Source: Paludibacteraceae bacterium (lineage in GTDB: Bacteria; Bacteroidota; Bacteroidia; Bacteroidales; Paludibacteraceae). From it: a stretch of DNA of 58,005 bases. The DNA lies in assembly GCA_024405895.1 (NCBI GenBank), contig JAKSNW010000011.1, positions 1 to 58,005 of the forward strand, written 5' to 3'. The first letter of the stretch is position 1. Every line of letters begins with the position of its first letter. Positions 1 to 58,005 of the stretch are shown here, in pieces. The position numbers and the translations under genes are program-made. The notes below the pieces were generated by a model. It made no database searches, was not told the DNA's origin, and saw only the letters and a program-made list of their open reading frames with translations.

Positions 1-158
1 CTACAAATGCCGACAACCAAAATCAAGTTGATTTTACGAATCTACAAATGCCGACTGCCAAAATCAAGTTGATTTTACGAATCTACAAATGCCGACTGCC
101 AAAATCAAATTGATTTTACGAGTCTACATTTGCAGATGTTAACGAACACTAATTTTTT
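1..158 (-). repeat. 41-bp tandem repeat array, locus 1
   Basis: Three 41-bp units (1-41, 42-82, 83-123) are followed by a 35-bp end box (124-158). The array may continue beyond the left edge. Read on the minus strand, in the direction of the upstream gene at 224-3127, each unit is a 6-base head, a 17-base palindrome (arms AAAATCA and TGATTTT around 3 variable bases) and an 18-base tail. The end box contains CTACATTTGCAGATGTTAAC (plus strand) and lies about 65 bp beyond the stop codon. The same module occurs at 14681-14880 and 39799-39996. Function unknown. Confidence 0.9.
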
Positions 159-183
159 GAGATAAAATTGGTCCGATTTATCC

Positions 184-214
184 CTCTTTGAACAAGAAAA
201 CGGACTTCAAAGAG
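184..214 (-). terminator. Hairpin after the oxidoreductase stop codon
   Basis: A perfect 9-bp stem (184-192 with 206-214, CTCTTTGAA/TTCAAAGAG) with a 13-base loop begins ten bases after the stop codon of the minus-strand gene. No immediate T-run follows, so it may be a weak terminator or an mRNA 3-prime stabiliser. It sits between the gene and the 41-bp repeat module. Confidence 0.45.
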
Positions 215-223
215 TGTCAAACC

Positions 224-3127
224 CTACTTCATGGCTGCCAACAGGGCTTCAACAGGGTGAACAGCTTTTCTGCCCGTGCCATCGAAGATCTGCTCGCGAC
301 AACTGGTGCCTGGTGCACAGACAATAGTGTTTTCATTTGACTGACGAACAGCAGGAAACAGAGTCTGCTCGCCAATAGCCATTGAGGTCTCGTAGTGCTT
401 TGTTTCGTAACCATACGAACCCGCCATACCGCAACAACCGGAAGGAATTACCTGAACGTGAAAGTTTTGCGGCAATGACAACATGCGACGCGACGGTTCC
501 ACCGAAGCCAACGACTTCTGGTGACAGTGGCCATGCAACAGTACCTCACATTTGGCATCAGTGAAATGGTTGGCTGTCAGTTCACCACGGTCAATCAGTT
601 GGCAAATAAACTCGTCGTACAACATCACATTGGCAGCCAACTCCTTGGCTTGCTGCTGCTCATGGTCTCTCAGCAGCTGTGGATATTCGTCTCGAAATGA
701 GAGAATTGTAGATGGTTCAAGTCCCACCAAAGGTGTTTCTTCAGAAATAATATCATGCAGCAATGCCACATTCTTTGAGGCAATCTTCTGTGCTTTCTTC
801 AACATGCCTTTAGACATGGCAGTGCGGCCGCTCTCCAAATGTTTCGGAATCCTGACTTCATAGCCAAGTTTCCACATCAGTTTCACAAACGCCTGACCTA
901 CTTCTACATCCATGAAATTGGTAAACTCATCGGCAAAGAGATAAACCACCTTGCCAGAATGAGAAGGTTGGTGACTCAGCCACGATTTCAGCGTCTGCTT
1001 AGCCATCTTCGGCAACTGACGTTTCTCTGTGAAATGGGTGCAACGGCGAATCAGTGAAGAAGTTACGGCGTTGCTTACCGCGAAATTATAAGCCCAAGGG
1101 AAAATACTACCCAAGCGTTGAACGTCAGGCAACGAGGCTATCAATCTGCTTGCCAACGGTGTGCCTTTCTTATCGAAGTGATGCTGAAGATATTCGGCCT
1201 TCAACTTTGTGATATTCACACCTGAAGGACATTCGCGACGACATGCCTTGCAAGAGAGACATTCCGACAGAACTTCCAGTATTTCAGGGTGATTGAAGCC
1301 TGCTTCCATATCGGTAATGAGCAGTTCACGCATCACATTAGCCCTTGCACGTGTGCTTTGCATCTCATCGCGTTTGGCACGGAACACTGGACACATGACA
1401 TCGCCAAACAGCTGAGACTTACGGCAGTCGCCAGCTCCAGTGCAGAGTTCTACTGCACGCATCCAGCCAGCACGGTCGGAGAAATCGAAATAGGTTGGAA
1501 TGTCAGCCAAACGTTTCGTTTCACGATAGCGTAACATGCTGTCCATCGGAGGAGTATCAACAATTTTTCCCTGATTGAACAACCCCTCAGGGTCAAACCA
1601 ACGCTTGACATCACACAATATATTATATACATCGTCACCAAGCATTAGAGGAATGAACTCACCACGAAGGCGACCATCGCCATGCTCTCCGCTCAGCGAA
1701 CCACGATATTTCTTAACAAGACGTGCAGTCTGCTCAGCCACAGCACGAAACGAACGAACACCTTCCTCACTCTTCATATTGATGACAGGACGGAGGTGAA
1801 GCTCACCTGTGCCGATGTGGGCATAATAGACACAACTTAACTGCAACTCTTCCAACATTTTCTGGAAATCTGCCATATAATCGGGCAGATATTTCGGTGC
1901 AACAGCCGTATCCTCAATCACTGGGGTCGGTTTAGCATCGCCCAACATATTACCCAGGATTCCCAAGCCAGCCTTACGCAGTGACCACACCTTGGTAATA
2001 TCTGAGCCATAGACTCTTGGATAGGCAAAGCCGATGCCTTCGTCGCGAAGATGTTTTTCAATAGCATCCGCCTTGGCATCGCGAGCCTCAACGGTCTCTT
2101 CGGCTATTTCGGCAATGAGAATAGCCTTCGGCTTGCCCTCCACAAAGAAGCGGTTGGCACGTTGAGACGGACTTTGTTCACTCAGTTCCAGAATCTTATC
2201 ATCCATCAGTTCGATAGCCACAGGATGATGTTCAAGCACCTTGAGGTTGCCTACGAAGGCCTCTTCCAAGGTGTTGCAATGAATGCAAATCAGCGCTTTC
2301 TCCTTTGGAGGCAATGGTTCTACGTTCAGCTTCAACTCTGTGACGAAAGCCAACGTGCCTTCACTACCTGCCAAAAGTTTGCAAAGATTGAAATTATTTG
2401 GATTTGATTGGTCGAAGTAGTTGTTATACATCAACAAATCAAGTGCATAGCCATTATTTCTACGTGTCAGTTCCGGTGTTGGAAAATTGTCTGCCAGGAG
2501 TTTCCTTGTGGCTTCGTCCTTCAATAAGTCTGTCAGATGACGATAGATATCGCCTTCCAAGCCAAGAAGTTGACACTTCTCATCCACTTGCTCTGGTGTC
2601 AAAGCAGAAAGCACCGTTTCAGAACCATCAGACAGAATGACATTGGCGCTGATGAGGTGTTCGCGAGTGCTGCCATAACGCAACGAATGGGTTCCGCAGG
2701 AGTTATTACCCACCATACCACCTACACAGCAACGGTTGGATGTGGAAGTCTCTGGTGCAAAGAACAATCCGTAAGGTTTCAATGCAAGATTCAACTCATC
2801 ACGCACCACACCAGGCTGTACTCTTACCCAATGTTCCTTCTCGTTGACCTCCAAGATTTTATTCATATACTTGGAGATATCCACCACGAGGCCTTTGCCG
2901 ACCACCTGACCAGCCAACGAAGTGCCTGCAGCACGTGGAATGACGTTGATATGATGTTGACGAGCAAAAGCCAGAATCTTACGGACATCGTCGGCATCCA
3001 AAGGTACGGCAACAGCCAACGGCATCTCGCGATAAGCCGACGCGTCGGTGGCATAGACAATCTTATGGAGCGAGTCGGTGTACAGTTCGCCCTTGATTGT
3101 CAGTTGTGAAAAGTCAATCTCAGCCAT
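224..3127 (-). CDS. FAD-binding and (Fe-S) oxidoreductase (GlcD-GlcF type fusion, YdiJ-like)
   Basis: This 967-aa protein fuses an FAD-linked 2-hydroxyacid dehydrogenase to a cysteine-rich iron-sulfur module. The N-terminal PCMH-type FAD domain (about 35-270) shows PRAAGTSLAGQ and GGMVGNNSCGTHSLRYG. The FAD-oxidase C domain follows (to about 545, with GEHGDGRLRGEF). A ferredoxin-like segment with CLSCKACRRECP lies near residue 635, and a CCG-type region with HGHCHQ (about 865) and GCCGMAGSYG (about 897) is near the end. The family oxidises D-lactate, glycolate or D-2-hydroxyglutarate-like acids and passes electrons to the respiratory chain. The substrate cannot be read from sequence. It is the last gene of a three-gene operon and overlaps the flippase stop by 8 bp. 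No signal peptide is seen, so it is probably cytoplasmic or membrane-associated. Confidence 0.85.
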   Translation of the reverse strand: MAEIDFSQLTIKGELYTDSLHKIVYATDASAYREMPLAVAVPLDADDVRKILAFARQHHINVIPRAAGTSLAGQVVGKGLVVDISKYMNKILEVNEKEHWVRVQPGVVRDELNLALKPYGLFFAPETSTSNRCCVGGMVGNNSCGTHSLRYGSTREHLISANVILSDGSETVLSALTPEQVDEKCQLLGLEGDIYRHLTDLLKDEATRKLLADNFPTPELTRRNNGYALDLLMYNNYFDQSNPNNFNLCKLLAGSEGTLAFVTELKLNVEPLPPKEKALICIHCNTLEEAFVGNLKVLEHHPVAIELMDDKILELSEQSPSQRANRFFVEGKPKAILIAEIAEETVEARDAKADAIEKHLRDEGIGFAYPRVYGSDITKVWSLRKAGLGILGNMLGDAKPTPVIEDTAVAPKYLPDYMADFQKMLEELQLSCVYYAHIGTGELHLRPVINMKSEEGVRSFRAVAEQTARLVKKYRGSLSGEHGDGRLRGEFIPLMLGDDVYNILCDVKRWFDPEGLFNQGKIVDTPPMDSMLRYRETKRLADIPTYFDFSDRAGWMRAVELCTGAGDCRKSQLFGDVMCPVFRAKRDEMQSTRARANVMRELLITDMEAGFNHPEILEVLSECLSCKACRRECPSGVNITKLKAEYLQHHFDKKGTPLASRLIASLPDVQRLGSIFPWAYNFAVSNAVTSSLIRRCTHFTEKRQLPKMAKQTLKSWLSHQPSHSGKVVYLFADEFTNFMDVEVGQAFVKLMWKLGYEVRIPKHLESGRTAMSKGMLKKAQKIASKNVALLHDIISEETPLVGLEPSTILSFRDEYPQLLRDHEQQQAKELAANVMLYDEFICQLIDRGELTANHFTDAKCEVLLHGHCHQKSLASVEPSRRMLSLPQNFHVQVIPSGCCGMAGSYGYETKHYETSMAIGEQTLFPAVRQSNENTIVCAPGTSCREQIFDGTGRKAVHPVEALLAAMK

Positions 3128-4601
3128 TTGATGAGTCTTTATGAACTAAAGATAGAATGATGTGTTTCAGTTGATTGAACACCTCGATTTTGAATACGAG
3201 CGAAAGGATGACGGTTGCTGCCAATGCCACGAGAATCTGAATGGCAACGACCAACCAGTGGGATGTCATACCCAAAAGGGTGACACAGAAAGTGATGGAA
3301 GCCACCACCACAGCCAAAGCCATAGGACGCACCATGTCTTTCAACTGCGACAAGATGCCATAGCCAACTATCCGTTTGGAGAAGAGTGCGTTGATTGGGA
3401 AACCTAACCAATAGTGAACCACGAAGGCCACGATAAGCCAGCGGATGCCACAAGTGATGCCTATGATAATGACTGGCACAAACAACACATATTTAATCAG
3501 TTCCGTACGGAGAAACAAATCCGAACGGCCTTTGACATTCAATATCAACTGATTGGTCAGGTGCATAACGATGGCAGCATAGGCAATGCAAATCATGGCG
3601 AAATAGAACGAGGCAGGTTGCCAAACCTCACCAAGGAGTGCCGGGATGAGGTCGTGCGACATGGAAACAAGCACACCGAACATCAGAAAAACGACATAGT
3701 AAAACGGTTGCATCATTTGTCGCAACGAACTTACGAAAAGCGAATCGTCGTGCTGTTTTTCCGAAAGCGCATTGTAGCCCACCTTATTAAGCATGGTGGA
3801 AAACGTATTGGAAAGGACACTCGTCAAAACGTCGGCTCGATCGTAATAACCCAATTCCTGCTGCGAATAATGTTTCGCAATAATATGTTTGTAGACATTG
3901 GCAAACAAAGTGGCAAGGGTGTTTACAATCATCAGCCTTGAGCCAAACCCAAACAAAGTGCGGAAACTGTCTTTGGAAAAATCGAATGTAGGACGCCATT
4001 CACCCACAATCCAATAACCAATGCTGACAATCACCTGTATAAGAACCTGTTTGCATACGATACTCCAGACGCCATAGCCTTGCAATGCCATGACCAAAGC
4101 GACCACAAAACCCAAGGTGACGGAGATGAAGTTGACGATGGTCTGAACGCGAAAGCGATATGCTTTGACCAATATGGTGCGCTGAATAATTGACAATGAG
4201 GCAATCGGGAGCACCAACATCAGGAGACGCAGGATTTTCTGCAACTCAGGCTGACCATAGAAGCGGGCAATGGCAGGAGCAGCAAAGAAGAGCAGCAAAT
4301 AGATGAAGACACTGAGCAGAATATTGAACCAGAAAACCGTGCTGTAATCGCGGTTGGTGCAGTCCTGCTTGCGAATCAACGCCTGTGTAAAGCCGCCGTC
4401 GATAAGCACTTGCGACACGGCAATAAAGATGGAGCAAGTGGCAACCAAGCCAAACTGCTCTGGCAAAAGTAAATGCGAGAGCACAAGCATGGAGGCGAGA
4501 TTCACAAATTGTGTGGAGAGAATCTCAACCAAGTTCCAGAAAAAACTATTTGCTAACTTGCTGCTCACGGTTTGCTTTTCACAAAAACAGCCGCAAGCCA
4601 T
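3120..4601 (-). CDS. Polysaccharide flippase (Wzx/MOP family)
   Basis: This integral membrane protein of up to 493 aa has about 12-14 hydrophobic segments. The N-terminus (KLANSFFWNLVEILSTQF) is typical of lipopolysaccharide or O-antigen flippases, which move undecaprenyl-linked glycans across the inner membrane. The ATG at 4601 gives an unusual Cys-rich start. A GTG at 4568 (VSSKLANSFF) matches the usual family N-terminus better and may be the true start. The gene lies 30 bp downstream of the nucleotide-sugar dehydrogenase and overlaps the downstream oxidoreductase by 8 bp, so the three are probably co-transcribed. No glycosyltransferases are adjacent, so the glycan it serves is unknown. Confidence 0.85.
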   Translation of the reverse strand: MACGCFCEKQTVSSKLANSFFWNLVEILSTQFVNLASMLVLSHLLLPEQFGLVATCSIFIAVSQVLIDGGFTQALIRKQDCTNRDYSTVFWFNILLSVFIYLLLFFAAPAIARFYGQPELQKILRLLMLVLPIASLSIIQRTILVKAYRFRVQTIVNFISVTLGFVVALVMALQGYGVWSIVCKQVLIQVIVSIGYWIVGEWRPTFDFSKDSFRTLFGFGSRLMIVNTLATLFANVYKHIIAKHYSQQELGYYDRADVLTSVLSNTFSTMLNKVGYNALSEKQHDDSLFVSSLRQMMQPFYYVVFLMFGVLVSMSHDLIPALLGEVWQPASFYFAMICIAYAAIVMHLTNQLILNVKGRSDLFLRTELIKYVLFVPVIIIGITCGIRWLIVAFVVHYWLGFPINALFSKRIVGYGILSQLKDMVRPMALAVVVASITFCVTLLGMTSHWLVVAIQILVALAATVILSLVFKIEVFNQLKHIILSLVHKDSSNG

Positions 4602-4631
4602 AGGCCTACAGCTGAATATCAGTTAGATAAA

Positions 4632-5933
4632 TTACAGACGACCATCTACAAACTCGCGGTCAACGAAGTTTTTAACGTCGAAGACCACGGCATTGTCAGC
4701 CTTGTACTTTTTGAAATCGATTTGTTTGAACTCGTTGTGAGCCACGCAGAGAATCACGGCATCATAGTGTTTTACAGGATCGTATGCCTTGAGGTCCACG
4801 CCGTATTCGTGTTTGACAACAGCGGGATCTGCCCAAGGGTCGTGGATATCGACATTGACGCCGAAGTCTTTCAACTCAGAACAAATGTCCACAACCTTGG
4901 TATTGCGGCAATCTGGACAATTCTCCTTGAACGTAACGCCCAAAAGCAACACTTCAGCACCTTTGATTTTCTTGTCTTTCTGAATCATCAGCTTCAGCAC
5001 TTTATGGGCGATAAAATTAGAAATCATATTGTTGACACGACGGCCCGAAAGGATAACCTCTGGGCTGTAGCCCAGTGCTTTTGCCTTGTGGGCGAGATAA
5101 TAAGGGTCAACACTGATGCAATGGCCGCCCACGAGACCTGGACGATATTTGAGGAAGTTCCATTTGGTGCCTGCAGCCTCAATCACATCGTTTGTATCAA
5201 TGCCTACGCGGTCGCAAATCAATGCCAACTCGTTCATAAACGAGATATTGACATCGCGTTGCGCATTCTCCACAGCCTTGGCAGCCTCAGCCACCTTCAT
5301 GTTAGGAGCACGGTGGGTTCCATTGAGCAAGATAGAATTATAGAGTGCATCAACCAAATCGGCAATCTCTGGGGTTGAACCCGAAGTAATCTTCTTGATT
5401 TTAAGCAGCGTATTCTCCTTATCGCCCGGATTGATACGCTCTGGCGAATAGCCACAGAAGAAGTCAACATTGAACTTCAGACCAGACTCACGCTCAAGCA
5501 CTGGCACACAATCTTCTTCGGTGCAACCAGGATAAACAGTTGATTCATAAATCACAAGGTCGCCTTTCTTCAGCACCTTACCCAACATTTTGGAAGCACC
5601 GAGGATTGGCTTCAAATCAGGATTATTGAACTCGTCAATCGGCGTTGGAACTGTTACGATGAAGGTATTGCAAGCTTTCAAATCTTCCAGATTGGAAGAA
5701 AAAGAAAGACCACGTTCACCAACCTGACGGAAGAGTTCAGTGGCTTGACGCATGCCGATAAGATCGGCTTCAAGGGTGCTATCCTTGCCGCTTTCAAGCT
5801 CGTCTACACGGTTCTTATTGATATCAAAACCAACTACACGATACTTTTTACCATATTCAACAGCCAATGGAAGACCTACATAACCGAGTCCTATCACGGC
5901 TATCACACGTTGAGAAAGGTCAATATGTTTCAT
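4632..5933 (-). CDS. UDP-N-acetylhexosamine 6-dehydrogenase (WbpO/TviB/WecC family)
   Basis: This 433-aa enzyme belongs to the UDP-glucose/GDP-mannose dehydrogenase superfamily. It has an N-terminal NAD-binding motif (VIGLGYVGLPLA, about 14-25), a central domain containing the catalytic cysteine in GLVGGHCISVDPYYL (about 265), and a C-terminal UDP-binding domain (LLGVTFKENCPDCRNTK). Family members oxidise UDP-GalNAc, UDP-GlcNAc or UDP-ManNAc to the uronic acid with two NAD+. The overall sequence most resembles the TviB/WbpO branch, but the precise sugar is an inference. It is the first gene of the minus-strand operon with the flippase. Its promoter lies about 90 bp upstream (6023-6030). Confidence 0.9.
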   Translation of the reverse strand: MKHIDLSQRVIAVIGLGYVGLPLAVEYGKKYRVVGFDINKNRVDELESGKDSTLEADLIGMRQATELFRQVGERGLSFSSNLEDLKACNTFIVTVPTPIDEFNNPDLKPILGASKMLGKVLKKGDLVIYESTVYPGCTEEDCVPVLERESGLKFNVDFFCGYSPERINPGDKENTLLKIKKITSGSTPEIADLVDALYNSILLNGTHRAPNMKVAEAAKAVENAQRDVNISFMNELALICDRVGIDTNDVIEAAGTKWNFLKYRPGLVGGHCISVDPYYLAHKAKALGYSPEVILSGRRVNNMISNFIAHKVLKLMIQKDKKIKGAEVLLLGVTFKENCPDCRNTKVVDICSELKDFGVNVDIHDPWADPAVVKHEYGVDLKAYDPVKHYDAVILCVAHNEFKQIDFKKYKADNAVVFDVKNFVDREFVDGRL

Positions 5934-6022
5934 TGTTTCAAGAATTTTTCTATGTCCAAAGTGGTTGTAGCCAAAGAAATACCTATTATTTCAAAAGTGC
6001 ACACCACTCCATTTTAATTTTG

Positions 6023-6030
6023 CAAAGATA
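6023..6030 (-). promoter_or_regulatory. -7 promoter element of the dehydrogenase-flippase operon
   Basis: Read on the minus strand this is TATCTTTG, an exact match to the Bacteroidetes TAnnTTTG element. It would give a leader of about 80 bases. No clear -33 TTTG is seen at the expected distance. It lies in the 305-bp gap between the divergent dehydrogenase and transaldolase genes; the rest of that gap holds only the transaldolase promoter and leader. Confidence 0.6.
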
Positions 6031-6121
6031 CAATTTTTCTTTGGGTCGCGTATAATTATACCGCGTCAAATCCGCCCATTTTTTATTTTACACAATCATG
6101 AAAAACTGCAGCCAAAACCAC

Positions 6122-6151
6122 TTGCTATTCCAACGAAAAAACGTAACTTTG
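6122..6151 (+). promoter_or_regulatory. Promoter of the transaldolase gene
   Basis: A -7 element TAACTTTG is at 6144-6151 and TTG at 6122-6124, separated by 19 bp, matching the Bacteroidetes sigma-ABfr arrangement. Predicted transcription begins near 6157, giving about 80 bases of leader before the ATG at 6239. This excludes the more upstream in-frame start at 6098. Confidence 0.65.
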
Positions 6152-6238
6152 CAAGGTCAAATGAACTGTTCGTTCGCAGACAAGAACGCACACGTTCTGA
6201 CACATAATAACGTACAAACAATAAAAAGAAAAGATACA

Positions 6239-6895
6239 ATGAAATTTTTCATCGACACAGCCAATTTGGAGCAAATCAGAGAAGCCAACGAACTCGGCAT
6301 TCTCGATGGTGTTACAACCAACCCATCATTGATGGCAAAAGAAGGTGTAAAAGGTAAAGAGCAAATCTTCAACCACTACCGCACCATTTGCGACATCGTA
6401 AAAGAAGGCAGCGTAAGCGCTGAGGTATTTGCTACCGATTATGAGGGCATGATTAAAGAAGGCGAAGAACTCGCTGCCATCAACCCACTCATCACCGTAA
6501 AACTCCCATGCACTAAGGAAGGCATCAAGGCTGTGAAATATTTCTCACAGAAAGGCATTGCTACCAACTGCACACTCGTATTCTCCGTTGGCCAAGCACT
6601 TTTGGCCGCCAAAGCAGGTGCAACATACGTTTCTCCTTTCGTTGGCCGCTTGGACGATATCTCATCTGACGGTATTTCTTTGGTTGCCGACATTGTAGAT
6701 GTTTACCGTCGTTATGGCTACAAGACACAAGTCTTGGCTGCCTCAATCCGCCACACACAACACATCATTCAATGTCTCCAAGTTGGTGCCGACGTGGCCA
6801 CTTGCCCACTTAGCGCCATCCTCGGTCTCTTGAAACACCCATTGACAGACAGCGGTCTCGCAACCTTCATCAAGGCTGCCGAGAGCATGAAATAA
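6239..6895 (+). CDS. tal: Transaldolase (small MipB/TalC family)
   Basis: This 218-aa TIM-barrel enzyme of the pentose phosphate pathway has the Schiff-base lysine at about K88 (ITVKLPCTKEG) and the signature DGVTTNPSLMAKEG. The family includes true transaldolases and fructose-6-phosphate aldolases (FSA). Here Glu occupies the position of FSA Gln59 (SAEVFAT, E62), and Phe occupies that of FSA Tyr131 (YVSPFVGRLD, F134). Both residues favour transaldolase activity. The ATG at 6239 matches the family start and is preceded by a good promoter. The DUF1573 genes downstream (88-bp gap, no visible promoter) may be co-transcribed. Confidence 0.93.
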   Translation: MKFFIDTANLEQIREANELGILDGVTTNPSLMAKEGVKGKEQIFNHYRTICDIVKEGSVSAEVFATDYEGMIKEGEELAAINPLITVKLPCTKEGIKAVKYFSQKGIATNCTLVFSVGQALLAAKAGATYVSPFVGRLDDISSDGISLVADIVDVYRRYGYKTQVLAASIRHTQHIIQCLQVGADVATCPLSAILGLLKHPLTDSGLATFIKAAESMK

Positions 6896-6983
6896 TCACC
6901 TGCAACAACAGGCGAGGTAAACTTCCAAGAACTTCCGTAGTCTAACACAGAGAACAACAAACAACAAAAGCAAACAAGAACTT

Positions 6984-7406
6984 ATGAAAAGAGGCCTCTT
7001 AATTGCCATCTCCATCCTCATGTGCACTTTGATGTTTGCACAGGAAAAGAAGGTTATGGAGTTCAAGGAACGCAACCATGATTTTGGCACCGTCAGGGAA
7101 GAGGTGGGCAAGGTAACCTATATTTTCCGCTTTATTAACACCAGTCTCTCACCACTCACACTGAAAAGTGTGAAGGCTTCATGCGGATGCACCACTCCAG
7201 TTTGGAGCAAAGCACCCGTCGGTCCTGGAGAAATGGGCGAAATAACCGTCAGCTACAACACCAAAGGTCGTCCTGGCACATTCCAGAAGAGTATTACCAT
7301 CATCGGCGATGCAGGCAACGGTGAGTTTGTTGACAAGATATTTATCAAAGGACAGGTACTACCTGCCTCCGACACCGAATTGGTTCCAATCAAGCACAAA
7401 AACTAA
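6984..7406 (+). CDS. Secreted DUF1573 domain protein, short paralogue
   Basis: This 140-aa protein has a signal peptide (about 1-19, ending MFAQ) and a single DUF1573 domain. The family hallmark HDFGTV and the cysteine motif SCGCTTP are present. DUF1573 is an Ig-like (ASH/HYDIN-related) fold common in Bacteroidetes periplasmic and surface proteins; its biochemical role is not established. The protein is clearly homologous to the first domain of the next gene (shared KAPVGPG/KAPVAPG, GEITVxYNTxGRPG), 24 bp downstream. The pair therefore looks like a local duplication within one operon. Confidence 0.85.
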   Translation: MKRGLLIAISILMCTLMFAQEKKVMEFKERNHDFGTVREEVGKVTYIFRFINTSLSPLTLKSVKASCGCTTPVWSKAPVGPGEMGEITVSYNTKGRPGTFQKSITIIGDAGNGEFVDKIFIKGQVLPASDTELVPIKHKN

Positions 7407-7430
7407 CAGGAAATAAACAACACACTGAAT

Positions 7431-8510
7431 ATGAAGAAATTTATGCTTATGGCAATGGCAGCCCTTTTCTGCCTCACAATTGCCGCCCAAAACAAAGTAA
7501 GCGTACAATTCGACGAAAAATCACACGATTTCGGTACGCTTAAAGAAGAACAAGGCAAGGCAACTACAGTCTTCACCTTTGTAAACACCAGCAGCATCCC
7601 AGTATCACTGAAAAACGTACGTGCATCCTGCGGTTGCACCACACCAAACTGGAGCAAAGCACCTGTAGCTCCAGGCGCAAAAGGCGAAATCACAGTAACT
7701 TACAATACCACAGGCCGTCCAGGTTCATTCTCCAAGAGTGTTACCGTTACCGTTGGTACAGACGACGAAACCATCACAGAGGCTTTGAGAATCACTGGTA
7801 AAGTTACTCCACGTCCAAAAACTCCAGAAGAGACCTATCCAAGCAAATACGGCGAAATCCGCGCTCGCGAAGACATGGTTGATTTCGGTTCTATGTTCAA
7901 GAACGGTGTTCAAGAACGCACTTGGGAATTGTTCAACACCACAGGCAAACCTCACATTGTTACTTTCCAAAACCTCCCTTCACACATCATCGCTGTGACA
8001 CCAAAAGTAACAGTTAAACCTAACGAGGCTGCCAAAGTAACCTTCAAATACAACAGCGCCAAGAACAAAAACTACTACACCACAACCGACAAAGTTGCAG
8101 TGTATGTAGACGGCAAACCAGCAGGTACACTCAGCATCCGTGCAACACTGAAAGAAAACTTCAGCACCTTGACAGATGCAGAGCGTCAGAAAGCTCCTAT
8201 CTGCGTGATCACTCCTAAAAACGTGAACATGCCTGATGTAAAACGTGGCGCCAAGAAAACCGTTGAGTTCGAAATCAAGAACGACGGTCAAACCCCAATG
8301 TTCATCCGCGCAATCAAATGCGAGGACGCACACATGAAAGCTACCGCTGTGAAGACCACTGTTCACCCAGGCAAAAGCACAGTAGTAACCGTTGAACTCG
8401 ATTCAAGTGCATTCAAAGCTGCTCACTACAACAGAAAAGTCTATGTAATCACCAACGACCCTCTCCACTCAGAGAACACTGTTATAGTAGAGTTCACTGT
8501 ATCAGAATAA
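7431..8510 (+). CDS. Secreted multi-domain DUF1573 protein
   Basis: This 359-aa protein has a signal peptide (about 1-20, CLTIAAQ) and an N-terminal DUF1573 domain (HDFGTL, SCGCTTP, about 25-120). Two further Ig-like/ASH-type domains follow: one from about 140 (VDFGSMFKNG) and one from about 260 (VNMPDVKRGAKKTVEFEIKN). It ends without a T9SS or membrane anchor, so it is probably periplasmic or secreted through another route. It follows its short paralogue by 24 bp and is followed by a strong terminator at 8533-8572. Confidence 0.85.
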   Translation: MKKFMLMAMAALFCLTIAAQNKVSVQFDEKSHDFGTLKEEQGKATTVFTFVNTSSIPVSLKNVRASCGCTTPNWSKAPVAPGAKGEITVTYNTTGRPGSFSKSVTVTVGTDDETITEALRITGKVTPRPKTPEETYPSKYGEIRAREDMVDFGSMFKNGVQERTWELFNTTGKPHIVTFQNLPSHIIAVTPKVTVKPNEAAKVTFKYNSAKNKNYYTTTDKVAVYVDGKPAGTLSIRATLKENFSTLTDAERQKAPICVITPKNVNMPDVKRGAKKTVEFEIKNDGQTPMFIRAIKCEDAHMKATAVKTTVHPGKSTVVTVELDSSAFKAAHYNRKVYVITNDPLHSENTVIVEFTVSE

Positions 8511-8532
8511 TAGATACACTCTTACAATACAG

Positions 8533-8572
8533 CAAGGCGAAATGGGGCATTCCCGTTTCGCCTTGTTTTTTT
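8533..8572 (+). terminator. Intrinsic terminator after the DUF1573 genes
   Basis: A perfect 10-bp stem (CAAGGCGAAA/TTTCGCCTTG, 8533-8542 with 8556-8565) is followed directly by a run of T residues. Confidence 0.9.
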
Positions 8573-8620
8573 ATTGCAAAAAGACTATGGCATTCGACAC
8601 GAAAAAAGAAATAAAAATCG

Positions 8621-8628
8621 TACCTTTG
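8621..8628 (+). promoter_or_regulatory. -7 promoter element upstream of the HAD phosphatase
   Basis: TACCTTTG is an exact TAnnTTTG match, 35 bp before the ATG at 8663 and after the preceding terminator. The -33 element is not evident. Confidence 0.6.
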
Positions 8629-8662
8629 CATTCCTAACTATACACTCTTAAAACATAGGTCA

Positions 8663-9391
8663 ATGTCAGAGTCAATCAACAGATACCTCGCAAAAACAGG
8701 ATTCAACACACTGGATCTCAAAGCAGTATTCTTCGACATGGACGGCATACTCTTCAACTCCATGCCACGCCATGCCGCCGCATGGACACGCGTAATGCAC
8801 GAACATGGCGTTACTACGTTCAAAGAAGAGGACGCTTTCATCCACGAAGGACGTACCGGTGCTGCCATCGTCGACATCTTTTTCAAGGATGCCAAGAACA
8901 TGACCGACGAGGAGAAACAGGCTGTTTACAAGAAGAAAACCGAATATTTCCTTGAGTCAGGACTGCCTGACCCTGTTGCCAATGTCAAGGACGTGCTCGA
9001 GTTCATCAAAGTACAAGGTCTCGACATCTTCGTTGTCACTGGTTCTGGCACAAAGACACTCTTCGGCCGACTCGACACCTACTTCCCTGGCATTTTCGAC
9101 CTCAACAAGATGGTGACCGCCTTTGACGTGAAACACGGCAAGCCAGACCCAGAGCCTTACCTCAAAGGACTTGAGAAAGCAGGCATCGAGCCATGGCAAG
9201 GCATGGTGGTAGAAAATGCCCCACTTGGTGTTCGCGCTGCCGTGGCTGCCAACATCTTCACCGTGGCCATCAACACAGGTCCTATTCCCGACTCCATGTT
9301 GAGCGACGAAGGAGCCAATCTCCTCTACCCTACAATGAGCGATTTCCTCACCGACTGGAAAAACGGCGAGTTACCAATCAGACAGAAATAA
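8663..9391 (+). CDS. HAD superfamily phosphatase (beta-phosphoglucomutase-like)
   Basis: This 242-aa HAD subfamily IA hydrolase has motif I FFDMDGILFNS (nucleophile and acid Asp, about 24-28), motif II VVTGSGT, the motif III lysine in KHGKPDPEPY and motif IV VVENAPLGVRAA. The alpha-helical cap falls between motifs I and II. Such enzymes dephosphorylate sugar phosphates or isomerise phosphoglucose; the substrate is not predictable here. The gene precedes kbl by about 50 bp with no obvious terminator, so it may share a transcript with the threonine-degradation genes. Confidence 0.85.
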   Translation: MSESINRYLAKTGFNTLDLKAVFFDMDGILFNSMPRHAAAWTRVMHEHGVTTFKEEDAFIHEGRTGAAIVDIFFKDAKNMTDEEKQAVYKKKTEYFLESGLPDPVANVKDVLEFIKVQGLDIFVVTGSGTKTLFGRLDTYFPGIFDLNKMVTAFDVKHGKPDPEPYLKGLEKAGIEPWQGMVVENAPLGVRAAVAANIFTVAINTGPIPDSMLSDEGANLLYPTMSDFLTDWKNGELPIRQK

Positions 9392-9441
9392 GTCTTCGGA
9401 CTACAAACATAGAAAATAACGATATTAAAAGTACATATATT

Positions 9442-10629
9442 ATGTATCAGGATTTTCAAAAGCATCTTTCACAACAAATCGCTGACATCAAATCAGCAGG
9501 TTTGTACAAGGACGAGCGTCTCATCTGCTCTCCACAAGGCGCTGACATCTTAGTAAAAGGCCAGCACGTATTAAACTTCTGCGCTAACAACTACCTCGGC
9601 TTGGCTAACCACCCAGCTCTCATCAATGCCGCAAAGAAAGCATTGGACGAGAGAGGCTACGGTATGTCATCAGTTCGCTTCATCTGCGGTACACAAGACC
9701 GTCACAAAGAACTCGAAGCTGCTATCGCAAAATTCTTCGGCACAGAAGACACCATCCTCTACGCTGCCTGCTTCGACGCTAACGGCGGTGTATTCGAGCC
9801 ACTGCTCACTGAGGAAGATGCCATCATTTCCGACTCTTTGAACCACGCTTCTATCATCGACGGTGTTCGTCTCTGCAAAGCAAAACGTTTCCGTTATGCC
9901 AACGCTGACATGGAAGACCTCGAGAAACAACTCATCGCAGCAAAAGACTGCCGCTTCAAACTCATCGCTACTGACGGTGTGTTCTCAATGGACGGCAACG
10001 TTTGCCCACTCGACAAAATCTACGAACTCGCCAACAAATACAACGCTATGGTAATGGTGGACGAGAGCCACTCTGCTGGTGTTGTAGGCGAAACAGGTCG
10101 TGGTGTTACCGAGCAATACAACCTCCGCGGCAAAATCGAAATCCTCACCGGTACACTCGGTAAGGCATTCGGTGGTGCTGTAGGCGGCTTCACAACTGGT
10201 AAGAAAGAAATCATCGACATCCTCCGTCAACGTTCACGTCCATACCTCTTCTCTAACTCATTGCCTCCAATGGTTGTAGCAGCAGGTATCGAAATGTTCG
10301 CTATGATGGATCGCACCAACGAACTCCAAGACAAACTCCACGCCAACACCAAATACTTCGTTGAGAAGATGGTTGCTGCTGGTTTCGACTGCAAACCAAC
10401 ACAATCAGCCATCTGCGCTGTAATGCTCTACGATGCAAAACTCTCACAAGTTATGGCAGCACGCCTCCAAGAAGAAGGCATCTACGTAACTGGCTTCTAC
10501 TATCCAGTAGTTCCACAGGGTCAAGCTCGTATCCGCGTACAACTCTCAGCTGCTCACGAGACAGAGCACTTGGATAAATGTATCGCAGCATTCACCAAGA
10601 TCGGTAAAGAACTCGGCGTAATCAAATAA
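9442..10629 (+). CDS. kbl: 2-amino-3-ketobutyrate CoA ligase (glycine C-acetyltransferase)
   Basis: This 395-aa fold-type I PLP enzyme of the alpha-oxoamine synthase family cleaves 2-amino-3-oxobutyrate with CoA to glycine and acetyl-CoA. Visible motifs are NNYLGLANHP, the PLP-binding VDESHSAG and the Schiff-base lysine in GTLGKAFGGAVGG (about K240). Length matches Kbl (about 398). The ATG at 9442 gives the standard N-terminus; the upstream in-frame extension lies in another gene. tdh follows 16 bp later, giving the two-step threonine-to-glycine pathway. Codon use is strongly biased to C-ending codons, suggesting high expression. Confidence 0.95.
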   Translation: MYQDFQKHLSQQIADIKSAGLYKDERLICSPQGADILVKGQHVLNFCANNYLGLANHPALINAAKKALDERGYGMSSVRFICGTQDRHKELEAAIAKFFGTEDTILYAACFDANGGVFEPLLTEEDAIISDSLNHASIIDGVRLCKAKRFRYANADMEDLEKQLIAAKDCRFKLIATDGVFSMDGNVCPLDKIYELANKYNAMVMVDESHSAGVVGETGRGVTEQYNLRGKIEILTGTLGKAFGGAVGGFTTGKKEIIDILRQRSRPYLFSNSLPPMVVAAGIEMFAMMDRTNELQDKLHANTKYFVEKMVAAGFDCKPTQSAICAVMLYDAKLSQVMAARLQEEGIYVTGFYYPVVPQGQARIRVQLSAAHETEHLDKCIAAFTKIGKELGVIK

Positions 10630-10645
10630 TAACGGGGATAAGACA

Positions 10646-11596
10646 ATGAAAAAGATTCTCATTCTCGGTGCAGGTGGCCAGATTGGTTCTGAACTCTCTG
10701 CTCGCCTCCGCGACATCTACGGCAACGACAACGTAATCTGCTCTGACCTCCGTCCACTCTCTGGTCCTATCTACGAGCGTGGTCCTATCGAGCGTATCGA
10801 CTCAACACAAATCATGCAGATTGCCGCTGCTGTGAAAAAACACAACATCGACACCATCTACAACCTCGCAGCCATCCTCTCTGCAACAGCAGAGTTGAAC
10901 CCAATGTTGGGTTGGAACGTAGGTATCGGCAGCTTGGTTAACTCATTGGAAGTAGCCCGTCTGTTCGGTTGTGCCGTATTCACACCATCTTCAATCGGTG
11001 CATTCGGTCCTTCAACTCCACTCGACGGAACCCCACAAGACACCATCCAACGTCCAGGTACCATCTACGGTGTAACCAAAGTAACTGGTGAGTTGTTGAG
11101 CGACTACTACTTCAAACGTTTCGGCGTTGACACACGTTCAGTTCGTTTCCCAGGCTTGATCTCTAACGTTACACTTCCAGGCGGCGGCACCACTGACTAC
11201 GCAGTAGAAATCTACTACGCAGCAGCCAAAGGCGAGAAGTTCATCTGCCCACTCGGCAAAGACACCATGCTCGACATGATGTACATGCCTGACGCTTTGG
11301 ACGCAGCCATCAACCTCATGGAAGCTGACCCATCAAAACTCATCCACCGCAACTCATTCAACGTAGCTGCCATGCACTTCACACCAGAAGAAATCTACGC
11401 TGAAATCAAAAAGCACAAACCTGAGTTCCAGATGGAATACAACGTTGACCCTATCAAACAATCTATCGCTGACTCTTGGCCAAACTGGATGGACGACAGC
11501 TGCGCTCGCAACGAGTGGGGCTTCAATCCTAAGTTCGACCTCGCTGCCATGACTGTTGATATGCTCGACATCCTCGGCAAACGCTACTCAAAATAA
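10646..11596 (+). CDS. tdh: L-threonine 3-dehydrogenase, SDR/epimerase type
   Basis: This 316-aa NAD-dependent enzyme of the extended short-chain dehydrogenase family oxidises L-threonine to 2-amino-3-oxobutyrate, the substrate of the adjacent Kbl. The Rossmann motif is ILGAGGQIGSEL (about 6-17). The catalytic pair is visible as TPSSIGAFGPS (Ser) and IYGVTKVTGE (YxxxK). This is the short-chain form rather than the zinc-dependent medium-chain Tdh of E. coli. It follows kbl by 16 bp and is closed by the terminator at 11622-11657. Whether the flux serves glycine synthesis or threonine use as a nutrient is not evident. Confidence 0.92.
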   Translation: MKKILILGAGGQIGSELSARLRDIYGNDNVICSDLRPLSGPIYERGPIERIDSTQIMQIAAAVKKHNIDTIYNLAAILSATAELNPMLGWNVGIGSLVNSLEVARLFGCAVFTPSSIGAFGPSTPLDGTPQDTIQRPGTIYGVTKVTGELLSDYYFKRFGVDTRSVRFPGLISNVTLPGGGTTDYAVEIYYAAAKGEKFICPLGKDTMLDMMYMPDALDAAINLMEADPSKLIHRNSFNVAAMHFTPEEIYAEIKKHKPEFQMEYNVDPIKQSIADSWPNWMDDSCARNEWGFNPKFDLAAMTVDMLDILGKRYSK

Positions 11597-11621
11597 TAGT
11601 CATACAACTATTATATATACT

Positions 11622-11657
11622 ACTCTGCTCACGGTCTCCGTGGGCAGAGTTTCTTTT
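11622..11657 (+). terminator. Intrinsic terminator of kbl-tdh
   Basis: A 13-bp stem with one wobble (11622-11634 with 11638-11650) and a 3-base loop is followed by a T-rich tail. Confidence 0.9.
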
Positions 11658-11762
11658 ATCCCTAACACCCAACAAATTGCCGACTTAATCACCGATAAGC
11701 ATCTATTGAAAATGAAATGAAAATATCACAGTTCAAAGACTCTCTTATCGGGAAAAAATTAG

Positions 11763-11770
11763 TACCTTTG
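11763..11770 (+). promoter_or_regulatory. -7 promoter element of aspA
   Basis: TACCTTTG matches TAnnTTTG exactly, 50 bp before the aspA ATG. No strong -33 element is seen. Confidence 0.6.
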
Positions 11771-11819
11771 CCGAATTAAAATAGAAGGTAAATAATAACA
11801 CATAAACTCAATAAAAGCA

Positions 11820-13244
11820 ATGAGCAATATCAAGACCCGTACCGAGAGCGATCTCATCGGTGAAATCCAAGTGCCTTGCGAAGCCCTCTATGGCGTACAG
11901 ACACTCCGTGGTATTCAAAACTTCCAGATCAGCCACTTCCGTTTGAGCGAGTATCCACTCTTCATCAAAGGTTTGGCTTATACAAAATTGGCTGCTGTTG
12001 AAGCAAACCATCAGCTTGGTCTTATCCCAGACGACATGTTCAAAGCAATGGTACAAGCTTGCCGCGAACTCCTCGAGGGTAAACACCACGACCAATTCCC
12101 TATCGACATGATTCAAGGCGGTGCTGGCACAACTACCAACATGAACGCCAACGAGGTTATCGCTAACCGCGCCCTCGAAATCATGGGTTACGAGCGTGCT
12201 GACTACAAACACTGCTCACCAAACGACCACGTAAACTGCGCTCAGTCAACCAACGACGCATATCCAACCGCAATCCACATCGGTCTCTGGTATTCAAATA
12301 AAGTGCTCATCGAGCACCTCCAACAACTCATCGACTCATTCGAGAAGAAAGCTAAAGAGTTTGAGAACGTTATCAAAATGGGTCGTACCCAATTGCAGGA
12401 TGCCGTTCCTATGACTCTCGGTCAGACATTCCACGGCTTCGCTTCTATCCTCCGCGATGAGATCAAGAACCTCAACTTCGCTGCTACCGACTTCCTCACC
12501 ATCAACATGGGTGCAACTGCCATCGGTACAGGTATCTGCGCTGAGCCAGGCTACGCTGAGAAATGTGTTGCTGCTCTCGCTGCAGAAACCAAAGAGGCAT
12601 TCGTTCTTACCGAAGACCTCGTTGGTGCTACATCAGACACATCTTGCCTCGTAGGTTACTCAGGCGCAATGCGTCGCGTAGCTGTCAAGATGAACAAAAT
12701 CTGTAACGACCTCCGTCTCATCTCATCAGGTCCACGTTGCGGTCTCGGCGAAATCAACCTCCCAGCTATGCAACCAGGTTCATCAATCATGCCAGGTAAA
12801 GTTAACCCAGTTATCCCTGAGGTAATGAACCAAGTAGCTTACAAAGTAATGGGTAACGACGCATGCGTAGCTATGAGCGGTGAAGCTGCTCAAATGGAGC
12901 TCAATGCTATGGAACCAGTTATGGCACAATGCTGCTTCGAGAGCGTTGAGTTGCTCTGCAACGGTTTCGACACTCTCCGCACTCTCTGCGTTGACGGCAT
13001 CACCGCTAACGTTGAGCACTGCCGCCAAAACGTTCACAACAGCATCGGCGTTGTAACTGCTTTGAACCCAATCATCGGCTACAAGAACTCAACCAAGATT
13101 GCTAAAGAAGCACTTGCAACTGGTCGTGGCGTTTACGAGTTGGTACTCGAGCACGGCGTTCTCACCAAAGAGGAACTCGACGAAATCCTCAAACCTGAGA
13201 ACATGATCAAGCCAGTAAAACTTGACATCAAACCACGTCGCTAA
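11820..13244 (+). CDS. aspA: Aspartate ammonia-lyase
   Basis: This 474-aa enzyme of the fumarase/aspartase superfamily deaminates L-aspartate to fumarate and ammonia, feeding fumarate respiration in anaerobes. The superfamily signature GSSIMPGKVNP (about 321-331) is intact and carries the catalytic serine loop. GAGTTTNMNANEVIANRALE and CAQSTNDAYPT are also typical. Class II fumarases share the fold, but aspartase-like features and the overall sequence favour AspA. It is a single-gene unit with its own promoter and terminator, and codon use is highly optimised. Confidence 0.93.
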   Translation: MSNIKTRTESDLIGEIQVPCEALYGVQTLRGIQNFQISHFRLSEYPLFIKGLAYTKLAAVEANHQLGLIPDDMFKAMVQACRELLEGKHHDQFPIDMIQGGAGTTTNMNANEVIANRALEIMGYERADYKHCSPNDHVNCAQSTNDAYPTAIHIGLWYSNKVLIEHLQQLIDSFEKKAKEFENVIKMGRTQLQDAVPMTLGQTFHGFASILRDEIKNLNFAATDFLTINMGATAIGTGICAEPGYAEKCVAALAAETKEAFVLTEDLVGATSDTSCLVGYSGAMRRVAVKMNKICNDLRLISSGPRCGLGEINLPAMQPGSSIMPGKVNPVIPEVMNQVAYKVMGNDACVAMSGEAAQMELNAMEPVMAQCCFESVELLCNGFDTLRTLCVDGITANVEHCRQNVHNSIGVVTALNPIIGYKNSTKIAKEALATGRGVYELVLEHGVLTKEELDEILKPENMIKPVKLDIKPRR

Positions 13245-13268
13245 TTTCTAACCGACGTAACCAATACA

Positions 13269-13301
13269 ACGTGTTCCTCAATCCGAGGGACACGTTTTTT
13301 T
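13269..13301 (+). terminator. Intrinsic terminator of aspA
   Basis: A hairpin (CGTGTTCCTC paired with GAGGGACACG, one wobble) is followed by seven T residues. Confidence 0.88.
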
Positions 13302-13758
13302 GTATCTATTCCCGGAAAACTCGCCAAAATTTTCCGCTACAATCCATCTTCTTGACCAAACTTCCCCAAATATTGACCAATCAACACAAAAAATCATTAT
13401 TTTTCATATCCCTCATTTACTGTACATTACATATTCGAATAAATTTTTTATTAACAAAAGTATCATAAAATTATTTATTTCTTTAAATATTTGTTATATT
13501 TGTTGTATATTTGCAAATGTAGAAACGACAAACGGGAAACACTTTTCGATTCCATGGTAAGAAACAAGTTTTTTAATTAGTCATTTCTATATATACTATA
13601 TTTAATAGGTCGCAATCAGAAAATAATTTCGTGACGACGATATCTTATTCAATGAACGGACTATTTATGTATAGAAAATATAAAAAACAGTGCCCTCGAC
13701 TGTGTGCAACTATTGTATGAACAGAGGGAGAAAATAATAAAATAAATATAATATCAAA
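13302..13758 (+). promoter_or_regulatory. AT-rich promoter and long leader of the DUF6261-like gene
   Basis: This stretch of about 450 bases is strongly AT-rich and has no convincing gene; short open frames at 13271-13560 look like chance. TATATTTG at 13506-13513 matches the -7 consensus and implies a leader of roughly 235 bases before the ATG at 13759. Such a leader is long for this genome, where most are 10-90 bases. A weak CCCTC/GAGGG pairing occurs near 13690-13730. No known riboswitch was recognised. Confidence 0.45.
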
Positions 13759-14604
13759 ATGGAAACATTAATTTTAAAATCGCTGGGATACATCAAGCGT
13801 CTCCCAGCCACTTACGCACCTACTTTTTATTCAAAGGTGCAAGACCTCATCAGCGAGGTAGACAACGAGAGTTTAGTAGATAGTGTAGCCGTTCTCTGCG
13901 ACGGCATTACAGAACTAAACGCACAATTAAACAACAATCACATGGTCAATTCCGTGGAGGTTGTAGAAGCATTCGGTCAGTTGGAAAAACTGTGGTATGG
14001 CACGAAACATTTGTTCAAGGCATACAGCTACAGCACCAATCCATCAGACGTAGTGTTGGCCAAAAAGGCAATGGCTTTGCTGAACAGCATTTACACCGTG
14101 CCACTCAGACGAACCAACATCGCTGACCTGATGGTGTCGCTGTCGGAAACCATTGGCAAGGCATGGACCAAGCAAGAGTTGCAAGGCACGTTCATTGAGA
14201 GTTGGAAAACACAGCTGGACAATGCCGCCGACAACTACGCAGACCTCTATCAACGAAGTGTTGTCAACCGTGCTTCTATGGTTTATTTCACCGACCTGAG
14301 AGATAGTGTGTTTCAGTCGTTCAACTTTTTCTACTTGAATCTCTTCACCTACATCGGCAACACTGGCGACGTACAAATGTCGCAATTGTTCACCGAACTC
14401 AATCAGTTGATTACGATTTTCACTTCGATTCAAAAGGCACACATCACACGTGTCTACAATCGAAATCATGGCATCAGCACCCCTGACATAGAGTTGCCAA
14501 TGCCAGAAAATCCAACAGTAGAGAACGGCTCCGACGAACCAACTGAGGAGGCGAACGACTCCAACTTGTTGTCTGACGACGATGTTATGAACGGCACCGA
14601 GTAA
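13759..14604 (+). CDS. DUF6261-like conserved protein
   Basis: This 281-aa, mainly alpha-helical protein has no signal peptide, membrane segment or recognised catalytic motif. The layout (an N-terminal SLGYIKRLP segment, then long helices with periodic hydrophobics and an acidic, disordered tail from about 245) resembles the Bacteroides/Prevotella family DUF6261. The role is unknown and the family assignment is from memory. The C-terminus is very acidic (EEANDSNLLSDDDVMNGTE). It stands alone with its own AT-rich promoter region and a terminator, facing the convergent S41 peptidase operon across the second repeat locus. Confidence 0.6.
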   Translation: METLILKSLGYIKRLPATYAPTFYSKVQDLISEVDNESLVDSVAVLCDGITELNAQLNNNHMVNSVEVVEAFGQLEKLWYGTKHLFKAYSYSTNPSDVVLAKKAMALLNSIYTVPLRRTNIADLMVSLSETIGKAWTKQELQGTFIESWKTQLDNAADNYADLYQRSVVNRASMVYFTDLRDSVFQSFNFFYLNLFTYIGNTGDVQMSQLFTELNQLITIFTSIQKAHITRVYNRNHGISTPDIELPMPENPTVENGSDEPTEEANDSNLLSDDDVMNGTE

Positions 14605-14628
14605 TCGCCACCGTTTGTAATCTATGTT

Positions 14629-14664
14629 GCCTGGAGAATCTACAGATTCTTCAGGCTTTTTTTT
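14629..14664 (+). terminator. Intrinsic terminator of the DUF6261-like gene
   Basis: GCCTGGAGAATC pairs with GATTCTTCAGGC (one mismatch or wobble), followed by eight T residues. Confidence 0.88.
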
Positions 14665-14680
14665 GTTTGATCATGCGAGT

Positions 14681-14880
14681 GCAGAAATGCCGACAACCAA
14701 AATCAAGCTGATTTTACGAATCTACAAATGCCGACTGCCAAAATCAAACTGATTTTACGAGTCTACAAATGCCGACAACCAAAATCATGTTGATTTTACG
14801 AGTCTACAAATGCCAACTGTCAAAATCAAGCTGATTTTCTGGGTCTACATTTGCAGACGTTAACGAACACTAATTTTTTA
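14681..14880 (-). repeat. 41-bp tandem repeat array, locus 2
   Basis: Four 41-bp units (14681-14721, 14722-14762, 14763-14803, 14804-14844) are followed by an end box (14845-14880). The end box is almost identical to locus 1 (one difference in the first 20 bases). All four units keep the perfect arms AAAATCA/TGATTTT while the 3 central bases vary. The end box lies about 50 bp beyond the stop of the minus-strand S41 peptidase gene, the same relation to the gene as at locus 1. A small GACC/GGTC hairpin lies between stop and box. Confidence 0.92.
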
Positions 14881-14932
14881 GCTATTTTTGGGGTAAAATC
14901 GGGCAATCAGACCTTGTTTGGTCAATCCTACC

Positions 14933-15988
14933 CTACTTGATGAACTTGCTGAGATATTGCACGGCAGCATCGATGATGGCATCGCGACCTTCCGACATGG
15001 AGGCACTGTCCATCGTGACTTCCACATCGGGCATCACACCGAACTCCGTCGTATTCATCTCAGCATCATACATCGGCACGGCTGAAAACCTCACCATCCA
15101 ACCGCAAGGCAGTTCCGACGACAATGGCATGCCACCTCCGCCACCTGTCACGCCGCCCATCACAACGACGCGAGGTGCCATCTTCACACGATTGACGAAA
15201 TCGTTTGTGGCACTGTAGCTTCTGCGATTGCACAGCACTACTACATGACGGCTGCTCCAATCAATCGGAGCATTTTTCGGGTCTGTATAAAGAGGTTCGG
15301 GTGTCGAGAAATCGCTGTGACCAGGACCAGTCTTGTGGGCTATGTAACCCGTGACGGTACGTTCGGTAAAGAACGAGGCAGCCAACTGAGCACTGTACTC
15401 CAGACTGCCGCCACCATTGTTGCGAACGTCAATGATTATGCCCTTGCAATGCTCAAACATCGCATCGATATACTTCATGCCATAGGCAGAGAAGGGGTTT
15501 GAAAACGAGGCATAACGAATGTAACCCACCTTGCCGTCTTCAATCAGCCCATACTCCATGCCGGCACTGATACGGTAGTCATTGCCCAGATAGTTAGAAG
15601 AATAAAGTATTGTAGATGAGAAGTTTTCTGGATAGTCCTCATACCAGCCTCGGCAGCGCGACACATCAAATGGTGCATAGAGGTTGACGTGACCATCCTG
15701 CAACGTGTCAAGCATCTGAGCCAACACGTCGAACAATCCGTACACACTCTTCACCGAGTCGATTTTTGGCTGATAGACCTCACGGACACCGTTCCAGTCA
15801 ATGCCTTTCTCGTTGAGGTAACAGTATTTCGTATCAATGATTTCCCACAGGGCATCGAAGTTGGTTCGTGGTGTAAAGTCGCGTACGTAGTTTCTGTCGT
15901 GACATCCCGTCGTTGCCAATGCCAAAACCGTCAGCATCAGTGTCATCCACACGTTTTTCTTTGTCTTAAGCACCTTTCTTTCCATCAT
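14933..15988 (-). CDS. S41 family (C-terminal processing type) peptidase, lipoprotein
   Basis: This protein of about 351 aa has a lipoprotein signal (ALATTGC, Cys near residue 29) and a tail-specific protease core. The core shows VGYIRYASF, GIIIDVRNNGGGSLEYSAQLA and a serine-containing segment VVLCNRRSYSATNDFVNRV, where the catalytic Ser is expected. A glycine-rich GGVTGGGGG follows. It is shorter than CtpA-type enzymes and lacks an obvious full PDZ domain, as is usual for Bacteroidetes S41 lipoproteins. The first in-frame start is a GTG at 15994; the ATG at 15988 is preferred. It is the last gene of the rdgB-porZ-DUF3316 operon, 3-9 bp after the preceding stop. Confidence 0.82.
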   Translation of the reverse strand: MMERKVLKTKKNVWMTLMLTVLALATTGCHDRNYVRDFTPRTNFDALWEIIDTKYCYLNEKGIDWNGVREVYQPKIDSVKSVYGLFDVLAQMLDTLQDGHVNLYAPFDVSRCRGWYEDYPENFSSTILYSSNYLGNDYRISAGMEYGLIEDGKVGYIRYASFSNPFSAYGMKYIDAMFEHCKGIIIDVRNNGGGSLEYSAQLAASFFTERTVTGYIAHKTGPGHSDFSTPEPLYTDPKNAPIDWSSRHVVVLCNRRSYSATNDFVNRVKMAPRVVVMGGVTGGGGGMPLSSELPCGWMVRFSAVPMYDAEMNTTEFGVMPDVEVTMDSASMSEGRDAIIDAAVQYLSKFIK

Positions 15989-15997
15989 GGTCACACA

Positions 15998-16840
15998 TTA
16001 AATACCTGTTGCATAATCATAGAGTTGCTTGCCGCTGAGCGACTTGAAATAGGTGACAAAACCAATGCCTCCCATCAGTTCCGACCTGCGGAACCTCAAG
16101 TTGTTGGCATGCCAAGCAGCTTGATAATGCTGCATCTGCAGTCGCAGTGTGCAGTGTTTCAGTATGAAGTCGACGTTCACGTTGCCTCTGATAGCCAAGT
16201 TGTTGTGTACGCTGGCAAAATGAGCCACGTTGTGCAGATTGCCAAGCCACATCTCGTAGTACGACTCGCCCATCTCAGGCACGAACATTGCTCCTATGAG
16301 CGGCGTCTCCATGTCATAGCTTAGCTTCATAAGAAAACGGTTGTGCTCAACGAGATAGCCAACGTGAGCAGCCGCACCGATGGTCAACGAGCCATCACCC
16401 GAAGCCGGGTTGTTGACATTGCGACTGCCAAACTTCACCATGAAATCGGCATCTGCCACACCACCAACGGCAACGTCGAAGTGCTTTATCGGATGGAAGA
16501 AATACCTCACGCCATAAGCCCCAGAGACCGACACCGTGTTCAGTCTCACAGTGGCAGAGCGGTTGATAACTTCACCATAACCAACGTTCCAACGGTTGTA
16601 CCAAGCCAGGCAATCGGGCTGCGACTGAAAGAAACGACCGTAGTCGAAGTTCAACTGAACTTTCCAGCCGTAGTGATCCAATGGTGAGAGGTAGTCGTCA
16701 TGCAATGTCATCGTTCCCGCAGTGGCGGTGATGTTGGCATTGTAGACACTCCACTCATCACGCTCGGTTTGAGCCATTGCCAAGGTGCTGCCCAGACAAA
16801 GGAACAGACAGGTCAGCAGTATGGTTGCCGTTGTTTTCAT
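15998..16840 (-). CDS. DUF3316-like secreted protein, probable outer-membrane beta-barrel
   Basis: This 280-aa protein has a signal peptide (about 1-23, GSTLAMAQ). Alternating hydrophobic strands ending in aromatic residues fit an outer-membrane barrel or periplasmic beta protein. The segment LHDDYLSPLDHYGWKVQLNF resembles the N-terminal region of DUF3316 proteins of Bacteroidetes; this is recognition by eye. The function is unknown. It lies 10 bp after porZ and just before the S41 peptidase in the same operon, suggesting an envelope-assembly context. Confidence 0.7.
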   Translation of the reverse strand: MKTTATILLTCLFLCLGSTLAMAQTERDEWSVYNANITATAGTMTLHDDYLSPLDHYGWKVQLNFDYGRFFQSQPDCLAWYNRWNVGYGEVINRSATVRLNTVSVSGAYGVRYFFHPIKHFDVAVGGVADADFMVKFGSRNVNNPASGDGSLTIGAAAHVGYLVEHNRFLMKLSYDMETPLIGAMFVPEMGESYYEMWLGNLHNVAHFASVHNNLAIRGNVNVDFILKHCTLRLQMQHYQAAWHANNLRFRRSELMGGIGFVTYFKSLSGKQLYDYATGI

Positions 16841-16850
16841 CGTTGTTTTC

Positions 16851-19184
16851 TTATCTGACCACCAGAATCTTAGTTACTGTTTTCTGCTTCTTATCCTTGG
16901 TGAAGCAGTGGGCAAAATAGACACCCGTAGCCACACGCTCGCCGTTCGGTTTGTTGCCGCTCCAAGTGGCTATGCTGCCGTTCGATTCGGTCTGATAGAC
17001 CATGTTGCCTGCTGCGTCGGTGATATAGACAAGTGTGTTGTCGGTGAGTCCCGTGATAGTGATAACGCCCGAATACTCAGGACGTACGGGGTTCGGGAAG
17101 GCATGTACATCAGAGAATACACGCTCCTCAGCCTCTTGGGCATCCGATTGGAACGAAATGATACCTTTGCTTGTGCCAAAGAATACTTCACCGGTCTTGT
17201 TGTTGATGCCTATGCACTGCACGTTGTCGTCCAAGAGCGGACTGTTTTCCGACGTAAAGTGATGTATTTCTTCCTTTCCGTCCTCCGACATGAGATAGAC
17301 GCCCGAGGTGGCAGTGGCTATCCACTTGCGGTTGGCAGCGTCCACCGTAATGGCATTAACTTGCACGTTGTCAAGTAGGTAGTCGGCATTATTGGTACCA
17401 TCGTTGCGACGGATAAGTACGCTCGTGGCTGTATAGTTCGGATTGAAGAGATTGTGCGGATTGGAGAGAAGAATCACGCCAGACGACGTGCCGAGCCAGA
17501 GGTCTCCGTTGCGGTCCTGTGTCATATCATAGATGAACACAGGCTGCAGTTTTTTGCCGTTCTGATTGAAGAACGAGGTGTAGGAGATGGTTCTGTCGTC
17601 GCCGATGTAATCAGGTGTGCCGTTGTCGTCAAAGACAAAGATACCTGTTTTGTCGCGTGGCAGAAGCACCACCTTGATATGTGGGTTATTCTTCAGAATG
17701 GCAATCTGTTGCAACGTAGACACGTGACGCAATGCCTGATATGGCAATCCGTGAATCTGTCCCTGAGGGTCGAGATATTTCACAGGATTAGGGGTCTCCA
17801 CATTGAGGAACCAGAGGTTGCCGTCGTCATCGTAAGTCAGTCCGTCGAGACGGTGATAAGCATAATATTCCTCCGTAGGTTTCTTCTCAGGATAGATGGT
17901 CTCGATGTTGCTGTTGTCGGCATTCCAAAGCTGATAGAATGTGTTGTCTCTGAACTCATAGAGTCCGTAACCGTATGAAGCCACGTAGAAATGAGAGTCG
18001 TCGGCAGGATCAATAGCCACATCCACAAGGTCTTCACACTTATGTCCAGTGGCATTCACGAGTTCTGTGTTGGTGATATTATGCCATTCGTTGTTCTCAA
18101 ACACCATGACGTGTCCAGGACGGAAATACTGCAAGGCAAAACGTCCACCTGGCACAGCGATAAGCTTCTCGCCAGCCGATTTGATTCGCCATGAGAGATT
18201 GGTGATAGGGCCTTCTGGCATCATGAAGTAATAGGTGCCATGGTCGTCAGCCACACGGCCAACGCCCTCACCTTCAGCAGCCAACCAATAGCAGTGACGT
18301 TCGCTATCATGCACCACCATCTTAGGCATATTGAACACAAACTCGTCGCGTTGCTGTCCGTTGATATGAATGACCTTGCCTGGCTGCGACAACATCACAT
18401 AGCCGTCGTTGGCATCGAGTTGGGTAATCTGAGTGTAGACAGAGTCTTGCCATTGCTGACCGTTGAAGACATCGACAACGCCATCGTCATGCAAGAGGTA
18501 ACGATTTGAGCCACTGCACACCATCTTATAGAGATTCTGTCCGTGTACCCCTTCCAAAGTCTGCCAATTGGCAAAGTTGGCAGGGTTGGAGTTGTCCAAT
18601 CCAATGGTCAGTATTTTTTCCGATGTCACGGCATAGAGATTCGTGCCGTCGGTTGCCAATGATGTCACATTCACGAAGTTGGCATCATCGCCAATGTAAT
18701 AGGTGCCTTTCACTTCCACCTTCTGGATATCCAAGGCTACGATGCCGAATCCGCAGGCAAGATAAGCCGTCTTGCCGATGACAAGGATATCGTTGATACT
18801 CTTGTCGGCTGTCATGCTCTTGCGCATGATGTCAGGCAGGTTGTCTATGCGTCCGTCCTCGTAGAGGAAGTCGATGTTGGCATTCTCATAAGCCACTATC
18901 AACACGCCCAAGGCATCGTTGAAGGCAATGCGTGACACGGTGTTGTCGCTCAAGCCCGTAACCTTGGAAAAGGTAGTGATGACGAAGTCGCGTTTCAACA
19001 CCGAATAGAGTGCACCGTCGCTGATGGCATAGACATATTCTTTGCTTTGTGTCACGGCATTGGTGGCGGAGTAGGCAAAGTGTGTACGCCAACTGTGCAT
19101 GGCCAATCGCTGTGCAGAGAGCGAGAGGGTCAACAGCAAAAGCATGCAGACGAGTGCAAAGCGATGATGTTTCTGCAGTATCAT
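16851..19184 (-). CDS. porZ: PorZ-like T9SS component (beta-propellers plus CTD)
   Basis: This 777-aa protein has a signal peptide (about 1-24, SLSAQ). Two-component-regulator-type beta-propeller repeats follow (for example YVYAISDGALYSV, DRNGDLWLGTSSGVILL, RKWIATATSGVYLM). A C-terminal T9SS/FlgD-like domain (about 695-777) starts VHAFPNPVRPEYSGVITITG and ends KTVTKILVVR. Architecture, length and the N-terminal WRTHFAYSATNAV segment match PorZ. In Porphyromonas gingivalis PorZ is a surface part of the T9SS attachment complex that delivers A-LPS to the sortase PorU. The ATG at 19184 gives a clean signal peptide. It follows rdgB by 4 bp, a pairing I believe is common in Bacteroidales. T9SS cargo genes lie nearby (20366-24919, 25392-26204). 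Confidence 0.78.
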   Translation of the reverse strand: MILQKHHRFALVCMLLLLTLSLSAQRLAMHSWRTHFAYSATNAVTQSKEYVYAISDGALYSVLKRDFVITTFSKVTGLSDNTVSRIAFNDALGVLIVAYENANIDFLYEDGRIDNLPDIMRKSMTADKSINDILVIGKTAYLACGFGIVALDIQKVEVKGTYYIGDDANFVNVTSLATDGTNLYAVTSEKILTIGLDNSNPANFANWQTLEGVHGQNLYKMVCSGSNRYLLHDDGVVDVFNGQQWQDSVYTQITQLDANDGYVMLSQPGKVIHINGQQRDEFVFNMPKMVVHDSERHCYWLAAEGEGVGRVADDHGTYYFMMPEGPITNLSWRIKSAGEKLIAVPGGRFALQYFRPGHVMVFENNEWHNITNTELVNATGHKCEDLVDVAIDPADDSHFYVASYGYGLYEFRDNTFYQLWNADNSNIETIYPEKKPTEEYYAYHRLDGLTYDDDGNLWFLNVETPNPVKYLDPQGQIHGLPYQALRHVSTLQQIAILKNNPHIKVVLLPRDKTGIFVFDDNGTPDYIGDDRTISYTSFFNQNGKKLQPVFIYDMTQDRNGDLWLGTSSGVILLSNPHNLFNPNYTATSVLIRRNDGTNNADYLLDNVQVNAITVDAANRKWIATATSGVYLMSEDGKEEIHHFTSENSPLLDDNVQCIGINNKTGEVFFGTSKGIISFQSDAQEAEERVFSDVHAFPNPVRPEYSGVITITGLTDNTLVYITDAAGNMVYQTESNGSIATWSGNKPNGERVATGVYFAHCFTKDKKQKTVTKILVVR

Positions 19185-19188
19185 TTTG

Positions 19189-19767
19189 TTATTGGTTGCG
19201 AAGGAAGGCAATGAGTTTTTCCACAGCACGACCACGGTGAGAGATACGGTTCTTCTCCTCGGTGGTCAGTTCGGCAAAGCTTTTGTCGTAGCCCTCAGGA
19301 CGGAATATCGGATCGTAGCCGAAACCTTCGGTGCCATGATGTTCGGTCAGGATTTCGCCATCCACGATGCCTTCAAAGAAGTGGGTTTCGCCATTTCTGA
19401 TAAGGGCAATCACAGTGCGGAAGCGAGCCTTGCGGTTTGTCTTTCCATCCATCTCACGAAGCATCTTACGGCAGTTGTCCTCGAAGGAGCAATGCTCGCC
19501 AGCATAACGTGCTGAATAGACGCCAGGTGCACCATTGAGAGCCTCAACCTCAAGGCCCGTATCGTCGGCGAAACAGTCGTAGCCATAGTGTTCCTTCACG
19601 AAACTGGCTTTCTGAAAAGCATTCTCCTGCAGTTGTGTACCTGTCTCAGGAATCTCTTCTTGGCAGCCGATATCGGTCAAGCCTTTTACCTCGTAGAGAC
19701 CCTTGAGCATCTCTTGTATTTCCTGAAGTTTATGTTTGTTGTGGGTAGCAATGATAAGCGTTTCCAT
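19189..19767 (-). CDS. rdgB: XTP/dITP diphosphatase (RdgB/HAM1 family)
   Basis: This 192-aa house-cleaning nucleotide pyrophosphatase hydrolyses dITP, XTP and ITP to monophosphates. The N-terminal substrate motif is LIIATHNKHKLQEI (SHNxxK-like), and the metal-binding acidic residues are in DCFADDTGLEVEALNGAPGVYSARYAG. The C-terminus contains FGYDPIFRPEG and SHRGRAVEKL. The start ATG at 19767 gives the standard length. A -7 element TATCTTTG lies about 30 bp upstream. It heads the four-gene minus-strand operon rdgB-porZ-DUF3316-S41. Confidence 0.93.
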   Translation of the reverse strand: METLIIATHNKHKLQEIQEMLKGLYEVKGLTDIGCQEEIPETGTQLQENAFQKASFVKEHYGYDCFADDTGLEVEALNGAPGVYSARYAGEHCSFEDNCRKMLREMDGKTNRKARFRTVIALIRNGETHFFEGIVDGEILTEHHGTEGFGYDPIFRPEGYDKSFAELTTEEKNRISHRGRAVEKLIAFLRNQ

Positions 19768-19794
19768 AATTTTGCTGTTGATTATTTTCAGCCA

Positions 19795-19802
19795 CAAAGA
19801 TA
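19795..19802 (-). promoter_or_regulatory. -7 promoter element of the rdgB-porZ operon
   Basis: Minus-strand TATCTTTG matches the consensus exactly and lies 28 bp before the rdgB ATG. No clear -33 element is seen. Confidence 0.6.
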
Positions 19803-19903
19803 CATATTTTTCAACGATAACGGAAACGTTAATGGGAACTGTTTTTTAGGGACATAAGACGACAAGACGAAGAAATGATTATCTTGCCTCTCTGAATTAT
19901 CCA

Positions 19904-19942
19904 AGAAAAAAGCCTCTCCACTACTCTGAGTGAAGAGGCTTT
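19904..19942 (-). terminator. Intrinsic terminator of the sialidase operon
   Basis: A hairpin pairs AGCCTCT with AGAGGCT plus an inner CACT/AGTG. On the minus strand it is followed by a run of T residues. It closes the transcript of the 122-aa gene and the sialidase. Confidence 0.8.
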
Positions 19943-19982
19943 CTTATTGTTGGGTGTCAACCTTTTCAGGAAGACACAACGA

Positions 19983-20351
19983 TTACTGCTGTTTCAGCAC
20001 GCGACGAACGCGGAAAGCACTCAGCATGGCAATCATTGCCAAGAGAGCCCAAAAACCACTTTGAAGTGGAGTGCCCAACACACCTGTACCATAACCCTCA
20101 GGACCCTGTGGTGTGGCTGGTGTAACAGAACCGCTAACGGTCCCAGCTTCGCCAAGGTTGCCGTAGTCGAATGGTTTGATTACACCAAGAGGTTGTGATT
20201 GAGTGGCATCGAAAGCAGTTGCCTCCTCATACATTGGTTTATAGTTGCTGAGGTCATATTCGTTCAAGCCTGGCACGCTATATTGTGCTTTGACATTAGC
20301 AATGCACATCAAGAGTACGAAAATTGCAAACAATATCTTTTTCATATTCAT
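19983..20351 (-). CDS. Small exported protein with a PID-CTERM-like (exosortase) C-terminal signal
   Basis: This 122-aa protein was not recognised by family. It has an N-terminal signal peptide (1-22, IANVKAQ), a Gly/Pro/Thr-rich middle (66-95) and a tripartite C-terminus. The C-terminus consists of PLQSG (95-99), a hydrophobic helix (about 100-113) and a basic tail RVRRVLK. That layout is typical of exosortase-recognised sorting signals, and the P-L-x-x-G start resembles the PID-CTERM type of Bacteroidetes. An exosortase-family gene is in this window (39159-39749). The gene starts 15 bp after the sialidase stop, so the two are co-transcribed. The alternative is a simple C-terminally anchored envelope protein. 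Confidence 0.7.
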   Translation of the reverse strand: MNMKKILFAIFVLLMCIANVKAQYSVPGLNEYDLSNYKPMYEEATAFDATQSQPLGVIKPFDYGNLGEAGTVSGSVTPATPQGPEGYGTGVLGTPLQSGFWALLAMIAMLSAFRVRRVLKQQ

Positions 20352-20365
20352 TTCCTCCTACTCAG

Positions 20366-23300
20366 TTATTTTACACTCACTTTAATGGTTTTTGTTGTCT
20401 GTCCGTCTGTAGCCTCAACCATGTAGACACCTGGCTGCAAAGCATTGAACGAGGTCTCATAGCCTTGGTTGCTGCGACGGGCAATTTCCTTGCCTGCAGC
20501 ATCGAAGAGACGAACCTGTGACATGACATTGTTACTGTTCACACGAATGGTACCATTGCCACCGAAGGCTTGGAACCATACATCGCTGTTACCGTTAGGC
20601 AACTCGATATCCTCAGTGCCCGTTGCAACATCCCAACGGATGCTATAGCGGAGAGGAGAGTCGTTGACGCTCATGTTCAAGGTGAGTGTTTGATGGTTGC
20701 CATCGATTGGCTGTTCGGTTGCATTAACTGCGTCGTAAAGACGAGCATTGCTGCCGAGAGCACTGATATTGTCAACATCGAGGGTAAAGTTGCCGCTGAC
20801 GTTGTTGATTACGAGTTGTACGGCTGTGGTATCACCGAGTGTGTTGACTGCTACCATTTGGTTGCCAGCCAATGTGGCAATAGATTTAGCATTGTCAGCC
20901 ATGTCGATGAGTGAAGCATCCTCGAAGGCATTGTAGCCGTTGTTGGCATTGTCACGACGAGTGACGAGGGTGTTAGCAGTGCGGTTGCCTTCTTTCAATG
21001 TCACAGAAGCCATGGCGCTACCTTGAGCAGCAGTCTTACGAGGAGCAGAAGAAGCAGATGGTGTATAACCTGGGTTCGCATTGAACATCGCAGGAGTGTA
21101 TTTCAAGTTGATTGTCTCGTAGTTGGTACCAACTGAGAAAGTTGGATTACCTGTATTTCCACTTGAACCAGGAGTATACTGAGCAGTACGAACCATATAA
21201 TGGCCATAATTAGCTGTACTTGTGGTGGTTAAATCAATAAAGCCGTTGGCATAGTATCCTGGAGAAGAATACGCAGAACTTGGATTAGAGTCATATCTAC
21301 TGATTTGCAACGAACCTTCTGCTTTATAAGTATCAATATACAAATAAACACTTCCACTTGTATTGTTGATGGTAAAGTTCATATTATTGTTTCTGCCTGT
21401 TGCAGAATACAAAACGAAGAAATCCGGGAACGAACTACTGCCGTTTGCAATCACTTGACCACCGGGAATAGTTAATTGATAGCCCAAAGAATTGGTAGTT
21501 ATGTAACCTAAAATATCATTAGTTTCTGAGGCCTCAGAACCTTCATACAAGCCAGAGATTCTTACAGTATTATAAGAGCCTTCAATAGGTAAAATTTCAA
21601 ATGACTTAACACTTTTCGACACATTGGGCGCACTATTTACAGAAACAACACTCTGCACCATATATCTATATGTACCAAAAATTTCTGGATAGATATATGC
21701 ATCAGTACTTGTTTCACGTACTGTACTTGCATTCATATAATTATATGCATTCAATGCTGCTGGGAAAGTACCATAATTATATGGCGTCGCTGTATTATTC
21801 AAATTCATATGATATAATGGACAACTTCCCAATACATCACCTTTATTTTCACGACATGGGTACAGTACAAAACCTGTTCGACTGCTTATTGAAACTGTAT
21901 TATCAGATGCAATTGTATAATCAAGAACCACAGGAGTTGAATTATCCAAGTTGGCAGCATATTGGGTATATTTTCCATTGATTTTTGTTGTACAATTGGC
22001 AACCGTACCATCCCAAGCATACATCTCCAAATCAGCTGTTCCAGAGTTATTACTTAAGGCTTGCCATGTAGAATTCAATGTAATATAACTACAAGGACTT
22101 CCGGCTGGAATTGTTATAGTCTGATTGATTGGGTCAACCTTGCCGCGTACCATACCAAATCCACAAACACCCATAATCACTACTTCATCAGGTGTATTTC
22201 CTGGTGAAATAGCAAGTGTACTTGAATACTTTCCTTCCTCATTGTTTGCAACAGATGAAATATGTAAATATGTATTTGGAGAGGCGTTATTAAGTGCTGT
22301 CTCACTATAATTATTTCTAGTGACAATTTTCAAAGGTGCTATTTGAAATTCAGAGGTGCTATAGTTACCAATCAACTTCGGTTCTACGGCAGATACTTCT
22401 GCTTGACCAGCCATGACACGGAAGCCACGGGTTGGAGCAATATATTTCTCAGTAGAATTTGCTGCAACTTGCGTTGTAGTACCACCAGTAGGGATGGTAT
22501 TGTCGTCTGAAAAGCTTGGAGAGACAGTGTACAAGTCCTTATCATTATCCAGATAATAAATGGTCTCGCCAGCTTCACCAGTTGAACCTGGATTGTCCTC
22601 GTTGTATTTATAAACGTAAGGGGTGATATTGCCAACAACAGAGGCATTACCTGAGTGGCTTGCACCATAAGCATTAACACGGATGAACTCAGCAATGTCC
22701 ATGTAAGCAAATGAAGGGTTACCTACTGCATACATAGGAACAGGATTACCTTCGCCTTCGCTACGTTTGTTGCGAGTGATAGTTACGTCCTTTACACCAT
22801 TATTAGACGCACCGTACGCCATTGTGCCAGACATTGTGTGGTTAACAGTTTCTGAACGTGTAGTATGTGGTGTGCCATTGTTAGTGTAGTATTGATAGTA
22901 GTCCGTTACAGAAGGGAAACGGAACATTGATATGGATTCTGTAGAAGGTGACCAGAGGTCAAAGCCTTGTGCATCTTGGAAACGTGCAGCAAGGTCGTTG
23001 TAAGGAACAGACCATTCCGAGTTGAGCTGATGTGTTTCGTCAGGAATGTCATCGTTCATGACATTGACAGCATCTGCAAACACACGCTGATAAATAGAAT
23101 AAGGGAACTTACGGTTATGAGCATTATCACCACCACCATCAACAGGATCATAGGTGGCACCAGTGAAATAATAATCCTCATCGTCCTCATCGTCTGGTGT
23201 CAAAACGGTAGTACCATTCAAAATCTTACCACCTTGAATAGCTGTGAACATATCACCAGAGTAGGTGTTACTCAACGGCATACATACACGTACCCATTGG

Positions 23301-24919
23301 TTAGAAGGAATCTCCACGTCTGTGAATACTCTGCCTGTACCTGTAATAGTCAAGTAGTGTTGACCACCAAGAGCAGCACCTGGAGCCACGTAAAGGTTGG
23401 CTACGGATGTAGCAGTAGTAAGCACAGGGTTGTATTCGCCCGCACTTGGCTTCAAAATCTTGACGTTACTATTTGTTGCTGGCAATGTAGGCACTGTTGC
23501 ACGTGACAATGGTGCATTATTGACAGCATTGACAACAGTCCAGTTCAATGGGTCGTTCCAATAAGGAGAGTTAGTACCATGCCATTCATAAACAGGCACC
23601 TCATCGTCAGGAACCTCTACGTCAGGAACCACAACCACTGGAGGGTTAGGATCGGTCAACGTATAAGCATTGCCAGTCAGTTCCTCCAAAGTGTATGCGA
23701 TGTAATAGAGGTTGGAGTAATCATTTACACCATTTGTAGTTGTATTGCCCTCATAGTAAACACCAATCTTATCGTCGGCTTGCATTGTCATTGCAGAATA
23801 GCCACCGAAAGTAGATGTATTAGGCAAAATGAATGAAGTAGCAGTCCAACCAGAAGTCAAAATAGCTCCTGTGGTATTGGTGTCAATCTCATGATAGAAA
23901 ATCTTGACATTCTTTCGAGAATCGGCAGCATCAGAACTGCTTGAACGACCAGTAATAGTAGACTGAAGCAACAAAGTCACTTGTTTGTTGTCGATTGTAC
24001 GATATGCTGTCATAGTCAACATATCACCATTAATGGTGCAGGTCGAAGAAGTATTAGTAGTGAAACAATAAAACTGACGATGTGTACCCCAAGAACCCAT
24101 GCCATTTTGGACATCAGAATAGGTAAAGGTATTGAAATAACGACCACCAGCTGCACGAGTACTAATAATCAAATTACCATTTGGCAGTTCTTCCAATTTA
24201 GCCTCATCAGCATAAGATTGGGCAGCAGTACCCAAAAGATTCCAAGTTGAGCCAAAATCGTCTGAATAATATACCTGATTGAATTTCGCTGTATTATCTC
24301 CTGTACCATTAGTAGTATACAAGAAAGCAACATATAAACGATAATAACTTCCAACTTTAATCATTTTAGACTGAAGGATTCGACCAGAAGCAAAGAAGAA
24401 GCCATTAACATTGTGGTCAGTTGGTCGCGGAAAACTTGATGTGCCAAAATTGAGTTGAACAGGAGCATCCCATGTTTGACCATTATTATGACTTCTAATG
24501 CTATAAGATGTCGTATTGGAAGTCCAACCGTTTAAGCCACCAATTGCCAAAACCAAGACCTCATTGCTCTCACGATCAGCAACAACAGCAGGATCGCCAT
24601 AGCACCAGGTTGCCTGTGATTTGTTTGGCGTGATGTTCAACGAATTGCCCACGGAGCCATAGGCTGTACCATCCCAACTCAAGCGTTTTACCAACAAGTC
24701 AATTCCATTGGAGCTGGTATTACTTCCCACATCGGAATTGGAGGTGTGACGATCATCGTTAAAGAGAAGCAGGTCACCATTTGAAGCTGTTACTATCGCA
24801 GGAATACGATAGTACTGGCTGTTGGTACTCGTGTACACAGCCACCGGTGTCTGTGCATGCAGTGATGCTGCACCTATCAGTATGAGCAGCACCAAGAAAA
24901 AATTGTTTAACCTATTCAT
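20366..24919 (-). CDS. Exo-alpha-sialidase (GH33-like) with T9SS sorting domain
   Basis: This 1517-aa exported protein has a signal peptide (1-23, SLHAQ). The sialidase propeller spans about 25-415: YYRIPAI with the first triad Arg (R38), the CYGDPAVV aspartate, Asp-boxes SHNNGQTWDAP and SDDFGSTWNLL, the acidic/Arg motif EELPNGNLIISTR, and GGYSAMT with VYYEG for the Tyr/Glu. After an acidic linker (about 430-445), a roughly 1000-residue Ser/Thr/Asn-rich beta region of unknown function follows. A T9SS type A domain (about 1440-1517, RLFDAAGKEIARR to TIKVSVK) ends the protein. It probably releases host sialic acids at the cell surface. The middle part is visibly more AT-rich than both ends (about 21180-22370). 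Confidence 0.85.
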   Translation of the reverse strand: MNRLNNFFLVLLILIGAASLHAQTPVAVYTSTNSQYYRIPAIVTASNGDLLLFNDDRHTSNSDVGSNTSSNGIDLLVKRLSWDGTAYGSVGNSLNITPNKSQATWCYGDPAVVADRESNEVLVLAIGGLNGWTSNTTSYSIRSHNNGQTWDAPVQLNFGTSSFPRPTDHNVNGFFFASGRILQSKMIKVGSYYRLYVAFLYTTNGTGDNTAKFNQVYYSDDFGSTWNLLGTAAQSYADEAKLEELPNGNLIISTRAAGGRYFNTFTYSDVQNGMGSWGTHRQFYCFTTNTSSTCTINGDMLTMTAYRTIDNKQVTLLLQSTITGRSSSSDAADSRKNVKIFYHEIDTNTTGAILTSGWTATSFILPNTSTFGGYSAMTMQADDKIGVYYEGNTTTNGVNDYSNLYYIAYTLEELTGNAYTLTDPNPPVVVVPDVEVPDDEVPVYEWHGTNSPYWNDPLNWTVVNAVNNAPLSRATVPTLPATNSNVKILKPSAGEYNPVLTTATSVANLYVAPGAALGGQHYLTITGTGRVFTDVEIPSNQWVRVCMPLSNTYSGDMFTAIQGGKILNGTTVLTPDDEDDEDYYFTGATYDPVDGGGDNAHNRKFPYSIYQRVFADAVNVMNDDIPDETHQLNSEWSVPYNDLAARFQDAQGFDLWSPSTESISMFRFPSVTDYYQYYTNNGTPHTTRSETVNHTMSGTMAYGASNNGVKDVTITRNKRSEGEGNPVPMYAVGNPSFAYMDIAEFIRVNAYGASHSGNASVVGNITPYVYKYNEDNPGSTGEAGETIYYLDNDKDLYTVSPSFSDDNTIPTGGTTTQVAANSTEKYIAPTRGFRVMAGQAEVSAVEPKLIGNYSTSEFQIAPLKIVTRNNYSETALNNASPNTYLHISSVANNEEGKYSSTLAISPGNTPDEVVIMGVCGFGMVRGKVDPINQTITIPAGSPCSYITLNSTWQALSNNSGTADLEMYAWDGTVANCTTKINGKYTQYAANLDNSTPVVLDYTIASDNTVSISSRTGFVLYPCRENKGDVLGSCPLYHMNLNNTATPYNYGTFPAALNAYNYMNASTVRETSTDAYIYPEIFGTYRYMVQSVVSVNSAPNVSKSVKSFEILPIEGSYNTVRISGLYEGSEASETNDILGYITTNSLGYQLTIPGGQVIANGSSSFPDFFVLYSATGRNNNMNFTINNTSGSVYLYIDTYKAEGSLQISRYDSNPSSAYSSPGYYANGFIDLTTTSTANYGHYMVRTAQYTPGSSGNTGNPTFSVGTNYETINLKYTPAMFNANPGYTPSASSAPRKTAAQGSAMASVTLKEGNRTANTLVTRRDNANNGYNAFEDASLIDMADNAKSIATLAGNQMVAVNTLGDTTAVQLVINNVSGNFTLDVDNISALGSNARLYDAVNATEQPIDGNHQTLTLNMSVNDSPLRYSIRWDVATGTEDIELPNGNSDVWFQAFGGNGTIRVNSNNVMSQVRLFDAAGKEIARRSNQGYETSFNALQPGVYMVEATDGQTTKTIKVSVK

Positions 24920-25046
24920 ATTATATGTTTTCTGTTTATCAATAAAAAAGTAACCTTATCCAACATATACATACGAAAAAACAGTCACAAATCATCCAGG
25001 AACAACAATTGCACACCACGGGTATGGCATGCTTAATAGTCTATAC

Positions 25047-25069
25047 AAGGCGCTCTATAAAAGCGCTTT
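25047..25069 (-). other. Hairpin in the sialidase mRNA leader
   Basis: AAGGCGCT and AGCGCTTT can pair (one wobble) around a 7-base loop, about 130 bases upstream of the sialidase start codon. With the predicted promoter at 25125-25156 it lies inside a roughly 200-base leader. No T-run follows on the transcript side, so it is not an obvious terminator. The rest of the 24920-25391 gap holds the two promoters and the C9A9 tract. Confidence 0.5.
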
Positions 25070-25124
25070 ACACTGAATAATGTGACTGTTTTGTCCGTAA
25101 TGCAATCGCGGACTTATACGTGTG

Positions 25125-25156
25125 CAAAGATATAATAATCTTTGTAAATGAGCAAA
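25125..25156 (-). promoter_or_regulatory. Promoter of the sialidase operon
   Basis: On the minus strand, TTTG (25156-25153) is followed after 20 bp by TATCTTTG (25132-25125), a near-ideal Bacteroidetes promoter. Transcription should start near 25118, giving a leader of about 200 bases. Confidence 0.75.
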
Positions 25157-25301
25157 CAACACGCAAAGAAAAAACAAAAAAAGCCGTTTGTTGATATTTT
25201 TTCGCCATTTTTTTCGGAGGAATTGGAAACTAACAGAACACTTTTTTAGAAACACACAATCCAACACGAAAAGAATTCTATGATTATCAGTAGATTACAA
25301 G

Positions 25302-25319
25302 CCCCCCCCCAAAAAAAAA
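25302..25319. repeat. Adjacent C9 and A9 homopolymer tracts
   Basis: Nine C residues (25302-25310) are followed directly by nine A residues (25311-25319). They lie about 40 bp upstream of the -7 element of the small T9SS cargo gene. Tracts like these are prone to slipped-strand mispairing. Confidence 0.9.
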
Positions 25320-25356
25320 GTCCATTTATAACATCATACTAATCAAAACAAAGCGC

Positions 25357-25364
25357 TACCTTTG
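25357..25364 (+). promoter_or_regulatory. -7 promoter element of the 25.4-kb T9SS cargo gene
   Basis: TACCTTTG matches TAnnTTTG and lies 27 bp before the preferred ATG at 25392. It also argues against the upstream in-frame start at 25362, which lies within the element. No good -33 element is seen. Confidence 0.6.
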
Positions 25365-25391
25365 CAAGGTCTAAAAACAAGAACAATCGCT

Positions 25392-26204
25392 ATGAAAAGA
25401 ATATTTCTATTGCTGTCGTTTCTTACAACATTCTACAGCCTGATTTCTGCACAAACAATTTACGTCGACATCTACGATACAATCTGCTCAAATATTGAAG
25501 ATAAGTATTGGAATGGCGAAAGGCTTTTCATCTCAGGCGCTTACTCCGACACCACGACAACTGCAGACGGCAGGGATTCAATCACTACACTCTATCTTGA
25601 AGCATGCTATTGCCCTATAACGTTTGTTGACGCTTATATCTGTGAAGACGAGGCTATACAAAGATGGTCAGATTACGTTCCCGGATCAAATACTTACAGT
25701 TATACAGAGAAAGAGCCCCAGAATGGCTGTTTCCATATCTACGAGGTTTCATATTATGTCTACATTCCGAAATACACTTATGATACTGTTTACACAGACG
25801 AATGTATACTGCCATTTTATTGGAGGAATCACTATGTAACAGAGTGCGGAGTTTACTGCCACAACCGACCTGCCCCCTATGGCCAGGAACGATGTCCAGA
25901 CCAAGAATGTCTGGTAGTCCTTCCCTCACGAACAGGACTTGATTACACAGAAAGCCACAAACTTACTATCACACCGAATCCCGTCAAACCTCAAGAACTG
26001 CTGACGATTGACTGCCCATTGATTGGAACTGACAATAATGGACTGACGATAGAGTTTGTAGGAACAACAGGCGTGACTATCCATCGTCAAACCATAGAAC
26101 ACTTGCCTTGCAGCATCCAAGCGCCTTCACAATCCGGACTTTACATCATCAGAATTACTAACGAAACAGGGCAAGTATTCCGAGACAAATTACTCGTAGA
26201 ATAA
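25392..26204 (+). CDS. Hypothetical exported protein with T9SS type A sorting domain
   Basis: This 270-aa protein has a signal peptide (1-20, SLISAQ) and a central region of about 150 residues rich in Cys, Tyr and Thr. The repeated pattern (YDTICSNI, YICEDEAI, YTDECILPFYW, HVTECGVYCH-like) suggests disulfide-stabilised repeats of the kind common in Bacteroidetes surface adhesins. I do not recognise the family. The C-terminal T9SS domain starts KLTITPNPVKPQELLTIDC and ends FRDKLLVE. It should be exported and processed by the T9SS. It stands alone with a promoter preceded by the C9A9 tract, and is followed by a strong terminator. Confidence 0.78.
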   Translation: MKRIFLLLSFLTTFYSLISAQTIYVDIYDTICSNIEDKYWNGERLFISGAYSDTTTTADGRDSITTLYLEACYCPITFVDAYICEDEAIQRWSDYVPGSNTYSYTEKEPQNGCFHIYEVSYYVYIPKYTYDTVYTDECILPFYWRNHYVTECGVYCHNRPAPYGQERCPDQECLVVLPSRTGLDYTESHKLTITPNPVKPQELLTIDCPLIGTDNNGLTIEFVGTTGVTIHRQTIEHLPCSIQAPSQSGLYIIRITNETGQVFRDKLLVE

Positions 26205-26212
26205 GATTATAA

Positions 26213-26246
26213 CAAAAAAGGTGACTCATTCAAGTCACCTTTTTTG
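26213..26246. terminator. Bidirectional intrinsic terminator
   Basis: A perfect 14-bp inverted repeat (26213-26226 with 26233-26246) has A-runs on one side and T-runs on the other. It serves both the plus-strand T9SS cargo gene and the convergent LEA14-like gene. Confidence 0.92.
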
Positions 26247-26262
26247 TTTCTGATTCACAGAT

Positions 26263-26853
26263 TTATTTAGCAGCCTTGCCACTGTATTGGAAAGTTACTG
26301 GCACATAACCAGGGAAGGTGATATGACCTTTCTTGCCAACGCGGAAAGAAGGCTTGATCTGCACCTTCACATTGACAGGCTCTGCATTGATGCCCACGAA
26401 ATTCTTGATGACTTTGGTTACGGCGGCACGACTCTCACCACTCAACAGCTGCTTGAGATCAAGACGCACAGGAAGAGAGAGCACTGCACTACTCTTGCCA
26501 GCTACGGTGAAAGGAGCGGTGGTCACACCTTCAGTCATTTCTACACCATCCAAGCTGACTTTATAGGCCATCTTTTCCAAAGAAGCAGTCTCAGCATTTG
26601 GATTTTTCACGTTCAGATGAACGGTAAAGCCGAGAGGAATAGCCTTGTTATTGCCAGTGAAAGCACCTAACATCTGCTGCATTCCTGCAAGAGTGAAACC
26701 GTTGCTGAGGTCGACATTCATAAAGTTGACCTGATTAATCTTACTGTAAGAGAAGTCACACTTTGAGAGGTTGATGGTCTCCTTGATGCCAGCGCATCCA
26801 GCCAACAACAAAGCACCCAGCAGACAGACAAGGGCAAAGTATTTCTTTTTCAT
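26263..26853 (-). CDS. LEA14-like (LEA type 2) lipoprotein
   Basis: This 196-aa protein has a clear lipobox (LLLAGC, Cys about 20). The LEA type 2/WHy-like domain (about 65-165) shows the pattern HLNVKNPNAETASLEKMAYKVSLDG characteristic of the fold. These bacterial lipoproteins are thought to bind or shield envelope components; the function is not established. A TATTTTTG -7 element lies at 26903-26910 on the minus strand. It shares the upstream region with the divergent radical SAM gene. Confidence 0.82.
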   Translation of the reverse strand: MKKKYFALVCLLGALLLAGCAGIKETINLSKCDFSYSKINQVNFMNVDLSNGFTLAGMQQMLGAFTGNNKAIPLGFTVHLNVKNPNAETASLEKMAYKVSLDGVEMTEGVTTAPFTVAGKSSAVLSLPVRLDLKQLLSGESRAAVTKVIKNFVGINAEPVNVKVQIKPSFRVGKKGHITFPGYVPVTFQYSGKAAK

Positions 26854-26902
26854 ATATGTAATATTGTATTGTTTGATTTTTCCGTATTATGAAACAGAGA
26901 TG

Positions 26903-26910
26903 CAAAAATA
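26903..26910 (-). promoter_or_regulatory. -7 promoter element of the LEA14-like gene
   Basis: Minus-strand TATTTTTG fits TAnnTTTG and lies about 50 bp before the ATG. The -33 element is unclear. Confidence 0.5.
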
Positions 26911-26991
26911 CTGATTCGTGCTGAGAGATAATATATCGGCAAGCGAAAATCTGCACAAATTCCGCAATGCAGTTGTTTGGCGAAAAAAGCG

Positions 26992-26999
26992 TACCTTTG
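26992..26999 (+). promoter_or_regulatory. -7 promoter element of the YgiQ-type gene
   Basis: TACCTTTG lies 18 bp before the ATG at 27018, implying a leader of only about 12 bases. It rules out the upstream in-frame start at 26967. Confidence 0.65.
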
Positions 27000-27017
27000 C
27001 ACATCACTTTCAGCACT

Positions 27018-28970
27018 ATGGAATATAAGTTAACAGACTGGTTACCTACCACTCGCCGCGAGTTGGAAATTCGCGGTTGGGACGATGTAGACGTGGTATT
27101 GTTTTCGGGCGATGCCTACGTGGACCATCCTTCATTCGGAGGAGCGGTGATTGGTCGTGTGCTTGAAGCTGAAGGTTTGAGAGTGGCCATAGTGCCACAA
27201 CCTGACTGGCATGGTGATCAGCGCGATTTCAAGCGTATGGGTAAACCACGTTTGTTTTTTGCCATAACAGCAGGTTGCATGGACACTATGGTAAACCACT
27301 ACACTGCCAACAAACGACTACGAAGCGATGATGCCTACTCGCCTGATGGGCAACATGGACTACGTCCTGACCGTGCTACCGTTGTCTATACAAACATCCT
27401 GAAATCACTTTATCCCGACGTACCAGTTGTTATCGGAGGCATCGAAGCCAGTATGCGCCGTTTCTCTCACTATGACTATTGGAGCGATTCGGTTCACCCT
27501 TCCATTCTCATTGACTCTAAAGCAGACCTGCTGGTTTACGGCATGGGTGAGGAGACGATGCGACAGATAGCACAGACCCTGAAAGAGACTCACAGCATTG
27601 AGGCTTGTCATCAGTTGCCGCAAGTATCATATCTCACCAACAAGAAACCAGAAGGAGAGAATGTGCTGATGCTACCATCGCACGAACAATGTGTGCGCGA
27701 TGTCAAAGCCGCAGCTCTGGCTTTCCGCTTGGTGGAAGAAGAAGCCAACCGACTGCATTCCGACCGTTGTATCGTACAACAAGCCTGCGGGAAATACTGC
27801 GTGGTGAACGAGCCGTTACCACCGATGACAGAGGAAGCACTTGATGCTGTCTATGAATTGCCATTTACTCGACTACCCCACCCTAAATATAAGAACAAGC
27901 GTATTCCTGCGTTTGAAATGATACGCTTCTCCATCAACACCCACCGCGGATGTTTCGGCGGCTGTGCCTTCTGCACCATCTCCATGCACCAAGGACGTGC
28001 CGTAGTATCACGTTCGAAACAGTCCATCATGCGGGAAGTGGAGAAGGTTGTCAACATGCCAGATTTCAAAGGGTATATCTCCGACCTCGGCGGTCCGTCA
28101 GCCAACATGTACCGCATGAAAGGCAAAGACCAAAGCATCTGCGTGCGCTGCAAGCGTGCTACATGCATTGTTCCTAATGTCTGTTCCAACCTGTTAGTTG
28201 ACCATAGACCACTTACCGATCTCTATCGCAGTGTAGCCGAACACCCAATGGTAAAAAAATGTTTTGTAGGCAGTGGTGTTCGCTACGACCTCATCCTGCA
28301 TGACAACAAAGACGAGGAACTCAACCGTGCGTCACTTGATTACGCCGACGAACTGATTCGCAACCACGTTTCAGGCCGACTGAAAGTGGCACCAGAGCAT
28401 ACATCAGACGAGGTGCTGAAAATCATGCGCAAGCCATCGTTTTCGATGTTCCATGATTTCGTGAAGATGTTCAACTGCATCAATGCCGATGCAGGATTAA
28501 ATCAGCAGATTATCCCTTATTTTATATCCTCGCACCCAGGCTGTACGGCTGCCGACATGGCAGAACTTGCCGTTGAAACTAAGCAACTGAACTTTAAGTT
28601 GGAACAAGTGCAGGACTTCACTCCTACGCCTATGACATTGGCAACGGAGATGTATCGCACAGGCTTGAATCCCCACACGATGAAGCCGATTTTCGTGGCA
28701 CGAAATCAAAAGGAGAAGCTGGCGCAACGACAATTCTTTTTCTGGTATCTACCAGAAAATCACCAAGGTATTGTTCGTGCACTTAGAGATATGGGTCGTG
28801 CCGATCTCATCGAGCCAATGTTAGGAAGTACCCAGCGAGGAAGACAGCCGCAAGCCCAATCACATCAGTCACATAGTTACAAGGAACAGCGTGGAAACAA
28901 TCGACACAGCGACTATCGTGGCAACAACTCCCAACGCAACAATCGCAACAACGGCAGAAAGCAACGCTAA
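27018..28970 (+). CDS. YgiQ family radical SAM protein
   Basis: This 650-aa protein of the YgiQ/UPF0313 family has an N-terminal domain (to about 290, with WLPTTRRELEIRGWDDVDVVLFSGDAYVDHP split across it). The radical SAM core carries the Cx3Cx2C cluster motif in CFGGCAFCTI (about 312-319). The C-terminal part includes HPGCTAADM and a disordered basic tail rich in Gln, Asn, Arg and Gly (about 610-650). The family is widespread and its reaction is unknown. The gene is monocistronic with a short leader, and no downstream terminator with a clear T-run was found. Confidence 0.9.
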   Translation: MEYKLTDWLPTTRRELEIRGWDDVDVVLFSGDAYVDHPSFGGAVIGRVLEAEGLRVAIVPQPDWHGDQRDFKRMGKPRLFFAITAGCMDTMVNHYTANKRLRSDDAYSPDGQHGLRPDRATVVYTNILKSLYPDVPVVIGGIEASMRRFSHYDYWSDSVHPSILIDSKADLLVYGMGEETMRQIAQTLKETHSIEACHQLPQVSYLTNKKPEGENVLMLPSHEQCVRDVKAAALAFRLVEEEANRLHSDRCIVQQACGKYCVVNEPLPPMTEEALDAVYELPFTRLPHPKYKNKRIPAFEMIRFSINTHRGCFGGCAFCTISMHQGRAVVSRSKQSIMREVEKVVNMPDFKGYISDLGGPSANMYRMKGKDQSICVRCKRATCIVPNVCSNLLVDHRPLTDLYRSVAEHPMVKKCFVGSGVRYDLILHDNKDEELNRASLDYADELIRNHVSGRLKVAPEHTSDEVLKIMRKPSFSMFHDFVKMFNCINADAGLNQQIIPYFISSHPGCTAADMAELAVETKQLNFKLEQVQDFTPTPMTLATEMYRTGLNPHTMKPIFVARNQKEKLAQRQFFFWYLPENHQGIVRALRDMGRADLIEPMLGSTQRGRQPQAQSHQSHSYKEQRGNNRHSDYRGNNSQRNNRNNGRKQR

Positions 28971-29318
28971 GCTTTAGGTGCACAATGGATTTTGGAGAAA
29001 CTCCAGGAGATATTGGGCCAATAAAAAAGTTTCCCAAAAGAAGTCATTGACACGCACGAATCACAAAATCAGCAAGGGAAGTTTTCCACAGTCCTTGTTT
29101 TCTGCAGCAATTTTTCACATTAAATCGCGCATACATTTTGTTTTCCAAAAATGTGGAATCCGTTTGCATGACCTTATCTATGCAATAACAAAATGTGATT
29201 TTGAAATTTCTTTGCCTAATGTGAATCAAAAAAAAACGCCACTCAAACATAAGTGGCGTGCGTAACTATAATAATATATTGTGTGAAAGATTCAGGATTA
29301 TTTTTCCGAACAAAGAAC
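28971..29318. other. Intergenic region between convergent genes
   Basis: These 348 bases hold no convincing gene. Overlapping open frames on both strands (95 and 68 codons) have unbiased, low-complexity sequence and no recognisable domain. The only clear element is the minus-strand terminator at 29226-29260. Confidence 0.7.
29226..29260 (-). terminator. Intrinsic terminator of the outer-membrane barrel gene
   Basis: ACGCCACT pairs with AGTGGCGT (29236-29243 with 29252-29259). On the minus strand the stem is followed by a long T-run. Confidence 0.85.
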
Positions 29319-29990
29319 CTATCCCTTCTTCTTCTCGCGTCCACCTTGTCGGCGACGGATATCCACAAACTTAAAGCCAATCGTAGCGTCAAAACCATGT
29401 AAGACGGCACGTTGTATTTCAATAGGTTCCGGGGTTGCCAGATATTCTGTGGCAAAGATATTGGATGTAAGGTTGTAGCGGAAATCAAGGGTTACAGGAC
29501 CGAAATCAAAGCCTGTGCCTGCTGATAAGCCCAATTGCCATTTGTTGCACACATTGGTATAGAGCGAATCAATGTTCGACGAAGCACCTGCTGAAAAACG
29601 GAAACGTGGACCAATCATAAATCGCCAGTTAACCTTCTCACGATCCACCACTTTATAGCCCAACATGATAGGCAACTCGATGGTACTGTAGCTTTCGTTG
29701 AACCACATCGTAGTGTCGGAGTTGAAATAAGTGGCTTTGTTGTACTGATAATAGCCTTCAATTTGCACAAACACCTTCATGCCTGCTCGCATCATCAAAC
29801 CAACGGTAAGACCATGCGAATTGTCGCCATGCAATGTAAATGCAGCGCCATCGATATCAGTAGTGCGCTCAGAATGAAGTACATTGGCATAGCCAGCACG
29901 TACGCCCATGGCAAACTGAGCACTAACAGACAGCGAAAGCAGCAGCATAGCCACCAACACAAGCAGATGTTTGCGAAGCATGTTATTCAT
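29319..29990 (-). CDS. Outer-membrane beta-barrel protein (PorT-like / OmpW-like fold)
   Basis: This 223-aa protein has a signal peptide (about 1-24, SVSAQ). Alternating strands of an 8-stranded barrel include FAMGVRAGYANVL, VQIEGYYQYNKATYF, LPIMLGYKVV, WRFMIGPRFRFSAGASS and LGLSAGTGFDFGPVTLDFRYN. The family is the porin-family/outer-membrane beta-barrel group common in Bacteroidetes. A role as the T9SS protein PorT is possible but not supported by a specific motif. The ATG at 29990 gives a normal signal peptide. A basic tail (RRRQGGREKKKG) after the last strand is unusual for a barrel, which normally ends in an aromatic residue. Confidence 0.78.
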   Translation of the reverse strand: MNNMLRKHLLVLVAMLLLSLSVSAQFAMGVRAGYANVLHSERTTDIDGAAFTLHGDNSHGLTVGLMMRAGMKVFVQIEGYYQYNKATYFNSDTTMWFNESYSTIELPIMLGYKVVDREKVNWRFMIGPRFRFSAGASSNIDSLYTNVCNKWQLGLSAGTGFDFGPVTLDFRYNLTSNIFATEYLATPEPIEIQRAVLHGFDATIGFKFVDIRRRQGGREKKKG

Positions 29991-30035
29991 TGATGCAAAA
30001 ATAGCACATTTTTTCTCATTTACCACTTTTTGACA

Positions 30036-30074
30036 CAAAAAATCCCCATGCGATTAATCACACAGGGATTTTTG
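30036..30074. terminator. Terminator after secG
   Basis: AAAAATCCC and GGGATTTTT form a 9-bp stem (30038-30046 with 30065-30073), with a T-run on either strand. It ends the guaD-to-secG operon. Confidence 0.75.
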
Positions 30075-30101
30075 CTTCTTTCGAGCCGAATATCTCAACG
30101 A

Positions 30102-30437
30102 TTATTCTGCGTCTTGAGCAGCATCTTCCATCGACATAGCAGCAGGAGCCTGTTGCTGTGCTTGAGTGGTAGCCTCTTCTACAAGTTCAGAAGAACCAAC
30201 GTTTACACGATGCTGATGTTTGTAGAATCCGCTTGCAGCAATGCAGATAACAACGATTACTGCAACGAGTGTCCAAGTTGATTTCTCAAGGAAATCGGTG
30301 GTCTTACGAACACCCATATATTGGTTTTGCTGTTGGAAACCTGATGCCAAACCGCCACCTTTTGAGTTCTGAACCAATACGAGGAGCACCAACACCACTG
30401 AGATGAGGACTGCAAGTATTACAAGGAAGTTGTACAT
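30102..30437 (-). CDS. secG: Preprotein translocase subunit SecG
   Basis: This 111-aa protein has two transmembrane helices (about 2-22 and 52-72) separated by the conserved cytoplasmic loop KGGGLASGFQQQNQYMGVRKTTDFLEK, which contains the SecG Gly-rich motif. SecG assists SecYE-SecA-dependent export in the inner membrane. The Gln/Ala-rich C-terminal extension (QAQQQAPAAMSMEDAAQDAE) is usual for Bacteroidetes SecG. It is the last gene of the operon guaD, sigma-54 activator, lptE, TPR-like, secG. Confidence 0.92.
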   Translation of the reverse strand: MYNFLVILAVLISVVLVLLVLVQNSKGGGLASGFQQQNQYMGVRKTTDFLEKSTWTLVAVIVVICIAASGFYKHQHRVNVGSSELVEEATTQAQQQAPAAMSMEDAAQDAE

Positions 30438-30443
30438 ATACAG

Positions 30444-31076
30444 TTAGTTATTTAAGTTACTGACTATTGTTTCAATAAATTTTATTTGGGGTGCAAAGTA
30501 AACACTTTTTTCTGGATTTTCCTCTATCAAAGACCGTAAAATTCTCAATGCTTCGAAATATCTCTTTTCTTTGAGCATTTTTCGGGCTTCTTCTTCGGTG
30601 TTTACCACTGTTTTTTCAAGTTCTGCCACCACTTTTTCTTCTGGTTTCAAAGCCTCAGCCACCTCGGCAACAGATTCCGTTGTTTCTTGCAGAACCGCCT
30701 GTTTCTTTGCCATTCGTGCTTCACGCAGTCGCTGAGCCAGCTCACGAAGCGAGGTGTCTTGCTGATCTTTTGCCATCGTGCCAAAATAATCGCCAGCCGA
30801 TGGAGCAAGGATATCAAGTTCTACAGGTTTACGTTTCTCGCCCTCACCGTAAAGCAATCCATACAACCAACGACGGTTTGAGATATAGACAGCGCTTTGC
30901 TGTAAAGCCTCATCGGCACGCACATCTTTCCCATCCACCAATGCCTTGAGCCAAAGCCAGCGCAATGGCTCGCAATAAGGATTCTGCTGCAAAGCTTCCT
31001 GCAAAGCATTGAGGTCGAGCGACGATGCTTGCTGAGGATTTCTCAGTGCTTCGATGATTTGCTGTTGAGTCAACAT
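30444..31076 (-). CDS. Hypothetical TPR-like protein between lptE and secG
   Basis: This 210-aa soluble protein has no signal peptide. The N-terminal helical repeats (QQQIIEALRNPQQASSL, ALQEALQQNPYCEPLRWLWLKAL) look like degenerate TPRs. The middle is charged, with coiled-coil potential. The C-terminus holds a TPR-like pair (EEEARKMLKEKRYFEALRILRSLIEENPEKSVYFAPQ). A conserved protein of this kind usually sits between lptE and secG in Bacteroidales genomes. The function is unknown; the neighbourhood suggests envelope biogenesis. Confidence 0.75.
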   Translation of the reverse strand: MLTQQQIIEALRNPQQASSLDLNALQEALQQNPYCEPLRWLWLKALVDGKDVRADEALQQSAVYISNRRWLYGLLYGEGEKRKPVELDILAPSAGDYFGTMAKDQQDTSLRELAQRLREARMAKKQAVLQETTESVAEVAEALKPEEKVVAELEKTVVNTEEEARKMLKEKRYFEALRILRSLIEENPEKSVYFAPQIKFIETIVSNLNN

Positions 31077-31093
31077 TCTGTATTAAGGTTTGA

Positions 31094-31618
31094 TTACCAG
31101 TTTGACACCGTTTCGTTAAAGATTTGTTCCACAATCTCTTTCACCAATTCCTCACACAATGCTTCTTGAACATCTTCCAATGTATTGGAACTGTCGAAAG
31201 TACGGTTGGCACTGAATGTTTTTTCGAAGTTGGTGTTAGGGTCGCTGTTATTGGTAAACTCTACATGGATAGAGAGTGTCAGACGTGTCTGTGCAGCCAA
31301 AGCATCGGTACCGATAGCCAAAGGCTGAAGTGTATAACCAGTAATAGCGCCTTCAATATTCAGGTCACCATTACGAGTTACACTCTGCAAGCGAGTCTGA
31401 CGCGAATAGATATCTCGCAACTCATCATTGAACTTAGGCGCCAATTCTGGATAGACCAATGCTGCACGATTAGGAAAATCGTTGATGCAAATGGTTTTAA
31501 CCTTGCTATAATCAATAGATGCACCATTGAATTTATAGGATATCTGACAGGAACTCACCACAAAATAGCAACACACAATGGCAACTATTGGGAGCAACAA
31601 CAAAAGTTTCTTTTTCAT
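31094..31618 (-). CDS. lptE: LPS assembly lipoprotein LptE, Bacteroidetes type
   Basis: This 174-aa lipoprotein (lipobox VVSSC, Cys about 24) is followed by the family segment ISYKFNGASIDYSKVKTICINDFPNRA. It ends in a helical EALCEELVKEIVEQIFNETV. LptE plugs the LptD barrel and helps insert LPS in the outer leaflet. The protein differs strongly from proteobacterial LptE but is typical of Bacteroidetes. It lies 20 bp after the sigma-54 activator gene and 17 bp before the TPR-like gene. Confidence 0.87.
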   Translation of the reverse strand: MKKKLLLLLPIVAIVCCYFVVSSCQISYKFNGASIDYSKVKTICINDFPNRAALVYPELAPKFNDELRDIYSRQTRLQSVTRNGDLNIEGAITGYTLQPLAIGTDALAAQTRLTLSIHVEFTNNSDPNTNFEKTFSANRTFDSSNTLEDVQEALCEELVKEIVEQIFNETVSNW

Positions 31619-31637
31619 CGTCGTTTTTGTTTCGTGT

Positions 31638-32687
31638 TTATTTAGTCACACTCTTTTTTGAAGAACGTGGGGTTTTCACCACTTTAGCATCGGTAACTTC
31701 AGAGTCATTGGAAATAAATGAGATGTTTGGTGCTGCAGGACGCGCACCATTTTGCAACGACTCCAATTCCTTCTTCAACGTCTCCACTTCCTCCTTAAGA
31801 TTACGAACTTCACCAAACAGTTGCATGATAACGGCAGAAAGCTGCTCATACGACATTGCGCTGGAGTTTTGAACCGCAGGCAAATGACGCGCAGGCAGAT
31901 AATCGGACACTTGGAGGGCATTCAACTCCGTTGCATTCTTTTCCAACTCAATTAAACGGAAAGTAAACTCGCGCAACTCACGTACGTTGCCAGTCCAAGG
32001 TTGACGTTTCAGCAGTTCGATGGCATCAGGAGTGAAACGCAGCATATTGCATCCAGGATGTTGTCTGACATACTCACGCATGAAATAGGAAACAAGCATA
32101 GGGATATCGTCAGCGCGTTCAGCCAGCGAAGGAACCACTATCGGATAGTTCATATTCAGACGGAAGTAGAGGTCCTTACGAAAACGTCCATCTTCGATAG
32201 CAGCCTCAAGGTCGAGGTTAGTGGCAGATACGATGCGAACATTGGTTTTTCTTACCTTTGTGTCTCCCACACGGTAATACTCACCAGTTTCCAACACACG
32301 AAGCAGTTTATCCTGCGCTTCTGGAGAAAGTGTACCAACCTCATCGAGAAATAAAGTACCGCCATCAGCAGATTCAAAGAAACCTGGCGTATCCTTGTCT
32401 GCTCCAGTAAAAGCACCTTTCACATAGCCAAAGAGACTTGAATCTATAAGGTCTTTTGAAATTGCAGCACAGTTGAAAGTCAGAAACTTGCTTTTATCTC
32501 TTTCCTCGTTTTCCAGACTGCACAATTTGGCAATAGCCTCCTTGCCCGCACCGCTTTCGCCCTTGATGAAGACAGCGAGATTGGTGTTAGCCAGTCTGTA
32601 GGCACGTTCCACAGCCTTATTCAAAGCCTCGGAGTTGCCAATGATACCATAGCGGATTTTGATGTCTTTTATATTGTTTTCTGGCAT
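31638..32687 (-). CDS. Sigma-54 interaction domain ATPase without a visible DNA-binding domain
   Basis: This 349-aa AAA+ activator has Walker A GESGAGKE (about 43-50), the sigma-54 contact loop KGAFTGA, Walker [22 protein letters not shown] and the sensor [11 protein letters not shown]. No N-terminal receiver is present. After the ATPase domain, instead of a Fis-type helix-turn-helix, there is a coiled-coil segment ([19 protein letters not shown], about 288-306) and a basic tail. The ATG at 32687 is chosen over a TTG at 32696. It follows guaD by 5 bp and precedes lptE, an arrangement I recall as conserved in Bacteroidales. How it finds promoters is unclear. Confidence 0.85.
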
Positions 32688-32692
32688 ATAAA

Positions 32693-33160
32693 TCAATATT
32701 TAATTTTAGTGTCGTCTTTATCCCAGTTCTCAAACACCTTCTTGGCACCTTCCACCTCGCAGTGTACCATTGGCACACGACGTTTCTCTGCAGGCAATGG
32801 AATCTCATCGTAGATATACGAGTCATCGAATCCGATGGCAGCAGCATCGTAGCGTGTATTGGCATAATAGACCGTGTCAATATGAGCCCAGTAGATAGCG
32901 CTGAAACACATCGGACATGGTTCGCAAGATGAATAGATTTCGCAACCCTCAAGGTTGAAGTTTTTCAGTTTTCTTGCAGCATTACGTATGGCCATAATCT
33001 CTGCATGAGCCGTTGGGTCGCAACGATGAGTCACGCGATTGCAACCAGTGGCAACCACTTCACCATCCTTTACGATGACTGCGCCAAAAGGACCGCCACC
33101 ATGCTTTGCGTTACGCTCTGAAAGCGCTACGGCTTTTTTCAAAAATTTCTCGTCGTACAT
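32693..33160 (-). CDS. guaD: Guanine deaminase / nucleoside deaminase (CDA family)
   Basis: This 155-aa cytidine deaminase-fold enzyme closely resembles the Bacillus GuaD layout. The zinc ligands and catalytic Glu are in DPTAHAEIMAIR and SSCEPCPMCFSAIYWA. The C-terminal DAAAIGFDDSYIYDEI and PAEKR segments are characteristic of guanine deaminase rather than tRNA adenosine deaminase (TadA). It converts guanine to xanthine. It is the first gene of the run that continues with the sigma-54 activator. The divergent DUF721 gene starts 62 bp upstream. Confidence 0.87.
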   Translation of the reverse strand: MYDEKFLKKAVALSERNAKHGGGPFGAVIVKDGEVVATGCNRVTHRCDPTAHAEIMAIRNAARKLKNFNLEGCEIYSSCEPCPMCFSAIYWAHIDTVYYANTRYDAAAIGFDDSYIYDEIPLPAEKRRVPMVHCEVEGAKKVFENWDKDDTKIKY

Positions 33161-33210
33161 TTTTCGTTGTTTATGTTTTTGGTTGTGGTGTATCTTGTCT
33201 GTTTTTTCCT

Positions 33211-33218
33211 TATCTTTG
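33211..33218 (+). promoter_or_regulatory. -7 promoter element directly abutting the DUF721 start codon
   Basis: TATCTTTG ends only 4 bases before the ATG at 33223. With normal Bacteroidetes spacing the transcript would begin at or next to the A of the ATG, that is, nearly leaderless. Confidence 0.6.
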
Positions 33219-33222
33219 CACC

Positions 33223-33525
33223 ATGAAGCGTAAGGGACCTCTTCGTATTGACTCTCAACTCATCGACCGCACACTTGATGCTGTCTATGGACCTGCGTTG
33301 AAGCTGCGCATGCAGACTTATCGCCTGACCAATGAGATTTGGCCAAAGGTGATGGGGGCTTTGTTGTCATACACCGCCGATCCCCAATTCTCCGACGGAG
33401 TATTCTCTGTCACCATTCTGTCTGCGCCTCTGCGTCAGAATCTGTCGATGGAGAAAGAGACACTTATCAAGCGATTGAATGAGGAACTAAATGAGGATTT
33501 GGTCAAACAAATTATTCTTCGCTAA
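33223..33525 (+). CDS. DUF721 family protein
   Basis: This 100-aa protein has the typical DUF721 core: IWPKVMGALLSYTADPQF, followed by VFSVTILSAPLRQNLSMEKETLIKRLNEEL and a final VKQIILR. The family is often found near recF/gyrB or other replication and repair genes; its role is not well defined. The usual family start corresponds to the ATG at 33223. An in-frame upstream extension (to 33106) overlaps guaD on the other strand and the promoter, and is rejected. The convergent tamB gene ends 24 bp downstream. Confidence 0.85.
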   Translation: MKRKGPLRIDSQLIDRTLDAVYGPALKLRMQTYRLTNEIWPKVMGALLSYTADPQFSDGVFSVTILSAPLRQNLSMEKETLIKRLNEELNEDLVKQIILR

Positions 33526-33549
33526 CTCCTAATCACTCCCAGCCCTTTT

Positions 33550-36500
33550 TCATTCACTCTTTCTTGCAGCAGCCCGCTGTTCACGTTTGGCTTTTCTACG
33601 TTCGCGATTAGCCTTACGTTCGTTGCGGTTTTCCTGTATCGTTGCACGCCATTCCTCACGCAATCCCTTGGCAGAGCTGAAGTTGTCGCGATAAACCAGA
33701 CCTACACCCTGTGTGGTCGAACTCTCCTTGAACTCACGGTAATCATTGGTGTGGGTGTATGCCTTGGCACTCAGTTTACCCGATTTGACGATTTTATACT
33801 CAACATCAAAGTCACCGATGAAATTATTGGAGGTAGAAGTCGAGAGGTTGTCGTCGCGATAACCGACATTGCCGTTTAAGGTAATGCGGCTATTCGGAGT
33901 ATAAAGAATCTGCAATTCATACTCCATGCGACGTTCCTGACCCTCTCCCGACGAACGGAGGTTGACGCCGAAATTCCAGTTTTCAAACAGTTGCGATGCC
34001 CAGTTGTTCAGTTGCGATGAGAGTGATGAGCTCACTACAGACAACAGTTCATTCTGGCCGAATACCTGCGCCATGCCCGTGGTAGAGTTTACTGGTTGAA
34101 AGCGGCCAAGTACCAACAGGTAGATAATCTGTCGACGCATTTCCTCGTCGGAGTGAATCACACTCTTGAGGGCAGAGTTCAGTTCCTCGTCAGAGTTTGG
34201 CAGATGGATATCAAACGACAAATCCGGTTGAAGCAGATTGCCCGACATATTCAATCGACACTGCACAGGCACAGTAGGACGTCCAACATTGCTGAGAATA
34301 TCCGACGTGAGGATATCAGTGAGTGAAGCATTGATCTGATAGTAGGCATCAATGTTAACGGTAGGACTTGTAGGGTCGCCAGTCCACGCAATCGTACCAC
34401 CTGGCTGCACCTTAAACTCTCTACGCATAGCATTCTGGAAAGTGAAGTTGTAAGAACCTTGCAGGATGTTGCAGTTACCGAACATTTTGAATTCTTCTGT
34501 CAACGGGTCAAGTTCGAGACGAACAGCACCTTCACCAGCAGCCTTGATGATATCGCCTGATTTAGAATCGAGAATCAAGTAGAGGTCTGCTTCAGGAGTC
34601 ACGTTAACCAAGAGGTTCAGACCAATTTGTGCGGTCTGAGGCTTGATACGTTTGGCAATCAGTTCGTTAATCTGCGCAGAGTCTGGCTGTTGCGAACGGT
34701 CGATAAACGTAATGAATGAGTCATCCTCTGCCAATACCGCACCATCCACTGGAATATAGACTGCAGTATTTGGTTTGGTAGTCATGTCACAGTTGATGTT
34801 CACACGCTTTTCATCACCGCTGATTGAGACATCACCCGACGCATATCCCTTGCCGTAGAACAAGGCATCAGGTGCCGACTGGAGGTCGAATGCCCTCATC
34901 TTGTCGCAACTCAACAGCACATTGTACTTCATTCCCTGGAAATGGCCATCGTGGGTGAGACGTCCGTTCAGTTTGCCCTTGTTGCCGTCATCATCGAAGA
35001 TATCAATATTCTCAAACAGCACAGCCGTAGGGGTAAGTTCTATTGTGTCGCTGAAGTGATATTTCGTGCCGAGATAGGTTACGCCCACCTGACCATCTTG
35101 CACATAGGCCTTGGCAGTAACAGACACACCCTTCTTGGCTTTGCCAAAGATATGCACATCGCCGTCGGCACTACCACTGATATTATCCAGGATGCCTTCG
35201 GTGAAGTGGTTGATAAAGCCAAGGTTGATGCCATCGGCATGACCAATAATATCAATGGTATCATTGGTAAAGCCGAAGAAACCAGACAACGAAGCCAACG
35301 GAGAGGTTCGATTGCCGAAGACATCGCCACCGAAGTTGATACGTTTGTTTTCCAAGTCAACATCTGTCTGAGCCTCAACGTGTCCATATTCAGCACCATT
35401 GAACTTGAAGTTCTGCGAAGAGACGGAAGCATCAATCAATGGAGTTGACAGCAAGCCACCTATCTGTGCCGTTCCCGTAATGTCACCGCCCAAGGTGATG
35501 GCTTTCAACGGCACGATGGAGAAGATATAGTCAAGACTGATGTTCTGCATATCCACCGACAAAATGTCGGAAGGCGATTTTGAGATAGTGCCGTCAATAT
35601 TAAGATGTTGGTCGCGGCTCGTAAGGTTGAAGTTGTCAATATCAATTTTCCACGGTGTAAAGTGGATGAACGATCTTCCAATCTCAAACGGCACATTGTT
35701 CATGAAAATCTGTGTAGGCAGAATATCAGTATTGAGACAGAGGGTGTCATTGCGTTTGTAGAGATGGGCTTTGGTTACGAACTCACCTGCCGTAATAGTG
35801 TCCGACACGAGGTTTCGCCACAACACATTGGCATTGATGACATCGTCTGCCATGTTGACATCCAGATTCAATGCCAACGTATCCTCAGGAATCTTCACAT
35901 TGGTCGAAAGAATCAGACGGAGATTTTCGTTGGTGTTATAAGCACGCAAGGTAGCATCGCTGATATGTCGAACGCCATTGGTAAGATGCTGAAGGTCAAT
36001 CTGTGCATTGATGCTGTGAGTCTCGTCGCTATAGAAGCCACCGATAACAGTAGGCTCTGTGGTATACCATGGAATATCCATCACCTTACAGAGTTGTTCC
36101 GTCGACTGCAGCTCGATATAGTATTTCAAATCGTTGGATATGCCAGGTTTTTCCTTATAGTCAAGCAGTGGCATATACTTGCTCACAAATGCCAACAGGT
36201 GGTTTGTCAACGAAGCAATGGTGTAACGGCCATAGAGCATGCCGTTTATTTGTGGCGATTTGACAGAGAGGAAGTTCTCACGCGTTGTCTCATTGGTTTT
36301 CGAGCGAATACACAGACTGTCAAGGAAGTAGCTGCCATTATTATTTACCAGGATGGAATCTATGCGTACGAATCCGTTCAGCGATTCAATATGTTCGCCA
36401 TGCAGGTCGGCAGAAATCAGCAGTGAGGCATCGAAGTCAGGATATTTGTCGGTCAATCGCATCTTATGAGGCGAGAAATCGTCAATTCGTGCTGTAAACT

Positions 36501-38040
36501 GATAACTGTGAGCAGGTTGTCCAAGGTCAATCTTGCCATCGAACAGTAAGGCTCCGTTAGGGTCATCTGTTTTAACGTGACCATCGAAACTTTTGTTGGC
36601 ATACTCACCGTCAAGTTTGATGTTATGATGGGTATAACCCTTGTAGGTAATTGCATCCACTATACCGTCAACAGCCAGAGTCATAGGCGACTGCTGCGAT
36701 GCATTCAGTTCTATGTCAACGTCAAAGGCAGTATGACCGAAGTCATTGTTCACCAACGGTTGGAGATTCAGCGATTCCGTTTTGAAACAGCCATCTAGCG
36801 ATACGGCTTTGAAATGGTTGGTTACGCGAACGCCAACATCGGTTTTCAACTTGCCCAAGTTGGTTGCAAGGTCGCCAGCCAGTTTCATATTGTCAATCCT
36901 GCCGTTGATGTCGCCCACATAGGTGGCATTGCCAATAGAGTGAAGCTTGGCAGGGAGAATGAATGGCTGCTGACGTAGATTAGCCACGAGGTCCTGAATA
37001 CCAGCCATGTTGAAGTTCAACGCACGAATATGGCTCTCAGTGGTCAGACTGTCAAGATCGAAGAGATGATGCACAGCCACTTCACCAAAGAATGAGAGGT
37101 CGTTGCCATAACGTAAGGCAATGGTATCGAGGATGATATTGTCAGGCGTACCAGAATATTCTGCCAACAGATAAATAGGATGGCGGAAACAGGAAAGCTT
37201 CGGACTGAGCGGTTTGAATACCGACAAATTGAAATCTTTGGCTTCCATTTTGCCCGACAGCTGAAGGTTGGCAATATTTTTGGCTATATCCTTGAGCGAA
37301 TCATAGGCAAAGTTCACGTCGGAAAGGGCAAGTTCGGAATTGGCAACACGAAGTTTCAGCATCGGAATCTCACAATGCTTGTCCGTCATGTGGAAAGCCA
37401 TCATGAGATTGTCGATGTTCATGCCCGAATGTTCCTTGCAGCTGAAGCGTTCGATGTTGGCGGCATAGCGATGGTCTGCCAACGTGTCGATGGAAAACTT
37501 CGTGTTGAGTTGTTCCACACGAATGTTGTTCGGGGCGAATCCTTCGTACACATTTGTGTCGCAAAGGTTCTTGAACGACAAGGTGCCGTTGAGTATCTCT
37601 ACGTTCGATATTTCGAACTTCAGTTTGTTGTTTTTGGGTTTATCGCGCTTGAAATAGTCGACCAAGAACTGCAAATTGGTGGTTTTGTCGCCATTTTTTT
37701 GCAGTTTGAACACCGGATTCTCTATTCGCAGCGCATTTATCACAAGCTCACGATTGAGCAGTGATTTGGGCTGAAAACTACATCTTGCACTTGACACGAA
37801 AGCCAACGTATCTCCACTTAAATCAGAAAGATAGAGATAATCCAACTCTATGTCGTTAGGGATACGATAAGCCACGTGGCCGACACTAACCTCTGTGCCC
37901 CACTCCTTAGATAGCGACGTAGCAATCCTTTCCACCAAATAGTTCTGCACTTTGCTGGTACTCAGCAAGATGGCAGCACATATTGGAAGAAAAGCAATAA
38001 TAGCCACGATGACTGACACTATCTTCAGTGCTTTTTTCAT
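33550..38040 (-). CDS. tamB: Translocation/assembly module protein TamB
   Basis: This 1496-aa protein is anchored by one N-terminal transmembrane helix (about 5-27, VSVIVAIIAFLPICAAILL). A long AsmA/TamB-type beta-helical body spans the periplasm, and the C-terminal DUF490/TamB domain (about 1000-1400) shows GSYNFTFQNAMRREFKVQPGG, TSPTVNIDAYYQINASLTDIL and VQCRLNMSGNLLQPDLSFDI. The tail is highly basic (NRERRKAKREQRAAARKSE). The family moves lipids or assembles outer-membrane proteins. The ATG at 38040 is chosen because the upstream extension covers the promoter. It diverges from tsaD. Confidence 0.9.
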   Translation of the reverse strand: MKKALKIVSVIVAIIAFLPICAAILLSTSKVQNYLVERIATSLSKEWGTEVSVGHVAYRIPNDIELDYLYLSDLSGDTLAFVSSARCSFQPKSLLNRELVINALRIENPVFKLQKNGDKTTNLQFLVDYFKRDKPKNNKLKFEISNVEILNGTLSFKNLCDTNVYEGFAPNNIRVEQLNTKFSIDTLADHRYAANIERFSCKEHSGMNIDNLMMAFHMTDKHCEIPMLKLRVANSELALSDVNFAYDSLKDIAKNIANLQLSGKMEAKDFNLSVFKPLSPKLSCFRHPIYLLAEYSGTPDNIILDTIALRYGNDLSFFGEVAVHHLFDLDSLTTESHIRALNFNMAGIQDLVANLRQQPFILPAKLHSIGNATYVGDINGRIDNMKLAGDLATNLGKLKTDVGVRVTNHFKAVSLDGCFKTESLNLQPLVNNDFGHTAFDVDIELNASQQSPMTLAVDGIVDAITYKGYTHHNIKLDGEYANKSFDGHVKTDDPNGALLFDGKIDLGQPAHSYQFTARIDDFSPHKMRLTDKYPDFDASLLISADLHGEHIESLNGFVRIDSILVNNNGSYFLDSLCIRSKTNETTRENFLSVKSPQINGMLYGRYTIASLTNHLLAFVSKYMPLLDYKEKPGISNDLKYYIELQSTEQLCKVMDIPWYTTEPTVIGGFYSDETHSINAQIDLQHLTNGVRHISDATLRAYNTNENLRLILSTNVKIPEDTLALNLDVNMADDVINANVLWRNLVSDTITAGEFVTKAHLYKRNDTLCLNTDILPTQIFMNNVPFEIGRSFIHFTPWKIDIDNFNLTSRDQHLNIDGTISKSPSDILSVDMQNISLDYIFSIVPLKAITLGGDITGTAQIGGLLSTPLIDASVSSQNFKFNGAEYGHVEAQTDVDLENKRINFGGDVFGNRTSPLASLSGFFGFTNDTIDIIGHADGINLGFINHFTEGILDNISGSADGDVHIFGKAKKGVSVTAKAYVQDGQVGVTYLGTKYHFSDTIELTPTAVLFENIDIFDDDGNKGKLNGRLTHDGHFQGMKYNVLLSCDKMRAFDLQSAPDALFYGKGYASGDVSISGDEKRVNINCDMTTKPNTAVYIPVDGAVLAEDDSFITFIDRSQQPDSAQINELIAKRIKPQTAQIGLNLLVNVTPEADLYLILDSKSGDIIKAAGEGAVRLELDPLTEEFKMFGNCNILQGSYNFTFQNAMRREFKVQPGGTIAWTGDPTSPTVNIDAYYQINASLTDILTSDILSNVGRPTVPVQCRLNMSGNLLQPDLSFDIHLPNSDEELNSALKSVIHSDEEMRRQIIYLLVLGRFQPVNSTTGMAQVFGQNELLSVVSSSLSSQLNNWASQLFENWNFGVNLRSSGEGQERRMEYELQILYTPNSRITLNGNVGYRDDNLSTSTSNNFIGDFDVEYKIVKSGKLSAKAYTHTNDYREFKESSTTQGVGLVYRDNFSSAKGLREEWRATIQENRNERKANRERRKAKREQRAAARKSE

Positions 38041-38047
38041 ACCTTTG
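38040..38047 (+). promoter_or_regulatory. Candidate -7 element for tsaD, overlapping the tamB start codon
   Basis: Plus-strand TACCTTTG begins at the first base of the tamB start codon (read in reverse). It would give tsaD a leader of about 80 bases. No good -33 element is seen. Confidence 0.4.
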
Positions 38048-38060
38048 CGCTTTAATCGGA

Positions 38061-38068
38061 CAAAGGTA
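38061..38068 (-). promoter_or_regulatory. -7 promoter element of tamB
   Basis: Minus-strand TACCTTTG lies 20 bp before the tamB ATG, implying a leader of roughly 14 bases. Confidence 0.6.
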
Positions 38069-38131
38069 CAATTTTTCTTTGTAATAAGGTGGTCCGATGA
38101 CAAAAACAATATAATTTTCTTTGGTTTTTCT

Positions 38132-39148
38132 ATGGCAACAATCTTAGGTATCGAATCATCATGCGATGACACCTCTGCTGCAATCATCAGCGACGGCAAA
38201 CTTTTGTCGAATGTTACAGCCAGTCAGGCTGTTCATGAAATGTATGGCGGCGTGGTGCCTGAATTGGCCTCAAGGGCTCATCAGCAGAATATCATCCCTG
38301 TTGTGGATGCTGCTCTGAAAAAAGCCGGAATCAACCGCGAAGACGTTGATGCTGTAGCCTTTACACGTGGTCCTGGTTTGTTGGGTTCGTTGCTCGTAGG
38401 CATATCGTTTGCCAAAGGTTTTGCATTGGCAAGCCGTATTCCTTTGATTGATGTCAACCACCTTCAGGCACATATCATGGCCCATTTTGTCCGCACCCCA
38501 GACGACACCCGTCCGCTGCCAGAGTTCCCGTTCCTCTGCCTGTTGGTTTCTGGCGGAAACTCACAACTGGTGCTTGTGAAAGGCTACAACCAGATGGAAA
38601 TTATCGGTCAGACCATCGACGATGCCGCAGGCGAAGCATTCGACAAGTGTGCCAAGGTGATGGGACTGCCCTACCCTGGCGGCCCTGTAATCAACAAGTT
38701 AGGCAACGAAGGAAACCCCGAGAGATTCAAGTTTGCAAAACCGAATATCGCTGGCTACGACTACAGTTTCAGCGGTTTGAAGACTTCGTTCCTCTATTTC
38801 CTTCGCGACGAGATGAAGGAAAATCCTAATTTCATCGAGGAGAACAAGAACGACTTGTGTGCTTCATTGCAACACACTGTAGTAGAGATTCTGATGCACA
38901 AATTGAACAAGGCAGTCAAGGATTTTAAAATCAAACGCATTGCCGTAGCCGGAGGTGTCTCTGCCAACTCTGCCCTACGTGATGCCTTCATTGCCTATGG
39001 CGAGAAGCACCACTGTGAGGTCTACATTCCACCTTTTGCCTACACCACCGATAATGCTGCCATGGTGGCTATGGTAGGTTATTACAAAATGCAAGACAAA
39101 GAGTTCTGCTCGCCAGATCTTCCACCATACGCACGCGTAACAATTTAA
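38132..39148 (+). CDS. tsaD: tRNA N6-adenosine threonylcarbamoyltransferase TsaD
   Basis: This 338-aa ASKHA-fold enzyme transfers the threonylcarbamoyl group to A37 of ANN-decoding tRNAs, working with TsaB, TsaE and TsaC/C2. Motifs are ILGIESSCDDTSAAI (N-terminus), the metal-binding HLQAHIMAH, TRGPGLLGSLLVG, LLVSGGNSQLV, SFSGLKTSF and AVAGGVSANSALR. The family start corresponds to the ATG at 38132; the longer in-frame extension overlaps tamB. The exosortase-like gene follows 10 bp after the stop and is probably co-transcribed. Confidence 0.96.
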   Translation: MATILGIESSCDDTSAAIISDGKLLSNVTASQAVHEMYGGVVPELASRAHQQNIIPVVDAALKKAGINREDVDAVAFTRGPGLLGSLLVGISFAKGFALASRIPLIDVNHLQAHIMAHFVRTPDDTRPLPEFPFLCLLVSGGNSQLVLVKGYNQMEIIGQTIDDAAGEAFDKCAKVMGLPYPGGPVINKLGNEGNPERFKFAKPNIAGYDYSFSGLKTSFLYFLRDEMKENPNFIEENKNDLCASLQHTVVEILMHKLNKAVKDFKIKRIAVAGGVSANSALRDAFIAYGEKHHCEVYIPPFAYTTDNAAMVAMVGYYKMQDKEFCSPDLPPYARVTI

Positions 39149-39158
39149 TCTTCTGCCG

Positions 39159-39749
39159 ATGCAGTTGTTCAAGAACCCGACATACCAACGTCTCTTCGAC
39201 GCGCAGATTGACACCACGTTGTTTATCTTTGCCGTCCTCTTCGGCCATGCGCTTTGGCATATTATCTTTCCAGGACTGACAATGGAGAGCACAGAGGTAT
39301 TGGTTTTCAACCGATTCGACATCACACCGTACACCTATCACTTCCAACTCTGGTTGGCAGACCAACAGTATTTCCTGTCGCACCTTATCAATGACAATGT
39401 GATACAAAATGGTCTTGACATATTCATTCCAGGCCACATGGGCAGCCAGATGGCTTGGGGATGCACGGGTATCAAACAGGCAATGATTTTCACATTGGCA
39501 ATCGGAATCTCCCGTGGTGCACATCGCAACAAATGGTGGTTTATTCCCATTGGATTAGTTGTGTTACACGTAGTTAACCTTATTCGTGTAACTGCATTGT
39601 TCTTTATCATCACCAACAACTCAGAATTGTTTCCACTTTTTCACAATCACATTCTGAAGTACGCCTACTATGTCATTATCTTCCTCATTTGGCTGATATG
39701 GCAGTTCCGCTTCAATCCGAAGTTCAAAATCTCGGCCGTCAACAACTAA
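39159..39749 (+). CDS. Exosortase/archaeosortase family protein
   Basis: This 196-aa multi-spanning membrane protein has about five to six hydrophobic helices. It carries the catalytic triad positions of the exosortase family: Cys in WGCTGIKQ (C102), Arg in VVNLIRV (R143) and His in FHNHILKY (H162 or H164). These enzymes are thought to cleave C-terminal sorting signals made of a short motif, a hydrophobic helix and a basic tail. The subtype (XrtF/N/X/Y) cannot be fixed. It follows tsaD by 10 bp. A plausible substrate is the 122-aa protein at 19983-20351. The third 41-bp repeat locus lies just downstream. Confidence 0.8.
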   Translation: MQLFKNPTYQRLFDAQIDTTLFIFAVLFGHALWHIIFPGLTMESTEVLVFNRFDITPYTYHFQLWLADQQYFLSHLINDNVIQNGLDIFIPGHMGSQMAWGCTGIKQAMIFTLAIGISRGAHRNKWWFIPIGLVVLHVVNLIRVTALFFIITNNSELFPLFHNHILKYAYYVIIFLIWLIWQFRFNPKFKISAVNN

Positions 39750-39759
39750 ACACCACACT

Positions 39760-39799
39760 AAAGGGTTCAACGACGTTTTTTGGGAGCAAAACAAGCCCT
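39760..39799 (+). other. Weak hairpin between the exosortase gene and repeat locus 3
   Basis: AGGGTT can pair with AGCCCT (one wobble) across a loop of about 28 bases, just downstream of the stop codon and before the repeat end box. Hairpins in the same position are seen at loci 1 and 2. Confidence 0.3.
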
Positions 39800-39996
39800 A
39801 AAATTAATAGTTGTTAACATCTGCAAATGTAGACTCGTATTTCAATTTTGGAAATGACAGTCTACATTTCTCGACTCCCATTTTAATTTTGGAAATAGCA
39901 GTCTACATTTCTCGACTCCCATTTTAATTTTGGAAATGAGAGTCCACATTTCTCGACCCCCATTTCAATTTTTGAAATGGCAGTCTACATTTCTCA
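39799..39996 (+). repeat. 41-bp tandem repeat array, locus 3 (diverged version)
   Basis: The end box (39799-39832) contains the same 20-base core as locus 1 in reverse complement. Four 41-bp units follow (39833-39873, 39874-39914, 39915-39955, 39956-39996). Each has the same 6+17+18 layout as loci 1 and 2, but the palindrome arms are ATTTCAA/TTGAAAT-like: perfect in the last unit, with 1 mismatch or a wobble in the others. The tail keeps CAGTC..CATTT. The array follows the plus-strand exosortase gene, so orientation relative to the gene is again the same. The remainder of the 39750-40187 gap holds the terminator at 40128-40166. Confidence 0.9.
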
Positions 39997-40127
39997 AATC
40001 AGGAAAACAAGAGAAAAAAAGGCTTTCTGAGATCGTAAACAGAAGCTCTGACAGTAAGATTCGGCAATGATTTTTGCCCCAAAAGAACCCGGGTACAAAA
40101 ATAGCAAGAAAGAAATTTGCGGTAGGT

Positions 40128-40166
40128 AAAAAAAAGGTGCGACTATTTTCACAAACAGTCGCACCT
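40128..40166 (-). terminator. Intrinsic terminator of the AraC regulator gene
   Basis: A perfect 10-bp stem AGGTGCGACT/AGTCGCACCT (40135-40144 with 40157-40166) is followed on the minus strand by at least seven T residues. Confidence 0.92.
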
Positions 40167-40187
40167 CAAACATTTAATCTATTTTCA

Positions 40188-41021
40188 TTATTCCATTTCC
40201 AAAGTTTGAGTTGGAGTGTAGCCAAAGGCATCTTTGTAGCGTGAAGCAAAATGCTGATAGCTGACAAAGCCGACATACTTATAGATATCGATTGGCCTTT
40301 TGCCCTCCTTTAACAGAAGATGAGCATTCTGTAGGCGCACGTTCATAACCGCACGCTCAGGCGAAGTGCCCATTTCCTGCATGGTGTCGCGTTTGAATGC
40401 CGATTTTGACCTCGAGGTATAAACCGCCATTTCGTCAACGCTGAGGTGAAGTCGATAGTAGCGTTCGATAAAATCACGAACGGAACAACGATACTGTGGC
40501 AGAAAATCGAAGAAGAATGCAGCCGATGTGTTATCGATAGTAAGCACTCTTTCAACAATCTGTCTGCGAAGTTCAGTGACTTCAGCTTGTTGCAACAATT
40601 CTTTCTTACCCCACAATTCTATACCTGTTTCACAGAACTTCTTCAAACGGTCTGTTTTTGGCATCTGCACAGCATAGTGACGCTGTGGTTTACGGTAAAT
40701 AGTTGGTGGCAAGGTGGTCAACTGACGATAGCAGTCAACCAAGAACATACGTGGAAAATCCAACATGAGGGCGTCAAATTGTCCTGAAATTCTGTCAGAA
40801 TAAATCTGCAGCTTAGCCTCTGGATTTCTTAACAAACATAAGCAGTCACCGGCAACTACACGAGTTTTATTGCTTCCGACTACGTAAGTGGCAGAGCCTT
40901 CGATTACGTAGATGAAAGTATAGCAAGTGAACGGTGCGATCGAAGCGCTTCTGGAGTTATCCATGTGAACTCGCTTCAAACCGTAATAGTCCTCAATTTG
41001 GTATGCTGTTTTGTTTGTCAT
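40188..41021 (-). CDS. AraC family transcriptional regulator
   Basis: This 277-aa protein has an N-terminal cupin-like sensing domain (about 15-140; CYTFIYVIEGSATYVVGSNKTRVVAGD is the typical beta-barrel pattern). The C-terminal AraC double helix-turn-helix (about 175-275) shows LSVDEMAVYTSRSKSAFKRDTMQEMGTSP and the second motif GFVSYQHFASRYKDAFGYTPTQ. The ATG at 41021 is preferred; a longer extension runs through the promoter at 41136-41166. The EamA transporter gene lies 238 bp upstream on the same strand and may be a target. The effector is unknown. Confidence 0.88.
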   Translation of the reverse strand: MTNKTAYQIEDYYGLKRVHMDNSRSASIAPFTCYTFIYVIEGSATYVVGSNKTRVVAGDCLCLLRNPEAKLQIYSDRISGQFDALMLDFPRMFLVDCYRQLTTLPPTIYRKPQRHYAVQMPKTDRLKKFCETGIELWGKKELLQQAEVTELRRQIVERVLTIDNTSAAFFFDFLPQYRCSVRDFIERYYRLHLSVDEMAVYTSRSKSAFKRDTMQEMGTSPERAVMNVRLQNAHLLLKEGKRPIDIYKYVGFVSYQHFASRYKDAFGYTPTQTLEME

Positions 41022-41135
41022 TTCCACAATGGTTTTTCTTAGAATCCAAAATTGATGGTATCTCAAGCAAAAATGCAAGCACCATAATTTTTTCTTCCTA
41101 CATTTCACCGATTTACACTTCGGCCTTCTTGAGTG

Positions 41136-41166
41136 CAAAATTACACTTTTTCTTTTACATTATCAA
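41136..41166 (-). promoter_or_regulatory. Promoter of the AraC regulator gene
   Basis: On the minus strand TTG (41166-41164) is followed after 20 bp by TAATTTTG (41143-41136), a good Bacteroidetes promoter. The leader would be about 105 bases. Confidence 0.6.
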
Positions 41167-41213
41167 CCGGGATTGGTTCATATTTCCTTAAAAACGGCAG
41201 AAACGGAGTTATA

Positions 41214-41246
41214 CAACGATGAAAAGAGGTTTTTCAACGATGAAAA
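41214..41246. promoter_or_regulatory. 12-bp direct repeats upstream of the AraC regulator promoter
   Basis: CAACGATGAAAA occurs at 41214-41225 and again at 41235-41246, starts 21 bp apart, or two helical turns. Direct repeats on one face of the helix are the typical site for AraC-type dimers. They lie about 50 bp upstream of the -33 element of the AraC gene, between it and the EamA gene. Confidence 0.5.
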
Positions 41247-41258
41247 CTCCGGAGTAAT

Positions 41259-42143
41259 CTAATTGGAGCCGTTTTTATGAGGCAAAACGACCAATAATAC
41301 CGACGCCAGAATAAGAATTATGCCTACTGCGAGGTTGAATGTAAATGGTTCGTTGTAGAGCAAGACACCTATCAATACGGCAGTCAAAGGCTCGAGAGCT
41401 CCAAGGATTGCTGTTGGTGTGGAGCCGATGTTGCGAATGGCTACGGCAAGCAACGAGAGTGCTACAACCGTTGGGAAGACAGCCAAAGCCAGGACTACAC
41501 AGATGTGAGATGGAGCGGTGATGAACTGCAAATGCACGTCAGGATCAAGCATGGCATGGGCCACGTTGCACAAGACACAACAGAGAGCCACATAGAAACT
41601 GATGGTGAGTGTGCTGACGTTTTTCAACGAACGATTCAGTATGACAATATATATAGAGTATGTCAATGCCGAGATAAAAACAAGTGTGGCACCTATGAGA
41701 TTCAGGGTGCTTTCTCCGCCATCTCCCCTATTGAGCAGGGCGATGCCTGCAAAGGCGATGACAATGGACAGTATGGTTCGGAAGCCTTGCCGTTCGTGAA
41801 AACAGAGTGCCATGATAATTGCCACCATTACAGGATAAAGAAACAGCAGGGTGGAAGCTACGCCGGTGGCGATATGCATGAAACTATAATATAGTGTCAT
41901 GGAAGAAGCACCGAATAACAGTCCGAGCATGGCAATAATGCCGAACTCTTTCGGTGTTACCTTAAAACTTTTCTTGGTGACAACGATGGAGATGGCAAAA
42001 ACGATGGCTGCCAAGGAGAATCGATACAGCAGCAAGGTGTTGGTGGATACGCCATCGGCAGAAACCAACTTGCCGATTGGATTGATGCCGTAACACATTG
42101 CTGAAACGATGCCGCAAACGGCACCTTTTAGTTTATTATTCAT
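41259..42143 (-). CDS. EamA (DMT) family transporter
   Basis: This 294-aa inner-membrane protein has ten predicted helices and two EamA repeats (about 5-135 and 148-285). Typical family segments include the N-terminal AVCGIVSAMCYGINPIGKL and the second-repeat GSTPTAILGALEPLTAVLIGVLLYNEP. These transporters export or import metabolites such as amino acids or nucleosides; the substrate is not predictable. A TATTTTTG -7 element lies at 42227-42234 on the minus strand. The downstream AraC gene could regulate it. Confidence 0.88.
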   Translation of the reverse strand: MNNKLKGAVCGIVSAMCYGINPIGKLVSADGVSTNTLLLYRFSLAAIVFAISIVVTKKSFKVTPKEFGIIAMLGLLFGASSMTLYYSFMHIATGVASTLLFLYPVMVAIIMALCFHERQGFRTILSIVIAFAGIALLNRGDGGESTLNLIGATLVFISALTYSIYIVILNRSLKNVSTLTISFYVALCCVLCNVAHAMLDPDVHLQFITAPSHICVVLALAVFPTVVALSLLAVAIRNIGSTPTAILGALEPLTAVLIGVLLYNEPFTFNLAVGIILILASVLLVVLPHKNGSN

Positions 42144-42226
42144 TTTACAGTGATTTCGTCAATCTATTGTTATTCAAACAAATGCAACACAAAGTCGCAT
42201 TCCCTAAAAACGAGACACAAAAATAG

Positions 42227-42234
42227 CACATTTT
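42227..42234 (-). promoter_or_regulatory. -7 promoter element of the EamA gene
   Basis: Minus-strand TATTTTTG fits TAnnTTTG and lies about 85 bp before the ATG. No -33 match is seen at the right distance. Confidence 0.45.
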
Positions 42235-42401
42235 TCACCTACCACGAATATCGTTTTTTCAAAATGTTGCAACAAAATATGACTTTATTTTACTCAGTCC
42301 ACAAGTTGTAAAACAGCTATTCTTATAAATTTTCCCAGCTGCACACATCTTAAATAACTGAATTTCACCCGCTTATAAATCACAAAAAAATTCGTTTTTT
42401 A

Positions 42402-42433
42402 TTTGGTCATTATATTCAGATGTTCTACTTTTG
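42402..42433 (+). promoter_or_regulatory. Promoter of the ABC transporter/GntR operon
   Basis: TTTG at 42402-42405 and TACTTTTG at 42426-42433 are separated by 20 bp, a consensus Bacteroidetes promoter. The operator palindrome begins at the last base of the -7 element, so a bound repressor would block initiation. Confidence 0.8.
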
Positions 42434-42460
42434 TAGTGTACTAATTAGATAGTACACTAC
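42433..42460. promoter_or_regulatory. Operator palindrome, probable binding site of the GntR (YtrA-type) regulator
   Basis: A perfect 10-bp inverted repeat GTAGTGTACT/AGTACACTAC (42433-42442 with 42451-42460) has an 8-base spacer. Within it AGTGTA and TACACT are separated by 12 bases, close to the site described for Bacillus YtrA. It overlaps the expected transcription start, and the operon's third gene encodes a YtrA-type GntR protein. Confidence 0.75.
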
Positions 42461-42492
42461 AACAGTAAAATCACTCAAAAACTCGGCAACAA

Positions 42493-42552
42493 ATGGTCAG
42501 TTATTTTATCGTCATCATGACAACCATCCTCTGTTGGTTAATCAACGGGTAA
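42493..42552 (+). CDS. Possible 19-codon hydrophobic leader ORF
   Basis: An ATG-to-TAA frame of 19 codons (MVSYFIVIMTTILCWLING) lies in the transcribed leader, 33 bases after the operator and 30 bases before the ABC ATPase start. The peptide has no charged residues and could span a membrane once. It may be a small membrane subunit, a leader peptide or chance. No ribosome binding site is visible, which is normal in this genome. Confidence 0.35.
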   Translation: MVSYFIVIMTTILCWLING

Positions 42553-42582
42553 GAAAAAACTAACGTTACAATATATAATACT

Positions 42583-43455
42583 ATGATCAGTATCAAAAAT
42601 CTGGAATACGGCTACTCTTCGAGTAAACACGTGTTCGACAATCTCAACCTGGAACTGCCAGACGGACATATCTACGGTCTGTTGGGCAAGAACGGCATCG
42701 GCAAGACAACGCTGTTGAGCATTCTCGCAGGCGCCCTGTTTGCCAAAGGTGAATACGACATCGACGGCATCGACCCAAGGAAACGTAATAACGACTTGAT
42801 GGAGCAGGTTCGCCTTGACGTGGATCTTGACATCAACCCGACAATGGGCATCAATTTCGCCACCAAGCCACAGACGCTCGCAAATATCTTGGCAGACCTC
42901 TACCCTAACTTCGACAAGGCGTTTCTGCAGAAAGCAATAGAACGTCTCGAGGTGCCTACAGGAAAGCGTCTCTATAAGATGTCAATGGGTGAACAGCGTA
43001 AGGCTTTGGCTGCTTTGTCGTTGGCTTGCAACACCCGCTACCTCTTCATGGACGAGCCAACCAACGGCATGGATATCACATCGCGCACTGAGTTCAAGAA
43101 ACTGGTAGCCGAACAATATGCGATGCCTTGCGACGAGCAGGCTACCGTAGACAAGACGATCGTCATCTCAACACATCAGGTGGACGACCTCGAGGGTCTG
43201 ATTGACGCCGTCATCATCCTCGGCAAGGAGAATGTGCTGCTCTGCGCTACACTTGAGGAGATTGGCAAGAAACTGAAATTCGGTTTCGCCACACCAGAAG
43301 ACACGGTGCTTTACAGCGAGAGCGGAGCCAACGGCGAAGAGTGTGTGATGCGCAACGACAGCGGCATGGAGATGCCTGTCAACACCCGCCTGCTCTTCAG
43401 TGCGGTGACCAGAAAACCAAAAGTGATACTTCCTTTGTTCAACAACAAAATCTAA
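42583..43455 (+). CDS. ABC transporter ATP-binding protein
   Basis: This 290-aa ATPase has Walker A GLLGKNGIGKTTLL (about 33-46), a degenerate signature KMSMGEQRKALAAL in place of LSGGQ, Walker B YLFMDEPTNGMD and the H-loop in VISTHQVDDLEG. About 60 extra C-terminal residues follow. It pairs with the membrane protein 4 bp downstream and the GntR regulator, an arrangement seen in Gram-positive YtrABC-type export or stress-response systems. In those, expression is induced by cell-wall-active agents; whether this holds here is inference. Confidence 0.88.
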   Translation: MISIKNLEYGYSSSKHVFDNLNLELPDGHIYGLLGKNGIGKTTLLSILAGALFAKGEYDIDGIDPRKRNNDLMEQVRLDVDLDINPTMGINFATKPQTLANILADLYPNFDKAFLQKAIERLEVPTGKRLYKMSMGEQRKALAALSLACNTRYLFMDEPTNGMDITSRTEFKKLVAEQYAMPCDEQATVDKTIVISTHQVDDLEGLIDAVIILGKENVLLCATLEEIGKKLKFGFATPEDTVLYSESGANGEECVMRNDSGMEMPVNTRLLFSAVTRKPKVILPLFNNKI

Positions 43456-43459
43456 GACT

Positions 43460-44194
43460 ATGAATAAACTTTCTTTCCGACGCATCAAGGCGTTGATGAA
43501 ATACGAAATCACCTCCGACGCAAGATCTTTGTTATACATACTCGGCTCTTTATTTGTATTTGAAATAATTATCTCTGCTGTTTTCGACGGTTTACATGGG
43601 CCAGACAACTGGATTGTTGAAGGTTCGGACAACTGGATAATGTTTGGCAGTTTCATGCTGACCACCAGTCTTACGGCACGTTATCTCCGCCCGACACAGA
43701 CAAGGGTTTATCTCACTCTACCGGGCAGTCCGCTGGAGAAGTTCGTGGCACATATCTCCATCTATTTCCTGGTGACGGCAGCCATCGTCTTGGTTCGCTT
43801 CGGACTGGTGGAACTGAGCACCTTGTTCTACGAAACGGAAATATCCGCAAAAGACCTTCTTTTGGGTGTCTCCCTGAAGGTTTTTGATAGATTCGAGGAT
43901 GTCTGGGTAGATCATGCGAAGACATTCAGTTACTACACCCACGCCTTCAATTTCATGATCTTTGCTATCATGGGTATCGTAGTCAGAAGACTCAGAGGAC
44001 CACTGCAGAAAGTCGTCTATTACTTCTGTATGTTCTTCCTCTTCTTCGGTATCGTCGGTTCTGAAACCGCCGGCCTGCTCGATGTGCTCAACCTCGGCAA
44101 GGAGTTCGTTCCTTTCATGCCTTTGTTCATCGTTCTTGACATTTTCTTGGGCTGGCTGCTCTACCGCAGCATCTGTAAGGTACAGGCTAAATAA
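43460..44194 (+). CDS. ABC transporter membrane subunit
   Basis: This 244-aa integral membrane protein has about six hydrophobic helices (around 26-46, 62-78, 98-118, 165-182, 190-212 and 218-238). I see no named family domain; the layout is that of an ABC-2-like permease. The segment YLRPTQTRVYLTLPGSPLEKFVAH resembles the cytoplasmic coupling region of such permeases. It lies 4 bp after the ATPase and 11 bp before the GntR gene, so the three form one unit. Confidence 0.78.
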   Translation: MNKLSFRRIKALMKYEITSDARSLLYILGSLFVFEIIISAVFDGLHGPDNWIVEGSDNWIMFGSFMLTTSLTARYLRPTQTRVYLTLPGSPLEKFVAHISIYFLVTAAIVLVRFGLVELSTLFYETEISAKDLLLGVSLKVFDRFEDVWVDHAKTFSYYTHAFNFMIFAIMGIVVRRLRGPLQKVVYYFCMFFLFFGIVGSETAGLLDVLNLGKEFVPFMPLFIVLDIFLGWLLYRSICKVQAK

Positions 44195-44205
44195 TCATTG
44201 GGCTT

Positions 44206-44565
44206 ATGGATTTTCAACAATCACAACCGATTTTTCTGCAGATAGCAGACTGGTTGAGCGATAAGGTGATCAGTGGGGAGATACCCCCTGGCGGACAGAT
44301 GCCTTCTGTTCGTGAGATTGCCTCCGAGACCGGTGTAAATCCCAACACGGTACAGAGAGCAGTGGAGCGTTTGCTGCTCAACGGCATCATCCAGAGTCAG
44401 CGCGGCAAGGGAAACTTCCTGACCACCGATGCCCGTGAGAGGATTATCAACGAGCGAAAACAACGCTTCTTTGAGCAACAGTTGCCACGACTGGCAGCGG
44501 AGATGAAGGTGTTAGATCTTACGCTCGAGGAAATAAATAACGAACTGAGCAGGTTACTAAGGTAA
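44206..44565 (+). CDS. GntR family transcriptional regulator, YtrA subfamily
   Basis: This 119-aa repressor has an N-terminal winged helix (about 1-75): QPIFLQIADWLSDKVISGEIPPGGQMPSVREIASETGVNPNTVQRAVERLLLNG is the canonical GntR pattern in order. Only a short helical dimerisation tail follows (about 80-118), with no effector-binding domain. That short tail defines the YtrA subfamily, whose genes sit with ABC transporters they repress. It is the last gene of the operon, with the operator at 42433-42460 and a terminator at 44604-44645. Confidence 0.9.
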   Translation: MDFQQSQPIFLQIADWLSDKVISGEIPPGGQMPSVREIASETGVNPNTVQRAVERLLLNGIIQSQRGKGNFLTTDARERIINERKQRFFEQQLPRLAAEMKVLDLTLEEINNELSRLLR

Positions 44566-44603
44566 TGCCACTATACTAAACATAATAGATCCTTGTTATT
44601 ACA

Positions 44604-44645
44604 AAAGTCTGGAAGGCAATTTATTGTCTTCCCGACTTTCTTTTT
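44604..44645 (+). terminator. Intrinsic terminator of the ABC/GntR operon
   Basis: A stem pairing AAAGTC with GACTTT and GGAAGGCA with TGTCTTCC (wobble) is followed by a T-rich tail. Confidence 0.85.
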
Positions 44646-44691
44646 CTCTCAAGCCTTATTTTCTTTGTGAATGAAACAATACATTAGGCAT

Positions 44692-44722
44692 AAAAAAAGC
44701 CGAGAGCAAAAAGCTCTCGGCT
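44692..44722 (-). terminator. Intrinsic terminator of the rpoBC operon
   Basis: A perfect 10-bp stem AGCCGAGAGC/GCTCTCGGCT (44698-44707 with 44713-44722) is followed on the minus strand by seven T residues, 22 bp beyond the rpoC stop. Confidence 0.93.
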
Positions 44723-44744
44723 CATTATTTATAGTGGAACGTGA

Positions 44745-47700
44745 TTATTCCATTTCTTCAGGTGCATCGGTAACGTTGTTAGCCAGGCTTGAGATTCGAT
44801 CGTATTCTTCTTGTGGCATAACCACGAGACGCTCATACTCACGCAAACCTGTACCAGCAGGAATCTTGTGACCAACTATAACGTTCTCCTTCATACCCTC
44901 CAAGTAGTCAACCTTACCATTGATAGCGGCTTCGTTGAGTACCTTAGTGGTTTCCTGGAATGATGCAGCTGACATGAAGCTACGGGTCTGCAATGCAGCA
45001 CGGGTGATACCTTGCAACATCTGAGTAGAAGTAGCAGGACGAGCATCGCGAACTTCAACAACTTTCTTATCACGGCGTTTCAAAGCACTGTTCTCATCTC
45101 TCAAACGACGAGCAGTGATAATCTGACCATTAGAGAATTGTTCTGAGTCGCCTTTGTCCATGACAACTTTCTTACCCCAGATCTGGTCGTTCTCATCCAT
45201 GAACTCGAACTTGTCAACCACCTGACCTTCAAGGAAGCGTGTATCACCAGCATCGTCAATAGTAACTTTGCTCATCATCTGACGAACGATGATTTCAAAG
45301 TGCTTATCGTTGATTTTTACACCCTGGAGACGATATACGCTTTGTACCTCGTTAACGATGTATTCTTGAACAGCGGTAGGACCCTTGATTGCCAAGATGT
45401 CGGCTGGAGTGATTGCACCGTCTGAGAGGGCTGTACCTGCACGAACATAGTCTTGCTCTTGTACCAAGATTTGTTTTGACAGAGGCACGAGATATTTCTT
45501 CTCTTCACCAGTCTTAGAGGTAACAGAGATTTCACGGTTACCACGTTTGATTTTACCGAAGGTAACCTCACCGTCGATTTCAGAAACGACAGCTGGGTTA
45601 GATGGGTTACGAGCCTCAAAGAGTTCGGTAACACGTGGAAGACCACCAGTGATATCGCCAACCTTACTGGTTGCACGAGGAATCTTAACCAAGAGGTCAC
45701 CAGCCTTGAGTTGAGCACCATCGGTAGCAACCAAGTGAGCACCTACAGGGAGGTTGTATGTATGAAGGGTTTCGCCATCATCGTCGAGGATGAGGATGGC
45801 AGGAGCCTTCGTACGGTCCTTAGATTCAGTAATGATCTTATCACTTACGCCAGATGCTGCGTCAGCATCGACGGTATATGTTTGACCTTCAATGAGGTTT
45901 TCGAATTTCACCTTACCAGCAAACTCAGTAACAAGAACGGCGTTGAATGGGTCCCATTCGCAAATCTTATCGCCTTTCTTAACGAGATCACCGTTGTTGA
46001 CATAGAGTTTAGAACCGTATTGGATAGCTTGTGTTGAGAGAGCCACCTTGGTTACTTCATCAATGATACGTGCTTCAGCCAAACGACCTACAACAACTTT
46101 GTATTCAGAACCGTCCTCGTTCTTAACGTCAACGGTACGGAGTTCATCGATTTCAAGACGACCATCGTAGCTGGCAACCATGCTTGATTCTGCAGAGGTG
46201 TGAGATGCAACACCACCGACGTGGAAGGTACGAAGTGTCAACTGAGTACCAGGCTCACCGATTGATTGAGCAGCGATAACACCTACAGATTCACCCTTGT
46301 TTACCAATTGGCCTGTAGCAAGGTTTCGACCATAACATTTAGCGCAGACACCACGACGGAGTTCGCAAGTAAGTACAGAACGAACCTCTACTTGTTCGAT
46401 TGGTGAGGCTTGGATGATAGAAGCAATACGTTCGTCAATCAACTCGCCTGAGGCAACGATGAGTTCGCCTGTGAGAGGATGGATGATATCGTGAACAGAG
46501 ACACGGCCAAGAATACGCTCGCTGAGTGAAGCAACAACGTCTTCTTTGTTCTTGATTTCAGTCATTACAACACCACGCAAGGTGCCGCAGTCTTCTGCAT
46601 TAATGATAACGTCGTGTGATACGTCAACAAGACGACGGGTAAGATAACCTGCGTCGGCTGTTTTCAACGCGGTATCAGCCAAACCTTTACGAGCACCGTG
46701 AGTAGAGATAAAGTACTCCAACACTGACAAGCCTTCCTTAAAGTTCGCCAAGATAGGGTTCTCGATGATCTGACCACCTTCAGCACCTGCTTTTTGAGGT
46801 TTAGCCATCAAGCCACGCATACCAGCCAACTGACGAATCTGGTCTTTAGAACCACGGGCACCAGAGTCCAACATCATATATACAGAGTTGAAGCCTTGGT
46901 TGTCTGACTCGAAGTGTTCCATAACCTTCTTAGTCAGTTTATCGTTAACGGTGTTCCATGCATCAATAACTTGGTTGTAACGTTCGTTGTTGGTGATGAT
47001 ACCATCGTTGAAGTCGTCAACAATACCTTGGATTTCTTCATAACCGGCTTGTACCAAAGCAGCTTTTTCTTCTGGGATGATGATATCAGCCAAGTTGAAT
47101 GACAAGCCGCCACGGAATGCCATGTAGTAACCGAGGTTCTTGATATCGTCGAGGAATTGTGCTGTACGTGCAACACCGCAAGCCTCGATGACACGACCGA
47201 TGATGTCGCGGAGAGATTTCTTAGAAATCAACTCATTCAAGTAACCAACCTGTTCTGGTACATATTTATTAATAATGATACGACCTACAGTGGTTTCTAC
47301 GATATGGTTAATCTTGTCGCCAAGTTTGAGGTTTGGATAGTCTTTAGCGTTTTCTTTCTTGACAACGTCGTCAACCTTAACCTTAATAATGGCATGAATA
47401 TCTACTTTCTTCTCATTGTAAGCGATTTCCACTTCTTCAGGAGAATAGAAAGTAATGCCTTCACCAGCTACTGGATGTTCTGGAGTGCTGCGACGACCTT
47501 TACTGATATAGTAGAGACCAAGCACCATATCCTGTGATGGTACGGTGATAGGAGCGCCGTTGGCAGGGTTGAGGATGTTGTGAGAAGCCAACATGAGGAG
47601 TTGAGCCTCAAGAACTGCTTCATTGCTCAAAGGCAAGTGGACAGCCATCTGGTCACCGTCGAAGTCGGCGTTGAACGCGGTACATGCGAGTGGGTGAAGT

Positions 47701-49136
47701 TGGATTGCCTTACCTTCAATCATCTTAGGTTGGAATGCCTGAATACCCAAACGGTGCAAGGTAGGTGCACGGTTGAGCAATACAGGGTGACCCTTCATGA
47801 CAAATTCAAGGATATCCCAAACAATTGGATCTTTCTTATCAATGAAGCGTTTTGCTGATTTTACAGTCTTAACAACACCACGTTCGATAAGTTTGCGGAT
47901 GATGAATGGTTTATACAACTCAGCAGCCATATCTTTAGGAAGGCCGCATTCGTGCATTTTCAATTCAGGACCTACAACAATTACAGAACGGGCTGAATAG
48001 TCAGTACGTTTACCCAGGAGGTTCTGACGGAAACGACCTTGTTTACCTTTCAAACTATCACTCATTGATTTCAATGGGCGGTTTGATTCCGACTTCATAG
48101 CATTGGTCTTCTTTGAGTTATCAAGCAATGAGTCAACAGCTTCTTGAAGCATACGTTTCTCATTTCTCAAGATAACCTCAGGAGCTTGAATCTCAATGAG
48201 ACGTTTCAAACGGTTGTTACGGATGATAACGCGACGATAGAGATCGTTGAGGTCAGAGGTAGCAAAACGTCCGCCGTCCAGTGGAACCAAAGGACGGAGT
48301 TCTGGTGGAATTACAGGCAGAACTTTGAGAATCATCCATTCTGGACGATTGAGTTTGCGTGAAGAACGGAAAGATTCTACAACTTGGAGGCGTTTGAGAG
48401 CCTCTTTCTTAGCCTGTTGTGATGTATCGTGGTCAGCTTTGTAACGAAGGTCGTATGAGAGTTTGTCCAAACCGGTTTGACCGTTTTCGTCTTCTTCTGA
48501 CAATTTGCACAACAAATCATATACTGCTTCAGCACCCATCTTGGCGATGAATTTGCTTGGGTCTTTATCCTCGAGCTCACGGTTGTTAGGATATTCTCTT
48601 GCCAACATATCCATCAAGTCGAGGTAACGATCCTCTTCAATCAAATCGCCATCTTGTACCAATGGGTTGTTATCTGCATCGGTCAATTGACCAAGGATAC
48701 CTGCTTGGATAACAACATATTTCTCATAGTATATGATAGAGTCAAGTTTCTTGGTTGCCATACCCAACAAGTAACCAATCTTGTTTGGGAGTGAGCGGAA
48801 ATACCAAATATGAGCCACAGGCACAACCAATTGGATGTGACCGGTGCGTTCACGACGCACTTTCTTCTCGGTTACTTCAACGCCACAACGATCGCAGACG
48901 ATGCCTTTATAGCGGATACGGCGATATTTGCCGCAGTTACATTCGTAGTCTTTGGTTGGGCCGAAGATACGCTCGCAAAAAAGACCATCGCGTTCTGGTT
49001 TGTAGGTTCTGTAGTTGATAGTCTCAGGTTTGAGAACCTCGCCACGCGAAGCCTCACGAATCTCCTCTGGAGAAGCAAGGCTGATGGTGATCTTGTTGAA
49101 GTTTGTTTTTACCTTATTTTCTTTTCTGAATGGCAT
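44745..49136 (-). CDS. rpoC: DNA-directed RNA polymerase subunit beta-prime
   Basis: This 1463-aa protein is the largest subunit of RNA polymerase. The N-terminal zinc-finger motif is [23 protein letters not shown] (positions 70-92, split here by function: C70, C72, C85, C88). The catalytic magnesium loop is [16 protein letters not shown] (about 485). A second zinc site has [16 protein letters not shown] near 905. The bridge-helix region ([19 protein letters not shown]) is also clear. It ends the operon and is followed by a strong terminator. It starts 50 bp after rpoB, with no promoter evident between. Confidence 0.98.
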
Positions 49137-49186
49137 AGCTATTCTGATTTTTCTTTTAAAAACAAAGACATGATTCTCTGCATCGA

Positions 49187-52100
49187 TTAGTCGAGCGAAA
49201 TGCTCAAACCAAGACCGCGCAATTCATGCAATAACACGTTGAAAGACTCAGGAATACCTGGTTGTGGCATTGGGTCGCCCTTAACAATTGCCTCGTAGGC
49301 ACGAGCACGACCAACCACATCGTCAGATTTCACAGTGAGGATTTCTTGAAGGATGTTAGATGCGCCGAATGCCTCGAGCGCCCAAACCTCCATCTCACCG
49401 AAACGTTGGCCACCAAATTGAGCTTTACCACCAAGAGGTTGTTGAGTAATCAAAGAGTATGGGCCGATAGAACGAGCGTGCATCTTATCATCAACCATGT
49501 GACCGAGTTTCAAGAAGTAGGTCACACCAACAGTTGCTGGTTGGTCGAAGCGCTCACCAGTGCCACCATCGTAAAGATATGTTTTACCGTAACGTGGAAC
49601 ACCGGCTTTATCTGTCCATTCGTTGAGGTCATCAATTGAAGCACCGTCAAAGATTGGAGTAGCGAATTTAACACCGAGTTCTTTACCTGCCCAACCAAGT
49701 ACAGCTTCGAAAATCTGTCCGAGGTTCATACGAGAAGGCACACCCAGAGGGTTCAACACGAGGTCCATTGGAGTACCGTCTGCCAAGAATGGCATATCCT
49801 CCTGACGAACAATCTTTGATACGATACCTTTGTTACCGTGACGACCTGCCATTTTATCGCCGACACGAATCTTACGTTTCTTAGCGATATAGACTTTGGC
49901 CATCTTGATAATGCCGTTTGGCAATTCGTCACCAATGCTGAGGTTCAGCTGTTGACGTTTGCATTCAGCATCATACTCTTTATATTTACGCAAATAGTTC
50001 ATCACTATCTGACGTATCAATTCATTCTTGTGAGAATCGGTTGTCCACTTAGTAAGGAGTACTGAGTTGTAATCGATTTCATAGAGAGCCTTTTGTGTAA
50101 ATTTCTGACCCTTTTCGATGAGATCTTGACCCATGAAGTCTTTTACACCTTGAGAAACCTTACCAGTAACGATTGTCATCAATTTGCTGATAAGTTGTTT
50201 CTTCAGTTCTTCAGCCTTCTTCTCGAACTCAGCTTTGATGCGAGGAATGTTGACTTTGGTGTCTTCCATTCTTGCCTTACGGTCTTTCACAACTCTTGAG
50301 AACAACTCTTTGCCAATGATAACACCACGCAATGATGGCGAAGCTTTCAATGAAGCATCTTTAACATCACCTGCTCTATCACCGAAGATAGCACGGAGAA
50401 GTTTTTCCTCTGGAGTTGGATCGGTCTCGCCCTTAGGAGTAGTTTTACCGATAAGGATATCACCAGGAACTACGTGAGCACCTATACGAATGATACCATT
50501 GTCGTCAAGGTTACGAGTTGCATCTTCGCTGACATTTGGAATATCATTGGTAAGTTCTTCCATACCACGTTTTGTTTCACGAACCTCAAGGGTGTATTCA
50601 CTAACGTGAACAGAAGTATAGATGTCTTCGCGAACAACACGTTCATTGATAACGATAGCATCCTCATAGTTGTAACCCTTCCAAGGCATGTAAGCCACTT
50701 TCAAGTTACGTCCGAGTGCCAACTCGCCACCTTGTGTAGCATAACCTTCTGTCAAAATTTGACCGGCCTCTACACGTTGACCCTTGCGAACGATTGGGCG
50801 AAGGTCGATAGTAGTATCTTGGTTGGTTTTCTGGAATTTTGGCAAACGATACTCTACCAAAGAATCCACGAAGTTTACAAATTCTTCCTCTTCAGTGCGG
50901 TCGTAACGAACTTTAATGACATTTGCATCAACATACTCAATAACGCCGGCAGATTTAGCCATTACTTGAGTGCGTGAATCATGAATCATCTTACGCTCGA
51001 TACCTGTACCTACGATAGGAGCTTCTGGGCGCAACAATGGTACGGCCTGACGCATCATGTTAGAACCCATCAACGCACGGTTAGCATCATCGTGCTCCAA
51101 GAAAGGAATCAAGGCAGCAGCCAAAGAAGCGATTTGTTGAGGAGCCACATCCATCAATTCTACCTGTGAAGGTGGAACAACAGGATAATCAGCATCCTGA
51201 CGAGCCTTAACGGTCTCTCTTTGGAAAGAGCCGTCCTCGTTCAAGAGTGCGTTACCTTGAGCAATGTATTTTTCGCTCTCATCCTCAGCAGTGAGATAAA
51301 CCACATGGTCAGGATTAATGTCAACAACGCCATCAGTAACTTTGCGGTAAGGAGTCTCAATGAAGCCAAGATCGTTGATTTTTGCAAAGATACACAATGA
51401 AGAAATCAAACCGATGTTAGGACCTTCAGGAGTCTCAATAGGGCAAAGACGACCATAGTGAGTATAGTGTACGTCACGAACCTCAAAGCCTGCACGGTCA
51501 CGGCTCAAACCGCCAGGACCAAGAGCTGAGAGACGACGTTTATGTGTAATCTCAGCCAATGGGTTGGTTTGGTCCATGAACTGAGACAATGCATTTGTAC
51601 CGAAATATGAATTGATAACAGACGAAATAGTCTTCGCATTGATCAAATCCATAGGAGTGAACACCTCGCTATCACGAACGTTCATACGCTCTTTGATAGT
51701 ACGTGACATTCTGTTCAAACCTACACCAAACTGGTTGTAGAGTTGTTCACCTACAGTGCGGACACGTCTGTTGCTCAAGTGGTCGATATCGTCTACATTC
51801 TCTTTTGAGTTGATAAGACGAATCAAATATTTGATAATCTCAATGATGTCGACCATGGTAAGCACGCGAGTATCAGTGTCAACATCAAGATTAAGTTTTC
51901 TGTTGATACGATAACGGCCTACCAAGCCGAGGTCATAACGTTTATCTGAGAAGAAGAGACCATTGATAACCTCACGAGCAGAAGCTTCGTCGGCTGCTTC
52001 GGCATTACGGAGCAGACGGTAAACATACATAATAGCTTCTTTCTCTGAGTTACTTGGGTCTTTCTGGAGTGTATTGAAGATGATCTTGAAGTCATTGGTA

Positions 52101-53002
52101 TCCTGTTCGTCACGGTGAACCATGATGGTTGCAGCGCCAGACTCACAGATGGTTTTGATGTTTTCTGCATCAAGTTCAACCTCACGGTCAAGAATAACCT
52201 CAACACGCTCGATTGAAACAACCTCACCAGTTGCTTCATCTACAAAATCTTCAGTGGTTGGTTTGACAACACGTGCGGCCAATTTGCGACCGATGTATTT
52301 TTTAAGGTTGGTCTTATTGACTTTAACCTCTTCAGCCAAACCAAATGTATCAAGAATTTTTCTCTCTGATTCAAAACCAATAGCACGCAACAAAGTGGTT
52401 ACTGGCAATTTCTTTTTGCGGTCGATATAAGCATACATTACGTTGTTGATATCGGTTGCAAATTCAATCCAAGAACCACGGAAAGGAATAATACGTGCTG
52501 AATACAATTTTGTGCCGTTAGCATGGGTGCTTGTACCAAAGAATACACCTGGTGAACGGTGAAGCTGAGAAACGATAACACGTTCAGCACCGTTGATCAC
52601 GAATGTACCCTTATCGGTCATGTAAGGGATAGGTCCAAGGAATACATCCTGGATTGTTGTATCAAAATCCTCATGCTCATTATCAGTGCAATACAATTTC
52701 AGTTTTGCACGCAAAGGCACACTATAAGTCAGACCACGACGAATGCACTCTTCAATAGAGTAGCGAGGCGGGTCAATATAGTAATCCAGAAACTCAAGAA
52801 CGAAATTGTTCCTGGTATCTGTGATAGGGAAATTTTCGGCAAAAGCCTTATACATTCCTTCATTCTTTCTTTTTTCTGTTGGAGTATCCAACTGAAAGAA
52901 ATCGCGGAATGATTTGAGCTGCACCTCCAAGAAATCAGGATAATCTATCTGATTCTTAATAGATGCGAATGAAATTCTTTGATTATCAGTACTTGATGAC
53001 AT
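49187..53002 (-). CDS. rpoB: DNA-directed RNA polymerase subunit beta
   Basis: This 1271-aa protein is the second large subunit. The N-terminus ([23 protein letters not shown] split) matches other Bacteroidetes RpoB. The rifampicin-pocket region reads [33 protein letters not shown] in parts (about 500-530), with the wild-type D-Q-T and H-K-R residues present. The C-terminus carries [15 protein letters not shown]. It follows rplL after a 105-bp gap that contains a terminator-like hairpin (53041-53082). Confidence 0.98.
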
Positions 53003-53040
53003 TTGAATAGACTTAAGAATTGAACTTAATTATTTATACG

Positions 53041-53082
53041 GAAAAAGGTTTAGAGTCCGGCGATAATACCGGATTCTAAACC
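53041..53082 (-). terminator. Attenuator-like hairpin between rplL and rpoB
   Basis: GGTTTAGAGTCCGG and CCGGATTCTAAACC (53047-53060 with 53069-53082) form a 14-bp stem with one wobble and an 8-base loop. On the minus strand the stem is followed by five T residues. It has the form of an intrinsic terminator but precedes rpoB in the operon, so partial read-through is expected. Confidence 0.8.
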
Positions 53083-53107
53083 ACAGTATCCTGTTAAAGG
53101 ATTAGAC

Positions 53108-53482
53108 CTATTTAAGTTCAACTTCAGCGCCTGCTTCAGTGAGTTGTTTCTTAAAGTTTTCTGCTTCTTCTTTTGAAACACCTTCTTTGATTGTTGAAGG
53201 AGCACCATCAACCATGTCTTTAGCATCTTTCAAGCCAAGACCTGTGAGCTCTTTCACCAATTTCACGATTTTGAGCTTTTCAGCACCAGCGTTTTTGAGA
53301 ACTACATCGAAAGATGTTTTCTCTTCAGCAGCTTCAGCTGCACCAGCAGCAGGAGCAGCAACAGCTACAGCTGCAGCAGCAGGCTCAATGTGATACTCGT
53401 TTTTCAAAATTTCGGCCAACTCATTAACCTCTTTAACGGTCAAGTTAACCAATTGTTCAGCAAGAACTTTCAAATCTGCCAT
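53108..53482 (-). CDS. rplL: 50S ribosomal protein L7/L12
   Basis: This 124-aa protein has the N-terminal dimerisation helix ([20 protein letters not shown]), the Ala-rich hinge ([20 protein letters not shown], about 33-52) and the conserved C-terminal factor-binding domain ([26 protein letters not shown] split by function). L7/L12 forms the ribosomal stalk with L10 and recruits EF-Tu and EF-G. It follows rplJ by 57 bp, and a terminator-like hairpin lies downstream before rpoB. Confidence 0.97.
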
Positions 53483-53539
53483 TGTAGTATGATTTTAGAT
53501 TTATTATTTTTATCAGATGAAAATTTAAAAGGGGGATTA

Positions 53540-54061
53540 CTATCTCTCTGACAATGTTGTCAACACGCCATGGATAGTGTTTGCTCCAGATTGGAGAGCG
53601 GAGATAACGTTCTTCGCAGGAGATTGCAAGAGACCGATAACTTCGCCGATGAGTTCGTTTTTGCTCTTGATTGCGCACAAGGCATCAAGTTGATTCTCGC
53701 CGATATAGAAGCACTCTTCAACATAAGCAGCTTTGAGAATAGGTTTCTCATTTGCTTTGTCTTTGCGGAACTCTTTGATGAGTTTTGCAGGAGCGTTACC
53801 AACGTTTGAGAAAAGAACAGCAGTATTGCTTTTCAAAGCACCACCGAATTGAGTGTAATCAACACCCATGTTTTCCAATGCTTTGATGAACAATTTGTTC
53901 TTAACAACAACCATCTTAACTTCATTCTTGTTACACAAGCGACGGAGGTTGCTAACTTGCGCAGCATTCAAGCCTTGAGTTTCTGTCAAATAATAGTGAC
54001 TGAAGCTCTTCAAATTCTCTTCAATTTGAGAAATGATGATAGCCTTATCTTCCTTTTTCAT
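53540..54061 (-). CDS. rplJ: 50S ribosomal protein L10
   Basis: This 173-aa protein is the stalk base that binds 23S rRNA and L7/L12 dimers. The segments VSNLRRLCNKNEVKMVVVKN and YTQFGGALKSNTAVLF are typical. It starts 11 bp after rplA, so a classical long L10 autoregulatory leader directly upstream would have to lie within rplA; none was identified. Confidence 0.96.
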   Translation of the reverse strand: MKKEDKAIIISQIEENLKSFSHYYLTETQGLNAAQVSNLRRLCNKNEVKMVVVKNKLFIKALENMGVDYTQFGGALKSNTAVLFSNVGNAPAKLIKEFRKDKANEKPILKAAYVEECFYIGENQLDALCAIKSKNELIGEVIGLLQSPAKNVISALQSGANTIHGVLTTLSER

Positions 54062-54072
54062 TGTATCAAGAA

Positions 54073-54768
54073 TTAGTCAGCGATAGCTTTTGTATCAATT
54101 TTAATACCTGGGCTCATTGTAGAAGAGATGAATACACTCTTTACATATGTGCCTTTTGCGGTTGAAGGTTTGAGCTTGATGATAGTATCAAGGAAAGCGC
54201 GAGCATTTTGCTCGATTTTCTCTGCAGAGAAAGATACTTTACCAATTGAAGTATGAACGATACCATACTTGTCAACTTTAAAGTCGATCTTACCTTGTTT
54301 AACTTCAGCAACAGCTTTGCCAATCTCCATGGTTACGGTGCCACTCTTTGGGTTAGGCATCAAACCACGAGGACCAAGAACACGACCAAGAGCGCCAATT
54401 TTACCCATGATTGATGGCATAGTGATGATAACATCAACGTCTGTCCAACCGCCCTTAATCTTTTCGATATATTCATCGAGACCGACATAATCAGCACCGG
54501 CTGCTTTAGCCTCTGCTTCTTTGTCAGGAGTACACAATGCCAAAACGCGAACCTCTTTACCGGTACCATTAGGAAGTGACACAACGCCACGTACCATTTG
54601 GTTAGCCTTACGAGGGTCTACGCCCAAGCGTACATCAATATCCACAGAAGAATCAAATTTGCAGTTGGTAATCTCTTTTACCAATGCAGCTGCTTCATTG
54701 AGAGTATAAGCCTTCCCTGCTTCAATCTTTTCTGATGCCAACTTTTGTTTTTTAGTAAGTTTACTCAT
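54073..54768 (-). CDS. rplA: 50S ribosomal protein L1
   Basis: This 231-aa protein of the L1 stalk shows the signature [15 protein letters not shown] (about 128-142) and the N-terminal [19 protein letters not shown]. In many bacteria L1 represses translation of the rplK-rplA mRNA by binding near the rplK start; no clear L1 site was recognised here. It lies 19 bp after rplK. Confidence 0.97.
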
Positions 54769-54787
54769 TTTAATTGAAGTTTAATTG

Positions 54788-55228
54788 TTATTGATTAGGG
54801 AAATCACCTTTTACAGTTATACCCATACTTCTCGCAGTACCAGCAACCATTCTCATGGCTGACTCTACTGTGAAACAGTTCAAGTCTGGCATCTTATCGG
54901 TAGCAATGGCACGAACCTGTTCCCAGGTGATTTCTGCCACTTTCTTACGGTTAGGTTGAGCTGAACCGCTTTTTACCTTAGATACTTCTTTCAATTGTAC
55001 GGCTACTGGTGGAGTCTTTACAATGAAAGAGAAAGACTTATCGCTGTAGTACGTGATAACAACAGGAAGAATCTTACCTGCTTTGTCTTGGGTTCTGGCA
55101 TTAAATTGCTTGCAGAAATCCATAATATTGATACCCTTTGAGCCCAATGCAGGACCTACTGGAGGTGATGGATTAGCTGCACCGCCTTTAATCTGTAGTT
55201 TGATAAAACCAGCAACTTCTTTTGCCAT
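54788..55228 (-). CDS. rplK: 50S ribosomal protein L11
   Basis: This 146-aa protein of the GTPase-associated centre has an N-terminal domain with the Pro-rich [20 protein letters not shown] (about 19-38) and the C-terminal rRNA-binding domain ([21 protein letters not shown]). It follows nusG by 53 bp, in the conserved order nusG-rplK-rplA. Confidence 0.97.
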
Positions 55229-55281
55229 AATTCAGATATTTGTTATTAACACGATTAGCGAACACGCACGTAACTACATGT

Positions 55282-56031
55282 TCACTCTTTTTCAACTTGC
55301 ACAAAACCAAGCTCGAGCGGTGTTTTTCGCTCGAAGATCTTAACCATCACTTTAAGTTTGTGTCTCTCGTTGTTTACTTCTTCGATTACACCAGTAAATC
55401 CACTGAATGGACCCGAGGTAACCTTTACCATTTCACCAACAGAGAATACAACATCAGAGAAATCTCCACCTTCCAATTGTTCATCCTGATTACCGAGAAT
55501 TCGAGCAACTTCAGATGGACGAAGTGGCATAGGATTCAAATCCTTTGGTGTCGCGCACAAGAAACCTAAAACATTCGGAACATTGCGCAAACTTGCAGCA
55601 ACATCCTTAGACAGTACATACTTCAAAGTACTGCGAACCTTACCCATTTCAGCGGCCTCAGAAACAGCCTCAGAAGAATCCTCAACTTTTGTTTTCTTAG
55701 CCTTACGGTTTTTGTCGTTGGAATCTACCTGAACGCGGTCAAGCACTTCAGCTAACGCAACTTCAACCAAGACATAGCCAGGGAGAGTTGGATGTTCTTT
55801 CACAATTCTCTTACCGTCTTTTACTTGGTAGACTTTTTCGGTAGGAATAAGAACACGAGAAACATACGAAGCAATCAAACTCTCTTCTGATACTTGACCA
55901 CTTTCCAACATAGTTGGATCAACAGTCACATCAGCATGATTGTTTTTTACCGCTTCGATATATTCCTTGACCTTATTCTCCTTACCACTGATAGCGCGCA
56001 AGGCATACCACTTATAGATTCTTTCCGCCAT
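55282..56031 (-). CDS. nusG: Transcription termination/antitermination factor NusG, enlarged
   Basis: This 249-aa protein has an N-terminal NGN domain (KWYALRAISGKENKVKEYIE) and a C-terminal KOW domain (VTSGPFSGFTGVIEEVNNERHKLKV). It is about 70 residues longer than the NusG of Bacteroides as I remember it (about 180). The extra length is in two places: around 30-50, and a charged Lys/Glu/Ser-rich insert about 92-143 (DSNDKNRKAKKTKVEDSSEA) inside the NGN domain. Both flanking parts are intact and in frame. NusG links RNA polymerase to Rho and the ribosome. It follows secE by 35 bp. Confidence 0.95.
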   Translation of the reverse strand: MAERIYKWYALRAISGKENKVKEYIEAVKNNHADVTVDPTMLESGQVSEESLIASYVSRVLIPTEKVYQVKDGKRIVKEHPTLPGYVLVEVALAEVLDRVQVDSNDKNRKAKKTKVEDSSEAVSEAAEMGKVRSTLKYVLSKDVAASLRNVPNVLGFLCATPKDLNPMPLRPSEVARILGNQDEQLEGGDFSDVVFSVGEMVKVTSGPFSGFTGVIEEVNNERHKLKVMVKIFERKTPLELGFVQVEKE

Positions 56032-56066
56032 ATCCGTATAACAACCTTAAAAATCAACAGCCACCA

Positions 56067-56255
56067 TTAAAGGAGACCGTAAACAAAAGTCATTAGATGC
56101 TGAAAAGCAAAGTCCATCACCCACACAACAGCAGCAATAAGCAGGGAAGCAACTAAAACAACTACCGCGCTATTGGTCAGCTCTCGACGAGAAGGCCAGG
56201 TGGTCTTCTCTACAAGTTCTGTAAAGGATGTCTTGAAGTAATTGATTAATTTCAT
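56067..56255 (-). CDS. secE: Preprotein translocase subunit SecE
   Basis: This 62-aa protein has the conserved amphipathic segment LVEKTTWPSRREL (about 14-26) followed by one transmembrane helix (about 30-52). It is the short single-helix form of SecE. The ATG at 56255 is the normal start; an upstream in-frame extension runs into the tRNA-Trp gene. It is co-transcribed with nusG. Confidence 0.94.
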   Translation of the reverse strand: MKLINYFKTSFTELVEKTTWPSRRELTNSAVVVLVASLLIAAVVWVMDFAFQHLMTFVYGLL

Positions 56256-56273
56256 GCAATTAAAAAAATTATG

Positions 56274-56344
56274 CACGGAAGGCAGGAATCGAACCCACAT
56301 TGACGGTTTTGGAGACCGCTCTCCTACCATTGGAGGACTTCCGT
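56274..56344 (-). tRNA. tRNA-Trp (CCA)
   Basis: This is a cloverleaf on the minus strand with acceptor ACGGAAG/CTTCCGT, a D-arm, an anticodon loop CTCCAAA giving CCA, and a T-arm with the TTCGATT loop. The CCA tail is not encoded. It lies between tuf and secE, a common position in bacteria. Confidence 0.95.
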
Positions 56345-56345
56345 A

Positions 56346-56376
56346 AAAACAAGCGATATGTGCCCATATCGCTTGT
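56346..56376 (-). terminator. Hairpin between tuf and tRNA-Trp
   Basis: A perfect 11-bp stem CAAGCGATATG/CATATCGCTTG (56350-56360 with 56365-56375) is followed on the minus strand by five T residues. It lies between the tuf stop and the tRNA, so it could end the tuf transcript or act as a processing site. Confidence 0.8.
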
Positions 56377-56400
56377 AAAATTTATTCGTTAACTAATGTA

Positions 56401-57588
56401 TTAGTCAATGAGTTTTGTGATTTGGCCTGAACCTACAGTACGACCACCTTCACGGATAGCGAAGCGAAGACCTTCACTGCAAGCTACTGGGTAGATCAAC
56501 TTAACTGTGATCTCCAAGTTATCACCAGGCATTACCATCTCAGTTCCTTCTGGGAGAGTGATCTCACCAGTTACGTCCATTGTACGGATGTAGAATTGAG
56601 GACGATAGTGGTTTTTGAATGGGGTGTGACGACCACCTTCTTCTTTCTTCAAGATATAAACTGAAGCTACGAAGTCTTGATAAGGTTTAACAACACCTGG
56701 GTGTGTGATAACCATACCACGGCGGATTTCGTCTTTATCGATACCACGGAGGAGCAAACCTACGTTATCACCAGCCTCACCTTGATCGAGGAGTTTGCGG
56801 AACATTTCAACACCGGTAACAACTGATTTCTTGCCTTCAGCACCGAGACCAATGATTTGGATTTCGTCGCCTACTTTAACAACACCAGTTTCAATACGGC
56901 CAGTAGCAACTGTACCACGACCAGTGATTGAGAATACGTCCTCAACAGGCATCAAGAATGGTTTATCAACTGCACGTGGAGGAAGTTCGATCCATGTGTC
57001 AACTGCATCCATGAGTTCCATTACTTTCTCTTCCCATTGTGGTTCGCCGTTCAAAGCGCCAAGAGCAGAGCCGCGGATGATAGGAGTGTTGTCGCCGTCG
57101 AATTCGTAGAAGCTGAGGAGCTCACGCATTTCCATTTCTACGAGGTCGAGCATTTCAGCGTCGTCCACCATATCACATTTGTTCATGAATACAACCAAGC
57201 GTGGAACGTTTACCTGACGAGCCAAAAGGATGTGCTCACGTGTTTGTGGCATAGGACCGTCGGTAGCAGCTACGACAATGATTGCGCCGTCCATCTGAGC
57301 AGCACCAGTTACCATGTTCTTTACATAGTCGGCGTGGCCTGGACAGTCAACGTGTGCATAGTGACGATTTGCTGTTTGGTACTCAACGTGCGCGGTGTTA
57401 ATGGTAATACCACGTTCTTTTTCTTCAGGAGCGTTATCGATTGAGTCGAATGAACGAAGTTCTGAAAGACCTTTTTTAGCAAGCACTGTAGTGATTGCAG
57501 CAGTAAGGGTGGTCTTGCCATGGTCAACGTGACCAATGGTACCGATGTTCACATGCGGTTTTGACCTGTCAAATTTCTCTTTAGCCAT
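56401..57588 (-). CDS. tuf: Translation elongation factor Tu
   Basis: This 395-aa GTPase delivers aminoacyl-tRNA to the ribosome. Its G motifs are GHVDHGKTT (P-loop), [11 protein letters not shown] (switch II), NKCDMVD and SAL. The switch I segment includes [13 protein letters not shown]. The ATG at 57588 gives the standard [17 protein letters not shown] start; the longer frame runs through the upstream tRNA-Thr. Codon use is highly optimised. It is flanked by tRNA genes on both sides. Confidence 0.98.
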
Positions 57589-57633
57589 AGCTGTGTTTTT
57601 ATTATGTTCTTTATTATTATCAACAAAAAAGAG

Positions 57634-57705
<72 letters not shown>

Positions 57706-57719
57706 AATTTATTATTTTG

Positions 57720-57792
57720 AGCGGAAGACGGGGCTCAAACCCGCGACCCTCAGCTTGGAAGGCTAATGCTCTATCAACTGAGCTACTTCCGC
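57720..57792 (-). tRNA. tRNA-Gly (TCC)
   Basis: The minus-strand cloverleaf has acceptor GCGGAAG/CTTCCGC and an anticodon loop CTTCCAA (anticodon TCC). It lies 14 bp from tRNA-Thr. No encoded CCA tail. Confidence 0.95.
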
Positions 57793-57826
57793 AGTATATC
57801 TGTTCCTATACAACAAAAGAAACAAG

Positions 57827-57909
57827 TGGGCAGTGATGGATTCGAACCACCGAAGTCGAAAGACAGCTGAGTTACAGTCAGCCCCATTTGGCCACTCTGG
57901 TAACTGCCC
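57827..57909 (-). tRNA. tRNA-Tyr (GTA)
   Basis: This minus-strand type II tRNA has a long variable arm, acceptor GGGCAGT/ACTGCCC and anticodon loop CTGTAAC (anticodon GTA). No encoded CCA tail. Confidence 0.95.
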
Positions 57910-57953
57910 ATTTGTTAGTTTATTCTATGAAGAACTATTTTTACCTTTCGGTG

Positions 57954-58005
57954 AGCCTCTTGTCGGATTCGAACCAACGACCCCGAGATTACAAATCACG
58001 TGCTC
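57954..58005 (-). tRNA. tRNA-Thr (TGT), partial at the window edge
   Basis: The 3-prime part of a minus-strand tRNA comprises an anticodon loop TTTGTAA (anticodon TGT), a T-arm GTTGG/CCGAC and acceptor 3-prime strand AAGAGGC. The 5-prime part lies outside the window. The anticodon stem has one T-T mismatch as read. Confidence 0.85.

Follow-up and report, generated by a model that had tools for sequence, protein, structure and literature searches.

A probable MITE-like repeat with an internal array of 41-bp units, dispersed through the genome of a Paludibacteraceae bacterium

Two repeat families of Porphyromonas gingivalis provide the closest described parallels to the arrays considered here. 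According to those sections of the source drawn on here, MITE464/PgRS carries 41-nt tandem direct repeats and is present in some 10-20 copies per genome, and BrickBuilt consists of a minisatellite held between a distinct leader and tail, is intergenic and varies in its number of units (PMC4596501). The same sections record 19 BrickBuilt copies in ATCC 33277, with terminators predicted around 10 of the 19 and stem-loops also predicted, as well as filled and empty sites between strains, occurrence in both P. gingivalis and P. gulae, and an outward promoter whose activity was assayed in E. coli (PMC4596501). Another parallel is offered by the REP/BIME/REPIN sequences associated with RAYT (TnpA-REP) transposases.

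The window analysed, a stretch of 58,005 nt from a Paludibacteraceae assembly, is the entire contig C3 (1-58005). Its arrays belong to an element that resembles PgRS, as described in those sections, (PMC4596501) in being a dispersed, MITE-like sequence of the Bacteroidales whose interior is made of 41-nt tandem repeats, but the PgRS terminal inverted repeats (TIRs) GAGACTGTTGCA and TGCAACGGTCTC match no better than chance here (4-6 mismatches in 12, shuffles giving about 4), and the 41-nt units of the two were compared by description alone. With BrickBuilt, on the same partial account, it shares a minisatellite between distinct ends, an intergenic position, a variable unit number and predicted terminators nearby, but the BrickBuilt unit is 23 nt rather than 41 bp, the BrickBuilt IS5-type TIR GAGACCTTTGCA was not found here better than chance and a search for PF01609 gave no match in the assembly; the IS5-family TIR of PgRS and BrickBuilt proper (GAGAC..TTGCA) was not found in the elements either. 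The likeness to REP sequences, as far as the consulted part of their description goes (PMC6006769), lies in short extragenic palindromes, many copies and the presence of Y1 transposases in the genome, but the Y1 genes are flanked by other palindromes and the commonest units (type A, below), read by eye, lack the constant GTAG. The sequence family is new and the design already known, and the element adds, within the Bacteroidales, another dispersed repeat built of 41-bp tandem units on a plan described in P. gingivalis, without likeness in the TIRs.

Arrays of period 41 occupy positions 1-128, 14685-14849 and 39832-39995 of the window (TRF scores 228, 239 and 251 respectively). A preliminary description, which had read them as sharing one grammar, is borne out in part, as they are copies of a single element with the period of 41 and the core CTACATTTGCAGAYGTTAAC free of mismatches at all three loci (Table 1). 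Locus 1 is truncated, the window being a complete contig that starts inside it. In the element, three to seven 41-bp units stand between a left end and a right end box, and the spacing from unit to unit is exactly 41 throughout. Each unit had been divided into a 6-base head, a 17-base palindrome and an 18-base tail; more fully, it comprises a 31-base dyad (outer arms GACT...AGTC plus inner arms) and a 10-base linker, on which a second dyad is centred. The inner arms AAAATCA/TGATTTT are, as had been claimed, perfect in 7/7 units of loci 1 and 2, and perfect ATTTCAA/TTGAAAT arms occur in one of the four units of locus 3. The hairpin that had been placed between stop codon and end box was not upheld, since the folds of these stretches are only slightly better than those of shuffled sequence (z -1.69, -1.25 and -0.99 for loci 1, 2 and 3, with 14, 23 and 37 of 200 shuffles folding at least as well). 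A CRISPR array was rejected, as repetition extends over all 41 bp of the unit, including the linker, with no unlike spacers.

Table 1. Positions in the window of the element parts and of the predicted terminators preceding the element
Feature	Position	Strand	Basis
Locus 1 array, cut by contig start: three type A units (31-mers at 12, 53, 94) and a linker remnant	1..124	+	TRF/unit mapping
Locus 1 right end box, core 124-143	117..157	+	core match, end alignment
Predicted intrinsic terminator of left-hand gene (13759-14604), before locus 2 element	14629..14665	+	
Locus 2 left end, degenerate	14667..14691	+	blastn, end alignment
Array of locus 2, with four units of type A (31-mers at 14692, 14733, 14774, 14815)	14692..14845	+	
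Locus 2 right end box, core 14845-14864	14840..14879	+	
Locus 3 right end box, core 39813-39832	39799..39838	-	
Array of locus 3, with four units of type B (31-mers ending at 39862, 39903, 39944, 39985, + strand numbering)	39832..39985	-	
Predicted intrinsic terminator of AraC-type gene 40188-41138, before locus 3 element	40128..40166	-	

All three loci are real, but the count of three was too low, blastn placing the element at 22 places in its own assembly. The right end is present at 15 of these, giving at least 15 elements; 14 of the 22 lie at contig ends, some of which may represent a single element split in two, and 14 of the 78 contig ends of the 39-contig assembly fall within it. Every right-end match adjoins an array or, at the contig-end places C4e and C28e, part of a unit. 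Conservation drops sharply outside both ends, at 15 right ends and at 12 of 15 left ends, the remaining three left-bearing places (C3c, C14e and C30e) having no anchored left end; left-end limits vary between copies. All 22 places lie outside the nearest flanking genes, the sole overlap being with an 83-aa ORF at C6b that was judged spurious. The left end, a number of 41-bp units and the right end are found together as a block at many unrelated sites between genes. Both the many dispersed copies without coding capacity and the tandem array enclosed by ends that are distinct and conserved are as expected of a MITE with an internal minisatellite.

In the collections searched, the element was not found outside its own genome. 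There was no match in 357 other genomes of the family with Infernal under stricter filters, by which weak relatives may be lost. Allowing up to two mismatches, the core pattern gave 14 matches in its own genome among 200 family genomes and one match each in five of the other 199, and these five are taken as chance because a reversed control pattern gave eight single matches. RNA model R1 (sequence only), run against 393 genomes of the order under the same stricter filters and thus with the same possible loss of weak relatives, matched outside its own genome once each in two congeneric genomes from another family (E ~7e-4), which is near the chance expectation for 393 genomes, and no array was seen there by eye. 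The exact right-end pattern had no match in genome contig and viral contig collections (which may omit the own or near genomes), nor did blastn of one type A element against plasmids and phages give any. In G017, a genome of a different species of the same genus, 3/3 fully syntenic sites filled here are empty: at the locus 3 site the gap is 18 nt, against 438 nt here, and at the C6a and C6b sites there is no array and matches reach 14 nt at most. Two further G017 sites, only partly comparable, are also without an array. Filled and empty sites of this kind, here between species, likewise agree with a MITE that has an internal minisatellite.

The arrays are best explained, with a probability of roughly 0.75, as a dispersed, non-coding and lineage-specific MITE-like element with an internal minisatellite, which spread by copying and is tolerated behind terminators. 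Among the options listed earlier a mobile REP-like element comes nearest to this, given the 22 places, the lack of matches in 357 genomes and the three empty syntenic sites. The empty sites in the other species suggest an element that spreads; it is presumably mobilised in trans. The block would be copied to new places by a transposase supplied in trans and acting on the ends or the dyads, array length would be altered by unequal exchange, and copies would survive where they are least harmful, behind the terminators of often convergent genes.

No mobilising enzyme for the element was found among the transposase families searched (PF01609 and PF01797), nor did blastn detect in the assembly an autonomous parent with the same ends and no array; the genome is 78% complete, which leaves room for a parent in the remainder. 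Two PF01797 (Y1) genes are present, both matching the NCBIfam IS200/IS605 transposase above cut-off and one also REP_Tyr_transpos below it, and a palindrome-associated element moved by one of these IS200/RAYT-like enzymes is an unlikely alternative. The alignment of ends showed no clear outermost terminal repeat, the similarity of the outermost 10 bases of the two ends being reached by 159/2000 shuffles and so not significant, and no target-site duplication was identified by eye in the flanks, where the ends are T-rich and the left limits variable; unlike ends, the lack of a visible target duplication and the many dyads are compatible with single-strand transposition. However, variable left limits are ill-suited to a fixed cleavage site, each of the two Y1 genes lies among palindromic repeats of its own that differ from these, for which reason the arrays were rejected as the REP of the local Y1 genes, and queries with six of the 22 elements gave no significant match in the Y1 surroundings (best E 0.35). 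The array edges do carry, at consensus level, a 16-base inverted repeat, ATCTACAAATGTmGAC, with one mismatch (0/2000 shuffles), the split into inner and outer parts having been chosen after the alignment had been seen. A further possibility, still improbable though somewhat less so, is that the arrays serve as clusters of DNA sites bound by a dimeric protein, either a nucleoid protein or a regulator. A period of 41 bp is about four helical turns, so that dyads would lie on one face, and the uniform spacing of units agrees with this, as do the TCTACA/TGTAGA arms around two bases in the right boxes of several copies (e.g. C6b, C14a and C27s). Across 20 of the 22 places (C4e and C28e have no full unit) there are 72 units of types A, B and C, one false unit at C14e having been removed (73 to 72) before the dyad, pairing and similarity counts. 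The type A inner arms are perfect in 33/35 units, and variable columns number 1, 5 and 1 of 14 in the inner arms of A, B and C, against 12, 13 and 9 of 17 in the remaining dyad; the greater conservation of the inner arms in each type hints at a constraint beyond mere copying. Type C (12/72 units) combines an A-like left arm with a B-like right arm, pairs 9-13 being paired in 0/11 distinct units, yet its arms are conserved as strongly as those of type A, and a symmetric site would therefore have been lost in these 12. The coordinated change of arms noted earlier is the split between types A and B, and is weak evidence for selection on pairing given the unpaired, conserved type C arms. Three formal pair measures exceed shuffles, with 0/500 reaching each (cells paired 69.8% vs 64.5%, cells changed on both sides 85 vs 63.5, covariation 0.205 vs 0.128), but pairs changed on both sides (6, shuffle mean 8.9) and further pair types (13 vs 16.2) are reached by 500/500 shuffles and covariation is still 0.164 after a one-column slide of the pairing; compensatory change as a proof of pairing was accordingly rejected. 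Units of one type are about equally alike between and within arrays for A (0.898/0.894) and C (0.849/0.859), as expected if whole arrays spread, and less so for B (0.821/0.884).

Less probable still is a role of the arrays as RNA, in which their hairpins would process, stabilise or terminate the transcripts of the right-hand genes at the 3' end. The ends of genes facing the element are 3' ends in 25/30 cases (binomial p 3e-4) after correction of two neighbours, namely a minus-strand 272-aa ORF left of C14e, replaced on reading the flank by a plus-strand gene (otherwise left 10/15, total 24/30), and the 83-aa ORF right of C6b, replaced by a 193-aa ORF on the same strand; neighbours outside the window, read by eye, are presumably thymidine kinase, a Der-type GTPase, FtsK, CysS and similar. 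Right-end neighbours are 3'-facing in 14/15 cases, in keeping with the fixed orientation proposed earlier and with an RNA role, but left-end neighbours are so in 11/15 (Fisher p 0.33) and the orientation partly reflects siting between convergent genes; since loci 2 and 3 lie between such genes, either orientation would follow a gene there. Read in the direction of the right-hand gene, the arrays of loci 2 and 3, the two covered by the folding, fold better as RNA than shuffled sequence does (z -3.69 and -3.65), but the other strand folds too (z -4.73 at locus 3, less at locus 2 with z -1.54), as dyad arrays tend to, and no U-run was seen by eye after the unit hairpin. A predicted intrinsic terminator precedes the element at 19 of the 25 facing gene 3' ends, against 4.4% (22/500) of shuffled flanks, so that the 3'-UTR or termination device suggested in the preliminary description is not supported as a general role. 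In G017 the orthologue of the exosortase gene is without the module, which also speaks against an RNA role. The device may still apply to the right-hand genes of all three window loci, which are among the six gene 3' ends without a predicted terminator; the four right-hand genes lacking one show the shortest gaps among the 14 (28-69 nt). A described Rfam RNA was rejected, the Rfam models at gathering scores giving five tRNA matches alone in the window and none to the arrays.

The MITE-like reading could be extended, with little likelihood, to a mobile element of exchangeable unit cassettes (types A, B and the A/B-like hybrid C) that homes behind terminators and has in its left end a Bacteroidota-type promoter facing outward. 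Each insertion would then produce RNA antisense to a convergent gene or transcribe the gene that follows, and the arms, conserved but not of necessity paired, would be recognised by the protein that moves or organises the element. The motif TTG-N17-22-TAnnTTTG, which we take to be the Bacteroidota-type consensus, points outward from the left end in 7/12 segments as against 0.35% of shuffled segments, the copies being homologous and not independent, and the left end might, more doubtfully than the steps proposed above, act as an outward promoter. Rightward the motif is absent from all 22 element segments, and in the whole window it occurs 8 times on both strands. The element is well suited to studying what mobilises repeats of this kind and why they come to lie behind terminators. 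The right end of C4a, by eye, resembles a recombinant between unit and box.

The element first seen as three arrays in the window is real and multi-copy. All three arrays in the preliminary description are genuine, and a blastn search of the whole genome (1.72 Mb, 39 contigs, 78% complete) with two full elements as queries confirmed the element, though at 22 places rather than three. Contig ends are the site of 14 of the 22 and, as the window is itself a whole contig, locus 1 is an array severed by the contig end. The right end is present at 15 places, and eight contig-internal places have neighbours on both sides, with 3 to 7 units per array. In its own direction the element opens with a left end (about TGTTTTTCTCTCTTGATTTTGCAAATCTACAAATG) and closes with a right end (about GAGTCTACATTTGTAGATGTTAACGAACACTAATTTT), with a run of 41-bp units in between. 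Conservation drops sharply beyond both ends, as judged on 15 right ends and on 12 of the 15 left ends. Each unit comprises a 31-base imperfect dyad and a 10-base linker, unit-to-unit spacing is 41 in every case and the array edges carry a 16-base inverted repeat. The 72 units are of three types, namely A (n = 35, inner arms AAAATCA/TGATTTT), B (n = 25, ATTT.../...AAAT) and C (n = 12, left arm A-like, right arm B-like).

Positions of the arrays and of other features mentioned in the text
Feature	Position	Strand	Remarks
Array, locus 1	window 1-128		
Array, locus 2	window 14685-14849		
Array, locus 3	window 39832-39995	-	
Exosortase/archaeosortase family protein	window 39159-39749		TIGR04178 over cut-off; adjoins tsaD
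PorZ-like protein (PF21544)	window 16851-19235		two genes from S41 peptidase; sub-threshold match to type IX secretion C-terminal domain
Short direct repeat AAAAAnCGTACCTTTGCA	window 8613-8630, 26984-27001		
Y1 transposase gene, 152 aa	L097:1027-2534 (C5 about 19.5-21.0 kb)		IS200/IS605 type by NCBIfam
Second Y1 transposase gene, 151 aa	L098:1265-2857 (C1 about 8.3-9.9 kb)		
ACATCTGCAAATGTAGA stretches	L131:1480-1580, L132:1480-1580		one each, right-box-like, without array

A mobile element was among the alternatives originally listed and is supported by the 22 places, the sharp limits and empty syntenic sites in G017, a genome of another species of the same genus. The block behaves as a dispersed element, since its sites are unrelated and units of types A and C resemble those of other arrays as closely as those of their own, which does not hold for type B. 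The G017 equivalent of locus 3 keeps tsaD, the exosortase, the AraC-type gene and the next gene, with no array and a gap of 18 nt as against 438 nt. The sites of copies C6a and C6b are likewise syntenic there without an array, and terminator-like hairpins were seen by eye. No array was seen in G017 at the C14a site, where the right-hand neighbour gene is also missing, or at the C35a site, where the contig stops roughly 150 nt beyond the gene. The right-end model (Infernal, stricter filters) had no match in 357 other genomes of the family, and another relative, Bacteroidales bacterium S28M_St_metabat_51 (78% identity in the S41 protein), has no tandem array in the 11 kb examined, where, however, a different gene adjoins its S41 gene. 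The likeness to the right box of ACATCTGCAAATGTAGA, which two genomes from a different family within the order share, is probably due to chance.

Movement is presumably effected by a transposase acting in trans, for which the 16-base inverted repeat would be a fitting site. Neither a target duplication nor a parent element was found, the transposase families covered being PF01609 and PF01797. The genome encodes two Y1 transposases, and the palindromes around each differ from the element's. The first forms a REPtron-like cluster with adjoining 344-bp direct repeats, in which palindromes such as GATGCC..GGCATC occur, and the second has GC-rich palindromic repeats on both sides (CGCCCTGAAAGGGC and others) that differ from those of the first.

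The sequence family is new, but the kind of element is already known. In PMC4596501, which describes BrickBuilt, the 41-nt tandem repeats of MITE464/PgRS, BrickBuilt homologues in P. gulae and IS5-like TIRs in both repeats are reported, neither repeat matching outside P. gingivalis by default BLAST. Both share the plan of the present element, in which matches to those TIRs are no better than chance. Among papers mostly outside the subscription literature, none was found that describes the present element, as judged by title and opening of the abstract.

The preliminary description placed the module in the 3' UTR, in fixed orientation to the upstream gene, and took the joint arm change to imply selection for pairing in RNA or for a dimeric DNA-binding site. 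Gene ends facing the element are indeed 3' ends in 25 of 30 cases (binomial p 3e-4, after neighbour corrections), one half being a fair expectation given that the window as a whole has 4 convergent, 4 divergent and 7 tandem gaps of at least 100 nt. Five of the eight contig-internal places lie between convergent genes, three between same-direction genes and none between divergent genes. At the same-direction places the right box is the end turned towards the upstream gene, except at C24s, where a gene, by our own reading a Der-type GTPase, starts beside the right end. Right-hand neighbours are 3'-facing in 14 of 15 cases and left-hand ones in 11 of 15, a contrast that is not significant (p 0.33), so that with the C24s exception fixed orientation is suggestive only. 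A predicted intrinsic terminator follows the stop codon and precedes the element at 19 of the 25 gene 3' ends (4.4% in shuffled flanks; opposite strand 7/25). At the window loci none of the three right-hand genes has one, hence the resemblance to a 3' UTR. The structural-RNA reading is mostly unsupported.

Coordinated arm change stands for types A and B, which differ on both sides at pairs 9-11 with pairing kept (A 22/22; B 22, 22 and 21 of 22 distinct units), but not for type C, where these pairs fail in 11/11. Variable columns number 1, 5 and 1 of 14 within the arms of A, B and C, and 12, 13 and 9 of 17 outside them; the type C arms, unpaired at those positions yet as invariant as those of type A, show that it is the sequence, not the symmetry, that is kept. 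Against shuffles, the formal pair count was mixed. Of the two arrays folded, that of locus 3 outdid its shuffles on both strands and that of locus 2 clearly on one strand, as dyad arrays tend to do.

In 7 of 12 copies a TTG-N19/20-TAnnTTTG motif, a putative promoter of Bacteroidota type, points outward from the left end, and no comparable box pair was found at the right end. The direct repeat AAAAAnCGTACCTTTGCA resembles the Bacteroidota promoter box TAnnTTTG.
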